Positions 1 through 39,607 of a stretch of DNA of 39,607 bases are shown here, in pieces. The stretch is from a virus, in IMG/VR virus record IMGVR_UViG_3300049432_000198, positions 1-39,607 of that record. One strand, written 5' to 3'. The position numbers were made by a program, and so were the translations under genes. The notes under the pieces were generated by a model, which was not told where the DNA came from, did not search any database, and saw only the letters and a list, made by a program, of their open reading frames with translations. Positions within the stretch are counted from its first letter, which is position 1; each line of letters opens with the position of its first letter.

Positions 1-113
1 ATGCAGCGCGCGGTGAAACGGAAATGGATCAGGCCGAAGGTGAAGGGCCTCGAAGCCGGGAAGGCGGAATCCGGGTCCGCCACCGAGGAAGACGGCGAAT
101 TCACCGCATCATG
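1..113 (+). CDS. Very short ORF, possible RiPP (lasso-type) precursor
   Basis: A 37-codon reading frame opens with ATG at the first base of the window and ends in TGA, so its upstream signals cannot be seen. The N-terminal half is basic and contains KxWIRPKVKGLEAGKAE. The tail is small and acidic (SGSATEEDG followed by EFTAS). From general knowledge, short sphingomonad peptides of the form K-W-x-x-P-x-v-x-x-L-x-A-G-x-A-E are often annotated as leader-containing RiPP precursors near lasso-peptide enzymes. A Gly25 core would place Asp31 and Glu33 at ring-closing distances 7 and 9, but the residue two before the core is Glu rather than the usual Thr. No maturation enzyme is in the window. The frame could also be non-coding. 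Confidence 0.4.
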
Positions 114-162
114 ATCGACGCCCGGCCCCGATCCTGGGAAAGGCGGCTCGTGCGGAATCCGA

Positions 163-1065
163 TCATTCGAAGTTGATATAGGCATCGTCCACGTCGACAC
201 GGACGATGCGCGGCTGGTCCCCGCCGCGATACTGGATGCTGAGCATCCACTGGTTTTCCGCCGCCGCCTGTCCCCGCTCGGGAGACATGGCGATGCCGAC
301 GGTCAGGCAGGGAAGCTGCGCTTTCTCGAGGCAGTCCTCGACCCGGACGATCGCCCGCGGATGGATCGAAGCGACCGTCTTGCGGACGTCCCCCAGGCAG
401 CGCGGCGGCTCGGGAACCCCGGAGGGGAACGGGCGGCAGCGCAGCTCGATCGGAAGGGCTCCGCTCTGCCTGGCCGAAGCGACGACGGAATCGGCGAGGC
501 GGGCCGCTTGATAGGCCTTGCCGGCGGGAGCCTCGTACCAGAGCCCCATGTCGAGCCGCGCCCGGCACGCGGCGTCGAGGCGTCCGGCATAGCCCGGCGG
601 CGGCGGGTTCGGAAGCGGCGCCACGCTTCCGGCGACCGCGAACACCTGTCCCTGCCAATTGCCGAGCGGCCCGGATCCCGGTTCGCCATTGGCCAAATAG
701 ACCCTGGCCTCGCACAGGCCCGGGCCGGGCCCGGCCCGAGCCGCCGGGTAGAAGAAATGCAGATCGCCATGGAAAACGCTGTAGACGATGTGATGGACGG
801 CGAAGTCCGCGACATGGGCGCCGATCATCCGGTCGGCGAAGGCCTGGACCCCGCGGCCTTCATCGGGATCGAACGGCGCTCCGCCGGGCTGCGGCGGCAT
901 GTCGAGATAGGGATCGCCGAAGGCCGGGACCGGCCGCGAGTCCACCGTCCCGGCCGGCGAGCTGTAAGGCGGCGGCCTGGAACAGCCGGCTCCGGCAAGG
1001 CACAGCAGGGCCGCCAGCACCCGCTGGAAAGCGGCGCTCGAGCCGGCGGGTCGGGAACCATTCAT
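163..1065 (-). CDS. Putative lipoprotein of unknown function
   Basis: This 300-aa protein has an N-terminal hydrophobic stretch (about residues 16-27, VLAALLCLAGAG) ending at Cys28, followed by a Pro/Ser-rich linker. That suggests a lipoprotein signal peptide, although the residues before the Cys (GAG) are a poor lipobox. The mature part is rich in Pro, Ala and Arg and has several Cys residues, including one in an LRCRPFPSG-like segment and one in EDCLEKAQLPC. I do not recognise the family. It is transcribed away from the NAD kinase gene; the short region between them (1066-1156) contains an AT-rich patch near 1070-1080 that may hold its promoter. It lies outside the prophage and is probably a host envelope protein. 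Confidence 0.6.
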   Translation of the reverse strand: MNGSRPAGSSAAFQRVLAALLCLAGAGCSRPPPYSSPAGTVDSRPVPAFGDPYLDMPPQPGGAPFDPDEGRGVQAFADRMIGAHVADFAVHHIVYSVFHGDLHFFYPAARAGPGPGLCEARVYLANGEPGSGPLGNWQGQVFAVAGSVAPLPNPPPPGYAGRLDAACRARLDMGLWYEAPAGKAYQAARLADSVVASARQSGALPIELRCRPFPSGVPEPPRCLGDVRKTVASIHPRAIVRVEDCLEKAQLPCLTVGIAMSPERGQAAAENQWMLSIQYRGGDQPRIVRVDVDDAYINFE

Positions 1066-1156
1066 GTGACACTATATCATGTCCGCTCTGGGCTCGGCAA
1101 TGGCGGCGGGGCCCCCTCCCTTGCCCCGTCGCCCCTTCCCTCCTAGCAAGCAGGTC

Positions 1157-1939
1157 ATGACGGCCAACGCCGACCGACCCACCGCCCTGCTCGCCTCGTC
1201 CGCCGAGGCGGCTCAGTCGGCCGAGGCCTTGCTTCGCGAGGCCTACGACTTCGTGCCGCTGGCCGAGGCCGAGCAGGTGATCGCGCTCGGCGGCGACGGC
1301 TTCCTGCTCTCGACCCTTCACGACATGCTCGATGCCGGTCGGACCCTGCCCATTTTCGGGATGAACCGCGGCACGGTCGGCTTCCTGATGAACGAGTGGC
1401 GGATCGAGGGGCTGAGGGAGCGGGTCAACCGGGCCAAGGCGGTGTCGGTCGCGCCCTTGCGGATGGAGGCGGTGACGGTCGGCGGCGCGACGGTCACTAG
1501 CCCGGCGATCAACGAGGTGTCGCTGCTTCGCGAGACCCGGCAGACCGCCCGGATCGAGGTCTCGGTCAACGGCCGCACCGTGCTTCCCGAGCTGGTCTGC
1601 GACGGGGTCCTGGTCGCCACCCCGGCCGGCTCGACCGCCTATAATTTCTCGGCCCAGGGGCCGATCCTTCCGCTCGGCGCCAACCTCGTCGCTTTGACCC
1701 CGATCAGCCCGTTCCGGCCGCGGCGCTGGCGGGGCGCCCTGGTTCCCGACGACCTCACCATCTTCCTTCGGGTCCTCGACGCCAAGAAGCGGCCGGTCTC
1801 GGCCGTCGCCGACCAGCGCGAGGTCCGCGACGTCGCCACGGTCGAGGTCCGGGTCGACCGGCGCCGGGCGCTCACCCTGCTCTTCGATCCCGAGCACGCC
1901 CTCGACGAGCGCATCTCGATGGAGCAGTTCGCCGTCTGA
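1157..1939 (+). CDS. nadK: NAD kinase
   Basis: NAD kinase phosphorylates the 2' hydroxyl of NAD+ using ATP or polyphosphate to make NADP+ in the cytoplasm. The 260-aa product shows the family signatures in order: the GGDG nucleotide-binding loop (about residues 43-46, ALGGDGFLL), the FGMNRGTVGFLMN segment, the SPAINEV segment with the conserved Asn-Glu pair, and the TPAGSTAYNFSAQGP substrate loop. The length is slightly short for bacterial NadK but the fold elements appear complete. An in-frame start exists at 1079, but its extra 26 residues are low-complexity Pro/Arg and unlike the family. The ATG at 1157, giving MTANADRPTALLAS, fits best. It is a monocistronic host housekeeping gene just upstream of tRNA-Asn. 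Confidence 0.93.
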   Translation: MTANADRPTALLASSAEAAQSAEALLREAYDFVPLAEAEQVIALGGDGFLLSTLHDMLDAGRTLPIFGMNRGTVGFLMNEWRIEGLRERVNRAKAVSVAPLRMEAVTVGGATVTSPAINEVSLLRETRQTARIEVSVNGRTVLPELVCDGVLVATPAGSTAYNFSAQGPILPLGANLVALTPISPFRPRRWRGALVPDDLTIFLRVLDAKKRPVSAVADQREVRDVATVEVRVDRRRALTLLFDPEHALDERISMEQFAV

Positions 1940-2005
1940 GGCCCGAGCAGGCCTTGCCAGCCCGAGAAACCCGCTGCTATAGGCGCGCCTCGCCCGAGAG
2001 GCTGC

Positions 2006-2080
2006 TCCCCGGTAGCTCAGCGGTAGAGCAACCGGCTGTTAACCGGTTGGCCGATGGTTCGAATCCGTCCCGGGGAGCCA
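2006..2080 (+). tRNA. tRNA-Asn (anticodon GTT)
   Basis: A complete cloverleaf can be folded by eye. The acceptor arms are TCCCCGG (2006-2012) and CCGGGGA (2070-2076), followed by discriminator G and an encoded CCA (2078-2080). The D-arm holds GTAGCTCAGCGGTAGAGC. The anticodon stem ACCGG/CCGGT encloses the loop CTGTTAA with anticodon GTT at 2038-2040. The T-arm contains GGTTCGAATCC. The tyrosine integrase gene begins 160 bp downstream in the same direction, so the 3' end of this tRNA is the likely prophage attachment site. Confidence 0.97.
2036..2080 (+). other. Probable left attachment site (attL) in the tRNA-Asn 3' end
   Basis: Integrases of the P4/DUF4102 type usually recombine at the anticodon-loop-to-3' end of a tRNA gene and restore that end. 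The sequence shows the tRNA gene, then 159 bp, then such an integrase, so the crossover is inferred to lie within this half of the tRNA. The matching right copy is not in the window: the only other occurrence of CCCGGGGAGCC that I saw is inside the fibre gene near 21884 and is too short. The core boundaries are therefore unknown. Confidence 0.6.
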
Positions 2081-2239
2081 CTACCCAAGCTCAACGAGCG
2101 CCAAGCTGCTCGGAAAGAGCTTTCTCTTCAACGTCCTCCGGTGCAGAACCTGTCTCAACCGCGCTCAACCGGTTTCACAAGAGCGCGCTCGAAAGGGGGG
2201 CATTGTGGGGACACCGACTTTTAGAAAAGGGGGCACCGG
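2081..2239 (+). promoter_or_regulatory. Integrase leader with short repeated motifs
   Basis: These 159 bp between the tRNA and int contain direct repeats that could be integrase arm sites. CTCAACCG occurs twice near 2155-2172. Two related G-tracts, GGGGACACCG and GGGGGCACCGG, flank an AT-rich patch (ACTTTTAGAAAA) just before the int ATG. A GAGCGCGCTC palindrome lies near 2182. No binding data are available and the role is inferred from position only. Confidence 0.3.
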
Positions 2240-3532
2240 ATGTTGACGGAGCTCCGCTGCAAGGCCGCGAAGCCGGCCGACAAGCCTTACAAGCTGACCG
2301 ACGAAAAAGGTCTCTACCTCTACGTCACCCCTACCGGCTTCAAGTCTTGGCGCTGGAAATTCCGAATCGGGAAGACCGAGAAGCGCATGACGTTCGGCCC
2401 CTACCCCGAGGTTTCGCTGGCCCAGGCACGGAAGCAACGGGACGAGGCGGCCCGGGTAAAGCGGGACGGCGCGGACCCGGTAGCCGAGCGGCAACGGGCG
2501 AAGGCCGCGATCGAGGCGGCGACCGAGAACACCTTCGAGACGGTCGCGAAGCGCTGGCACGAAACCCGGAAAGCGACCTGGGCAGTCCGCCACGCCAAGC
2601 AGGTGCTGGCGAGTCTGGAGGCGGAGGTCTTCGCCGCCACCTCGAAGGCGGGCCTCTGGGCCGGCAAATTTGGGAAGCTCCCGATTTCCACGATCACGGC
2701 GCCGATGGTGCTGGCGGTCCTGCGGCCGGTCGAGTCGCGGGGAGCGGTCGAGCAGACGCACCGGGTCCGGCAGCGAATGTCGGACGTCTTCGTCTTCGCG
2801 ATCGCGGCCGGCCTGGCCGAGAACGATCCGGCTGCGATAGTCCGCAAGGCGCTTGCGCCGATTCGGAAGCGGCGCTTTCCGGCGTTCCGCACCTTGGACG
2901 ATGCGCGCGCCGCGCTGAAGGTGATGGAGCCGGAACCGGCTCACCCGATCACAAAGCTTGCCTCCCGCCTGCTGGCGCTCACGGCAGTCCGGTCCGGGCC
3001 GCTACGCCACGCGGCCCCCTCGGAGTTCGAGGGCCTCGACACGCCGCAGGCGCAATGGCGAATCCCTGCCGAGAAGATGAAGCTTCAGCTTGCCGAGCGG
3101 GAGGACGAGGCCTTCGAGTTCATCGTTCCCCTGTCGAGGCAGGCGGTCGAGGTCGTGAAGGCAGCGCTGCGCCTCGTCGGCGAGGATGCGCCCCTACTCT
3201 TCCCAAGCACCCGCCATCTTCACCGGCCGATGAGCGAGAACGCTATCAGTTCGATGTACAAGCGATTCCCGACGGTCCGCGGCCGGCATGTTCCGCACGG
3301 CTGGCGGTCGACCTTCTCGACAATCATGAACGAGCTGGCGGTCGAAGAGGACCGCGGCGACGAACGCGCTATCATCGACCTCATGCTCGCCCACAAGCCC
3401 GAGGGCGTGGAGGGCATTTACAATCGAGCAGCCTACATGCCCCGCCGCCGGCGCATCGCCCAGGCGTGGGCGGACATGCTGCTCGACGGCCTGCCTCCGG
3501 CCGAGCAGCTGCTCACCGGCCGACGCAAGTAG
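2240..3532 (+). CDS. int: Prophage tyrosine integrase (P4-type, DUF4102 arm-binding domain)
   Basis: This 430-aa site-specific recombinase integrates and, with a directionality factor, excises the prophage. The N-terminal 90 residues form the arm-DNA-binding domain typical of P4-type integrases (LTDEKGLYLYVTPTGFKSW and MTFGPYPEVSLAQAR). A central SAM-like core-binding region follows (about residues 95-200). The catalytic domain shows Arg251 in AVRSGPLR, the HGWR box (His353, Arg356), LAHKP (His385) and the likely nucleophile Tyr394 in IYNRAAY. The first Arg motif is slightly unusual: SGPLRHAAP instead of the common PGELR-A-W. The gene follows tRNA-Asn in the same orientation, the standard layout for an element inserted there. 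Start chosen at ATG 2240 (MLTELRCKAAKP). Confidence 0.93.
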   Translation: MLTELRCKAAKPADKPYKLTDEKGLYLYVTPTGFKSWRWKFRIGKTEKRMTFGPYPEVSLAQARKQRDEAARVKRDGADPVAERQRAKAAIEAATENTFETVAKRWHETRKATWAVRHAKQVLASLEAEVFAATSKAGLWAGKFGKLPISTITAPMVLAVLRPVESRGAVEQTHRVRQRMSDVFVFAIAAGLAENDPAAIVRKALAPIRKRRFPAFRTLDDARAALKVMEPEPAHPITKLASRLLALTAVRSGPLRHAAPSEFEGLDTPQAQWRIPAEKMKLQLAEREDEAFEFIVPLSRQAVEVVKAALRLVGEDAPLLFPSTRHLHRPMSENAISSMYKRFPTVRGRHVPHGWRSTFSTIMNELAVEEDRGDERAIIDLMLAHKPEGVEGIYNRAAYMPRRRRIAQAWADMLLDGLPPAEQLLTGRRK

Positions 3533-3560
3533 CGGCGGCGCCGGCCCAGGGAGGCCGGCC

Positions 3561-4283
3561 GTGACGGCCCGGGCGATCGGCGACTTGCTCGCCAGGGCCC
3601 AGAGCGGCGGCGACCTGATGGCCCGAGCCGAGTCGACTGGCATGGTCCGGAGAACCGGCCAGCCGGTTCGCCATTCGAGCTATGACGTCGGCGAGCGGGA
3701 AGGCTTCCTCTGGCGCGAGATTGACGCCAGCGAGATCAACGCCCGCATCAGGGCGGCCGAGGTCTACGACCGCGGGAGCAAGATGGCGGGGCGGCGCAAC
3801 GGCGCCCTGGGGCATGTCGCGATCGAGGTTCTGGCGGCGCTCTATCGACTGGTCGACTATAAGACCGGCCGCCTCGATCCCTCGATCGACACGATCTGCC
3901 TCAGGATCAGACGCGCGCGATCGGCCGTCGTGCAGGCTATGGCCAGGCTGAAGCAGCACGGCTTTCTCAGTTGGATACGGCGGACTGAGCCAACCGGGAA
4001 CAAGGGCCCCGGGCCCCAGGTGCGGCAGATTTCCAACGCCTACGTCTTCGGCCTGCCGAAGGCCGCGGCCGCATTCGTCGGCCGGCTGCTGCGCCGGGCG
4101 CCCAGGGACGCCGTCGAGGCCAGCGAGCTCGTCTCCCGGGCCCGCGCCGCCTTCCTTAAGAACCGGCCAACCAGGCCACTCTCGCCGGCGATTTTGAAGA
4201 CGCTGAACGACCGCGCCCAAGAGCGATGTCGCGCGAGTAGTCGTTCCGGTCAGAATCCGGCCCGTAAGAAAATAAAAGGATGA
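3561..4283 (+). CDS. Winged-helix RepA-like protein (plasmid/phage replication type)
   Basis: This is a 240-aa basic protein. Residues about 65-135 read as a winged-helix or HTH domain: GALGHVAIEVLAALYRL, then KTGRLDPSIDTICLRIRRA, then AVVQAMARLKQHGFLSWIRR. This resembles helix-turn-helix proteins of alphaproteobacterial plasmids and phages annotated as replication protein A; that assignment comes from family memory, not a search. The C-terminus is strongly basic (RCRASSRSGQNPARKKIKG). It starts 28 bp after int. No P2 gpA-type rolling-circle initiator is seen in the window, so this is a candidate for replication control, but it could equally be a transcription regulator. Confidence 0.5.
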   Translation: MTARAIGDLLARAQSGGDLMARAESTGMVRRTGQPVRHSSYDVGEREGFLWREIDASEINARIRAAEVYDRGSKMAGRRNGALGHVAIEVLAALYRLVDYKTGRLDPSIDTICLRIRRARSAVVQAMARLKQHGFLSWIRRTEPTGNKGPGPQVRQISNAYVFGLPKAAAAFVGRLLRRAPRDAVEASELVSRARAAFLKNRPTRPLSPAILKTLNDRAQERCRASSRSGQNPARKKIKG

Positions 4284-4574
4284 ATGGACGCGCTTCGCGC
4301 GGCGCAGTTTGTAGGTAGGAACGCCCTCAACTCCCCCAAAGCCGAGCCAGGCTTTCAACGGCGGACCAAGTCCAACCGCCGAACGCGCCGGCTTGCGCCG
4401 GCGCGGGGCTCTCCGGGGGGAGCCAGCGACTTTGGCCGGTGCGAAATAGTCGAGCTCAGCGCCCGCGATCGGCCTCGGGCAAGATGAAGGAGACGACAGC
4501 GCCTGTTCAGAGGCACTTTCTTATTACGTTCTCGCGACATAGGTTGCGTCGGTGGGTAGTGGGGAGGTTGGGCA
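4284..4574. other. Non-coding stretch with a GC hairpin
   Basis: I see no convincing gene in these 291 bp. A perfect 9-bp stem with a TTGC loop lies at 4384-4405 (CGCGCCGGC/GCCGGCGCG), directly followed by a weaker GGCTC/GAGCC pairing. Neither is followed by a T-run, so a factor-independent terminator is uncertain. The sequence TAGGAACG near 4316 recalls part of the late dyad family described elsewhere in this annotation but has no matching arm. Confidence 0.4.
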
Positions 4575-4946
4575 ATGCCGTGGAGGAAGAGGATCTGGCC
4601 CGTCTGGGCGCGGACCGTTGGAGCGATGATTAAACGCGGCGCGGCCGTCCGCGTCCACTGCCGTCAATGCGAAGAGTTTTTCGACGTCGACCTAGTGGCG
4701 GTCCGCCGCGCCCGCGGGCCGGATCATTCGCTCATCGACGCAAGCACCGATTGTAGGATCTCGCGCTGCCGCGGCCGCGCCTACTTCCTCGCCGCGCCGT
4801 CGATGGAGGAGACGTTCCTCCTCCTGGTCAACGCCGACATGGTCCAGCGCGGCCGGCTCGAATCGCTTCGGCCGCTCGACGTCGAGCCGCCGACGTCGGA
4901 CGAGCCGCCGCCGCCGCCGGCGCAATCGGCCGCCGTCGCGGCATAG
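4575..4946 (+). CDS. Small zinc-ribbon protein of unknown function
   Basis: A 123-aa product with two Cys pairs: C29-x2-C32 (HCRQCEEFFDVDL) and C60-x4-C65 (DCRISRCRGRAYFL). Such a four-Cys layout is typical of a structural zinc site. The C-terminal third is Pro-rich and disordered (SDEPPPPPAQSAAVAA). The Cys spacing superficially resembles Ogr/Delta activators, but VDL...SL...CR...C is closer to a zinc-ribbon type I associate with sphingomonad hypothetical proteins. It stands alone between two non-coding stretches and is codirectional with int. Start at 4575 or at the internal ATG 4626 (MIKRGAAVRVHC); the second may be the true start, since residues 1-17 look unconserved. Confidence 0.55.
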   Translation: MPWRKRIWPVWARTVGAMIKRGAAVRVHCRQCEEFFDVDLVAVRRARGPDHSLIDASTDCRISRCRGRAYFLAAPSMEETFLLLVNADMVQRGRLESLRPLDVEPPTSDEPPPPPAQSAAVAA

Positions 4947-5355
4947 GGCCAAAAAATGCCGCGTAGCTGCGTCAATCCGCGTCACCGTCAGGGCCGCTAG
5001 GAAGGCCGTAGGGCGCCGATCGGCGCCGAGGCCCCGAAGCTTGCCGCCCTCTGACATTGTCTCACGGCGGCCCGCAGCCGGCCCCCTGCGGCAATCCTGG
5101 GCCCCTTGCGTCAAAACCGGTACCAAAAGCCCGGGGGCGAGGTGTGGGGACAAGCGCGGCTCGCGGGGTCAAGCTGCCCGCCCCCCGGGCGGGCCGACCG
5201 GCGCCGCGGGCCTCGCGCGCGCGAGTCGACCAGCTCGGCCGGGCTCGGCGCCGATCGAGCTGCCCCGCGTTCCTACATCAGTGGGGGGATGGGCCCGCCG
5301 GCGCTGGCCAGCTAGGCTAGGGCGCGGCCGGCCTCGGTCGAAGGGAGGAGGACAA
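4947..5355. other. Non-coding stretch before a small ORF
   Basis: I see no supported gene in these 409 bp, although an in-frame upstream extension of the next ORF runs through part of it with low-complexity Arg/Pro/Ala coding. It contains several GC palindromes, for example GGCGCCGATCGGCGCC near 5015. A degenerate half copy of the late dyad (GTTCCTACATCAG, about 5269-5281) lies about 75-90 bp before the next start codon; its left arm is not conserved. Confidence 0.4.
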
Positions 5356-5550
5356 ATGCCGCGGCCCGATCCGACACAAGTAAAGGAGCTGGCCGCCGGC
5401 ATGCGGGCGATGCTCGAATTGGTACGGTGGACGGTCGCGTCGGCCGGCGAGTTAGCCCGGGCCCGGCGCGCCCTCTATCTGGAATATGTCGCGGCCGGCT
5501 TCAGCGAGGACCAAGCCCTCGACCTCTGCCGCGATCTGTTGCCTCGCTAG
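5356..5550 (+). CDS. Small phage protein of unknown function
   Basis: This 64-aa protein begins at ATG 5356, preceded by a strong purine-rich Shine-Dalgarno (GGGAGGAGGAC). That is why the longer upstream extension is rejected. The product is mostly helical, with LAAGMRAMLELVRWT, ARRALYLEYVAAGFSED and QALDLCRDLLPR. The motif YxxxxAAGFSEDQALxLxRDLL recalls small proteins found beside portal genes in alphaproteobacterial prophages, but no function is known to me. It converges on portal gene Q; the two stop codons overlap by a few bases. Confidence 0.6.
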   Translation: MPRPDPTQVKELAAGMRAMLELVRWTVASAGELARARRALYLEYVAAGFSEDQALDLCRDLLPR

Positions 5551-6617
5551 GCGGCCGCGGCGGCCGGCGCCAAGCCTTCGAGCGGATCGAAGGCGATCGC
5601 CTCGACACCCAGCCAATCGTTGACGGTCAGCATCCGCTTCATCAGCGGGGCGATCTCCAACCACTGGAATGCGTCGATCGCCTTGAGTGGGTCGCCGAAG
5701 CCGCCCGAGTTCTTCGGGATGATCCCGAGCAGCTGCGGCGGGGTCCGGTGCGCCATCAGCATCTCCTCGAGCGAAACCTGTTTGATGTTGAGGAACTCGT
5801 CCTTGGCCGCGACCTCACTGATCGGGATAATCTGGACGCCGTCTTTTTTCCCGTTGGGAGCATGGATGAAGAGGTTCTTGAAATTGCCGACGCCCTTCGA
5901 CTTCCTCAGCTGCTCTTTGATCTTGTCGGCGCCGCCGGCGCTGATCGTCTCCTCGGAAAGATAGAAGACGAATCCGGCATGGCTGCCGTTGACGTAGTAG
6001 CGGCGGCGGAACAGGGTGGCCGCCTCGCCCAGCAGCCCGGCCTGCAGGGCCGGCAAAAACTCCGGAACGCCGTAAACTTCCTGGCTGACGTGGAACTGCT
6101 GAAGGTGGAATACGGCTCCGAGCTCGAATTCATGCTCCTGGGTCTGGCCGGGTGAAATATATCCCGGGACGAAAAAGAAGCGGTCGGCCTCGACGCCGCG
6201 CCGCGTGTAGCGGGCGAGACTATGGGCGAGGCGCAGCGGCCCGCCGATCCGGTTGCTTCGCCGTTCGAAATACGCATTGCCCAGGGAGAGATAGTCGAGA
6301 ACGAATTTCTCGAAGTCCGCGGCGCTCACTAGGCGCGAGGGTTTGAAATAGCGGAGCAGGAGGTTGGTCTTCAGCCGGATGCAGCTGCCATGCGGCCCCG
6401 GCATGTCGAAAGCCTTCGTCAGCCCGTTCATCGAGACCGGCGGCTCGTACCAGCGGCCATTCTGCCAAATCTGGACGTAGCCGAGCAGCTCGCTCCTATC
6501 GAGGACCGACTCCGGATCCCCGAAGGTGAAGGCCTCGATCTGGCGCGATGGGGCCGCGGCCTGGTTGTCGTTCGCGGCCGCGGCGTCGGCGCCGGCGGTC
6601 ATCAGCTGCTCGGTCAT
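5547..6617 (-). CDS. Q: Portal protein (P2 gpQ-like)
   Basis: The portal forms the dodecameric ring at the capsid vertex through which DNA is packaged and to which the tail is joined. The 356-aa length is close to P2 gpQ. Recognisable family features are the start of the core (EAFTFGDPESVLDRSELLGY), SLGNAYFERRSNRIG, the HFHVSQEVYGVPEFLPAL-like segment, LFRRRYYVNGSHAGF, and the C-terminal LMAHRTPPQLLGIIP followed by NSGGFGDPLKA. It lies one base after the stop of terminase P, so the two genes form a leftward operon as in P2. The promoter is inferred to lie at the dyad centred near 8506. Confidence 0.95.
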   Translation of the reverse strand: MTEQLMTAGADAAAANDNQAAAPSRQIEAFTFGDPESVLDRSELLGYVQIWQNGRWYEPPVSMNGLTKAFDMPGPHGSCIRLKTNLLLRYFKPSRLVSAADFEKFVLDYLSLGNAYFERRSNRIGGPLRLAHSLARYTRRGVEADRFFFVPGYISPGQTQEHEFELGAVFHLQQFHVSQEVYGVPEFLPALQAGLLGEAATLFRRRYYVNGSHAGFVFYLSEETISAGGADKIKEQLRKSKGVGNFKNLFIHAPNGKKDGVQIIPISEVAAKDEFLNIKQVSLEEMLMAHRTPPQLLGIIPKNSGGFGDPLKAIDAFQWLEIAPLMKRMLTVNDWLGVEAIAFDPLEGLAPAAAAA

Positions 6618-6618
6618 A

Positions 6619-8448
6619 TCAGAAGGTCTCCACTGAAGCGGTCATATTGGTGAGCTCGCCGTCGAGCGGCTCGTTATCGAGGACGTGCATGATCGCCATC
6701 GCAACATCGGCGTGGCCGGTGTCGCCCGCGCGGCTTGCAACATAGGTTATCTGGCTCTGGCTCTTGGTGAGCTGGGCCCGAATCGACATGAAGCTCGGCG
6801 CGATGTCCTTATCGCTCAGGTCGAATTCGAGGCGGCCGGCGCGGATGACGCTCTTGGCTTTCAAGACCATGCGGGTCTTGCTCTCGACCGAGTAGGGGAT
6901 TTTCCGAGCCGTCGGGAATCGCTTGACGACCAACTGCCACACCGCGGAGCCGACGCCTTGGCCGTCGATCGCGATATGAGTGACGTTGTATCGGGTGAGC
7001 TGCTTCAGGATCAGAGCGGCTTGCTCTTCAAAGAGCAGACCTTTGATCCGGTGCTTTTCGAGGACTCGGAATTTGTCGCCTTTTTTCTGAGGCGCCGCGA
7101 TCACCACCAGTGCCGCGCTATCCCCGGCCGCGCTCTCGTCCGGATCGTAACCGATCCAGACTTCGCCGTCGCCGAACGGCCGAAGCCCGTAAGGGTCGAA
7201 GTCTTTCCACTTCTCGTAGCTGTCGATCCGGCAGCGCTGCATCAGCGCGAACGGGAACATCGACTCGGCGTCGTCGATGAAATTGCACATGTAGAGGTTG
7301 TCGAATACTTCCGGCGACTTGCGCCGGCGCAACTCCTCCACGTTGAACAGGTCGCAGCCGCCCCGCTCCGCGTCCTCGATCGTGACGATCTGGCGCCAGA
7401 TTCCGTCGCCACCAAGCGCGCCATCCTTCAGCGCGTCGTAGTAGGTGTCGATCTTCGTCCAGTCGGCCTTCGGCCGGCCATCGTTGAATTTCTCGCCGGT
7501 CCATTTTTTATAGGCCTGGTGCGCCTTGGTCGACGGCGTCGAGAAATAGGTCTCCCGGTACCGCTTCTGGCTCGCCATGCCGGCGGCGACATCGTCCGTC
7601 TTGTCGAAGGCCTGCGCCCAGAAGCACTCGTCGTAATAGAAATTCCCGTGCTCGCCCTGGGCGGTCCGGAAATTGGCCCCGAGGAAGAAAATCGTCGGCC
7701 GCTCGAGCGGCTGGCCGTTCTCATCGTCTCCGCGGTCGATGAGGAGATGCTCGCCCTTCAGGATCTCGCCCGTGACCCGGAAGACGAACTCGACAATATA
7801 TCGGCGGAAGATTTCAGCTTGGCGGCGCGAGGCCGAGAGGAAGATCTGGTTTCGGCCGGTCTCCAGCGCGTCGATCAGGGCTTCGTGCGCGAAATAGTCG
7901 GTCGCGCCGATCTGGCGGCTCTTCAGGATGAAGCGCGTCCGCTGGTTCCGGTGCGACCACCAAACCCGTTGATAATCGAAGCAGCGTTCGAGGAATGCCT
8001 CGCGCAGCTGCTCGGCCTGCTCGGCCGTTATCATATTCGGCCTGGGCTTTTTCTTCTCGCCCTTGTTCCGATTCTCGACCTTCGGATTCAGGTCGGCTTC
8101 ATTGCCGCTGTTCCGGTACCGCCGGCAGCGCTCGAACCGTTCGAGCTGGCGGCCGAGGAGGTCGATCTCCTTAAAGTCGTGGCCGGTTTTCTGCTCCTTC
8201 GCGACGAGCATGTTGTAGCGGGCGACGGTCGATTCCTCGGCCGCGCGGATCGACGGCGCCTCCTCCCACTTCTCCCGTTGCTTCCAGCTCGAGATAGTCG
8301 ATCGCTTTACGAGCTTGCCCTCGACCTTCAGGCCGAGGCGCTCAAACTCGTCCGCGATCTGCGTGACGCCCCAGCCCCGCCAGTAGAGGCTACGGGCCTC
8401 CCGGCGCACATCGGCGTATAGCGGTCTCTCGATCGGGGCGATCAGCAT
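6619..8448 (-). CDS. P: Terminase large subunit (P2 gpP-like ATPase/nuclease)
   Basis: This 609-aa protein drives DNA packaging and cuts cos ends together with the small subunit M. The N-terminal 60 residues contain a HTH-like segment (ARSLYWRGWGVTQIADEF). The ATPase motor follows, with the Walker A-like LKSRQIGATDYFA (about 175-187) and the Walker B YYDE (271-274). The nuclease domain begins near WIGYDPDESAAGD (431-443) with its first acidic metal ligand. Size and motifs match P2 gpP. The first base of the start codon lies 58 bp from the centre of a late dyad, and no clear ribosome-binding site precedes it. Confidence 0.95.
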   Translation of the reverse strand: MLIAPIERPLYADVRREARSLYWRGWGVTQIADEFERLGLKVEGKLVKRSTISSWKQREKWEEAPSIRAAEESTVARYNMLVAKEQKTGHDFKEIDLLGRQLERFERCRRYRNSGNEADLNPKVENRNKGEKKKPRPNMITAEQAEQLREAFLERCFDYQRVWWSHRNQRTRFILKSRQIGATDYFAHEALIDALETGRNQIFLSASRRQAEIFRRYIVEFVFRVTGEILKGEHLLIDRGDDENGQPLERPTIFFLGANFRTAQGEHGNFYYDECFWAQAFDKTDDVAAGMASQKRYRETYFSTPSTKAHQAYKKWTGEKFNDGRPKADWTKIDTYYDALKDGALGGDGIWRQIVTIEDAERGGCDLFNVEELRRRKSPEVFDNLYMCNFIDDAESMFPFALMQRCRIDSYEKWKDFDPYGLRPFGDGEVWIGYDPDESAAGDSAALVVIAAPQKKGDKFRVLEKHRIKGLLFEEQAALILKQLTRYNVTHIAIDGQGVGSAVWQLVVKRFPTARKIPYSVESKTRMVLKAKSVIRAGRLEFDLSDKDIAPSFMSIRAQLTKSQSQITYVASRAGDTGHADVAMAIMHVLDNEPLDGELTNMTASVETF

Positions 8449-8492
8449 GGTGGCGACGCTAACCGCGGCCGCCGTCCAACTTCGCGCTGGTC

Positions 8493-8520
8493 CTGTTGTA
8501 GCGGGCCGTTCCTACAACAG
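8493..8520. promoter_or_regulatory. Late dyad 1 (putative Ogr-type activator site, P/O divergent region)
   Basis: A 28-bp element with perfect 9-bp arms CTGTTGTAG and CTACAACAG around the spacer CGGGCCGTTC. It is the exact reverse complement of dyad 2 at 15608-15635. In P2 the divergent P and O promoters are controlled by Ogr at a dyad near -55; this site occupies the same place. Read in the leftward direction its spacing to the P start matches the other copies. The rightward gene O starts 111 bp away, so its promoter geometry differs. Confidence 0.75.
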
Positions 8521-8630
8521 GCCTCGCTTTACCCCTCCCCCCCTCCCGGTTCCATTTGGCGGCGACCGGCGCGCTTCGCTTTTCCCCCCGGCGGGGCGCG
8601 CCGGCACCGACATTTAGGACCGGAGCCATC

Positions 8631-9482
8631 ATGCCTCTCACCCGCTTTTTCCGCATCGCTGTCGAAGGCGCCACCGTCGATGGCCGCACGATCGACCTCA
8701 ACTGGATCAATGAGATGGCGGCCGGCTACGCCCCGGCCACCTACACGGCCCGAATCAATTGCGAGCATATCGCCGGCTTCAGCCCCGAGCCGCCTTTCAA
8801 CGCCTACGGCTCCGTCGTTGCCCTCCGCGCGGTCGATTTCGACATGCAGCTCGACGGCAAGACCGTCAAAAAGCGGGCGCTCGAAGCGCAGTTCGACGTC
8901 AACGACCAGCTGCTCGCGATCAACAAGAAGGGCCAGAAGCTCTTCACCTCCTGCGAGATCTCGCCCAACTTCGCCGGGACCGGCAAGGCCGGCCTGGTCG
9001 GCCTCGCGATCACCGACAATCCCGCTTCCCTCGGAACCGAGATGCTGGAGTTCGCCGGCAAGGCGAAGGTGAACCCGCTCGCGGCCCGGAAGACGGACGC
9101 CGGCAACCACTTCTCCGAAGCGATGGAGGTCTCCTTCGAGCTGGACGCTGGCGCCGGCGCCGGCGCCGACGACTGGACCTCCAAGCTGAAGGGCGTCCTT
9201 GACGGCTTCGCCGCCAAATTCAGTGGCGGCGCCCAGGAGCTGCCGAAGAAGGAAGAGCCCGTTGCGGGCGCCCCCTTCGACCAGGCCGCGTTCGCGACCG
9301 AGCTCGGCAAGGTCGTGACCGCGGCGATCGGCACCTACGCGGCGAAGGCCGACGGCCAGATCGCCGCCCTCTCCGGCCAGGTCACCGAGATGAAGGGGAA
9401 ACTGGAAACGACCGACGCCAGCTCGAATCGCCGCCCCCTCGGGACCGGCGAGCAGAGCAACTTTGCCAAAACCGACTGCTGA
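8631..9482 (+). CDS. O: Capsid scaffolding protein and maturation protease (P2 gpO-like)
   Basis: This 283-aa protein scaffolds procapsid assembly and cleaves itself and other head proteins. The N-terminal serine-protease domain shows Asp17 (VDGRTIDLNW), His46 (INCEHIAGF) and Ser107 (FTSCEISPNFAGTGKAG). These fit the D-H-S triad known for P2 gpO, with Ser at the identical position. The C-terminal half (about 150-283) is a helical, Ala/Lys-rich scaffold region. Start chosen at ATG 8631 after CCGGAGCCATC; an in-frame extension to 8556 is low-complexity and unlike the family. First gene of the rightward head operon. Confidence 0.93.
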   Translation: MPLTRFFRIAVEGATVDGRTIDLNWINEMAAGYAPATYTARINCEHIAGFSPEPPFNAYGSVVALRAVDFDMQLDGKTVKKRALEAQFDVNDQLLAINKKGQKLFTSCEISPNFAGTGKAGLVGLAITDNPASLGTEMLEFAGKAKVNPLAARKTDAGNHFSEAMEVSFELDAGAGAGADDWTSKLKGVLDGFAAKFSGGAQELPKKEEPVAGAPFDQAAFATELGKVVTAAIGTYAAKADGQIAALSGQVTEMKGKLETTDASSNRRPLGTGEQSNFAKTDC

Positions 9483-9513
9483 CCCGCCCCGTCAGACCGA
9501 CAAGGAAACCCAG

Positions 9514-10656
9514 ATGCACAGAGCTACCCGCGCCCTCTTCAACGCCTATGTCTCGCAGATCGCGCTCCTGAACGGGATCGACGTGGCCGATGCGACCACC
9601 AAGTTTTCCGTCGATCCGCAAGTCGAGCAGAAGCTCGAAGCGCGCATGCGCGAGCAGAGCGACTTCCTGCAGCGCATCAATATCGTCCCCGTCATCCAGC
9701 AGGAGGGCGAGAAGGTCGGAATCGACGTCAGCGGCCCGATCGCGAGCCGGACCAACACGGCCGCCGGCAACCGGCGCAACCCCGGCGACCCGACCAACGA
9801 CGGCGTCCTCGGCCGGTATCACTGCCGGCAGACCAACTTCGACCATAGCCTTCGCTATGCGAAGCTCGACGCCTGGCGCCACAAACCCGAGTTCCAGACG
9901 ATCATCCGCGATGTCATCCTGCGCCAGCAGGCCCGCGACCGGATCATGGTCGGTTTCAACGGAACCCACGCGGCCGTCCAGACCGACAAGGTAGCGTTCC
10001 CGCTCCTGCAGGACCTCAACGAGGGCTGGCTCACCAAGATTCGCACCAATACCCCGGCGCGCGTCCTCGATGACGGCGAGCTGACCGACCCGGTCATGGT
10101 CGACGGGAAGGACACCAACAAGGCGATCTATGTCGCCGACAACGTCGAGCTCTACAACGAGGCCGCCAACAACGGCGCCGGTAACGCCGACACGGCCCGG
10201 GCCGACTACGTCAACCTCGACGCCTTGGTGAAGGACGCGGTCCGCCTGATCGATGAATGGCATCGCGACGACACCGACCTGGTCGTCATCGTCGGCCGGG
10301 ACCTGGTGGACGACAAATATTTCCCGATCATCAACCAGGCCGCCAATACCGCGACCGAGATCGAAGCTCGCGATCGCATCCTCGCCTCGGCGAAGCAGAT
10401 CGGCGGCCTCCCGGCCGTGCGCGTTCCGTTCTTCCCGGCGAACGCGCTGCTCATCACCCGGCTCGATAACCTCTCGATCTATTGGCAGGAGGAGACGCGG
10501 CGCCGGCAGCTGAAGGACGAGCCCGAGTTCGACCGCATCGCCAATTATGAGAGCGTCAACGAGGATTATGTGGTCGAGGAATACGGCCTCGTCTCCCTTG
10601 TCGAGAACATCCGCGTGGCACCGAAGCCGGCGCCCGAGCCGGAGGAGGGGGCGTAA
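9514..10656 (+). CDS. N: Major capsid protein (P2 gpN-like)
   Basis: The 380-aa product is the HK97-fold shell protein. The start MHRATRALFNAYVSQIALLN lines up with the N-terminus of P2 gpN, so ATG 9514 is preferred over an in-frame start at 9463 that would overlap gene O. Other family segments are FSVDPQVEQKLEARMREQSD, INIVPVIQQEGEKVGI, GRYHCRQTNFDHSLRYAKL, VGRDLVDDKYFPIIN and DRIANYESVNEDYVVEEYG. Gene order O-N-M is conserved with P2. Proteolytic trimming by gpO is expected from P2 but cannot be read from the sequence. Confidence 0.96.
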   Translation: MHRATRALFNAYVSQIALLNGIDVADATTKFSVDPQVEQKLEARMREQSDFLQRINIVPVIQQEGEKVGIDVSGPIASRTNTAAGNRRNPGDPTNDGVLGRYHCRQTNFDHSLRYAKLDAWRHKPEFQTIIRDVILRQQARDRIMVGFNGTHAAVQTDKVAFPLLQDLNEGWLTKIRTNTPARVLDDGELTDPVMVDGKDTNKAIYVADNVELYNEAANNGAGNADTARADYVNLDALVKDAVRLIDEWHRDDTDLVVIVGRDLVDDKYFPIINQAANTATEIEARDRILASAKQIGGLPAVRVPFFPANALLITRLDNLSIYWQEETRRRQLKDEPEFDRIANYESVNEDYVVEEYGLVSLVENIRVAPKPAPEPEEGA

Positions 10657-10680
10657 GCCCCCGCCTGAGGAGCTGAACCG

Positions 10681-11418
10681 ATGAGCCTCGCCCGTCGCCA
10701 CCAAGCCCGCGTTCTCGCGCGGATCGCTACCGCGGCCGCCGTCGCCGCCGTTCGGCCGCCCTCGGGGCCGGAGGCGACGGAGTACGAGCATCAGAGGGCG
10801 CGCCTCGGCGTCGATCTTCGCCGGCTGAAGGAGCTTCAGTCGATCGAGGCGAAGATCGAGCTGAAGCGTCAGCTGCTTCCCGCTTACGTTCCCTGGGTGG
10901 ATGGCGTCCTCGACGCGGAGGCCGCCGGTCAAGGCGGCTTTCAGGACGACATCTTCACCCAGGTCATGGTCTGGCGGATCGACGTCGGCGATTTCGAGGG
11001 CGCGCTCCCTCTTATCTCGTACGTCCTCCGCCACGGCCTCGCCCTGCCCGAGCGCTTCGAGCGCACGGCTGCAACCATGATCGCAGAGGAGATCGCCGAG
11101 GCTGCCATCAAGCGTCTTGGGCAGGGCGAGGATTTCGGTTTCGATCTGCTTCAGCAGGTCGACGGCCTGACGGCCAAAGAGGACATGCCGGACCAAGTCC
11201 GCGCGAAGCTTCAGAAGGCGATGGGCCTGCAGCTCGTCCGGTCCGCCGCGGCGATCGAGCCCGGTGCCGACGGGCCCGCGGGCGGCAAGCGGGCCGCGAT
11301 CGAGGGAGCCCTGCGGTTCCTCCGTCGCGCGCTCGAGCTGAACCCAAAGGCGGGCGTGAAGGCAGAAATCGGAAAGCTGGAGCGCGAGGCGAAAGCCCTC
11401 GCGCCGCCGGCAGAATAG
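10681..11418 (+). CDS. M: Terminase small subunit (P2 gpM-like endonuclease subunit)
   Basis: This 245-aa protein pairs with gpP to recognise and cut cos DNA. Family segments are the basic N-terminus (MSLARRHQARVLARI), QSIEAKIELKRQLLPAY, the acidic DIFTQVMVWRIDVGDF region and ALPLISYVLRHGLALPERF. The length matches P2 gpM. It follows N by 24 bp with a GAGGAGCTGAACCG ribosome-binding region. The last 30 residues are Lys/Ala-rich. Confidence 0.93.
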   Translation: MSLARRHQARVLARIATAAAVAAVRPPSGPEATEYEHQRARLGVDLRRLKELQSIEAKIELKRQLLPAYVPWVDGVLDAEAAGQGGFQDDIFTQVMVWRIDVGDFEGALPLISYVLRHGLALPERFERTAATMIAEEIAEAAIKRLGQGEDFGFDLLQQVDGLTAKEDMPDQVRAKLQKAMGLQLVRSAAAIEPGADGPAGGKRAAIEGALRFLRRALELNPKAGVKAEIGKLEREAKALAPPAE

Positions 11419-11575
11419 TTTCGCCAGGCGGATCCTCCGCCAGGCTCACCAGCTCGCCCCACGGCGCTCGGGGGGCGGAGAAGCGACCGAAGGCGAAGCT
11501 CGATCGAGCCGTTACCCCAGGTCGACTCTCCCCACCCCCCGCTAGCCGCGGGGCGAACCAACCCGGAGGCCGAGC

Positions 11576-11818
11576 ATGGCCGAAGACTTCGACGTCCGCC
11601 GCCTCCGCCTCCGCCCGGGCGATTCCCTGGTCGTGCGCGTCCCGACGGCATCCTTCCTCGGCCGCGACCGCGGCGGCCCTTCCCGGGCCCAGATGATCGC
11701 CGGCTCGTTTCGGTCGACTCTCGACCAGGCCGGGCACGCGCGCGTCCCCGTCCTGCTCGTTTCCGAGGAGGTCGACCTCGCGGTTCTGGACGGCGGCACG
11801 CTGGCGAATTTCGGCTGA
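11576..11818 (+). CDS. Small phage protein between M and L, unknown function
   Basis: An 80-aa product starting MAEDFDVRRLRLRPGDSLVV with no recognised domain. It begins like proteins predicted to be mostly beta (RLRPGDSLVVRVP) and ends VDLAVLDGGTLANFG. Its stop codon overlaps the ATG of L (TGATG), which supports translation. The preceding 157-bp gap holds two GC hairpins, GGCGGA/TCCGCC near 11428 and CCCCGC/GCGGGG at 11537-11553, without T-runs; a processing site or cos-related structure are possibilities I cannot distinguish. Confidence 0.6.
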   Translation: MAEDFDVRRLRLRPGDSLVVRVPTASFLGRDRGGPSRAQMIAGSFRSTLDQAGHARVPVLLVSEEVDLAVLDGGTLANFG

Positions 11819-12303
11819 TGACCTTCGTCGCCGTAGCCCCCCCGCCCCCGCCGACCCCGCCGAGCTCGCCCCGGCCGGTCATCGTGCATGACGGCTGGTA
11901 CCCGCCCACGGACCCGGCGCAGCTGCGCGAAGCGATGCGCGTCACCGAGACCGTTACCGAAGCGCGCCTGGTCGAGGCGGTCTACTCCGCCCAGGACTAT
12001 GTCGGCCGGGAACTGCGCCGCTGGCGCCTCGATCGCGAGGCTGCCGGCGCCGCCTCGCTGGAGGCGGTCGAGCCCGACGTCCAGATTGACTTCGAGCCGG
12101 CGCTCGTCCGCCGGTACCGCCGCGCCGTCTTCAACCTGGTCATGGCCGACCTTTGCGAGACCTATCGCGACGTCACCGCGACGAAGGACGGCGCCGATCG
12201 CGCGGAGCAGAGGGCGCTTAGCTCGGCCGACTACCGCCGCAACGCGACCCACGCGATTCGGGATCTCCTCGGCGTCGACGCTACCGACGTGGAGCTGATC
12301 TAG
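11818..12303 (+). CDS. L: Head completion/stabilisation protein (P2 gpL-like)
   Basis: The 161-aa product fits the P2 gpL family, which completes filled heads and contributes to the head-tail joint. After a Pro-rich N-terminus it shows VIVHDGWYPPTDPAQLREAM, a helical core ARLVEAVYSAQDYVGRELRR, and RYRRAVFNLVMADLCETYRD followed by SADYRRNATHAIRDLLG. The start overlaps the preceding stop (TGATG) and its stop overlaps the start of X (TAGTG), so translation is probably coupled. Confidence 0.9.
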   Translation: MTFVAVAPPPPPTPPSSPRPVIVHDGWYPPTDPAQLREAMRVTETVTEARLVEAVYSAQDYVGRELRRWRLDREAAGAASLEAVEPDVQIDFEPALVRRYRRAVFNLVMADLCETYRDVTATKDGADRAEQRALSSADYRRNATHAIRDLLGVDATDVELI

Positions 12304-12515
12304 TGGCGGCGGCTCTCATCGTGCGCGCCCGCGCCGGCGAGACGCTGGACGCCTTGGTCTGGCGCGTCGTCGGGACGTCGGCCGTCGAGCCGGTTCTCGA
12401 AGCCAACCCCGGCCTGGCCGCCCTCGGAACGCTGCTCCCCGAGGGCCTGGCCGTCGCCCTTCCCGCCGCGGCCGCGGCGCCCTCGGAGCCTTCGGTTCCG
12501 CAGCTCTGGAATTGA
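12303..12515 (+). CDS. X: Tail protein X (P2 gpX-like)
   Basis: A 70-aa protein starting with GTG directly at the L stop. The pattern RARAGETLDALVWRVVG and VLEANPGLAALGTLLPEGLAVALP is the short LysM-like fold of the P2 tail protein X family, essential for tail assembly. The C-terminus is Ala/Pro-rich. Location after L matches P2, where X is followed by the lysis genes. Confidence 0.92.
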   Translation: MAAALIVRARAGETLDALVWRVVGTSAVEPVLEANPGLAALGTLLPEGLAVALPAAAAAPSEPSVPQLWN

Positions 12516-12517
12516 TA

Positions 12518-12868
12518 ATGGCCGACTTTCACCTTCCTCCGGAGATTATCGACGGGGCCCGAGCTATCGGGTCGACCCTGGCGCCTGGAGCAGTCGGCGC
12601 CGCAATCTCCCAAGCTTACAAGCCCGGACTGAAATACGGGCAGCGCCTGGTTCAGATCATGGTCGGAATCGGCGTCTCCTATTTCGCCAGCTTGGCGATC
12701 GGCGCGATCTTCGCCCCGGGCCCGCTGCTCGCTCAGTCGATCACGTTCGCCCTCGGAATGGTCGCCTACGAGGCGACGCCGCGCTTCATGACCCGGACGG
12801 TCGACGTGGTCGCCGAGCTGCCCGCCTGGATCATCGAAAAGGCCCTTTCGAAAAAGGATCTGAAATAA
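12518..12868 (+). CDS. Candidate holin / small membrane protein
   Basis: This 116-aa protein has two hydrophobic stretches (about residues 45-65, LVQIMVGIGVSYFASLAIGA, and 68-85, PGPLLAQSITFALGMVAYEA). Its position between X and the lysozyme gene is where P2 carries holin Y. Its sequence does not match a holin family that I recognise, so the call rests on membrane character and position. The chosen ATG (12518) is two codons after an alternative TTG. Its stop overlaps the lysozyme start (TAATG). Confidence 0.55.
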   Translation: MADFHLPPEIIDGARAIGSTLAPGAVGAAISQAYKPGLKYGQRLVQIMVGIGVSYFASLAIGAIFAPGPLLAQSITFALGMVAYEATPRFMTRTVDVVAELPAWIIEKALSKKDLK

Positions 12869-13533
12869 TGCCCGTCACTCGCCGCGAAGTCTTCGAAACA
12901 TTCCGCCCCTGGCTCGACGGCCAGGGTTACGCCAGCCCCGGCCGCATCGCCGCCGTCAACGGCTTGTGCGATCGCCTCGGCCTGGCCGCCAACGACAATG
13001 GCGACGACGCGGCCGCGGCGCCGGCGGCCGCGCCGGCGACGTTGACGTCGACCACCTACGACCGCGCAGCGATGCTCGAGGAGCTGGTCCGCGACGAAGG
13101 CGAGCGCCTGAAGGTCTACCGCTGCACCGCGGGCAAGCTGACGATCGGCGTCGGCCGCAACCTCGATGACGTCGGGATCTTCGCGCACGAAACGGCCGCC
13201 CTGGGCATCACCAAGGGCAGCTGCGCCCGAGACGGTATCACCAAGGAGCAGTCGCGATTCCTGCTCAATAGCGACGTCGACCGCGTCGATCGCGACCTCG
13301 ACCGTCATCTGCCCTGGTGGAGGAAGCTCGACCCGGTCCGCCAGCGGATCATGGTCAACATGGCCTTCAACCTCGGCATCGGCGGCCTCTGCGGCTTCAA
13401 AAACACGCTCGCGATGATCCAGGGCGGCAACTACGCCTCGGCCGCCGCCGGCATGATGCAGTCCAAGTGGGCCCGCCAGGTCGGCCCGCGCGCGAGCCGC
13501 CTCTCGGCGATGATGAAGGACGGCAGGGCGTGA
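12868..13533 (+). CDS. Endolysin, GH24 T4-type lysozyme
   Basis: This 221-aa enzyme is predicted to cleave the MurNAc-GlcNAc bond of peptidoglycan for host lysis. Residues 66-215 form the GH24 domain. The catalytic Glu is Glu77 (LVRDEGERLKVY), and Thr92 (KLTIGVGRNLDD) corresponds to T4 Thr26. The position equivalent to T4 Asp20 is Cys86 (YRCTAG). T4 lysozyme with Cys at that site is reported to be active, and many phage GH24 enzymes carry it, so this is probably functional. The N-terminal 60 residues (VFETFRPWLDGQGYASPGRI, then an Ala-rich linker) are an extra module that may aid binding. No secretion signal is visible, consistent with holin dependence. Confidence 0.92.
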   Translation: MPVTRREVFETFRPWLDGQGYASPGRIAAVNGLCDRLGLAANDNGDDAAAAPAAAPATLTSTTYDRAAMLEELVRDEGERLKVYRCTAGKLTIGVGRNLDDVGIFAHETAALGITKGSCARDGITKEQSRFLLNSDVDRVDRDLDRHLPWWRKLDPVRQRIMVNMAFNLGIGGLCGFKNTLAMIQGGNYASAAAGMMQSKWARQVGPRASRLSAMMKDGRA

Positions 13534-13751
13534 GGGTGCTCCGCGAACTCGACGTCCGTAGCCTCATCGCGCTGCTGATCGTCGCTGCGCTCCTCTACCG
13601 ATACGTCGCCGGCGACATCGACCTCGCCGACACCGTCAAGAGCGCCTTCATGATCGCCGTCGGCTACTTCCTCGGCTCGTCCAAGGGCAGCGCCGATAAG
13701 ACCCCCCCGCCGGCGGCCTCGTCGCCGGCCGCCGAAGGATCCCGCCAATGA
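13530..13751 (+). CDS. Small membrane protein in the lysis cassette
   Basis: A 73-aa protein starting with GTG that overlaps the lysozyme stop. It has two hydrophobic segments, SLIALLIVAALLYRYVAG (about residues 11-28) and SAFMIAVGYFLGSS (about 38-51), and a hydrophilic Lys/Pro/Ala tail. This is a plausible class II holin or antiholin, an alternative to the 12518 gene. The family is not recognised. Confidence 0.6.
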   Translation: MRVLRELDVRSLIALLIVAALLYRYVAGDIDLADTVKSAFMIAVGYFLGSSKGSADKTPPPAASSPAAEGSRQ

Positions 13752-13897
13752 CCGACGATCAGCAAATCCGTCTTGAGGCTCTGCGCCTAGCGAACTCCTT
13801 ACGGCCAGGAGACGGCACCAGCCTTGTACTGGAGGCCGACGTCATCGCGGACTTCCTCAGGAACGGCACATCACCCGGCAAGGGAAAGGACGCCTGA
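13748..13897 (+). CDS. 49-aa phage protein
   Basis: A short frame coupled on both sides: its ATG overlaps the previous stop (ATGA) and its TGA overlaps the next ATG (TGATG). The product (MTDDQQIRLEALRLANSL ... VIADFLRNGTSPG) is helical and resembles very short proteins seen beside spanin genes in sphingomonad prophages. Function unknown. The tight coupling is the main evidence that it is real. Confidence 0.6.
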   Translation: MTDDQQIRLEALRLANSLRPGDGTSLVLEADVIADFLRNGTSPGKGKDA

Positions 13898-14268
13898 TGT
13901 TCGGACTAAAGCCTGCTCTCGCTATGGCCCTGACAATCGGCGTTCTCGCCCTGGTCATCCTCTTCGCCGGGCCCGCGGCCTGTAACAAGATTCGCTCGAT
14001 GGGCGCTCAGGCGCGCCTTCAGGTTGAGCAAACCGACGCGCTCGGCAACAGCGCGGTCGACGCGATCGCAACCCAAGGCGCGGCTGCCAGCCGCGAGCGG
14101 ACGGCCGAGGAACTTACCCGAACCAACGACGAGGAGATTCGAAATGCTGAAGGGGCATCTGCGCCTGTCAATCCTGCTGTCCGCGACGCTGGCCGTCGCA
14201 GCCTGTGCCGGCGGGCCGCCTATCGTGACAGCGACCAATGTCGGCTGCGGGGAGCTGATCCCCGCTGA
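13897..14268 (+). CDS. Inner-membrane spanin (Rz-like) candidate
   Basis: A 123-aa protein with one N-terminal transmembrane segment (about residues 7-27, ALAMALTIGVLALVILFAG) followed by a periplasmic, probably helical region (ARLQVEQTDALGNSAVDAIA, ERTAEELTRTNDEEIRNAEG). The C-terminus has Cys residues (SLCRRAAYRDSDQC). Spanins of this type fuse the inner and outer membranes in the last lysis step. A lipoprotein gene starts inside it in another frame, which is the classic Rz/Rz1 nesting. Confidence 0.7.
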   Translation: MFGLKPALAMALTIGVLALVILFAGPAACNKIRSMGAQARLQVEQTDALGNSAVDAIATQGAAASRERTAEELTRTNDEEIRNAEGASAPVNPAVRDAGRRSLCRRAAYRDSDQCRLRGADPR

Positions 14269-14473
14269 CTGGAAGGCCGGCGTCGCGCCGGCGCCGCTGC
14301 CCGAGGGCGAGACCGTCGGCGACTGGGTTGCCTTCGGCGACGCCCAGACCGGGAAGCTCGACCAGGCCAACGGCCGCACCAAGGACGCGATCGGCATAGT
14401 CGAGCGCTGCGAGGCCCGCGACGCCCGCGCCGTCAAGCGCGCGAAGAGGGGCATGCTCGCCCGCATGTTCTGA
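14144..14473 (+). CDS. Outer-membrane spanin (Rz1-like lipoprotein) candidate
   Basis: This 109-aa product starts within the Rz-like gene in a different frame. It has a clear lipoprotein signal: LRLSILLSATLAVAAC with the acylated Cys at residue 21. The mature part (CGELIPADWKAGVAPAPLPE, then GETVGDWVAFGDAQTGKLDQ) is larger than classic Rz1 but fits similar proteins seen in alphaproteobacterial prophages. Start chosen at ATG 14144; an earlier in-frame start would lack the signal at its N-terminus. Confidence 0.72.
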   Translation: MLKGHLRLSILLSATLAVAACAGGPPIVTATNVGCGELIPADWKAGVAPAPLPEGETVGDWVAFGDAQTGKLDQANGRTKDAIGIVERCEARDARAVKRAKRGMLARMF

Positions 14474-14477
14474 GCAA

Positions 14478-14984
14478 ATGAAGAAGCACGAAAGCCTCCG
14501 CGCCGCCATTTTAGCGGCCAACCCGGCCCTCGTAACCGACCCGGACCAGCTTGCCGTCTTCATCGACAAGGGCAAGCTGGCGGCGCGGTATGGCGAGAAA
14601 GTCAGTTTCGAGTACCGCTACCGCTGCGTCATCATCGTCACCAATTTCAGCGGCAATCCGGCCCAGATCCTCTTCCCGGCCCTGCTTTGGGTCCGCGACA
14701 ACCAGGCCGAGACGTTGCTCAACCACGACGCCGGGGACCAGGCCCTCACCTTCGACGTCGTCGTCCTGGGCGAGAAGCTTTTCGATTTGGAGATTCAACT
14801 CGACCTGACGGAGGCCGTCGACGCCGTCCCGCAGCCCGGCGGTTACGAGCTCGTCTACCGGCCCGAGCCGCCAATCGACGCGGCCTTCGCCGGAATGGTC
14901 GCACCGCCGCTCCTGGGCGAGATCTGGGCGCACGGCGAGTTGCTCTGCAGCCGGCCAGGGGAGCCGTCAGAGCCTGGCCCCTGA
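14478..14984 (+). CDS. R: Tail completion protein (P2 gpR-like)
   Basis: A 168-aa protein matching P2 gpR in order and sequence pattern: MKKHESLRAAILAANPALVT, then LAVFIDKGKLAARYG, FEYRYRCVIIVTNFSG, and ILFPALLWVRDNQ. The central repeat-like section FDVVVLGEKLFDLEIQLDLT is characteristic of the family. R and S finish tails before head joining. The stop overlaps the start of S (TGATG). Confidence 0.9.
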   Translation: MKKHESLRAAILAANPALVTDPDQLAVFIDKGKLAARYGEKVSFEYRYRCVIIVTNFSGNPAQILFPALLWVRDNQAETLLNHDAGDQALTFDVVVLGEKLFDLEIQLDLTEAVDAVPQPGGYELVYRPEPPIDAAFAGMVAPPLLGEIWAHGELLCSRPGEPSEPGP

Positions 14985-15472
14985 TGGCCGAGACAATCAG
15001 CATCGAGGAATTCGGGGCGTATCTCGCCGGCTTCGTCGCCCGGCTCGAGCCGGGCCAGCGAAAGAAGATGGGTCTCCGGATTGCCGCCCACCTTCAAAGG
15101 GCCCGCAGCAAGACGATCGGCGCCAACGTCGACCCTGACGGCCGCCCCTTCGAGCCGCGCAAGCCGCGCCGACCGCTCCGCGGCGCCGCCAAGGTCGAGA
15201 AGCGGAAACGCAGCATCAAGGACCGAAAAATGTTCCTACGGGCCCGCACCGCCAAATTGCTGCGGAAGCAGGCCACGGCCGATGAAGCGAGCGTCGGCTA
15301 CACCGGCGCCGTGGGCCGAATCATGCGGGTTCACCAGGAAGGCCTGAAGGATCACGTCGAGCGCGATCGGTCCTCCCCCGTCGTGCAATACCCGGTCCGT
15401 CGGCTTCTCGGCATGAACGAAACAGACCAGGAGGCCATTCTCGACATCGTCCTGGCCAGCCTCAGCGAATAA
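14984..15472 (+). CDS. S: Tail completion protein (P2 gpS-like)
   Basis: A 162-aa, very basic protein of the P2 gpS family. Key segments are RLEPGQRKKMGLRIAAHLQR, a zone of DPDGRPFEPRKPRR that is typical of the family, MFLRARTAKLLRK, and VGYTGAVGRIMRVHQEG. The end LLGMNETDQEAILDIVLASL matches gpS-like proteins. It is the last gene of the unit that begins with O; a hairpin follows six bases after the stop. Confidence 0.9.
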   Translation: MAETISIEEFGAYLAGFVARLEPGQRKKMGLRIAAHLQRARSKTIGANVDPDGRPFEPRKPRRPLRGAAKVEKRKRSIKDRKMFLRARTAKLLRKQATADEASVGYTGAVGRIMRVHQEGLKDHVERDRSSPVVQYPVRRLLGMNETDQEAILDIVLASLSE

Positions 15473-15477
15473 AAAAA

Positions 15478-15497
15478 GGGCGCCGTCGCCGGCGCCC
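15478..15497. terminator. Hairpin after S, end of head/lysis unit
   Basis: A perfect 8-bp stem GGGCGCCG/CGGCGCCC with loop TCGC. Seven A residues lie directly on its left side, so on the minus strand it has the form of an intrinsic terminator (stem then T7); on the plus strand it lacks a T-run. It may stop readthrough in either direction between the S and J units. Confidence 0.6.
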
Positions 15498-15607
15498 AGT
15501 TCAGGGATGAGAGGGGAGAGCGCAGGTTACATGGCTGCCTCCTTTGCGGGCCGCGTCGGCGGGGAGGCTTCAAGCTAGGGCCGCCCCGGCCCAGCGACAG
15601 CGGGCCG

Positions 15608-15635
15608 CTGTTGTAGGAACGGCCCGCTACAACAG
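15608..15635 (+). promoter_or_regulatory. Late dyad 2 (putative Ogr-type site before J)
   Basis: Arms CTGTTGTAG and CTACAACAG flank the spacer GAACGGCCCG. It is identical, in gene direction, to dyad 1 read toward P. The centre is 57.5 bp upstream of the ATG at 15679 and 48.5 bp upstream of the in-frame ATG at 15670. The stretch from 15498 to 15607 before it holds no gene. Confidence 0.75.
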
Positions 15636-15678
15636 CCCCGCCTAGCGGCCGTGGCGGCCGCCGCCCGACATGGCGGCG

Positions 15679-16578
15679 ATGCCTGGCAGCTCCTCCTCAA
15701 CGGCCGTCGACCTTTCGCGCCTGCCTCCGCCTACCGTGGTGGAGCAGCTTTCCTATGAGCAGCTGCTGGCGGAGCGGATTGCCCGCTTTCATGAACTGGC
15801 GCCCGAGTGGGACGCGACGGTCGAGTCCGACCCGGTAATGAAGCTCCTCCAAGAGAACGCCTACCGCGAGCTGCTGATCCGCCAAGACTTCAACGACCGC
15901 GCCCGCAGCATCATGATCGCCTTCGCCGCCGGCGCCGATCTCGATCAGCTGGCGGCCTTGGTCGGCGTCACCCGGCTCGAACTCGCGCCCGCCGATCCGG
16001 TCGCCAGCACGGCCGCGATCATGGAAGACGACGACTCGCTGCGCGTCCGCGTGGTCCTCGCGCCGGAAAGCTTTTCCGTCGCCGGGCCCGAGCTCGCCTA
16101 CGTCTTTCACGCCCGCTCGGCCGAGGCGGATGTCCTCGATGCCAGCGCCACCAGCCCGGCGCCGGGCGAGGTCCTCGTCACGGTCCTTTCACGCTTGGGG
16201 AACGGCGAGGCCTCGGCCGAGCTGCTCGCTGCCGTGGAGGCCGTCGTCAACGGTCGCGAGGTCCGTCCCCTTACCGACCTCGTCACCGTCCAGTCCGCCG
16301 ACGTCGTGGAATTCGCCGTCGCGGCGAAGCTCTACATTTATCAGGGCCCCGATTCCTCCGTCGTCACGGCCGCCGCAGACGCAAGCCTGCAGAACTATCT
16401 CGCTAAGAACCGGCGTCTCGGCCGGGACGTCACCAAATCGGGGCTCTATGCCGCCCTCCATGTTGAAGGGGTTCAGGACGTCGACCTGATCTCCCCGGCG
16501 GCCAGCCTCGTTCTCGGCGCAACGCAGGCGCCCTGGTGCACGTCGATCACTCTCACCTCCGCAGGGGCTGGCGAGTGA
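15679..16578 (+). CDS. J: Baseplate assembly protein (P2 gpJ-like)
   Basis: The 299-aa product is the P2 gpJ / Mu gp47-type baseplate wedge protein. It shows the family opening VDLSRLPPPTVVEQLSYEQL, a central VSGxxx-free core with LQENAYRELLIRQDFNDRAR and MIAFAAGADLDQLAALVGV, and the RRLGRDVTKSGLYAALHVEG block before VQDVDLISP. Two ATG codons, 15670 and 15679, are possible; the second is chosen because it places the dyad at the same distance as in the other late units. The stop overlaps the GTG start of I. Confidence 0.93.
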   Translation: MPGSSSSTAVDLSRLPPPTVVEQLSYEQLLAERIARFHELAPEWDATVESDPVMKLLQENAYRELLIRQDFNDRARSIMIAFAAGADLDQLAALVGVTRLELAPADPVASTAAIMEDDDSLRVRVVLAPESFSVAGPELAYVFHARSAEADVLDASATSPAPGEVLVTVLSRLGNGEASAELLAAVEAVVNGREVRPLTDLVTVQSADVVEFAVAAKLYIYQGPDSSVVTAAADASLQNYLAKNRRLGRDVTKSGLYAALHVEGVQDVDLISPAASLVLGATQAPWCTSITLTSAGAGE

Positions 16579-17207
16579 CGGCCGCCGCAACCCTCCTCCC
16601 GCCGAATGCGAGGCCGCTCGAACGCGCCGTCGCGGCCGCTGGCGCTCGAATCTCCGCCATCCCGATCCCGCTCCAATCGCTCTGGAATCCGTGGACGTGC
16701 CCCCTCGAACTGCTCCCCTGGCTGGCCTGGGGCCTGAGCATCGATGCTTGGGAGCCGAGCTGGACCGAAGCGCGAAAGCGGCAGGAAGTCGCGCAGGCGA
16801 TCGACCTTCAGCGGCGGAAGGGCACCCGGGCCGCGGTCGAGGCGGTCCTCGCGGCCGCGGACGAGCTGCTCGAACTGGTCGAATGGTTCGAGGCGCAGCC
16901 GCGGCTCGACCCGCACACCTTCCAAATCCGCCTCCCCCTCGGTGCCGGCGGCGGCCCTCGATCGACGGCCGCCTTTGCGGAGAAGATCGTCCGCGAGGTC
17001 TCGCGCGTGAAGCCGCTGCGCTCGCACATGCAACTCGTCCAGCTTCTGAACGCCGGCGCCGGCCTCAACATCCTCGGCGCCGCGCGCCTGGCCGGCTTCG
17101 TCCGGGTCGTCGCGACGGCCGACATGAACGCCGAGCAGTCGGCCTTCCTCAGCACCGAAACCGGCGAGCCCCTGCAGGCCGAAAACGGCGATCTCTTGGA
17201 GCGGTAA
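16575..17207 (+). CDS. I: Baseplate/tail protein I (P2 gpI-like)
   Basis: A 210-aa protein beginning with GTG that overlaps the J stop. Family features include LLPPNARPLERAVAAAGARI, the WNPWTCPLELLPWLAWGLSI block, and AIDLQRRKGTRAAVEAVL, all typical of P2 gpI. It connects the baseplate to the fibres. The C-terminal third (DMNAEQSAFLSTETGEPL) extends past the usual family length. Confidence 0.92.
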   Translation: MTAAATLLPPNARPLERAVAAAGARISAIPIPLQSLWNPWTCPLELLPWLAWGLSIDAWEPSWTEARKRQEVAQAIDLQRRKGTRAAVEAVLAAADELLELVEWFEAQPRLDPHTFQIRLPLGAGGGPRSTAAFAEKIVREVSRVKPLRSHMQLVQLLNAGAGLNILGAARLAGFVRVVATADMNAEQSAFLSTETGEPLQAENGDLLER

Positions 17208-17208
17208 C

Positions 17209-18690
17209 TTGGAAAACGAAGATCTCGCCATTGTCGTGTTCATCACCGAGGAGGGGCTGTCGGCCCTACTCGACGCGCAGCAGGGCGTGACGAATGCCGT
17301 CCGCATCGCCGAGCTCGGCCTCACCGCGCAGGCCTTCGTGCCGGCGCCGACGCTCGAGGAGCTTCCGGGCGAGTTCAAGCGCATCGCGATGGTCGCCGGC
17401 GAGGCCGTGAACGATCGCGTGATTCACATGGTCGCGCTCGATGACACAGCCGACGCCTACACGGTCCGCGGCTTTGCCCTCTACCTCGACAACGGGGCCC
17501 TCTTCGGCGTCGCGGGCCAGAGCGAGCCGATCTTCCAGAAGAGCGCCGTCTCCTCGTTCCTGCTCGCGGCCGACATCACCTTCGCCCAGGCCGTGGCCGA
17601 GTTGATCGAGTTCGGAGACACGAACTTCCTCTATCCGCCGGCAACCCTCACCCGAAAGGGCGTCGCCTACCTCGCCAGTGATGCCGAGGCGGCCGCCGGC
17701 CTCGTCGACGACAAGATCCTCACCCCCAAGGGAGCGAAGGGCGTCTACCTGCGCCTTGCCTCAATGGGCGTCGAGGGTGGCTGGGTGCCGTGCGGCCCTG
17801 GGCAGAAGATCCCGCCGCAATATCTACCTGCCCAGGATTCGATCGATACCTATTACGCGGCGAGCAACGCTGAGATGACGGCGCTCGCGGCCGCGGGCCC
17901 GGGCGACTTCTGCCAGCGAACGGATCTCACCAAGACCTATCGCCTCGCCGCGGCGCCGCCAAGCGTCCTTGCCAACTGGGTTGAGTTTCTCAGCCCGGGC
18001 GCGCCGGTCCGCACTGTCAACGGCGAGATCGGCGACGTCGTCCTGACGGCCGCCAAGGTCGGCGCTCCCCCGGTTGGCCGCTCGCTCCTTGGCGGCGGCC
18101 TCGCCCAGGGCGGCGGCAGCTTAGCCGCCGATCGCACGATTACCGTCCCGGCGGCGAGCCGGGCCCAGGCCGAGGCGGGCGCCGCTACCGACGTTGCCCT
18201 CACACCCGACTCGATTGCCGGGATCCTCGCGCTGCTTTCCGGCAGGGTCCCGGGCGGCCGCCAGATCCTCGCTGCCGGCCTGGCCCAGGGCGGCGGCGAT
18301 ATGACGGCTGATAGGATCATCACCGTCCTCGCCGCGTCGGCCGCCGACGTTTTCGCCGGCACGGCGAACGATCGGGCGATCACCCCGGCGGCCCTCGCCG
18401 GCCTGCCCCATACGCTCGGACCCTCTGGCGACTTTGTCCTGCCGGGCGGTCTCCGGTTCAAATGGGGCGACGCCAGCGTCTACCTCGGAAGCCAGGCCGT
18501 CTACTTCCCCGAGGCCTTCCCCGTGGCCTGCTGGCAAGTCTTTCTGACCTTCTACGGCAACCCGAACAACGGCGATGAGTCCGACGAGCCGATGTGGGTC
18601 CAGCGCCCGCTCTCTCCCGGCAGCTTCATCATCTCCACCGCCGGCGACCGCCTGCAGGTCCCGGTGGGCTGGTTCGCGATCGGAAATTGA
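17209..18690 (+). CDS. H: Tail fibre protein (P2 gpH-like, Gp53-like C-terminal domain)
   Basis: A 493-aa fibre with an apparent TTG start immediately after I. The N-terminal 200 residues (FITEEGLSALLDAQQGVTNA, FVPAPTLEELPGEFKRI) resemble the P2 fibre attachment region (DUF3751-like). The middle has two copies of a repeat of the form R-x-L-x-GGLAQGGG-x-x-x-ADR-x-IT, at about residues 285-305 and 347-368. The C-terminus GGLRFKWGDASVYLGSQAV ... FPEAFPVACWQVFLTFYGN ... VGWFAIGN is like the Gp53-type receptor-binding tip. It would contact the host surface. Confidence 0.85.
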   Translation: MENEDLAIVVFITEEGLSALLDAQQGVTNAVRIAELGLTAQAFVPAPTLEELPGEFKRIAMVAGEAVNDRVIHMVALDDTADAYTVRGFALYLDNGALFGVAGQSEPIFQKSAVSSFLLAADITFAQAVAELIEFGDTNFLYPPATLTRKGVAYLASDAEAAAGLVDDKILTPKGAKGVYLRLASMGVEGGWVPCGPGQKIPPQYLPAQDSIDTYYAASNAEMTALAAAGPGDFCQRTDLTKTYRLAAAPPSVLANWVEFLSPGAPVRTVNGEIGDVVLTAAKVGAPPVGRSLLGGGLAQGGGSLAADRTITVPAASRAQAEAGAATDVALTPDSIAGILALLSGRVPGGRQILAAGLAQGGGDMTADRIITVLAASAADVFAGTANDRAITPAALAGLPHTLGPSGDFVLPGGLRFKWGDASVYLGSQAVYFPEAFPVACWQVFLTFYGNPNNGDESDEPMWVQRPLSPGSFIISTAGDRLQVPVGWFAIGN

Positions 18691-18692
18691 CG

Positions 18693-19178
18693 ATGATCTA
18701 TTGGAGCCCCTCTTCCGGCTTTCAAAGCCGCGCGACCCACGGGAAGGCAATCGACCAGGCCGCGGTCCACATCAGGCCGTCTCGCCACCGCGAGCTGGTC
18801 GCGGCCCAGGCCGCCGGCGCGGAGATCTACGTCGGCAAGGGCGGGCGCCCCTACATTCGGCGCCCGCGCGAGAACCTCGCTCACCGGCGGGCCTTCGCCA
18901 TAACCTGCATCAAGCGCGAGGCCCGCCGGCGCATCCTGCTCGTCGCTCCGGAGTGGCGCCAGGCCAACGACACCGCAGCAATCGCCCGCGCCGCCTTCCA
19001 GCTCAATGCAACGATGACGACGAACGTCGAGACCTCGGCGGCCTTCGCGAGGATGGCCGCGATCGACGCGCTGCGCGCTGCCTCTGACCGCATCGAGGCG
19101 GGCGTCGCGGGCATGACCGGGCCCGAGCTCGAAGCCTTTGATCCCTCGGCCGACAATCACTGGAACCCCGCGCAATGA
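18693..19178 (+). CDS. Fibre-associated protein, unknown function
   Basis: A 161-aa protein between two fibre genes. It opens MIYWSPSSGFQS, similar in style to tail-fibre assembly proteins, but the rest does not match a chaperone family I can name. A basic middle section (RAFAITCIKREARRRILLVA) precedes a helical C-terminus with Met-rich repeats (FARMAAIDALRAASDRIE). Its stop overlaps the ATG of the large fibre (ATGA), so translation is coupled. A role in folding or attaching the preceding or following fibre is inferred. Confidence 0.55.
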   Translation: MIYWSPSSGFQSRATHGKAIDQAAVHIRPSRHRELVAAQAAGAEIYVGKGGRPYIRRPRENLAHRRAFAITCIKREARRRILLVAPEWRQANDTAAIARAAFQLNATMTTNVETSAAFARMAAIDALRAASDRIEAGVAGMTGPELEAFDPSADNHWNPAQ

Positions 19179-22042
19179 AAGTTAGCAGGCTCAAGATCGA
19201 GCATCCCGCGGCCCCGCTCAGCGGCGCCGATATCGTCCCCGTCGTGCAGGATGACGGCAACGGGAACAAGGAGACCCGCGGAACGACGATCGCGGACCTC
19301 GCGGCCGCGGCGCGCGCGCCGATCGCGGCCGAGTTGAACGGCGGCGCCTCCGCCTATGGTGTCTGGCTTCAGCAGCCGGGCAATGCCGGCAAGACCCAGG
19401 CGCAGTTCCTCGAAAGCCTTCGCGGCCCTGCCGGCGGGCAGGGTCCGGCCGGCCCGGCCGGTGTCGGGCCCGCAGGCGCCGCAGGGGCGCAGGGCGCGCA
19501 GGGTCCACAAGGTCCGCAGGGCCCCAAGGGCGACGCCGGCAACGCCGGCGCACAGGGGCCCGCCGGTCCGCAGGGACCGCAAGGCTCGCAGGGGCTGAAG
19601 GGCGACGCCGGCAACGCCGGCGCTCCCGGCGCCGCCGGGGCAAGCGGCGCGGACGGCGAAGATGGCGCCCCGGCGCGGACGCTTTACGTCTCCTCGGACA
19701 AGCAGCAGTTCACCTACGACTCCGTCGGCGCCCTTAGCCCAGCCGGCCAGGTCATCACCCTCACCGCGAATCGGCAGAACAACACCGGCGCGCTGACCTG
19801 GGCCGCGACTGCCTTCAACGCGGCCGGCGCCGCGATCGGCGCCGTCCAGCTGCGCACGACGGCCGCGGGCACTACGGCCGCTTCGAACCAGGGCACCGTC
19901 TATCTTCAGTCCGGTCAGCTCCCCGCTGGCACAAAGAGCATCGTCGTCACCGCGGCGTCTGGCGCTCCGGACAATGTGAGCGACATGCTCAGTGCGGTCT
20001 GCGTTCAGGATGGCGCCCCGGGCGCCTCCGCGAAGACCATCTACCTCACCTCGAGCCAGCAGCACTTCAAGCTGAACGCCCAAGGCGCCTACGCGCCGCC
20101 CGGGCAGGTCGTCTCCCTCACCGCCAACCGTCAGAATAACGCTGGCGCGCTCAGCTGGTCGTCGGCCGCCTACGACGGCGCCGGCACCTACCTGGGCGCC
20201 GTTCCCCTGCGCACGGCCGCGGGGGGAGCGACGGCCGCGACGAACCAAGCCACGGTCTATGCCAATTCGGGCGACGTTCCGGCCGGAACCGTTGGGATCC
20301 TCGTCACCGTGACGAGCAGCGCGCCGGACAATCTCAGCGACACCCTCAGCATCGTCTTCATGCAGGACGGCGTCACGGGCCCGTCGGGCCCGGCTGGGCC
20401 GGCCGGCCCCGGTGGCGCGCCCGGGCCCGGCGGAGCCCCAGGCCCCGGCGGCCCGGCCGGCGCGGATGGCGCGCCGGCGCGGACGATCTACGTCACCTCC
20501 GATAAGCAGCAATTCCTCTACAGCGCGGCAGGCGCCCTCTCGCCGGCACTTCAAGTCATCGCCCTCACGGCCAACCGGCAGAACAATGCCGGTGCGCTCA
20601 GCTGGGCCGCGACCGCCTACAACGCCGCCAACGCTTCGCTCGGCCCCGTGTCGCTCCGGACGACGTCCGCGGGCACGACGGCCGCCACGAACCAGGCCAC
20701 CGTCTACCTTCAATCCGGCGTCCTCCCGGCCGGGACAAAGAGCGTGATCGTTACCGCGACTTCCAGCGCTCCCGACAATGTCAGCGACATGCTCAGCGTC
20801 GTCTGCGTTCAGGACGGCGCCGCCGGCGCAGCCGGCGCGAACGGCGCCGCCGGCTCGAACGGCGCGGACGGCGCGCCGGCGCGGACGATCTACGTCACCT
20901 CGGACAAGCAGCAGTTCATCGTCAACTCGGCCGGCGTCCTCGCGCCCGCGGCCCAGGTCGTCGCCCTCACCGCGAACCGCCAGAACAACGCCGGCGCACT
21001 CAGCTGGTCGGCGACCGCCTACAACGCCGCCAACGCTTCGCTCGGCCCCGTGGCGCTCCGGACAACCTCCGCGGGCACGACGGCCGCCACGAACCAGACC
21101 ATCGTCTACCTTCAGTCCGGCCTTCTCCCAGCCGGGACGAAGAGCATTGTCGTCACCGCGGCGTCCGGCGCTCCGGACAATGTTAGCGACATGCTCAGCG
21201 TCGTTTGCGTTCAAGACGGCGCCGCAGGAGCGCCTGGGGCGCCCGGCGCGCCGGGCGCGGGGGGAGCGCAAGGCCCAGGCGGCCCGCAAGGCCCTGGGGG
21301 CGCTCCGGGCGTCAACGGCATCGATGCGCTCACCGTCAGCGCCTCGCCGCCGGCTATCACCGTCCCCTGCACTTCGACAGGGACTCCGATCAATGCGGTC
21401 CCCGGCTTCTCGATCACCGTCTACAAGGGCGGCCTCGACGTCACCAACTCGGCCACGGGCACGACCTACACCGTCATCGATTCGGGGGGAATGTCCGGCT
21501 TCGCCAACGCAGGGAACGGCGTTTTCAACAATGTCGGCCTGGTTGGAGACGTGGGCTGGATCGATGTCAGGGTCGCCAACGGCGCCACGGCGATTATTCG
21601 AGTGACCTATACCAAGGTCCGCGCCGGCAGCTCGGCAACCGCGTCGGTCCCGACCCACATAACCTATGTGAACGATTCTCCGACCTATGCCGCTGTCGCC
21701 GTCCTCAGCGATATCGCCGTGGCGAACGGGCTGACCCTCTCGGCCGACGCGAACGTATCTTGGTTTCGAAGCGGCGGCTACCAAAGCCAGGGCAAGCTCA
21801 CCTATCAGAATATCACCGATGGCGGCCCCGAGGTCGACTTCCCGGGATCGGAGGCGATCGGCTTCGTCGGCAACCTCGCGCAGCCCGGGGAGCCCGCTTC
21901 GCCGAACGGCCTTTCGAGCGCCGGGACTTGGACGAACAGCCTGGGCGCGACGAAGGTCATCAGGGTTCGGTTTTATTTCCGCCGCACTTCCGGCACCGGC
22001 GCCTCAAGCGGCGTCGACGGCTATTTGGGAGGCCACACATGA
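19175..22042 (+). CDS. Large collagen-like tail fibre with four Ig-like repeats
   Basis: This 955-aa protein starts with an attachment region ([20 protein letters not shown]). Gly-X-Y triplets follow (about residues 83-165) with one interruption at GVGPAG. Then come four related domains of about 115 residues: the first two are nearly contiguous, and a second collagen block and a short Gly/Ala linker separate the rest. Each repeat contains ANRQNN-x-GAL-x-W and a segment like [10 protein letters not shown]-x-VCVQDG. A third collagen block precedes a roughly 230-residue C-terminal domain ([20 protein letters not shown] onward), the likely receptor-binding tip. Collagen blocks predict trimerisation. 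The gene probably determines host range. Confidence 0.85.
19673..21220 (+). repeat. Four tandem coding repeats inside the large fibre gene
   Basis: Repeats begin at about 19673, 20027, 20473 and 20875. Copies three and four are the most alike; both contain an identical stretch of about 35-40 bp around 20620 and 21016 (coding [12 protein letters not shown]). Copy two is the most diverged. The similarity could allow unequal recombination and gain or loss of repeat units. Confidence 0.8.
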
Positions 22043-22575
22043 TCGCATTTTTCCGGGCCGATACGGGCCGCGTCGTCAAGGTCAGCAGCGGGCACGACGC
22101 TATCCCCGAGGGCTGCGAGTCGATCGAGCTGGACGCGGCCGCGACCGCCCTGGCGGCCGAGGGCCGGTCCCTGCTCGTCGTGGACGGCCTGGTCGTGGAG
22201 GATCTCGCCGCACTGGAAGCCATGCTCTTCACCCGCATCGACGCCGAAGCCGGCGCCGCCCGAGCTTGCCTGCTCACGATCGCACCCGGGCAGGAGCTGA
22301 CCTACCTCGACAAGGAGGCGGAGGCCCGGCGCCTGGTCGACGGCGTCGATCCGGACCCGGCGGCTTTCCCGATGCTGGCGCCTGAAGCGCAAGCCTGCGG
22401 GGTCGACCTCGGAACTCTCGCCGTCATCGTCATCGAGAAGGCCGACGAAAGCCGCCGGGCCCGTGGAGCGATCGAGGCATTGAAGGCAGGAGCGAAGATG
22501 GCTGTCGCCGCGGCTGAAGGACGCGCTGCGAAGGAAGCGGCCGCCGTCGTGAACTGGGGCACGACCGCCTCTTAG
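22039..22575 (+). CDS. Tail fibre assembly / DUF4376-like protein
   Basis: A 178-aa protein whose ATG overlaps the fibre stop (ATGA). Its layout fits small tail proteins: an N-terminal beta region ([20 protein letters not shown]) and a C-terminal helical module of the form PGQELTYLDKEAEARRLVDG ... EAQACGVDLGTLAVIVIEKA ... GAIEALKAGAKMAVAAAEG. This recalls the DUF4376-type domain of tail-assembly proteins; the identification is from pattern memory. A chaperone role for the fibre upstream is likely from position. Confidence 0.6.
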   Translation: MIAFFRADTGRVVKVSSGHDAIPEGCESIELDAAATALAAEGRSLLVVDGLVVEDLAALEAMLFTRIDAEAGAARACLLTIAPGQELTYLDKEAEARRLVDGVDPDPAAFPMLAPEAQACGVDLGTLAVIVIEKADESRRARGAIEALKAGAKMAVAAAEGRAAKEAAAVVNWGTTAS

Positions 22576-22948
22576 AAAAGAGAGGGGAGGGCCCGGCGGC
22601 GCCAACCGCGCGGACCGCGGGCTGTCACCCGCACCTCCCACGGCCCGGGCCGCGCTTGGTCTCCCCACCGGGCACACCGGCGGGCCGCTTGAACCCAATT
22701 CCACAAAGGGAGTCCAGCACGATCGGCCCGGCCGAGGTTCCCGGCCGCATGTTGTAGGGCGGCCTTCCTACATCATCGGCAGGGATGGCGAGGCGGCCGC
22801 GGCGCGATAGCTCCTACTAGTCGACGGGCCCAGGCCCCCGGCCGGGCGCCGCCAACGCCCGCTAACGACGGGCTGTCACCCGTACCTCGCTCGCTTGTCG
22901 AGCTCGGCCGCGCCGGCCTTACGGCGCGGCAAGGTATGGGTTGCGATC
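22576..22948 (+). promoter_or_regulatory. Long leader before com, containing two related hairpins and a dyad
   Basis: This 373-bp stretch has no convincing gene. It contains a hairpin at 22617-22632, late dyad 3 at 22749-22776, and a second hairpin at 22868-22883. The hairpins are GCGGG-CTGTCA-CCCGC and ACGGG-CTGTCA-CCCGT; the outer pair changed G-C to A-T while the pairing was kept. The resemblance extends to flanking CGCCAAC about 15-20 bp upstream and ACCTC downstream. The closing pairing GGCCCGG/CCGGGCC around the first copy may form a larger stem. Function unknown. Confidence 0.6.
22749..22776. promoter_or_regulatory. Late dyad 3 (before com-mom)
   Basis: A diverged copy: arms ATGTTGTAG and CTACATCAT around the spacer GGCGGCCTTC. 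The spacer matches the other copies better when read on the minus strand (GAAGGCCGCC). The nearest downstream plus-strand gene, com, begins 172 bp away. It may be a weaker or differently used site for the same activator. Confidence 0.6.
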
Positions 22949-23161
22949 GTGAAGGAATCACACCGCTGCGCCGGTTGCGGGGCGCTTTTGTTCAAAGCCG
23001 CAAGGGCCGCGATTGCCGGCCTGATCGAGATCAAGTGTCGGCGCTGCGGCGCCTTCAACACCCTGAGGCCCCTGAGCCCTTCCCCGACCGCCGACAGAGC
23101 GGCCGCCAGGAGTTCAGCTTGTGGACCTCGAAACTGCCAATTCCCGCCTGGTCGACTTTGA
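22949..23161 (+). CDS. com: Com-like zinc-finger translational regulator of mom
   Basis: A 70-aa protein, close to Mu Com in length. It has C7-x2-C10 (HRCAGCGALLFKA) and C30-x2-C33 (IEIKCRRCGAFNTLRP), the zinc-binding pattern of the Com family. In Mu, Com binds the com-mom mRNA and opens the mom translation start. GTG at 22949 is chosen because it puts the first Cys pair near the N-terminus as in Mu; an upstream TTG at 22895 would add 18 unrelated residues. The 3' end overlaps the start of mom by 41 bp in another frame, the same nested arrangement as in Mu. The C-terminal half is not conserved-looking. Confidence 0.85.
   Translation: MKESHRCAGCGALLFKAARAAIAGLIEIKCRRCGAFNTLRPLSPSPTADRAAARSSACGPRNCQFPPGRL
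23110..23129 (+). promoter_or_regulatory. Possible stem-loop over the mom start
   Basis: The mom Shine-Dalgarno AGGAG (23108-23112) is partly paired in a weak stem: GAG (23110-23112) with CTC (23127-23129), a T/C mismatch, then TC with GA. The GTG start (23121) falls in the loop. In Mu a stem-loop hides the mom start until Com binds. The stem here is short, so this is a hypothesis. Confidence 0.35.
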
Positions 23162-23921
23162 CCGCCCCGTCTTCGGCGTCGCCGGCGAGTCGACCGGCTA
23201 TCTCTTCGCCCCCGGTGACGGCCGCGAGCTCGTCGGCTTCGGAAGCTACGAGTTCAGCGTCCGGATCATGGACCGGAAGCTCGCCAACGACGTCATCCTC
23301 GCGAACCACTACAGCGGCACCTACTACCGCGGCACGACGACGCACCTGGGCGTCTTCATGGGCGACCGGCTCGTCGGCGTGATCCAGTACGGCTATGCCC
23401 TCAACCCGGCCCGGGCGGGCAGCGTCGTCACCGGCACGGCCATGAACGAATATCTCGAGCTGAACCGAATGTGGCTCTCCGACGAGGCCCCGCGCAATTC
23501 CGAGAGCCGCGCCCTGGCCGCCTCGATCCGGCTGATCCGGCGGCTGCGGCCCGCGGTGAAGTGGATTCAATCCTTCGCCGACGAGCGCTGCGGCCTCAAC
23601 GGGACCGTCTACCAGGCCGCCGGCTTCACCTATCACGGCGAGCACAAGACCACCTTCCTCGAACTCGACGGCGAGTTCTTCCACCCTCTGCTGCTGACGA
23701 AGACGGCCGGCCACCATCAGCCGAAGCCGCAGCGGCTTCTCGCTGGCCTCGATCGTGTTCAGCGCCATACCTATCGGCAGTTTAGGTACCTGAGATTCCT
23801 GCAAAATCGGTTTGCCAAACACTGCCGGCATCCGGTAAGACCCTTCCCGAAACCCGACTATGCGGCCTGTCCAGTGGACGAGCGGGGCACCACCCCGTGC
23901 GAGCAAGGCGCAACCCCTTGA
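23121..23921 (+). CDS. mom: Mom-like DNA adenine modification protein
   Basis: The 266-aa product matches phage Mu Mom, a GNAT-like enzyme known to convert adenine in DNA to N6-carbamoylmethyladenine, which blocks many restriction enzymes. Visible conserved blocks: YEFSVRIMDRKLANDVILAN, NHYSGTYYRG then THLGVFMGDRLVGVIQYGYA, EYLELNRMWLSDEAPRNSES, WIQSFADERCGLNGTVYQAA and FTYHGEHKTTFLELDGEF. All lie within residues 30-195. The last 65 residues (YRQFRYLRFLQNRFAKH and a Cys-containing tail) are variable in the family. GTG start with a good Shine-Dalgarno eight bases upstream; overlaps com. A strong hairpin follows. It probably protects phage DNA during infection of restricting hosts. Confidence 0.92.
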   Translation: MDLETANSRLVDFDRPVFGVAGESTGYLFAPGDGRELVGFGSYEFSVRIMDRKLANDVILANHYSGTYYRGTTTHLGVFMGDRLVGVIQYGYALNPARAGSVVTGTAMNEYLELNRMWLSDEAPRNSESRALAASIRLIRRLRPAVKWIQSFADERCGLNGTVYQAAGFTYHGEHKTTFLELDGEFFHPLLLTKTAGHHQPKPQRLLAGLDRVQRHTYRQFRYLRFLQNRFAKHCRHPVRPFPKPDYAACPVDERGTTPCEQGATP

Positions 23922-23952
23922 GGCCGCTCCACTCCTAACCAGCCCCCGGGGA

Positions 23953-23983
23953 CCGGCAGCAGCGGATAGTCCGCTGCCGCCGG
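23953..23983 (+). terminator. Hairpin after mom
   Basis: A long stem CCGGC-GCAGCGGA paired with TCCGCTGC-GCCGG, with a single A/C mismatch and a TAG loop. No T-run follows, as is common in GC-rich genomes. It separates the com-mom unit from the next dyad 24 bp downstream. Confidence 0.6.
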
Positions 23984-24006
23984 CCCAACCCGGTTCATGG
24001 CGCCCG

Positions 24007-24034
24007 CTGTTGTAGGAGCGGGCCGCTACAACAG
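24007..24034 (+). promoter_or_regulatory. Late dyad 4 (before second fibre cluster)
   Basis: Arms CTGTTGTAG and CTACAACAG with spacer GAGCGGGCCG. The centre is 56.5 bp upstream of the ATG at 24077. It directly follows the post-mom hairpin, so a new transcription unit probably begins here. Confidence 0.75.
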
Positions 24035-24076
24035 CGGGGCCGCGCCTCGGTCCGCCCTGTCCGCCAGAACGGCGAC

Positions 24077-24613
24077 ATGCTGAATTTTCGGCCAGGTGAG
24101 AGCCCAAGCTGGCAAATCTACGTCTTCGATGACGCCGATGAAGCGCGTCGCGAGGACTGCACCGGCGCCGCGCTCGACATCGATGCGACAAACCTCGGCT
24201 TCACCCCTGCGCTCGCCTGGTCCGATCGCGCCGCCGGCGCGGCCGTGCTCTCAATGACGACGCAGCAGACGGCCACCGTGCCGCCGCGGCGCAGCTTCTG
24301 GATCAGGCTTCGCCTGCAGCTGCCCGGAGGGGAGGTGGCCGTCACGGCCGACATTCCAATCCTCAGCTGGCGGGGATCGAGCGACACGACAATCGTCCGC
24401 CTGCCCGACGCCCACAACATGCTCCACCTCACGCCAGCGGAAGAGTCTGCCGTCGGCGGCGGGCCGAAGGTGGCGATTCGCTTCGGCCGCCTTGGCGCCC
24501 GCGGGCTTCCCGGTCCGGCCGGCGGCGTGGGCCCGGCCGGCCCCCAAGGCGACCCTGCCACCAACGAAGATCCGGGCGACCTGACGCTAATCTTCGACAA
24601 CCAGTTGATCTGA
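24077..24613 (+). CDS. Phage structural protein with short collagen-like tail
   Basis: A 178-aa protein starting MLNFRPGESPSWQIYVFDDA. The first 130 residues look like a beta-rich fibre or baseplate adaptor (FWIRLRLQLPGGEVAVTADI). Near the C-terminus is a short run GLPGPAGGVGPAGPQGDP of collagen-like triplets. It is the first gene of a second fibre cluster and may link that fibre to the tail. No obvious ribosome-binding site precedes it. The family is not recognised. Confidence 0.6.
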   Translation: MLNFRPGESPSWQIYVFDDADEARREDCTGAALDIDATNLGFTPALAWSDRAAGAAVLSMTTQQTATVPPRRSFWIRLRLQLPGGEVAVTADIPILSWRGSSDTTIVRLPDAHNMLHLTPAEESAVGGGPKVAIRFGRLGARGLPGPAGGVGPAGPQGDPATNEDPGDLTLIFDNQLI

Positions 24614-24623
24614 AGGAACCAAT

Positions 24624-25157
24624 ATGAGCACCCTCGCGACACGCCTGCAGGACTTCGCCACCCGCGTCGCTTCGCAGTGCAAAACGATCCTCACCCTGAT
24701 CAACGGCAACGCGGCCGACCTGTCCGCCCTCACTACGACGGCGAAGGGCAACCTGGTTGCCGCGCTCAACGAGGTGAAGGGTCTGGTCGACGCGGCCGCG
24801 ACCTCTGCTGCGGCGAAGGCGGCCATCGATGACGCCCTCGGGACGTCGACTTCGAAAACCTATTCGATCGACAAGATCCGCGACGTCGTGACGACCGCGA
24901 TCGCCGCGATCACCAACGGCGCGCCGGCGGCAATGGACCAACTCAACGAGCTGGCGGCCGCCCTGGGCAACGACGCGAATTTCGCGGCGAGCATAGCGAC
25001 CGCGCTGGCCGCCCGCGTTCGCACCGATACCGCCACTCAGGGCCTCACCACCCAGCAGAAGGCGAACGCCCGCACCAACATCGACGCCTACGGACCGGCC
25101 GAGCTCGGCAATCCCGACACCGACCTGGTCGCCGCCTTCACGGCCGGCCTCGTCTAA
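24624..25157 (+). CDS. Tail fibre-like helical protein
   Basis: A 177-aa protein, Ala-rich and mostly helical. Segments such as DQLNELAAALGNDANFAASI followed by ATALAARVRTDTATQGLT are common in phage fibre shafts and stalk connectors. The start is preceded by GAAGGAACCAAT. It lies between two structural genes with short gaps, so it probably belongs to the same fibre complex. Confidence 0.65.
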   Translation: MSTLATRLQDFATRVASQCKTILTLINGNAADLSALTTTAKGNLVAALNEVKGLVDAAATSAAAKAAIDDALGTSTSKTYSIDKIRDVVTTAIAAITNGAPAAMDQLNELAAALGNDANFAASIATALAARVRTDTATQGLTTQQKANARTNIDAYGPAELGNPDTDLVAAFTAGLV

Positions 25158-25160
25158 GCC

Positions 25161-26375
25161 ATGCCCTCGCTCGCCGTCCACCTTGCTGCCCTAGCTTCGC
25201 GGATAGCCGCGGAATTTAACGCCGTGCGCGGCGAGCTCGCCGGCGCCGGCGGCGGCGGATCTGTGCAGCTCACCCGGGCAGCGTTCGACTTGCTCGCCGG
25301 CAAGGCCGGCCTGGTGGCCGGGACGTCCTACGTTATTACAGACCAGGACGCGCTCTTCGTCGCGTTGAGCTCGACCGCCTATCTCGTAGCCACGACGGCG
25401 AAGATCTACGCGCCAATCAACCTGCTGGAGAACGGCCTCCTCGAAGAGGGCGGCCCCCCGCCGGTGATCACCGAGGGCGGTGGCACGGCGACCCTCGTTT
25501 TCGACCAGGCCGCGCAGAAGCTGAGGTTCACCGGAGGGACCGGCGGCACCGGATGCAAAGCGAGCTGGACGATCGCCGGCCTCGAGCCGGGGTTTTACAC
25601 TCTGAAATACGAGTTGAGTGAGCAGGGCGGCGCCTGCCGGCCGAAGTTCTCCCTGGGCGGCATGCTATTCGACCAACTAGGGCAGACCAACGGCGAGCGT
25701 AGCGCGACGCTTGAGACCTTGGCGGCCAGCGAAGACTTCGAGGTCACCTTCACGCCGGACAGCCCGGCGGTCCGCAAGGCGGCGATCGGGAAGCTGAGGC
25801 TCTATCGGAAGACGGTTGAGCTGACCCTCGACAGCAATATCGTTTCGGAGGACGTCCCGGTCGGGACGATCGTCGGGACGCTGCAGGGCCGAATCCCGGG
25901 ATCAACCCTCACCCTCACTGACAGCGCCGAGGGTCGCTTCGTCCTCGACGGCCTCAACATCGTTACCGCGCTGCCGCTCGATTATGAGCAGTGGCCGGGC
26001 CACGTTCTCCAAGTCACCGAGCTCGCCCCCGGCGCCGAAGGGTCGCCCCGGACTTCCGACGTGAGCGTCGGCGTGACCAATGTCGCCAACCTTCAGGTCC
26101 TTTGGGTAGACGATCCGAATATCTGGCCTGGGACGCTCTCCCTCGAATGGGCGGGCCAGCTTATGAACATGACCCCCGGCTCGGTACTCACGCTGATGGA
26201 CGACGCCGGCGGCCGCTTCATCCTCGACGGGAGCATCCTTCGCAACGTCGTGGATATGGACGACGAAAACGGCACTCAATTCTATCCGGTGATCCGCGAG
26301 ACCGTGCTGGTCGGCGTCGAGGACTCCCCGAAGGACACCCCGGTCACAATCATTGTCACCAACCAGGCCACCTAG
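25161..26375 (+). CDS. Putative fibre/adhesin with cadherin-like repeats
   Basis: A 404-aa protein. Residues about 1-20 continue the style of the preceding gene (MPSLAVHLAALASRIAAEFN). A central beta domain (about 85-210) contains FTGGTGGTGCKASWTIAGLE and FYTLKYELSEQGGACRPKF. The C-terminal 190 residues hold two related units with VGTIVGTLQGRIPGSTLTLT and AEGRFVLDG-x-N, then GSVLTLMDDAGGRFILDGSI, which resemble cadherin-like beta-sandwich repeats. It is a likely second receptor-binding or stalk protein. Confidence 0.65.
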   Translation: MPSLAVHLAALASRIAAEFNAVRGELAGAGGGGSVQLTRAAFDLLAGKAGLVAGTSYVITDQDALFVALSSTAYLVATTAKIYAPINLLENGLLEEGGPPPVITEGGGTATLVFDQAAQKLRFTGGTGGTGCKASWTIAGLEPGFYTLKYELSEQGGACRPKFSLGGMLFDQLGQTNGERSATLETLAASEDFEVTFTPDSPAVRKAAIGKLRLYRKTVELTLDSNIVSEDVPVGTIVGTLQGRIPGSTLTLTDSAEGRFVLDGLNIVTALPLDYEQWPGHVLQVTELAPGAEGSPRTSDVSVGVTNVANLQVLWVDDPNIWPGTLSLEWAGQLMNMTPGSVLTLMDDAGGRFILDGSILRNVVDMDDENGTQFYPVIRETVLVGVEDSPKDTPVTIIVTNQAT

Positions 26376-26408
26376 GAACCGAGCGCAGGCGCCGCTACTT
26401 TGACCGTT

Positions 26409-27020
26409 ATGCGAATAGCGATCTGCACTGCGACCCGGGGCTTCCCAAGGTGGCGCCATGTCCTCGCCCGCGACGGGCTGATCATGCACACGCTGCAGGC
26501 GAAGGTCATGGACGCCGGCCGGCCGGTCCAGGTCGAGCTAAAATCGATTATGGCCGAGTCGGCCCGCGTCGATGATCTCCGCACGGCCCTGGTAGGCGAA
26601 GCCTTGAGCTTCGAGGCCGATCACATCCTCTGGCTGGACGACGATCAGACCTTCCCGCCGGACACCCTCTTTCGCCTGCTGAAGCACCGCCTCCCGATGG
26701 TCGGTTGCAACCCCCGCATGCGTACCTCGCCCGACGTCCCGATCGGCGCCGCGTACAACTTGATCGCCGGCGAGCGCCGCCGGCTGCAGCCGAAGTCGGA
26801 AGGGCTAGAGGAAGTCGAATATCTCGGCCTCGGAGTCACCCTCACCTCGATCGAGATCTTCCGGCAAATCCCGCAGCCTTGGTTCGTCATGGGCCCCCAA
26901 GGCGAAGACGGCCACCTGTGCGAGCTCCTCCGAGCCCGCGGGATCAGCCCGATTGTCGATCACGGGCTATCGCTGGAGGTCGGCCACCTTGCCGAGGTCG
27001 ACCTCAAGTGGAGCCTCTGA
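26409..27020 (+). CDS. Glycosyltransferase-like protein (GT-A fold)
   Basis: A 203-aa protein opening MRIAICTATRGFPRWRHVLA. The sequence DHILWLDDDQTFPPDTLFRL (around residues 71-90) carries an Asp-rich metal-binding motif like the DxD of GT-A glycosyltransferases. MVGCNPRMRTSPDVP and VEYLGLGVTLTSIEIFRQIP follow. The protein is short for a full GT2 enzyme, with no membrane segment. It ends the second fibre cluster, so its target may be fibre protein or DNA, but nothing in the sequence fixes the substrate. TTG at 26400 is an alternative start. Confidence 0.65.
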   Translation: MRIAICTATRGFPRWRHVLARDGLIMHTLQAKVMDAGRPVQVELKSIMAESARVDDLRTALVGEALSFEADHILWLDDDQTFPPDTLFRLLKHRLPMVGCNPRMRTSPDVPIGAAYNLIAGERRRLQPKSEGLEEVEYLGLGVTLTSIEIFRQIPQPWFVMGPQGEDGHLCELLRARGISPIVDHGLSLEVGHLAEVDLKWSL

Positions 27021-27034
27021 GGGAGCGGCCGCCG

Positions 27035-27062
27035 CTGTTGTAGGAGCGCGCCGCTACAACAA
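27035..27062 (+). promoter_or_regulatory. Late dyad 5 (before V)
   Basis: Arms CTGTTGTAG and CTACAACAA (one end mismatch) around GAGCGCGCCG. The centre is 58.5 bp upstream of the V start at 27107. It begins 14 bp after the stop of the glycosyltransferase-like gene, with no hairpin between. Confidence 0.72.
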
Positions 27063-27106
27063 CGCCCCCGCGCACCGGCGCCGCTGATGCCGCACGATGG
27101 GCGGCA

Positions 27107-27679
27107 ATGACGAGAAGCCGCGACAATGCCGTCCCGATCGGGGAGTTGATCCGCTTCGGCCAAGTGGCCGAGGTGGACGGCGGCCGCGTCGTGGTCGAGT
27201 CCGGCGACGTCCGGACCGATCGAATCCGATGGGTTGAGCGCCGCGCCGGCGAGACCCGCACCTATTCCCCCCACAGCGTCGGCGAGCAGGTCCTCCTCCT
27301 CTGCCCGGATGGCGACATCGAGGGCGCCGTCGCGATCGGCGGAATCGCCTGCGACGACTTCCCCCTACCCGGCGACGGCAAGCGCGAGCTCGTCCAGTTC
27401 AAGGATGGCGCGGTCCTCGCCTACGACCCGGAAACCCACACGCTCGACGCGATTCTGCCCGACGGCGCCACGGCCTCGATCGTCGCCACCGGCGGCCTGA
27501 CGATCGACGCCAGCGAGGGCGGCCTTCGGATCAAGGGCTCCGTCGAGATCGAGGGCGACGTCCATCTTACCGGCACCGCGAAGGCCGACGTCGACGTCAT
27601 CGGCGCCGGCAAGAGCCTGAAGAGCCACAAGCACCTCGGCGTCACCGCCGGGGGCGGCGTCTCCGGAGTGCCGCAATGA
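27107..27679 (+). CDS. V: Baseplate spike protein (P2 gpV-like)
   Basis: A 190-aa protein forming the trimeric cell-puncturing spike. The N-terminal OB-fold part is IGELIRFGQVAEVDGGRVVV, RWVERRAGETRTYSPHSVGE and QVLLLCPDGDIEGAVAIGGI. The C-terminal beta-helix runs through ASIVATGGLTIDASEGGLRI and VEIEGDVHLTGTAKADVDVI. The HKH pair (His174, His176 in SLKSHKHLGV) matches the iron-binding HxH tip known in P2 gpV and phi92. Start overlaps no other gene; its stop overlaps the next ATG. Confidence 0.95.
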   Translation: MTRSRDNAVPIGELIRFGQVAEVDGGRVVVESGDVRTDRIRWVERRAGETRTYSPHSVGEQVLLLCPDGDIEGAVAIGGIACDDFPLPGDGKRELVQFKDGAVLAYDPETHTLDAILPDGATASIVATGGLTIDASEGGLRIKGSVEIEGDVHLTGTAKADVDVIGAGKSLKSHKHLGVTAGGGVSGVPQ

Positions 27680-27861
27680 AGGCTCCCTTCTACGCCTTGG
27701 CCGTCCTGGTCCTGATTGTGGCCGTCATGGTCGCCACCGCCCTCAGCCTGTTCTTCCTCGGCTGCTCGGCCGCTTTCGACCGCCTGGCCGATTTCTGGAT
27801 CGGGGGGCAGCGGGCGCTGATCGACACGATCGGGACCCTCCGCCGGGAAGGGCTGCGCTGA
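27676..27861 (+). CDS. Small membrane protein between V and W
   Basis: A 61-aa protein with one strong hydrophobic segment (residues about 5-30, FYALAVLVLIVAVMVATALS then LFFLGCSAAF). Its ATG overlaps the V stop and its TGA overlaps the W start, so translation is coupled. P2 has no gene here. Function unknown. Confidence 0.65.
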   Translation: MKAPFYALAVLVLIVAVMVATALSLFFLGCSAAFDRLADFWIGGQRALIDTIGTLRREGLR

Positions 27862-28226
27862 TGCTCGGTATGAACGCCAGCACCGGCGCCGCGATCGAGG
27901 GCGAGGACCACCTCGCCCAGTCGGTCGGCGACATCCTTTCGACGCCGATCGCGACGCGCATCATGCGACGCGACTACGGCTCCCTGCTCTTCGAGCTGGT
28001 CGACGCGCCGACGACGCCGTCGACCCTTCAGCAAGTTTACGCTGCCGTCGCCCTGGCTTTGCATCGTTGGGAGCCGCGATTGCGGCTCACCCGCGTAGCC
28101 GTCGCCCTTGGGGCAACGCCGAGCGAGGTCGAGATCGGGATCGAAGGCTACCGAACCGACCAGCCCGGCCCGAACAGCTTCGCCCGCCTCACCGTCCCCC
28201 TGCGCCTCTCGGCGCTGCCTGCCTAA
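27861..28226 (+). CDS. W: Baseplate wedge protein (P2 gpW / T4 gp25-like)
   Basis: A 121-aa protein of the gpW/gp25 family, which initiates sheath assembly at the baseplate. It shows HLAQSVGDILSTPIATRIMR and RDYGSLLFELVDAP, with the conserved R-x-YGS element, then QQVYAAVALALHRWEPRLRL. Its position after V matches P2. Confidence 0.94.
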   Translation: MLGMNASTGAAIEGEDHLAQSVGDILSTPIATRIMRRDYGSLLFELVDAPTTPSTLQQVYAAVALALHRWEPRLRLTRVAVALGATPSEVEIGIEGYRTDQPGPNSFARLTVPLRLSALPA

Positions 28227-28244
28227 CCGAAGGAGCCCCCGCCC

Positions 28245-29411
28245 ATGCCGTTTTTCCACGGGATCAAGGTCAACGAGCCGACCGACGGCGCCCGCCCGAT
28301 TCTCGACGTTGCGATGGCCGTCATCGGCCTCGTCGCAACGGCGCCCGACGCCGACGATGAAACTTTCCCGCTCAATGAGCCGGTCCTTTTCACCGACGTC
28401 CGTCGCGCCCTCGGCAAGGCCGGCGAGGAAGGCACTCTCGCGGCCGCCCTGCAGGACATCTCCAACCAGTGCAGCCCGGTCCTCATCATCGTTCGTGTCG
28501 CCCCGGGCCTCGCCAGCGGCGACGACACCGCCCAGGAGGCGACGGACGCCAACGTGATCGGCGGCTACACTGGCGGCCGCTACACCGGCCTCCAGGCCCT
28601 ACTCACAGCCGAGGCGAAGACGGGCGTTCGTCCGCGGATCCTCGGTTGCCCGGGCCTCGACAGCCAGGCCGTGGCGCTGGCGCTGGAGATTGTCGCCAAG
28701 AAGCTTCGCGGCTTCACCTACACCAGCTGCGACCTGGCCGACGACGTTCCCGAGGCGGTCCTCTATCGCGCGCAGTTCGCCGCGCGCGAGCACATGCTCA
28801 TCTGGCCGAACTTCTCCGCCGGCTTCAGCGGACGCGCGATCGCCATCGCTCTCGGCACCCGCGCACGCATCGACCAGGAGATCGGCTGGCATAAATCGAT
28901 CTCGAACGTCGCCGTCGCCGGCGTCGCCGGCATGACGCACGATGTCACGTTTGACCTGGTGGGCGACGCGCATGACGCGGCGATCCTCAACCAGGCCCCG
29001 GTGACGACGATAGTCCGCACCGGTGCCGGCTACCGCTTCTGGGGCAACCGTACGACTTCGGACGATCAGCTGTTCGCGTTCGAGCCGGCGGTCCGCACCT
29101 CGCAGTTTTTGCAGGACACGATCGCGCAGGGCCTGCTCTGGGCCGTCGATCGCCCGCTGACGCGCCACCTCGTCACGGACATTCTGGAATCGACCAACGG
29201 CAAGTTCCGCGCCCTCTCCCGGCCGGGCCCGGGCCAGCGTCTCATCGGCGCCTCGGCCTGGTTCGATCCGGTTCAGAACCCGCCGGAGGAGCTGGCGGCC
29301 GGCAAGCTGGTCATCGACTACGATTACACGCCGGCGGCTCCCGCGGAGGGCATCACCCTCAACCAGCGGAAGTCCGACCGCTTCTATGCCGATCTGACGA
29401 AGAGCGTCTGA
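28245..29411 (+). CDS. FI: Contractile tail sheath (P2 gpFI-like)
   Basis: A 388-aa sheath subunit, close to P2 FI in length. Key parts are the start MPFFHGIKVNEPTDGARPI, VAMAVIGLVATAPDADDETF, ARPILGCPGLDSQ-like segment (VRPRILGCPGLDSQ), RGFTYTSCDLADDVPEAVLY, and the C-terminal GYRFWGNRTTSDDQLFAFEP with WAVDRPLTRHLVTDI. Contraction drives the tube through the envelope. A GAAGGAGCC ribosome-binding sequence precedes the ATG. Confidence 0.96.
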   Translation: MPFFHGIKVNEPTDGARPILDVAMAVIGLVATAPDADDETFPLNEPVLFTDVRRALGKAGEEGTLAAALQDISNQCSPVLIIVRVAPGLASGDDTAQEATDANVIGGYTGGRYTGLQALLTAEAKTGVRPRILGCPGLDSQAVALALEIVAKKLRGFTYTSCDLADDVPEAVLYRAQFAAREHMLIWPNFSAGFSGRAIAIALGTRARIDQEIGWHKSISNVAVAGVAGMTHDVTFDLVGDAHDAAILNQAPVTTIVRTGAGYRFWGNRTTSDDQLFAFEPAVRTSQFLQDTIAQGLLWAVDRPLTRHLVTDILESTNGKFRALSRPGPGQRLIGASAWFDPVQNPPEELAAGKLVIDYDYTPAAPAEGITLNQRKSDRFYADLTKSV

Positions 29412-29453
29412 CGGCCCTAGCCCCACCTCCATTCGATTAATCAGGAGCCCCCG

Positions 29454-30059
29454 ATGCTTGCCAAGACCCTGAAGAACCACCTCCTGTTCGGCGACGGCGA
29501 GTCCTACGTCGGCCAGTCGAAGACCGTCACCCTCCCGAATCTGGAGCGCACTATGGAGGCTTGGCGCGGAGGCGGCATGGACGGCTCCGTCATGGTCGAC
29601 ATGGGCCAGGAGCCCCTCACGATGGAGGCGACCTACGGCGGCCTCATGCGGCCGATCCTGCGCCAGTACGGCATGGTTTCGGTCGACGGCGTCCAGCTTC
29701 GCTTCGTCGGCGCCTACCAGGGCGACGATACCGGCGGCGTCGACGCGAGCGAACTCGTCGTTCGCGGCCGCCATCAGTCGATCGAGCATGGCGACGCGGA
29801 ATCCGGCAAGCAGACCGAGTTCAAGGTTAAGTCGGCCCTCACCTATCTCAAATGGTCGATCAACGGGACGACCGAGATCGAGATCGACCTGCTCGGCTTC
29901 ATCTTCACCGTCGGCGGCGTTGACCGCTTGGCCGAGCAGCGCCGCGCCCTGGGCATGGACGCCGGAGATTTGTCCGGCCCGATCGGCCTGCCCTCCATCC
30001 GCATTCCGACCCTCAACGGGATCCTCGGCGGCAGCGGCGGCCTCGGCGGCCTCTTCTAG
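29454..30059 (+). CDS. FII: Tail tube protein (P2 gpFII-like)
   Basis: A 201-aa protein of the P2 FII tube family, somewhat longer than P2's because of a Gly-rich C-terminus (TLNGILGGSGGLGGLF). Conserved parts are NHLLFGDGESYVGQSKTVTL, ERTMEAWRGGGMDGSV, LTMEATYGGLMRPILRQYG, and YLKWSINGTTEIEIDLLGF. The ATG follows CAGGAGCCCCCG. It lies directly after the sheath gene as in P2. Confidence 0.95.
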   Translation: MLAKTLKNHLLFGDGESYVGQSKTVTLPNLERTMEAWRGGGMDGSVMVDMGQEPLTMEATYGGLMRPILRQYGMVSVDGVQLRFVGAYQGDDTGGVDASELVVRGRHQSIEHGDAESGKQTEFKVKSALTYLKWSINGTTEIEIDLLGFIFTVGGVDRLAEQRRALGMDAGDLSGPIGLPSIRIPTLNGILGGSGGLGGLF

Positions 30060-30118
30060 GGCGACGGGGCCATCCGCGCCCCCGCTCCCTCCCAACCACC
30101 TGAAAGGGGTTTCCCAAA

Positions 30119-30439
30119 GTGACTGACCAGAAGAAAGCAATCTCCGACGTCGTGACGCTCGAGGAGCCGATCGTCCGCGGCGAGGGCGACAAGGCCCAGA
30201 CGATCGAGACGCTTCAGCTGCGCCGCCCGAACAGCGGCGAGCTGCGCGGGCTCAACCTCCACGACGTGCTGAAGCTCGACGTCGACACCCTGCACGAGCT
30301 GCTCCCCCGAATCACGGTCCCTCCGATCACGAAGGCCGAGGCGCAGCGCCTCGACCCGGCGGACCTCGTCTCGGTCTCGGCCGAGGTTGCGGGTTTTTTC
30401 GTGCCGAGGGGGATGATGCCGGCATACCCGGCTCAGTAG
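30119..30439 (+). CDS. E: Tail assembly protein E (P2 gpE-like)
   Basis: A 106-aa protein starting with GTG (MTDQKKAISDVVTLEEPIVR). It has the usual family organisation: LRRPNSGELRGLNLHDVLKL, then TLHELLPRITVPPITKAEAQ, RLDPADLVSVSAEVAGFFV. It is a tail assembly chaperone that helps load the tape measure. A slippery sequence near its end allows the E-E' fusion. Confidence 0.9.
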   Translation: MTDQKKAISDVVTLEEPIVRGEGDKAQTIETLQLRRPNSGELRGLNLHDVLKLDVDTLHELLPRITVPPITKAEAQRLDPADLVSVSAEVAGFFVPRGMMPAYPAQ

Positions 30440-30573
30440 ACGAGGTCATGGCCGACATAGCGGCCGTCTTCCACTGGGCCCCTTCCGAGATGGCCACAAT
30501 GTCGATCGGCGAGCTGATGGCCGCGCACGGCCGCGCCCTCGACCGATTCCGGGCGATGAACGGCAATGGATAA
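30119..30573 (+). CDS. E': E-E' fusion made by programmed -1 frameshift
   Basis: Reading from the E start through TTC (30398-30400), a -1 slip continues from base 30400 without a stop to TAA at 30571-30573, for about 151 residues. The downstream part contains MADIAAVFHWAPSEMATMSI and GELMAAHGRALDRFR, which is the P2 GpE' domain (PF06528 type). P2 makes its E+E' extended chaperone in the same way. E' also has an ATG of its own at 30448, but no Shine-Dalgarno that I can see. Confidence 0.8.
30394..30400 (+). other. Slippery heptamer for -1 frameshift
   Basis: The heptamer T TTT TTC sits in the correct phase for the E frame (codons GGT, TTT, TTC) and fits the X XXY YYZ rule. GGGTTTT just upstream also fits. 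The following GC-rich sequence could form a stimulating structure, but I did not fold it. Confidence 0.75.
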
Positions 30574-32827
30574 GTCCCTTCGCCTTCAAGTAATCTTCGG
30601 AGCGCTGGAGAAGGTCTCGGCGCCGGTCCAGCGCATGCGCGCGGGCACCAAAGGCCTGGCCAAGGACATGGCCGCCACGCGCAAGGAGATCACCGCTCTA
30701 CGGGCGGCGCAGAACCAGATTAGTCAGGTTGGGAAGCTCCGGAGCGGCTTGGGCGATACCCAATCCGATCTCGTCAAGCTGCGGCTGCGGATGCAACAGC
30801 TGCGGACTGAGATCGGCCGAACGGACAATCCGACCAAGGAACTGACCCAAGCCCTCTCGGCGGCCGAGCGTGAGGAGAAGAAGCTCATCGCGACGAGCGA
30901 GCGGCAATCGGCCGCCCTCGCCAAGCTGCAAAGGGAGCTGACCGAGGCGGGCGTCGATACCACCGACCTCAGCCGTCACCAGGCCGAGCTCGCCCGCCGC
31001 ATGGCCGCGGCGAACGGGCGCCTCGGCGAGCAACAGGACCGGCTCACGCGGGTCAACCGCGCGAAGGAGCGGGGAGAGAAGATCAAAAGCGTCGGCCGCG
31101 GCGTCATGACCGCCGGCGCGGTTTCAACCGCCGCGATCTCCGCGCCGCTTATCGCCTTTGGCGCCCGCGCCATGACGGCGGCCAAGGAAAGCCGCGAGGC
31201 TGATGCACAGGTCGAGAATTCGCTCGCCAACATGAAAAACAATTCCGGCCGCACGTTCGCGGCCCTGAAGGCGCAGTCCGAGCAGCTGCAGTCGACGTCG
31301 CTCTTTGACGACGACGACATCATGCGCGACGTCACCGCCAGCATCCTGATGTTTGGCAAAGTCTCCGGACCCATCTTCGACCGGGCCCAGCAGACGGCGG
31401 TTGACCTTGCCGCGAAGCTCAAGAAGGATCCGAAGGCCGCGGCTCTGATGCTGGGCAAAGCGCTGCAGGATCCGGTGAAGGGCCTGGGCGCGCTCGGCAA
31501 GGCGGGCGTCACGTTCGACGCCGCCGAGAAGAAGCGGCTGGCTACCCTGGTGAAGACGAACCAGCTCACCAAGGCGCAGGAGATAATCCTCGGGAGGCTC
31601 GCCAGCGTCCGCGGCGCGGCCGCGGCGGATCGGGCCGCTCACCCCGAGGCGGCCGCAGCACAGGATTTGCGGACGCTCGAGGAGAGCGTCGGAGCCAACC
31701 TCCAGACCAACATGAAGCCGGTCCTGGAGCAGGTCGGCAAGCTGCTCGCCGCCTTCAACAGCCTCTCGCCGCATACGCAAGGCCTCATCGTCAAGATCGC
31801 CATTCTCGCGGCTGTCTTCGGCCCGGTAGTCGTGGCGCTCGGCGGCCTCATCACCGTCATCGGGGTCCTGGTTCCTATTTTCAGCGCCCTTGCTGGCGCG
31901 GTCGGGCTGACCATGTTGCCCTTGCTGGCTGTCATCGCGGCCGTCGCCCTGCTCGCTTTCGCGGGCTATGAAATCTACCAGCACTGGGGCCCGATCAAAG
32001 CTTGGTTCATCGGCCTTTGGGAAAGCATCAAAGGTGCCTTCTCCGCCGTGGTCGGCTGGTTCGGCCAGATGTTCCAGCGACTCGGCGCGTTCTTCCGTGA
32101 CAACTTCCAGACGATCTTGATGGTGGTCGCGCCCTTCCTCGCGATTCCGCTGATGATCTACAGCAACTGGGGAGCGATCTCGGGCTGGTTCGCCGGCCTG
32201 TGGGGGAGGGTCAAGGGCATCTTCGCCGCGGCGCCGGGCGCGATCTGGCAGGCGTTCAAAAACGGCTTCCTCGCCGGCTTCGCCTGGCTCGTCGGCTTGA
32301 ACGTCCAATTTGCCCAGATCGGCGCGAATCTCATCAGCGGCCTGATCCGCGGCTTCCTCGGCGGCCTCGGCCGCCTGAAGGACACGATCGTCGGCGCCGC
32401 CGGCAAGGTCAAAGACTGGTTCGCCAAAAAGCTCGGCATCCACTCGCCCTCGCGCGTCTTCATGGGCTTCGGCGGCTTCCTGACGGAAGGCCTGGCCCTG
32501 GGCGTCGACCGCGGCGCCGCCGAGCCGATCGACCGAATCCGCCGCCTGGCGCGCAACATGGGCTCGGCAATGGCGCTCGGCGCCGCGGCGCCGGCGCTGG
32601 CCATGCCGACGGCCAGCTCGGCGACGATCGGCACCGTAGCGGCCGCGGCCGCGCGCGGGCCCGCCGTCGCGGCCGCCGGCGCCGGCGCCGGCAGCGTCTA
32701 CAATATCACGATCAACCAGCTCCCGGGGCAGGACCCGCAGGAACTGGCGCTGATGGTCCGCCGCGCGATCGAGGCGCACGAGCGCGAGAAGGCAGCGGCC
32801 GCGGCTTCCCGGTACGAGGACGACTGA
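30566..32827 (+). CDS. T: Tape measure protein (P2 gpT-like)
   Basis: A 753-aa protein that sets tail length. The N-terminal 180 residues are coiled-coil (RKEITALRAAQNQISQVGKL, LRLRMQQLRTEIGRTDNPTK). The PhageMin-tail-like core contains ADAQVENSLANMKNN and LFDDDDIMRDVTASILMFG. Two to three hydrophobic segments (about residues 405-470, IVKIAILAAVFGPVVVALGG, then VGLTMLPLLAVIAAVALLAF) may form membrane-active parts. The end contains AKKLGIHSPSRVFMGFGGFL, common to tape measures. The ATG overlaps the E' stop. Confidence 0.94.
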   Translation: MDKSLRLQVIFGALEKVSAPVQRMRAGTKGLAKDMAATRKEITALRAAQNQISQVGKLRSGLGDTQSDLVKLRLRMQQLRTEIGRTDNPTKELTQALSAAEREEKKLIATSERQSAALAKLQRELTEAGVDTTDLSRHQAELARRMAAANGRLGEQQDRLTRVNRAKERGEKIKSVGRGVMTAGAVSTAAISAPLIAFGARAMTAAKESREADAQVENSLANMKNNSGRTFAALKAQSEQLQSTSLFDDDDIMRDVTASILMFGKVSGPIFDRAQQTAVDLAAKLKKDPKAAALMLGKALQDPVKGLGALGKAGVTFDAAEKKRLATLVKTNQLTKAQEIILGRLASVRGAAAADRAAHPEAAAAQDLRTLEESVGANLQTNMKPVLEQVGKLLAAFNSLSPHTQGLIVKIAILAAVFGPVVVALGGLITVIGVLVPIFSALAGAVGLTMLPLLAVIAAVALLAFAGYEIYQHWGPIKAWFIGLWESIKGAFSAVVGWFGQMFQRLGAFFRDNFQTILMVVAPFLAIPLMIYSNWGAISGWFAGLWGRVKGIFAAAPGAIWQAFKNGFLAGFAWLVGLNVQFAQIGANLISGLIRGFLGGLGRLKDTIVGAAGKVKDWFAKKLGIHSPSRVFMGFGGFLTEGLALGVDRGAAEPIDRIRRLARNMGSAMALGAAAPALAMPTASSATIGTVAAAAARGPAVAAAGAGAGSVYNITINQLPGQDPQELALMVRRAIEAHEREKAAAAASRYEDD

Positions 32828-32829
32828 CG

Positions 32830-33204
32830 ATGTTGATGAGCCTCGGGATGTTCGGCTTCGAGATCGGGACGGTTCCCTTCCAGGAACTCGCCCGCGATAC
32901 GGAGTGGCGCTTCGCGTCGACGCCGCTGTTCCAAGGGCGGCCGGCGGCCCAGTTCCTTGGGCCGGGAGAGGACAAGCTCACCCTTAGCGGCTGCCTCCTC
33001 CCGGGCGTTGCCGGCACGTTCAGCGCAATGGCGACGCTGAAGCGCATGGGCGACCAAGGCGAGCATTGGCCGCTGGTTGACGGGACCGGCCGCGTCCACG
33101 GCACCTATCGCATTGAGCGCATCAGCGAACGCGAATCGAATTTCGTCGTCGGCGGCGTCCCGCGGAAAACGGATTTTACGATCGAGCTGAAGAGGGTCTC
33201 CTAG
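32830..33204 (+). CDS. U: Tail terminator/assembly protein (P2 gpU-like)
   Basis: A 124-aa protein with MLMSLGMFGFEIGTVPFQEL, then LGPGEDKLTLSGCLLPG, DQGEHWPLVDGTGRVHGTYR, and VPRKTDFTIELKRVS, matching the P2 gpU family. It is encoded between T and D as in P2. It starts two bases after the T stop. Confidence 0.93.
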   Translation: MLMSLGMFGFEIGTVPFQELARDTEWRFASTPLFQGRPAAQFLGPGEDKLTLSGCLLPGVAGTFSAMATLKRMGDQGEHWPLVDGTGRVHGTYRIERISERESNFVVGGVPRKTDFTIELKRVS

Positions 33205-34260
33205 GTGGCAGAAAGCAACCGAGCCGGCTTCAAGGTCCTTCTCGATCGGCGCGACCTCGGCGAGTCGACCGAGGACCTGACCGGCGCGATCGGGCCGCTC
33301 CTGGTCTCGCTGAAGCTGGCCGAAAAGCGCGGCGGCGAAGCTGACCAGGTCGACCTCGTCATCCGCGACGTCCCTGGCATGCCGCTGCCGAAGAAAGGCG
33401 CGATCGTCCGCGTCATGCTCGGTTGGGTCGCTGGGCCCGACGTCGCCGCCGGCCTGGTCGACAAGGGCACGTTCAAGATTGACGACGTCGGCTTCGGCGG
33501 GCCGCCCGATCAAATTACGCTGCGCGGCCGGTCCGCGGACCTCACCTCGAGCTATCGAGTTCGCCGTGAGCGAAGCCACAACAACACGACCCTCGGCGCC
33601 CTGGCTGAGAAGGTCGCCGGCGAGCATGGGTTGCAGGCGAACGTCGCGCCCGAGCTCGCCGGAGTCCCGCTCGCCGTGGTCTCCCAGGAGCAGGAAAGCG
33701 ATATGGCGATGATCCGCCGCCTCGGGCGCCGCCACGACGCCGTGGCGACGGTAAAGAACGGAACGCTGATCCTGTCCCCCATTGGCCGAGCGGCGACGCC
33801 GTCAGGGCGCCCGATCCCTGCCCTGACGATCGAGCGTGGCCAGGGCGACACCTTCAAATTCCAAACGCAAGAGCGCGAGCAGCACGACGGCGTCGAGGCT
33901 CGCTGGCATGACAAGGACAAGGGCAAGCGGAAGACGGTCAAGGTCGACGGCGCCGGCGCGGCCGCCGGGACGTTGAGCCGGCAGCACCGAGGCCGGAAAG
34001 TGAAGCGTCTCGGCCGCGTCTACCACAGTGAGGCGTCGGCGAAGCAAGCGGCCGAGGCGGAGAAGGGCCGGATGAAACGCGCCGGCGCGACCTTCGACTG
34101 GGATATGCCGCTCGGCCGGCCGGACGTTTCGCCGGAGCGGCCGGTGCGGGTCCGCGGCTTCCGGCCCGAGGTCGACGGCCTCGCGTGGATCGTCGCGGAG
34201 GTTACGCACTCCCTCGACGCCGGCGGCCTCTCGACGCAGCTGAAGCTGGAAACCGCTTAG
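33205..34260 (+). CDS. D: Late control/baseplate hub protein (P2 gpD-like)
   Basis: A 351-aa hub protein to which the spike attaches. It begins with GTG directly after the U stop. Typical features include DRRDLGESTEDLTGAIGPLL, KRGGEADQVDLVIRDVPG, and a DNA-protein style middle LAEKVAGEHGLQANVAPELA. The conserved SEASAKQAAEAEKGRMKRAG is the usual helical segment before GATFDWDMPLGRPDVSPERP. It ends convergently with the repressor gene, overlapping its stop by four bases. In P2 ogr follows D; here it is separated by the repressor block. Confidence 0.94.
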   Translation: MAESNRAGFKVLLDRRDLGESTEDLTGAIGPLLVSLKLAEKRGGEADQVDLVIRDVPGMPLPKKGAIVRVMLGWVAGPDVAAGLVDKGTFKIDDVGFGGPPDQITLRGRSADLTSSYRVRRERSHNNTTLGALAEKVAGEHGLQANVAPELAGVPLAVVSQEQESDMAMIRRLGRRHDAVATVKNGTLILSPIGRAATPSGRPIPALTIERGQGDTFKFQTQEREQHDGVEARWHDKDKGKRKTVKVDGAGAAAGTLSRQHRGRKVKRLGRVYHSEASAKQAAEAEKGRMKRAGATFDWDMPLGRPDVSPERPVRVRGFRPEVDGLAWIVAEVTHSLDAGGLSTQLKLETA

Positions 34261-34613
34261 GCCTCATCGCCGGGCCCGACGATGTCGACATATTTTGAGA
34301 GCATCGCCTCGGCGAAGATCAGCAGCACCTCCTGATGTGCCGCGGGGAGCCGAAGATAGATGCCTGCGATCCGGGAGGCGCCCTGGCCCAGGCCTTCGGC
34401 CGCCTGGCGCTCGCCCGTTAGAATGTAGAGGACGTCGACACCCGCCGCGGCCAACAGGGCGAGATACGCCGAATCAGGCGTCGTCTTGCCCGATTCGTAG
34501 CGGCTCTGCGTGTCTAGACTGACCTCGCCCAGCCTGCCGAAGGCCGTTTGGTTGAGCCCGAGGCGCCTGCGCTCCTCTCTGAGACGTGCGACAATTTCGG
34601 CGGTGTTGCCCAA
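34257..34613 (-). CDS. XRE-family repressor (C/cI-type)
   Basis: A 118-aa protein with an N-terminal HTH (AEIVARLREERRRLGLNQTA, FGRLGEVSLDTQSRYESGKT, TPDSAYLALLAAAGVDVLYI). The C-terminal half (LPAAHQEVLLIFAEAML) is short, with no LexA-like peptidase signature, as in P2 C. It is transcribed leftward from a TTG start, opposite to the regulator operon starting at 34679. This is the layout expected of the lysogeny repressor with a divergent early promoter. Confidence 0.82.
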   Translation of the reverse strand: MGNTAEIVARLREERRRLGLNQTAFGRLGEVSLDTQSRYESGKTTPDSAYLALLAAAGVDVLYILTGERQAAEGLGQGASRIAGIYLRLPAAHQEVLLIFAEAMLSKYVDIVGPGDEA

Positions 34614-34678
34614 AACCTATTGACCTTTCGGCATTACTGCGGAATCTGTGGCGCGACGCTACAAACGGGTTTCTAGAT
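34614..34678. promoter_or_regulatory. Divergent control region between repressor and early genes
   Basis: These 65 bp separate the leftward repressor from the rightward regulators. A TTGACC box at 34620-34625 could be a -35 for the rightward promoter, but the -10 candidate about 17 bp on (AATCTG) is weak. The sequence CGCTACAAAC near 34649 resembles half of a late dyad. Operator sites for the repressor probably overlap, but no perfect repeat is obvious. Confidence 0.45.
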
Positions 34679-35014
34679 ATGCGCGCCGATTCTGTCGCCC
34701 CAATTTCGAAGGACGCGATCCTCGCTGCCCGGGCGAAACTGGTTCGTAGTGGGACCGACGCTCAGCATTGGGCGCTCGACAACGGCTATTCGCCGAACCT
34801 GGTCCGCGCGGTGCTTAGCGGCCAGCGCCGATGCCTTCGCGGCAAGTCCCGCGAGATCGCCCAGAAGCTGGCCCTCTTTTCTCCTCCTCCCTCGTCGTCC
34901 GACGCGGGCAAGGATACCTCCTCTCCCGCCGGGCACACCTTAGCGGGAGCCGGTGCGATTGACGATTTCGATCGCACCGGAATTTTGCAACTCGTTGGCG
35001 AGCCGGCCCGGTGA
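34679..35014 (+). CDS. BcepMu gp16-like HTH DNA-binding protein
   Basis: A 111-aa protein. Residues about 25-62 (DAQHWALDNGYSPNLVRAVL, then SGQRRCLRGKSREIAQKLAL) match the short HTH of phage-associated BcepMu gp16-type proteins, found near the repressor of Mu-like and P2-like phages. A role as Cro/Ner or Cox-like antagonist of the repressor is inferred from position. Start at ATG 34679 rather than upstream 34586, which would overlap the repressor gene. The C-terminal 45 residues are low complexity. Confidence 0.65.
   Translation: MRADSVAPISKDAILAARAKLVRSGTDAQHWALDNGYSPNLVRAVLSGQRRCLRGKSREIAQKLALFSPPPSSSDAGKDTSSPAGHTLAGAGAIDDFDRTGILQLVGEPAR
34950..34980 (+). terminator. Perfect inverted repeat inside the gp16-like gene
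   Basis: Arms CCGGTGCGAT and ATCGCACCGG (10 bp each, no mismatch) around an 11-base loop, followed by AATTTTGC. It has the form of an intrinsic terminator but lies within the coding region near its 3' end. It may also be an operator. See the separate finding. Confidence 0.5.
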
Positions 35015-35040
35015 AGACCGCGGCCTCCTCGTCCCGATAT

Positions 35041-35113
35041 GCCGGCGGGCCCCCCCGCCGGCGGGCGGCCCGCCTTGAATGTGATGACCACGGTGCACCG
35101 GGGCGGGCCGCCC
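35041..35113 (+). terminator. GC-rich hairpins between gp16-like and CII-like genes
   Basis: Two nested structures are visible in this leader. GCCGGCGG/CCGCCGGC (35041-35062, loop GCCCCC) is adjacent to a 12-bp inverted repeat GGGCGGCCCGCC/GGCGGGCCGCCC (35063-35074 and 35102-35113, 27-base loop). The rest of the leader to 35225 has an AT-rich part (ATAAACATAGATTTAACGAC) that may hold a promoter for the CII-like gene. A GGGAGAG Shine-Dalgarno lies at about 35213-35219. Confidence 0.5.
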
Positions 35114-35225
35114 ATGCAATTTCCGTGAATTCCCCGCCCATAAACATAGATTTAACGACAATTCCCGCGAGCGCCCTACAAGGCCGACTCTCCCGTGGTT
35201 GCCTTCTGGCAGGGAGAGTAAGCGT

Positions 35226-35723
35226 ATGACCAAGCAGCGGGCGCCGCTGACCTTCGAGCGCGCCTTAACCCGAATCGCTGACGTCCTCGACTGGCCGAAG
35301 ATCGCCGAGATCGCCGGCAAGGACGTCCGCACCGTCCGAAACTGGAGCGACCCTGACACCAGCGCCGGCGTGACCCTCGACGTGGCCCTTCGCCTCGACG
35401 TCGCCTACCGCGCGGCCGGCGGCGAAGGCGCTCCGCTTTTCCAATGCTACGGCCTCCGTCTTGAGGCGGACACCGCGACGGCCTGCGCCGATCAGCGGGA
35501 CTTGGCGGATACAGCAGCTATCGCGGCGAAGGAGGCGGGCGAGGCAATCTCCGCGACCATCGTCGCAGCGCAGCCGGGCGCGACCCGGGAGCAACGGGCC
35601 AGGGCCCAGCTTGAGATCGAGGAATCGGTCACTGCCTTACAGAACACGCTCGCCAAGCTCCGGACCCAGGACGGGTGCCGCGACGTGCAATCCCCGGGGG
35701 GGGAGACCGACCAAAATGCGTAA
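35226..35723 (+). CDS. CII/CP76-like phage regulatory protein
   Basis: A 165-aa protein whose N-terminal 60 residues (LTFERALTRIADVLDWPKIA, EIAGKDVRTVRNWSDPDTSA) are the HTH form typical of phage CII-like regulators. A helical region follows (TAAIAAKEAGEAISATIVAA, QARAQLEIEESVTALQN-like), probably an oligomerisation coil. Start at ATG 35226 follows a GGGAGAG sequence. The last eight bases overlap the start of the Ogr-like gene. A role in the lysis-lysogeny switch is inferred from position. Confidence 0.7.
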   Translation: MTKQRAPLTFERALTRIADVLDWPKIAEIAGKDVRTVRNWSDPDTSAGVTLDVALRLDVAYRAAGGEGAPLFQCYGLRLEADTATACADQRDLADTAAIAAKEAGEAISATIVAAQPGATREQRARAQLEIEESVTALQNTLAKLRTQDGCRDVQSPGGETDQNA

Positions 35724-36054
35724 ATCTGTCCAGCGTTCAAACTGCCTCCATTGCCAAGAGCCGCTGCTCGTTCGCAGTAGCCGGGAGGAAATTCCTACGC
35801 TTCGGCGCCTCATTCTCGATTGCACGAACGTCAAATGCCTGGCCCGCTTCGGCGGCGAGCTGACGATCACGCACGGGATCAGCGCCAGCCTGAATCCGAA
35901 CCCAACCGTCGACCTTCGCATGTCGCCGCCCCGGCGGCCCGTCGCGGACAACGACAATCTCGGCCGGCAGATCCTGGTCAGCGCCTCGGAGGTGGCGCCG
36001 CCCGCTGCAAACGACGACGGCTCCCACAGCGAAGCCGTCGCCACGGGCACTTAG
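35716..36054 (+). CDS. ogr: Ogr/Delta-like zinc-finger late transcription activator
   Basis: A 112-aa protein with Cys10-x2-Cys13 (NCLHCQEP) and Cys36-x4-Cys41 (DCTNVKCLARF), separated by 22 residues. The C-x2-C-x22-C-x4-C arrangement is the same as P2 Ogr. CTNVKC corresponds to CQNVNC of Ogr, and SASLNPNPTVDLRMSPP fits the segment after the finger. In P2 and P4, Ogr/Delta proteins bind dyads near -55 and activate late promoters by contacting RNA polymerase. This is the natural candidate to act at the five dyads in the window. The C-terminal 45 residues are Ala/Asp-rich and unlike Ogr. It overlaps the CII-like gene by eight bases. Confidence 0.85.
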   Translation: MRKSVQRSNCLHCQEPLLVRSSREEIPTLRRLILDCTNVKCLARFGGELTITHGISASLNPNPTVDLRMSPPRRPVADNDNLGRQILVSASEVAPPAANDDGSHSEAVATGT

Positions 36055-36061
36055 CCCCGCG

Positions 36062-36081
36062 CCCGGCTCGCTGAAGCCGGG
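36062..36081 (+). terminator. Hairpin after the Ogr-like gene
   Basis: Stem CCCGGCT/AGCCGGG with loop CGCTGA, starting seven bases after the stop. No T-run. The following 36082-36177 is AT-richer and may hold a promoter for the HTH genes. Confidence 0.5.
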
Positions 36082-36177
36082 GGCATAAGCCTAATCCATA
36101 TCAATACCGAACCGCTCAGCCACTCGCCGCTCCCACCGGCGAGATGGCCTTTCTGTTGCCTGAAACGGAGGGACCGA

Positions 36178-36651
36178 ATGACCGACAACCCCACAGCCGC
36201 GGGCGCCATGCCCCCCGGCACCTACATCCGAAAGAGGCGCGAGGCGGCCGGCCTGACGCTGAAACAAGTCGTTAGCTGGATGGCCGATGATGGAAGCGGC
36301 ATCACGCGGGGCGAACTCCTCGGCCAATTGCGGACCTTGGAAAGCAACGAGGGTCCGGCGACGGCGTTCTCCGTCGAGCCTTTGAAGGGCGCCTTCCCGT
36401 TCGATCCGAACGTCTATCTGGCCCTCGTCTTTTTCGCCGGCGGCGCCAAGGTCGTGCTTCCGCCGATCTGCCGCGTCTGCGCCTGCAGTGAGTTCGACGC
36501 CTGCCTCGACGGCAGCCGCGAGCCTTGCGGTTGGGCGAAGGTGCCGGCCGACGACGCGCCGCTTTGCACTATGTGCCTGCCGGACCCGGGCGAGAGCAGC
36601 GCGCTCCTTCCGCCGGCGAACGATCGGGGGGAGGTTCGCGATGCGGCATGA
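36178..36651 (+). CDS. XRE-type HTH protein with C-terminal Cys-rich motif
   Basis: A 157-aa protein with an N-terminal HTH (TYIRKRREAAGLTLKQVVSW) and a C-terminal Cys cluster: ICRVCACSEFDACLDGSREP, CGWAK and LCTMC (Cys98, 101, 103, 109, 117, 130, 133). The C-terminal CRVCxCxxxxAC...CxW...LCxxC pattern is seen in phage and plasmid proteins, often near ParB-like genes, and probably binds zinc. A ParB-like gene lies four genes downstream. Its exact role is unknown. Confidence 0.7.
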   Translation: MTDNPTAAGAMPPGTYIRKRREAAGLTLKQVVSWMADDGSGITRGELLGQLRTLESNEGPATAFSVEPLKGAFPFDPNVYLALVFFAGGAKVVLPPICRVCACSEFDACLDGSREPCGWAKVPADDAPLCTMCLPDPGESSALLPPANDRGEVRDAA

Positions 36652-36859
36652 CCTCAACCTCGCCCGCGCCGTCGATTCGCGGCCGCCGGCCGCGTCGGCT
36701 TATATCGGCCTTGCCTGGGCCACCGTCCGCGGCCGACACGGTTACTGGAAAGGCTTCGGCGTCCGCGTGGCCCTGCTTGCCTTCTGGCTGGTACCGGGCC
36801 GCTTCCTCGTCGTCATGGTGTGGCCCGCCGCCGCGCCGTTCCTGGGGTTCCACCCATGA
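36641..36859 (+). CDS. Small membrane-associated protein
   Basis: A 72-aa protein overlapping the previous stop by 11 bases, with a GGGGGGAGG sequence just upstream. The C-terminal half is hydrophobic (VALLAFWLVPGRFLVVMVWP, AAAPFLGF), probably one membrane segment. Function unknown. Confidence 0.55.
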   Translation: MRHDLNLARAVDSRPPAASAYIGLAWATVRGRHGYWKGFGVRVALLAFWLVPGRFLVVMVWPAAAPFLGFHP

Positions 36860-37191
36860 CGGCCGCCCTCGATCCCGCCGCGCTTGCCCGGGCCGAGGCG
36901 ATAGTCGCGGCCGAGCCGGAACTTTCGCCCGCCGATTACGAGGCCGCCCGCAACGCAGGGCCCGCCTTGCTGATCGCCCTACGCCTCGCCCTTCCCGCCA
37001 TGCAGGTGCAGCTCGCGGCCCTTCTCGAAATCGGCTGCGACCAACGGGGGGGCGAGCCAATCCGGTCGACTTTGGAGCGCGCCCTCGCGCCTGAGGTCGC
37101 CCAGTTGGAGACGGCAGTCACGGCCGCCGAGGCCGCCCTCGCGGAAGCGAGCGGCACGGGCCGGGAAGGAGGGCGGCGCGATGATGCGTAA
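36856..37191 (+). CDS. Alpha-helical phage protein, unknown function
   Basis: A 111-aa Ala/Glu-rich protein with a likely coiled coil at the C-terminus (LERALAPEVAQLETAVTAAE, AALAEASG). Start ATG overlaps the preceding stop. It overlaps the next start by 11 bases. No family recognised. Confidence 0.55.
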   Translation: MTAALDPAALARAEAIVAAEPELSPADYEAARNAGPALLIALRLALPAMQVQLAALLEIGCDQRGGEPIRSTLERALAPEVAQLETAVTAAEAALAEASGTGREGGRRDDA

Positions 37192-37432
37192 CCTTTCGGC
37201 CTCGGCCGTCGAGGCCGCCACGATCGGCCTCGGACTTCGTCTCCGGGTTGCTCGCGAAGCAAAGGGCCTGAGCCAGCAGGCTTTGGGCAGAAGCCTTGGC
37301 GGGCCTCAATCCCTGGTCTCGATGTACGAGCTCGGCCAGCGAAAGCTGATCGTGCCGGAGTTCATCGCCGTCGCGCGCGCTCTCGACCTTGAGCCAGCAA
37401 CGCTGCTGGCCGCGGTGGAGGCCGACGGTTGA
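37181..37432 (+). CDS. Small XRE-family HTH regulator
   Basis: An 83-aa protein, essentially one HTH: LGLRLRVAREAKGLSQQALG, RSLGGPQSLVSMYELGQRKL, VPEFIAVARALDLEPATLLA. A single-domain Cro-like regulator. It is the last gene before a strong hairpin, so it ends a small operon beginning at 36178. Confidence 0.8.
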   Translation: MMRNLSASAVEAATIGLGLRLRVAREAKGLSQQALGRSLGGPQSLVSMYELGQRKLIVPEFIAVARALDLEPATLLAAVEADG

Positions 37433-37456
37433 TCGCCAGCGCTACCACTAATGAGA

Positions 37457-37486
37457 AGGGGCGGCGGACCTTCGCCCGCCGCCCCT
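37457..37486 (+). terminator. Strong hairpin after the small HTH gene
   Basis: An 11-bp stem AGGGGCGGCGG/CCGCCGCCCCT with an eight-base loop, 25 bp after the HTH stop. No long T-run follows (CCCTATTCC). It separates the regulator operon from the ParB-like gene. Confidence 0.65.
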
Positions 37487-37595
37487 CCCTATTCCGACGC
37501 ACCGGGGTCCTGAACCCGGTGTGGAGCAGTTGCCCTGCCGCCGATCGGAAACGTCTCTCGCGGCGTCCCACAACAACCGCAGACGAGGTCCCAAT

Positions 37596-39350
37596 ATGAC
37601 GTCCCACATCGCTTTAAGCAAGCTTCACCCCTCCCCGGAGAACGTCCGAAAGACGAAGCCGGACGAGGATATTCCGGCCCTGGCCGACAGCATCGAGGCC
37701 AAGGGCCTCCTGCAAAATCTCGTGGTCTCGGAGGCGCCGGACGGGGAGGGCCGCTACGAGGTCGACGCCGGCGGCCGCCGTTGGCGCGCCCTTCGCCTGC
37801 TCATGACGGAGCGGCGCACGGTTAAGGGCGTCCGCGTCACCCGGGATTTCCCGGTGCCGGTCGTCATCATCCCGCGCGAGGACGCGGCCGAGGCCAGCCT
37901 CGCCGAGAATGAGCGTATCGCCCTGAACCCGGCCGACGAGGTTCAAGCCTATCCCGTCATCATTGAGCGCTACGCCGCGCAGGGGATTGTCGACTCGCGG
38001 GAGCAGGTGGCCAAGCTCGCCAAGCGATTCGGCCGCACCGTTCATTATGTCGACCAACGCCTCCGCTTGGCCGCGCTGGCGCCCGAGATCCTCGAAGCGC
38101 TCCGCGTCGATCAGATCAGCGTCAAGGCGGCCGAGGCCTACGCTTCGCACCCGGACCACGCCGAGCAGCTCCGAGTGTTCAAGGTGGAGGTGCGGAAGCC
38201 CGCCTCCTGGGCTCACGATCCGCGCTCGGTCAAAGACGCGCTGAAGGGGCGCATCTTCCCCGCCGATCATCCGGCGGTCCTTTACATCGGCCTCGACGCC
38301 TATCGCGAGGCCGGCGGCCGCGTCGATCGCGACTTGTTCATGGGCGAGGCGGAGCGCGAGCAGCTGCTCGATCCCTCCATCGTGGAGCGGCTGGCCGGGG
38401 AGAAGGCGGCAGCTGAGGCCGCCGAGCTGGCCAAGGCCGCCGGTTATGAGGGCGGCCTAGTCAAGCCGTTCATCGGCCCAATCTATCAGCCCCCGGTTGC
38501 GCCGAAAGGCTACGTCATCACCTACGACAAGCCGGTAAAGAAGCTGCGCGCCGCCGTCTTTCTCTGCTTCGAGTTGAAGGGCGACGGCTCTGGGCTGCGC
38601 CCAATGGAGCCGGAGCGGTTCGCCGTTCTCGAAGAGGTTGTCCGGCAGCAGAAACCTCCCGGCGAGACGCGCGACTATGCCGCGGAGCGGGCGGCCGAAG
38701 CCCGGGAAATGGAGCTAGAGCGCCGGGCCGTCATCCTCGCTGCGCCGAAGGTGGCGGGGACGCCGCTGGAAGGCCGCGCGTTCTGGCCGAAGGCGGACGC
38801 CTGCTACCTCGAACCGATCGTCCACGACGAGGAGGAGGGCGTCTACGTCGCCTGCCTGTTCGTCAAGATCCCAGTCGCCGAGGTTGAGGCCGCGAAGGAG
38901 GCGGCCGAATGGGAGCTGGTTCTGGAGGAGCAGGCGGCGGAGTCCGAGCGGGCGCGGGCCGCATCGGCCGCCGAGGCCAAGGCGGCGATCGGCGAGACCC
39001 CGGCGCCGGCCGAGCTGGCCGCCTACGTCCTCCAGCGGCTCGACGGCGCAACCGTCCCAACCGATCCGACACAAGCGACAGAGGCGAGGGAGGCCTTCGC
39101 CGAGGCGCTCCTCAGCGCCCTGGTCGAGGGCTTCGGCGCCAAGTACCGGCACAAGCCGCCGCACGACTACCACCTGACCCTCGCCGGCGTCACTCGGTCG
39201 TGCACGTCCGGCCGGTTCTCGCTGCTGCGCGAATGGGCCGTGAAAGCCGCCGAGGTGAAGGTCGAGCCGCCTGCGGCCGCTGACGAGGCACCGGCTGACG
39301 CCGGAGCCAAGACGGCTACGGCCGAGCCGGTAGCGGAGCTGCAGGCGTGA
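37596..39350 (+). CDS. Large ParB/Spo0J-family protein
   Basis: A 584-aa protein. Residues about 1-115 form the ParB N-terminal domain: LSKLHPSPENVRKTKPDEDI, ADSIEAKGLLQNLVV, the GGRRWRAL box, and ENERIALNPADEV. Residues 125-190 are the HTH (VAKLAKRFGRTVHYVDQRLR, LAALAPEILEALRVDQISVK). The long C-terminal part (over 350 residues) is Ala/Glu-rich, with GYVITYDKPVKKLRAAVFLC and a coiled-coil zone (VEAAKEAAEWELVLEEQAAE). No ParA partner is visible, so classic partition is unlikely; such lone ParBs in mobile elements may act as CTP-dependent DNA-binding or regulatory proteins. GTG/ATG choice: ATG 37596 follows GAGG at 37585. Confidence 0.85.
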   Translation: MTSHIALSKLHPSPENVRKTKPDEDIPALADSIEAKGLLQNLVVSEAPDGEGRYEVDAGGRRWRALRLLMTERRTVKGVRVTRDFPVPVVIIPREDAAEASLAENERIALNPADEVQAYPVIIERYAAQGIVDSREQVAKLAKRFGRTVHYVDQRLRLAALAPEILEALRVDQISVKAAEAYASHPDHAEQLRVFKVEVRKPASWAHDPRSVKDALKGRIFPADHPAVLYIGLDAYREAGGRVDRDLFMGEAEREQLLDPSIVERLAGEKAAAEAAELAKAAGYEGGLVKPFIGPIYQPPVAPKGYVITYDKPVKKLRAAVFLCFELKGDGSGLRPMEPERFAVLEEVVRQQKPPGETRDYAAERAAEAREMELERRAVILAAPKVAGTPLEGRAFWPKADACYLEPIVHDEEEGVYVACLFVKIPVAEVEAAKEAAEWELVLEEQAAESERARAASAAEAKAAIGETPAPAELAAYVLQRLDGATVPTDPTQATEAREAFAEALLSALVEGFGAKYRHKPPHDYHLTLAGVTRSCTSGRFSLLREWAVKAAEVKVEPPAAADEAPADAGAKTATAEPVAELQA

Positions 39351-39607
39351 CGTCCGCGCCGTCCGTCGCGATCCGGCGCGTCCCGGCCGTTGCCGGGGCC
39401 GACGCACCGCACGGCGCCTATTGCCGCCTGACGCGGGGTAAAGCCTATCCGCAGGCGGAGGCCGACGGGTCCGGCGGTATATCCGCCGGCCCGTCGACCG
39501 TTCGCGGCTTCACGCCCAAGGGCGAGCCCCTTCAAATTCAGACCGACGGCGGCGTCATGACCGAGGCCGGCTTTGTCGTGTTCCGCGACGGGAGGCCTAT
39601 CGAGTGA
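39347..39607 (+). CDS. Small phage protein after the ParB-like gene
   Basis: An 86-aa protein starting with GTG inside the previous stop (GTGA). It contains VAIRRVPAVAGADAPHGAYC, GKAYPQAEADG and VMTEAGFVVFRDGRPIE. The pattern suggests a small beta-rich accessory protein, but I do not recognise a family. It stops exactly at the window edge; the prophage continues beyond. Confidence 0.6.
   Translation: MTSAPSVAIRRVPAVAGADAPHGAYCRLTRGKAYPQAEADGSGGISAGPSTVRGFTPKGEPLQIQTDGGVMTEAGFVVFRDGRPIE

Follow-up and report, generated by a model that had tools for sequence, protein, structure and literature searches.

The five 28-bp dyads that divide the late genes of IMGVR_UViG_3300049432_000198, a P2-like phage record (39.6 kb, 68% GC), are very probably the operators of the phage's late regulon, activated by the Ogr-type protein encoded at 35716-36054. 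This reading, which rests on comparative sequence analysis, had been put forward in the first-pass annotation together with a proposal to scan related prophages for the motif. Comparison now supports it, as the dyad and the Ogr protein co-vary across P2-like phages and the dyads share the geometry of P2 late promoters. The sites, their positions, this geometry and the co-variation are properties of the sequences themselves. The whole record, 39,607 nt, was analysed and is referred to below as the window.

Late-gene dyads and the genes behind them

Scanning the window with up to three mismatches, we found the motif CTGTTGTAG-N10-CTACAACAG in exactly the five copies first reported (at 8493, 15608, 22749, 24007 and 27035), with no further copies in the rest of the record and none in 100 dinucleotide shuffles of it. 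The half-sites are spaced as TGTTGT-N14-ACAACA, the inner TGT and ACA being separated by 14 nt. Dyad 1 (8493-8520, minus strand; no mismatches) lies between the leftward terminase/portal genes and the rightward scaffold/capsid/lysis genes. It is flanked by the gpP-like terminase large subunit (6619-8448, minus strand; Pfam Terminase_6N/6C/Terminase_5) and the gpO-like capsid scaffold (8631-9482, plus strand; Pfam Phage_GPO), which has an in-frame ATG with GGAG upstream. A P2-family capsid, the terminase small subunit and lysis genes were also recognised. Dyad 2 (15608-15635, plus strand; no mismatches) is the candidate operator of the unit running from baseplate J to the tail fibres and is followed by the Baseplate_J gene (15679-16578, plus strand), whose listed start is 15670, while the promoter geometry fits 15679. 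Dyad 4 (24007-24034, plus strand; no mismatches) precedes tail-type genes at 24077-26375 as their candidate operator. Dyad 5 (27035-27062, plus strand; one mismatch) is the candidate operator of the gpV, sheath, tape measure and gpD unit, led by a gpV-like baseplate spike gene (27107-27679, plus strand; Pfam Phage_base_V). Three further features of the window are recorded here as side observations: a tail-fibre gene (19175-22042) that contains collagen-like Gly-x-x stretches and modules repeating at intervals of about 402 bp, a match to an NAD-kinase C-terminal domain at 1079-1939 (PF20143, E=2e-12) that is unexpected for a P2-like phage, and a 609-aa ParB-like protein (PF02195) at the record's end (37521-39350).

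Dyads 1 and 2 had been described as exact reverse complements, and they are, over 28 of 28 positions; read along transcription, with dyad 1 taken leftward for the terminase, they are identical. Dyads 4 and 5 share a GGA...CCGC-like layout of the centre when oriented by the gene served. The site therefore has polarity relative to transcription. The earlier statement that every dyad opens a late transcription unit holds in general and needs two amendments: dyad 1 does stand at a unit start but, like its P2 counterpart, separates two divergent units (P/Q and O/N), and dyad 3 is degenerate and precedes com-mom instead of a structural-gene unit.

Dyad 3 (22749-22776, plus strand), the weakest of the five copies with three mismatches, is a degenerate candidate operator. 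The next genes encode a Com-like zinc-ribbon protein (22949-23161, plus strand; Pfam Zn_ribbon_Com, 31.1 bits against a cut-off of 22.9), presumably with a GTG start, and a Mom-like DNA modification protein (23121-23921, plus strand; Pfam Mom, E=4e-65; phrog_1384), so that a Com zinc ribbon is followed by Mom as in a Mu-type com-mom cassette. Its position behind dyad 3 is new here. In the nearest relative, L102, the gene behind the corresponding weak dyad encodes a D12-class adenine methyltransferase instead (L212:17267-18487); the slot behind dyad 3 thus seems to accept DNA-modification genes interchangeably, and an operator of the dyad 3 type would drive the ones behind it.

Promoter geometry at the dyads

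With the dyad centre as common reference point, promoters of the window and its relatives have a conserved block at +43 to +50 in the terminase-side, scaffold-side and downstream sets, with a summed information of 5.7, 5.5 and 3.9 bits, respectively, against at most 2.0 in controls. Of 60 sites on the terminase side and at downstream units, 56 have a start codon that begins at +55 to +60. In the window, the distance from dyad centre to start codon is 56.5-58.5 bp (58.5 bp for the terminase ATG on the minus strand, 56.5 bp for dyad 4 and 58.5 bp for dyad 5), which places a TGT/ACA dyad near -55 of the putative transcription start. The conserved block corresponds to -10-like sequences of the terminase promoter (8456-8463, minus strand, around ggttagcg) and the J-unit promoter (15665-15672, plus strand); by position, the -10-like blocks of the dyad 4 and dyad 5 units would be 24064-24071 and 27092-27099 (both plus strand). 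On the scaffold side, promoter-like elements of the O unit (8528-8557, plus strand) comprise TTTACC at +21 and CCATTT at about +45, both within columns conserved in relatives; TTGAG-like bases at +21 are common to scaffold-side sites, and the T at +21 is present in 25 of 25 aligned O-unit sites. No sigma70-like site was found in 15300-28300, in keeping with Ogr promoters, which have no sigma70 -35/-10 pair. This fixed promoter geometry is added here.

In P2, the annotated transcription starts lie 55-59 bp from the site centres, and V transcription begins with the first base of its own ATG (NC_001895). Since the dyad-to-start-codon distance in the window equals this P2 start-site distance, the terminase, J, dyad 4 and V mRNAs are predicted to have no leader or almost none. 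For the scaffold message, a leader with a ribosome site is predicted (ATG at 8631).

The same geometry bears on whether the dyads instead act as RNA hairpins, i.e. as terminators, attenuators or antitermination sites at unit boundaries. As RNA, dyads 1 and 2 could form a 10-bp stem (z of -2.2 and -1.8), yet the stretches at dyads 4 and 5 show no folding advantage over shuffles, no T-run follows the dyads, and a terminator scan of 15300-28300 gave no match at any dyad. Moreover, nothing ends at dyad 1, which lies between divergent genes, and the dyads lie upstream of the predicted transcript starts. We consider a hairpin role highly improbable.

The Ogr-type protein and its co-variation with the dyads

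The first-pass annotation had recognised a C-x2-C-x22-C-x4-C protein of the Ogr type at 35716-36054 (plus strand), and profile searches bear this out. It matches Pfam Ogr_Delta (PF04606) with 29.5 bits against a cut-off of 26.3 (E=7e-7), a score that is modest though above the cut-off, and the PHROG family phrog_603 'transcriptional regulator' with E=9e-16. The CX2CX22CX4C pattern can be read directly, and the gene lies downstream of a gpD-like gene (33205-34260), a P2-like placement. The protein is a true member of Ogr_Delta, a zinc-finger protein and the predicted late activator of this phage. An AlphaFold2 model has a mean pLDDT of 84, rising to about 93-98 across residues 11-70, and contains three beta strands around the cysteine pairs, residues 16-26 forming the first strand. 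No solved structure was similar to the protein by sequence or fold, and the fold search of the model returned nothing significant. Searches with the Ogr sequence alone as query did not recover a close relative.

We compared phages by way of their capsids, retrieving 80 capsid relatives; Ogr loci and the corresponding capsid regions supplied further pairs. Because GC-rich palindromes dominated an initial automatic clustering of the dyads, a position-anchored assignment was used instead. This gave 52 Ogr-dyad pairs, or 45 once close Ogr copies had been removed; the dyads were assigned semi-manually, by position, palindromy and repetition and partly by eye, which may favour tidy cases. Each of the 45 non-redundant P2-like phages has its own dyad of 26-28 bp at the same late-gene boundaries. 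In most capsid relatives, the terminase/scaffold intergenic region contains a dyad of about 26-29 bp whose arms differ, examples being CATTTCGCT, CATTTGGAT, CATTTGTAG, CAATCGTAG, CTCCTGTAT, CATCGGGTG and CCTGTGGAA. In the records read further, the phage's own dyad repeats, usually in three to five copies, at the J and V boundaries. Arms and length are thus near-constant inside one phage, whereas the arms are very different across phages. The N14 spacer recurs in L102 and in G078 (capsid 66% identical), and an N13 spacer is found in L103, L104, L106, L107 and L109. In two P2-like, Ogr-encoding phages, L131 and L152, no clear terminase/scaffold dyad was seen.

Near-identical palindromes recurring within one genome could also be recombination, packaging or dispersed repeat elements devoid of a regulatory role. 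However, in many phages the dyads stand at a constant distance from promoter-like blocks and start codons and in a constant orientation to them, and matches elsewhere are chance singletons, which makes such an origin scarcely credible. Exact searches for TGTTGTAG-N10-CTACAACA in all viral contigs and 84,980 prokaryote species returned, L102 excepted, almost only single matches at chance level; these scans therefore give no support for a host motif or for satellites sharing the operator. A scan of 369 genomes from the class of a Rhodospirillaceae MAG likewise gave singletons only.

Across the 45 pairs, arm distance correlates with Ogr distance (Mantel r=0.41, p=1e-4), and the correlation persists with capsid distance removed (partial Mantel r=0.39, p=2e-4, N=39); capsid distance explains little given Ogr (r=0.11). 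Ogr distance also correlates with spacer class (r=0.27, p=3e-4). These data are evidence, added here, that operator and activator diversify together, as judged from their sequences. Within clade A alone, the correlation between Ogr and arms is weaker (r=0.21, p=0.04), residues 18-27 giving r=0.28 (p=0.001) and the remaining residues r=0.18 (p=0.06), and in clade B the signal lies in residues other than 18-27. This weaker or different signal within clades indicates that the co-variation is real and partly bound to the history of Ogr subfamilies. The window and L102 themselves share the same N14 dyad, with capsids 95% identical and Ogr proteins (L205 in L102) 44% identical.

In a sliding-window analysis of the protein, the top segment was residues 18-23, LVRSSR (partial r of 0.46), and residues 18-27 (LVRSSREEIP) are the best candidate for a DNA-reading segment. 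Phages with a basic residue 23 or an Arg24 tend to have G at half-site position 3 (7 of 9, against 3 of 36 with neither; Fisher p=8e-5, uncorrected for kinship). Half-site position 6 is G throughout the set except in L118, L135 and the L248 record (G103), where it is C, and these are the only phages with a known dyad that have Gln in place of Arg20; L257 has Lys at this position and keeps G6. The Gln20/C6 pairing probably reflects one evolutionary event, making it a strong lead, short of proof. Residues 18-27, with the near-invariant Arg20 opposite G6 of the half-site, look like the recognition element, an assignment that is new here.

The co-variation also speaks to the possibility that another regulator owns the dyads and Ogr acts elsewhere. 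A small helix-turn-helix (HTH) DNA-binding protein (34586-35014; phrog_925) is encoded 0.7 kb upstream of ogr, and long perfect palindromes are typical of HTH dimers. Against this, the arms follow the Ogr sequence across phages beyond capsid divergence, the dyad geometry equals that of the mapped P2 Ogr sites, and the published P2 and 186 sites occupy the equivalent divergent intergenic position. Control by the HTH protein or a similar regulator is thus unlikely, and Ogr remains the preferred activator.

Known late-control systems and a proposed mechanism

The closest known counterpart is in the Ralstonia phages RSY1 and RSA1, where TGTTGT-(X)13-ACAACA precedes four late units and was proposed as the Ogr site (PMC5694545). 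These phages resemble the window in their identical half-sites, four late boundaries, Ogr homologue and lack of a sigma70-type promoter, and their sites are likewise centred -50 to -90 from start codons (PMC5694545). They differ in having N13 in place of N14, while the window has arms extending to 9 bp and an extra site before com-mom. As the site class had already been described in these two phages, the window represents a spacing variant of a known system.

P2 has a site between its divergent P and O units, as here, and an activator with the same CX2CX22CX4C pattern. The first-pass annotation had noted that arms and spacing depart from P2, and they do: the annotated P2 sites PO/PP, PV and PF (NC_001895) read TGTTGT/GGTTGT-N11 with a degenerate right half, and the published P2 consensus TGT-N12-ACA does not have the N14 spacing of the window. 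Gene order differs as well, as V belongs to a V-W-J-I-H-G operon in P2 but leads the sheath, tape measure and gpD unit in the window. The same operon rearrangement, with J-I-H apart from a V-led tail unit, accompanies the late promoters PP', PO', PJ' and PV' of phage Smp131 (PMC3931495), although only sites like TGT-N12-ACA are reported there (PMC3931495). In phage 186, one B protein site (3798-3817) serves divergent late promoters, as dyad 1 would, but it is annotated as 20 bp and is a weak dyad. Halomonas phage vB_HboP_4908 has a perfect dyad of 26 bp, CGGTGTAAGTAGCGCTACTTACACCG, whose centre lies 56.5 bp from the terminase start; its arms are unrelated to those of the window, and the stretch of that record that was read has no regulatory-site annotation there.

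We propose that the Ogr-type protein would be made once lytic growth begins and would bind each dyad, probably as a dimer whose subunits each occupy one TGTTGTAG half-site. From the bound dyad, some 56 bp ahead of the transcription start, Ogr would activate host RNA polymerase at promoters having only a weak, non-consensus -10 block. The single terminase/scaffold dyad would serve both directions, as in P2 and 186, and the terminase, J, dyad 4 and V transcripts would start at or a few bases from the start codon. Binding, dimerization, activation and leaderless starts are what we infer from the arrangement of the sites. A broader picture, to which we give even chances as a whole, is that private late operators co-evolve with Ogr and so insulate late regulons from one another in one cell, that the beta-hairpin formed by residues 18-27 of the zinc ribbon reads DNA with Arg20 contacting G6, and that late mRNAs are leaderless.

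The private pairs of operator and activator constitute a natural data set on how the Ogr family reads DNA. The 45 pairs yield predictions, namely the pairing of Arg20 with G6, that of residues 23-24 with position 3, and spacing classes of 26, 27 and 28 bp, and the pairs are candidate orthogonal switches. The com-mom cassette behind a late operator illustrates how an accessory gene may join the late programme.

Follow-up and report, generated by a model that had tools for sequence, protein, structure and literature searches.

A modular DNA-modification cassette with a structured leader RNA in the late region of a P2-type phage

Introduction

The Mom protein of phage Mu makes N6-carbamoylmethyladenine in DNA, and work on Com has so far treated it as an activator private to Mom. 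A com-mom pair located among the late genes of a P2-type phage hence raises the question of where the two genes came from, and of how their expression might be controlled in such a setting. Here we address both questions in IMG/VR virus record IMGVR_UViG_3300049432_000198, the whole 39,607 bases of which are referred to as the window.

Results

The com-mom pair and its setting

Protein profile searches confirm that the com-mom pair proposed in the initial annotation is real, since both frames are open and both families are matched above their curated cut-offs. The cassette comprises the following features:

22949..23161, + strand: com, zinc-ribbon translational activator; GTG start, 70 aa; PF10122 E 8.7e-8
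23108..23112, + strand: AGGAG, likely Shine-Dalgarno sequence of mom, read from the sequence
23121..23921, + strand: mom, Mom-family DNA-modification enzyme; GTG start, 266 aa; PF25680 E 4e-65
23950..23986, + strand: hairpin after mom, a terminator-like cassette end; 17-nt arms, 88% complementary

The window Com scores 31.9 bits against PF10122 (cut-off 22.9) and matches phrog_6417 at 8.6e-9, and its four cysteines align with those of Mu Com, bearing out the Cys pattern that had been read from the translation. The window Mom reaches 219.7 bits against PF25680 (cut-off 27.1; residues 45-244 over model positions 2-202) and 1.6e-54 against phrog_1384. Across nine aligned Mom proteins, including that of Mu, the blocks HYS, ELNRMWL, PRNSES, FADERCG and VYQA are invariant, and most of the Mom blocks named beforehand correspond to these columns. 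The reported 41-bp overlap of the two genes is also present, but it is probably a mere by-product, because com stops at the start of a dam gene in the closest sister phage (G001, IMGVR_UViG_3300044703_000143, the capsid of which is 95% identical to that of the window) and the window com frame simply continues into mom.

The P2-type setting claimed for the pair is supported by a P2-type structural gene set, an Ogr/Delta gene and five matching late dyads. The layout is that of a P2-type phage, with portal-terminase opposed to scaffold-capsid-TerS, the tail genes, and ogr after D. As first described, com-mom lies between two fiber regions, with a dyad ahead of com and the hairpin at 23950-23986 after mom. 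The dyad pattern, TGTTGTAG-N10-CTACAACA, occurs at five window sites with 0-1 mismatch (expectation in shuffled sequence, 0.01). The putative late-control elements are:

8494..8519, no strand: late dyad, terminase (-) / scaffold (+) interval; pattern match
15609..15634, no strand: late dyad ahead of baseplate gene J; pattern match
22750..22775, no strand: late-promoter-like dyad ahead of the com leader; pattern match, also in G001
24008..24033, no strand: late dyad ahead of the fiber genes 3' of mom; pattern match
27036..27061, no strand: late dyad ahead of spike gene V; pattern match
35716..36054, + strand: ogr/delta-like late activator; CX2CX22CX4C; PF04606 E 1.2e-8 at 35740-35874

P2 Ogr is defined by the motif CX2CX22CX4C, and its site in P2 late promoters is described as TGT-N12-ACA (PMC3931495). 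The window protein carries exactly this Cys motif, and its PF04606 domain scores 31 bits in a six-frame search (cut-off 26.3); the domain was found in 31 of the 32 P2-like records searched, the window counted among them. A PHROG, Pfam and Cys-pattern search of short ORFs in the window did not pick up the ogr gene, and a Cys-rich ORF at 4575-4946, considered as an Ogr candidate, was dropped once the six-frame PF04606 search had located the real gene at 35740-35874. The suggestion of an Ogr-type late site before com is upheld: the Ogr/Delta protein and the presence of the same dyad before com of G001 speak for it, but the spacing is unlike that of P2, the inner TGT and ACA being 14 bases apart at all five window sites. 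The dyads of G001 stand before com, J, the next fiber genes and V, and another lies between terminase and scaffold.

Other features lie towards the ends of the window: a tRNA-Asn (gtt) near the left end (2006-2080), within a long TTG-start frame, is a possible attachment site, and a ParB-like protein (37521-39350) and an HTH protein of phrog_925 (34586-35014) are encoded near the right end.

Exchange of the enzyme behind com

Com was found in one and Mom in none of 50 P2-like records searched. The former is present in G001, which has the same dyads, leaders and com as the window and lacks Mom. DNA similarity between the two phages extends over 22575-23111 at 74%, covering the leader region, the dyad and com; it ends at the end of com and returns at 23943, past the mom stop. 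The slot of mom is filled in G001 by a D12-type (Dam-type) adenine methyltransferase gene, the start of which overlaps the com stop. A third relative (G002) has neither com nor the dyad at this point, and the leader element leads directly into the ATG of dam.

The affinities of the two window proteins point in different directions. Com shares 82% identity with its counterpart in the com-dam sister and 34% with that of Mu. Regarding Mom, an 18-row tree (in which the translations of L005, L008 and L010, on the window side, and of pAEv1818 have one in-frame or terminal stop as X) unites Mu, pAEv1818, L014, L358, L360, PAN70 and JD024 on a Mu-side branch with 98/100 support; the window Mom lies opposite that branch, grouped with com-less sphingomonad Moms. 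A com gene is present beside six of the seven Mu-side Moms, including an unannotated one in the 300-370 nt gap 5' of mom in the Pseudomonas phages JD024 (L367) and PAN70 (L368); each phage shows two hairpin motifs of the Com type and gave no match to the leader. No CxxC...CxxC frame was found within 700 bases upstream of mom at any of the 11 com-less loci. Sequence comparison indicates that the window mom most likely came from a com-less sphingomonad phage and was set behind an existing com; the simplest history would be one in which leader-com-dam came first and the mom of a com-less phage later replaced dam.

Com relatives and the predicted Com target hairpin

Among the best 80 of 187 confirmed Com relatives in IMG/VR, the gene 3' of com encodes a C5 methyltransferase in 48 cases, a D12 enzyme in 12, another methyltransferase in 12 and an ATPase-GNAT protein in seven, one com having no such gene; Mom directly follows Com in none of these 80. 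Pfam assignments for the 79 downstream ORFs are congruent with this distribution (PF00145, 48; PF02086, 12; PF01555, 11; PF00005, six; GNAT, five). A Mu-type transposase domain was detected in 12 of 48 com-bearing viral records searched and in neither of two bacterial genomes, which implies that Com occurs in Mu-like and other phages alike. A tblastn search of a phage collection with a single 63-aa Com query yielded no match, probably reflecting the limit of so short a query.

The ATPase-GNAT proteins have a fusion-like appearance (L200, L219, L229, L240, L251, L256 and L259, the seven found among the best 80 of 187) and possibly represent an undescribed DNA modification. Tandem modules were also observed, with leader-dam-com-C5 in L183 and leader-dam near com-C5 in L204, and dam adjoins com-C5 in L340 and L342.

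The hairpin bound by Com in a Mu-like prophage of Haemophilus bears the motif CC(N)2-3GAG, has a C-G-closed loop of six bases and adjoins a structure hiding the mom start (PMC6483171). A counterpart is found in the window:

23067..23078, + strand: predicted Com-binding hairpin GGC|CCCUGA|GCC, in the 3' part of com, 52 nt upstream of mom

The com hairpin of G001 reads GGC|CUUUGA|GCC, and 52 nt is the commonest hairpin-to-gene spacing among hairpins of the eight-letter type. Examination of 83 com genes (the 80 best of 187 from IMG/VR plus those of the window, L014 and Mu) identified a hairpin of at least three pairs in the 3' part of 73, many of these sequences being related and the counts hence not independent; ten com genes had none. 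In controls the hairpin turned up at 3-5%, in 48 of 1602 segments taken from downstream genes and in 217 of 4150 shuffles by codon. Counted by the gene behind com, the hairpin is present as follows: Mom-linked (3/3), C5 (43/48), D12 (11/12), N4/N6 (9/9), other methyltransferase (3/3), ATPase-GNAT (3/7) and none (1/1). The eight-letter hairpin says less on structure because it lies within conserved codons and its stem is almost invariant. The seven-letter type, aligned from 26 of the 29 such hairpins of IMG/VR and L014 taken together (L224 and near-duplicates omitted), comprises 18 distinct sequences with 100% of cells paired, and its covariation of 0.495, as against 0.142 in shuffles, was reached by none of 500 shuffles. 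Across these loci Com would seem to activate the translation of phage DNA-modification genes in general, and its RNA target appears to have been kept by covariation. The mom start region of the window, folded alone, gives a z of -1.41, no better than shuffles, and so lends no support here to that part of the Mu model in which the start is hidden.

A structured leader RNA ahead of modification genes

The element ahead of the G002 dam gene is also found in front of further phage dam genes, where the hairpins are retained and the letters differ. The pattern CGGGCTGNNACCCGNACC returned 81 IMG/VR stretches, most of which looked like chance and were set aside; six, all before dam, showed extended similarity. 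A MAFFT alignment of 18 mixed leaders, analyzed with RNAalifold, retained helix P2 alone, and the covariance model, termed R1, was therefore built on seven leaders of one architecture. All seven are dam leaders, to which the window, G001 and the com loci contributed none. R1 has 27 pairs, 12 of them with compensatory change, and a covariation of 0.392 against 0.144 in shuffles. It identifies two copies in the window, the next-best match being at E 0.12:

22586..22712, + strand: leader copy 1, orphan after the tail-fiber genes; R1 73.9 bits, E 3.3e-19
22840..22957, + strand: leader copy 2, into the com start codon; R1 27.6 bits, E 4.4e-6; fold z -3.07

Copy 1 shares 81% DNA identity with the G002 dam leader, aligned up to the dam start codon, and its fold is unremarkable (z -0.06). 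The position of the dam ATG reads AAAGGGAG in the window; as this ATG is altered in both the window and G001, copy 1 is an orphan leader. Copy 2 taken alone is a weak match at 27.6 bits, and the second copy of G001 is weaker still (E 0.0045). In both phages the tandem copies flank the dyad.

The structure is well supported. Among 61 distinct leaders, matched at E <=1e-4 and taken from 61 chosen sources, 91.7% of cells are paired and 26 of the 27 pairs show compensation, with a covariation of 0.618 against 0.157, in an alignment that is fitted to the model and in which many rows are related; shifting the partners by 1-3 columns lowers the score to <=0.071. A search of Rfam 15 gave no leader match in window positions 22400-24150 (save mir-718 at E 0.68), 13 dam loci or six com-locus leaders. 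A literature search that was scant on subscription journals, and is hence weak, returned neither a description of the leader RNA nor an account of Com ahead of other modification enzymes.

At R1 E <=0.01, 51 of 78 dam loci have the leader immediately upstream of dam, five of those 51 being training sequences. Of the 80 com loci, 52 were covered by the leader search and 33 of these have an adjacent match (C5, 22/28; D12, 8/11; ATPase-GNAT, 3/5); the 19 com loci with none include all seven N4/N6 loci and the single other locus. Six of 11 mom loci, three of them near-identical, have the leader just before a com-less mom, and one more shows a weak match (E 0.0015); Mu, L011 and L014 gave no match. 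In 42 P2-like capsid loci chosen regardless of com, dam or mom, all nine leader matches precede dam. Scans of bacterial genomes returned 11 matches in 296 Sphingomonadales genomes, ten of them before dam or com, and 13 in 398 Pseudomonadota genomes, 11 of them before dam or com (the match in L352 is counted in both samples). The Pseudomonadota scan includes leader-com-mom (L358, L360), leader-com-C5 (L364) and leader-com-dam (L357, L363, L365, L366) arrangements. Eleven named phages with dam relatives yielded a match in four and none in seven.

Dyad-like sites were also noted about 60 bases 5' of the dam leaders of L115, L124 and L174, and the order dyad-leader-enzyme may accordingly recur without com. 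Furthermore, ATGGAG is retained where many dam genes, and some com and mom genes, have their start codon, even though the proteins are unrelated, which hints at an RNA-level constraint beyond the start.

Copy 2 offers a possible means of control. The window sequence ACCCGUACCU, formed by the 3' arm of P3 and the bases that follow, is able to base-pair with AGGUAUGGGU in the ribosome-binding region of com, and the G001 counterparts, ACCCGUAUC and GAUACGGGU, show one compensating difference. We hypothesize from these two sequences that the com start would be open when P3 is formed and closed by the alternative pairing. Measured from their centres, the dyads lie 48-59 bp ahead of the start codons of TerL, J, the fiber gene at 24077 and V, and the centre of the com dyad is 77 bp upstream of leader copy 2. 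In P2 the activator works at about 55 bp ahead of the transcription start; if P2 geometry holds, the mRNAs of the former four may be nearly leaderless, and the com mRNA would begin just 5' of the leader.

Discussion

A proposed mechanism and its alternatives

The constant dyad, leader and com, combined with a variable enzyme, suggest a single, shared switch at the RNA level for the self-modification of phage DNA, and a modular, RNA-gated late cassette with which the phage modifies its own DNA is probably the best explanation of the locus. The RNA structure and the modularity are well supported; we infer the trigger and the chemistry. As the dyads and the ogr gene suggest, an Ogr-type activator at the dyad 22750-22775 would start a late mRNA, the 5' part of which would be leader copy 2. 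The leader, its structure borne out by covariation, may then gate com translation, the 3' arm of P3 pairing either within that hairpin or with the com ribosome-binding region. Once made, Com would bind the hairpin at the 3' end of its own coding sequence and free the start of the next gene; motif and position are those observed here, and the mechanism is transferred from Mu. Comparison of loci shows that this next gene is exchangeable, being mom in the window, a D12 adenine methyltransferase gene in G001 and mostly a C5 gene elsewhere. Finally, to judge from its family, Mom would modify adenines of the progeny DNA late, protecting it from host restriction.

The initial annotation had proposed that a Mu-type com-mom pair moved into the P2-like late region as a unit. 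Both genes are indeed homologous to those of Mu, with order and overlap kept, but Com and Mom do not share closest relatives: the window Com is nearest to that of the com-dam sister (82%, as against 34% to Mu), the window Mom falls outside the Mu-side clade (98/100), and the similarity break runs exactly between com and mom. The Mu locus, moreover, has no leader, and we reject a unit transfer, the least probable of the alternatives. Scarcely more credible is a decaying, unexpressed cassette with mom as a passenger: the loss of the start codon behind leader copy 1 and the run-on tail of Com would fit decay, but both frames are intact, the conserved Mom blocks are retained, the hairpin stands 52 nt before mom, the commonest spacing for the eight-letter type, and the dyad and leader copy 2 persist.

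The remaining alternatives concern the leader itself. It might be a DNA-level recombination or tail-fiber-end element, or an mRNA stabilizer, kept as an aid to cassette exchange and with no regulatory role, a reading consistent with the tandem copies around the dyad in the window and G001 and with the fact that cassettes do get exchanged at this site. We consider it improbable, since compensatory changes in 26 of 27 pairs argue for selection on RNA pairing, and since the leader usually extends as far as the start codon of a com, dam or mom gene, or into it, and is found in records of different phage types. A much stronger contender, to which we would give only slightly less than an even chance, is that the leader is a protein-binding site (for a repressor of the phage, an RNA-binding protein of the host or the enzymes themselves) and not a small-molecule riboswitch. 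The leader serves methyltransferases, Mom and ATPase-GNAT proteins, enzymes of such different chemistry that a single cofactor ligand is not obvious, and the window com leader appears able to switch between P3 and ribosome-binding-site pairing; on the other hand, Com is an improbable partner, because com-less dam and mom genes have the leader in front of them as well. The RNA-gated, modular cassette admits of a broader and more tentative form, which we put forward as a possibility short of even likelihood: the leader may represent a cis-acting RNA of a class not yet described and devoted to the self-modification of phage DNA, a single sensor that would gate enzymes of unrelated chemistry (Dam-type enzymes, C5 enzymes via com, Mom and ATPase-GNAT proteins) and keep them silent in the lysogen or in early infection, with Com as a plug-in second lock behind which enzymes are swappable.

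A leader without an Rfam entry marks modification genes in phages and prophages and can be used to find them, including those of the ATPase-GNAT proteins behind com, which may perform unfamiliar DNA chemistry. The window and G001, with the same promoter, leader and com and a different enzyme, amount to a natural experiment, and their contrast allows a direct test of whether Com depends on Mom or just on its hairpin.

Comparison with known systems

The com-mom operon of Mu (NC_000929) resembles the window in that com overlaps mom, the protein families are the same and com contains a CC(N)3GAG hairpin; it differs in having no leader match, and the Mom proteins of the window and Mu share 42% identity over the alignment. 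Late control also differs, as mom of Mu is controlled by protein C (PMC4461284), whereas the window presents dyad/Ogr-type signals. With the P2-type phages, as described in PMC3931495, the window shares the structural gene set, the CX2CX22CX4C Ogr and dyads ahead of late operons, but its dyads follow TGTTGTAG-N10-CTACAACA instead of TGT-N12-ACA and one of them precedes a modification cassette.

The leader has counterparts directly 5' of orphan dam genes in the Sinorhizobium phages Aussie and StopSmel and the Microcystis phages Mwe-Yong1 and Mae-JY29 (E 8e-5 to 6e-6), in which, unlike in the window, no com is annotated; the leader is likewise unannotated there. An RNA next to a methylase gene is also on record in Candidatus Pelagibacter, where a simple motif with almost unconserved loops and linkers lies in the chromosomal rnhB1-methylase gap (PMC2704228); it is compared here by its published description, and kinship is not claimed. 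The Com target of the Haemophilus Mu-like prophage, finally, is a C-G-closed hexaloop hairpin that carries 5'-CC(N)2-3GAG-3' and lies ahead of the regulated start, as predicted for the window; described in PMC6483171 for mom mRNA, it stands here also before genes for C5, D12 and N4/N6 methyltransferases and ATPase-GNAT proteins.
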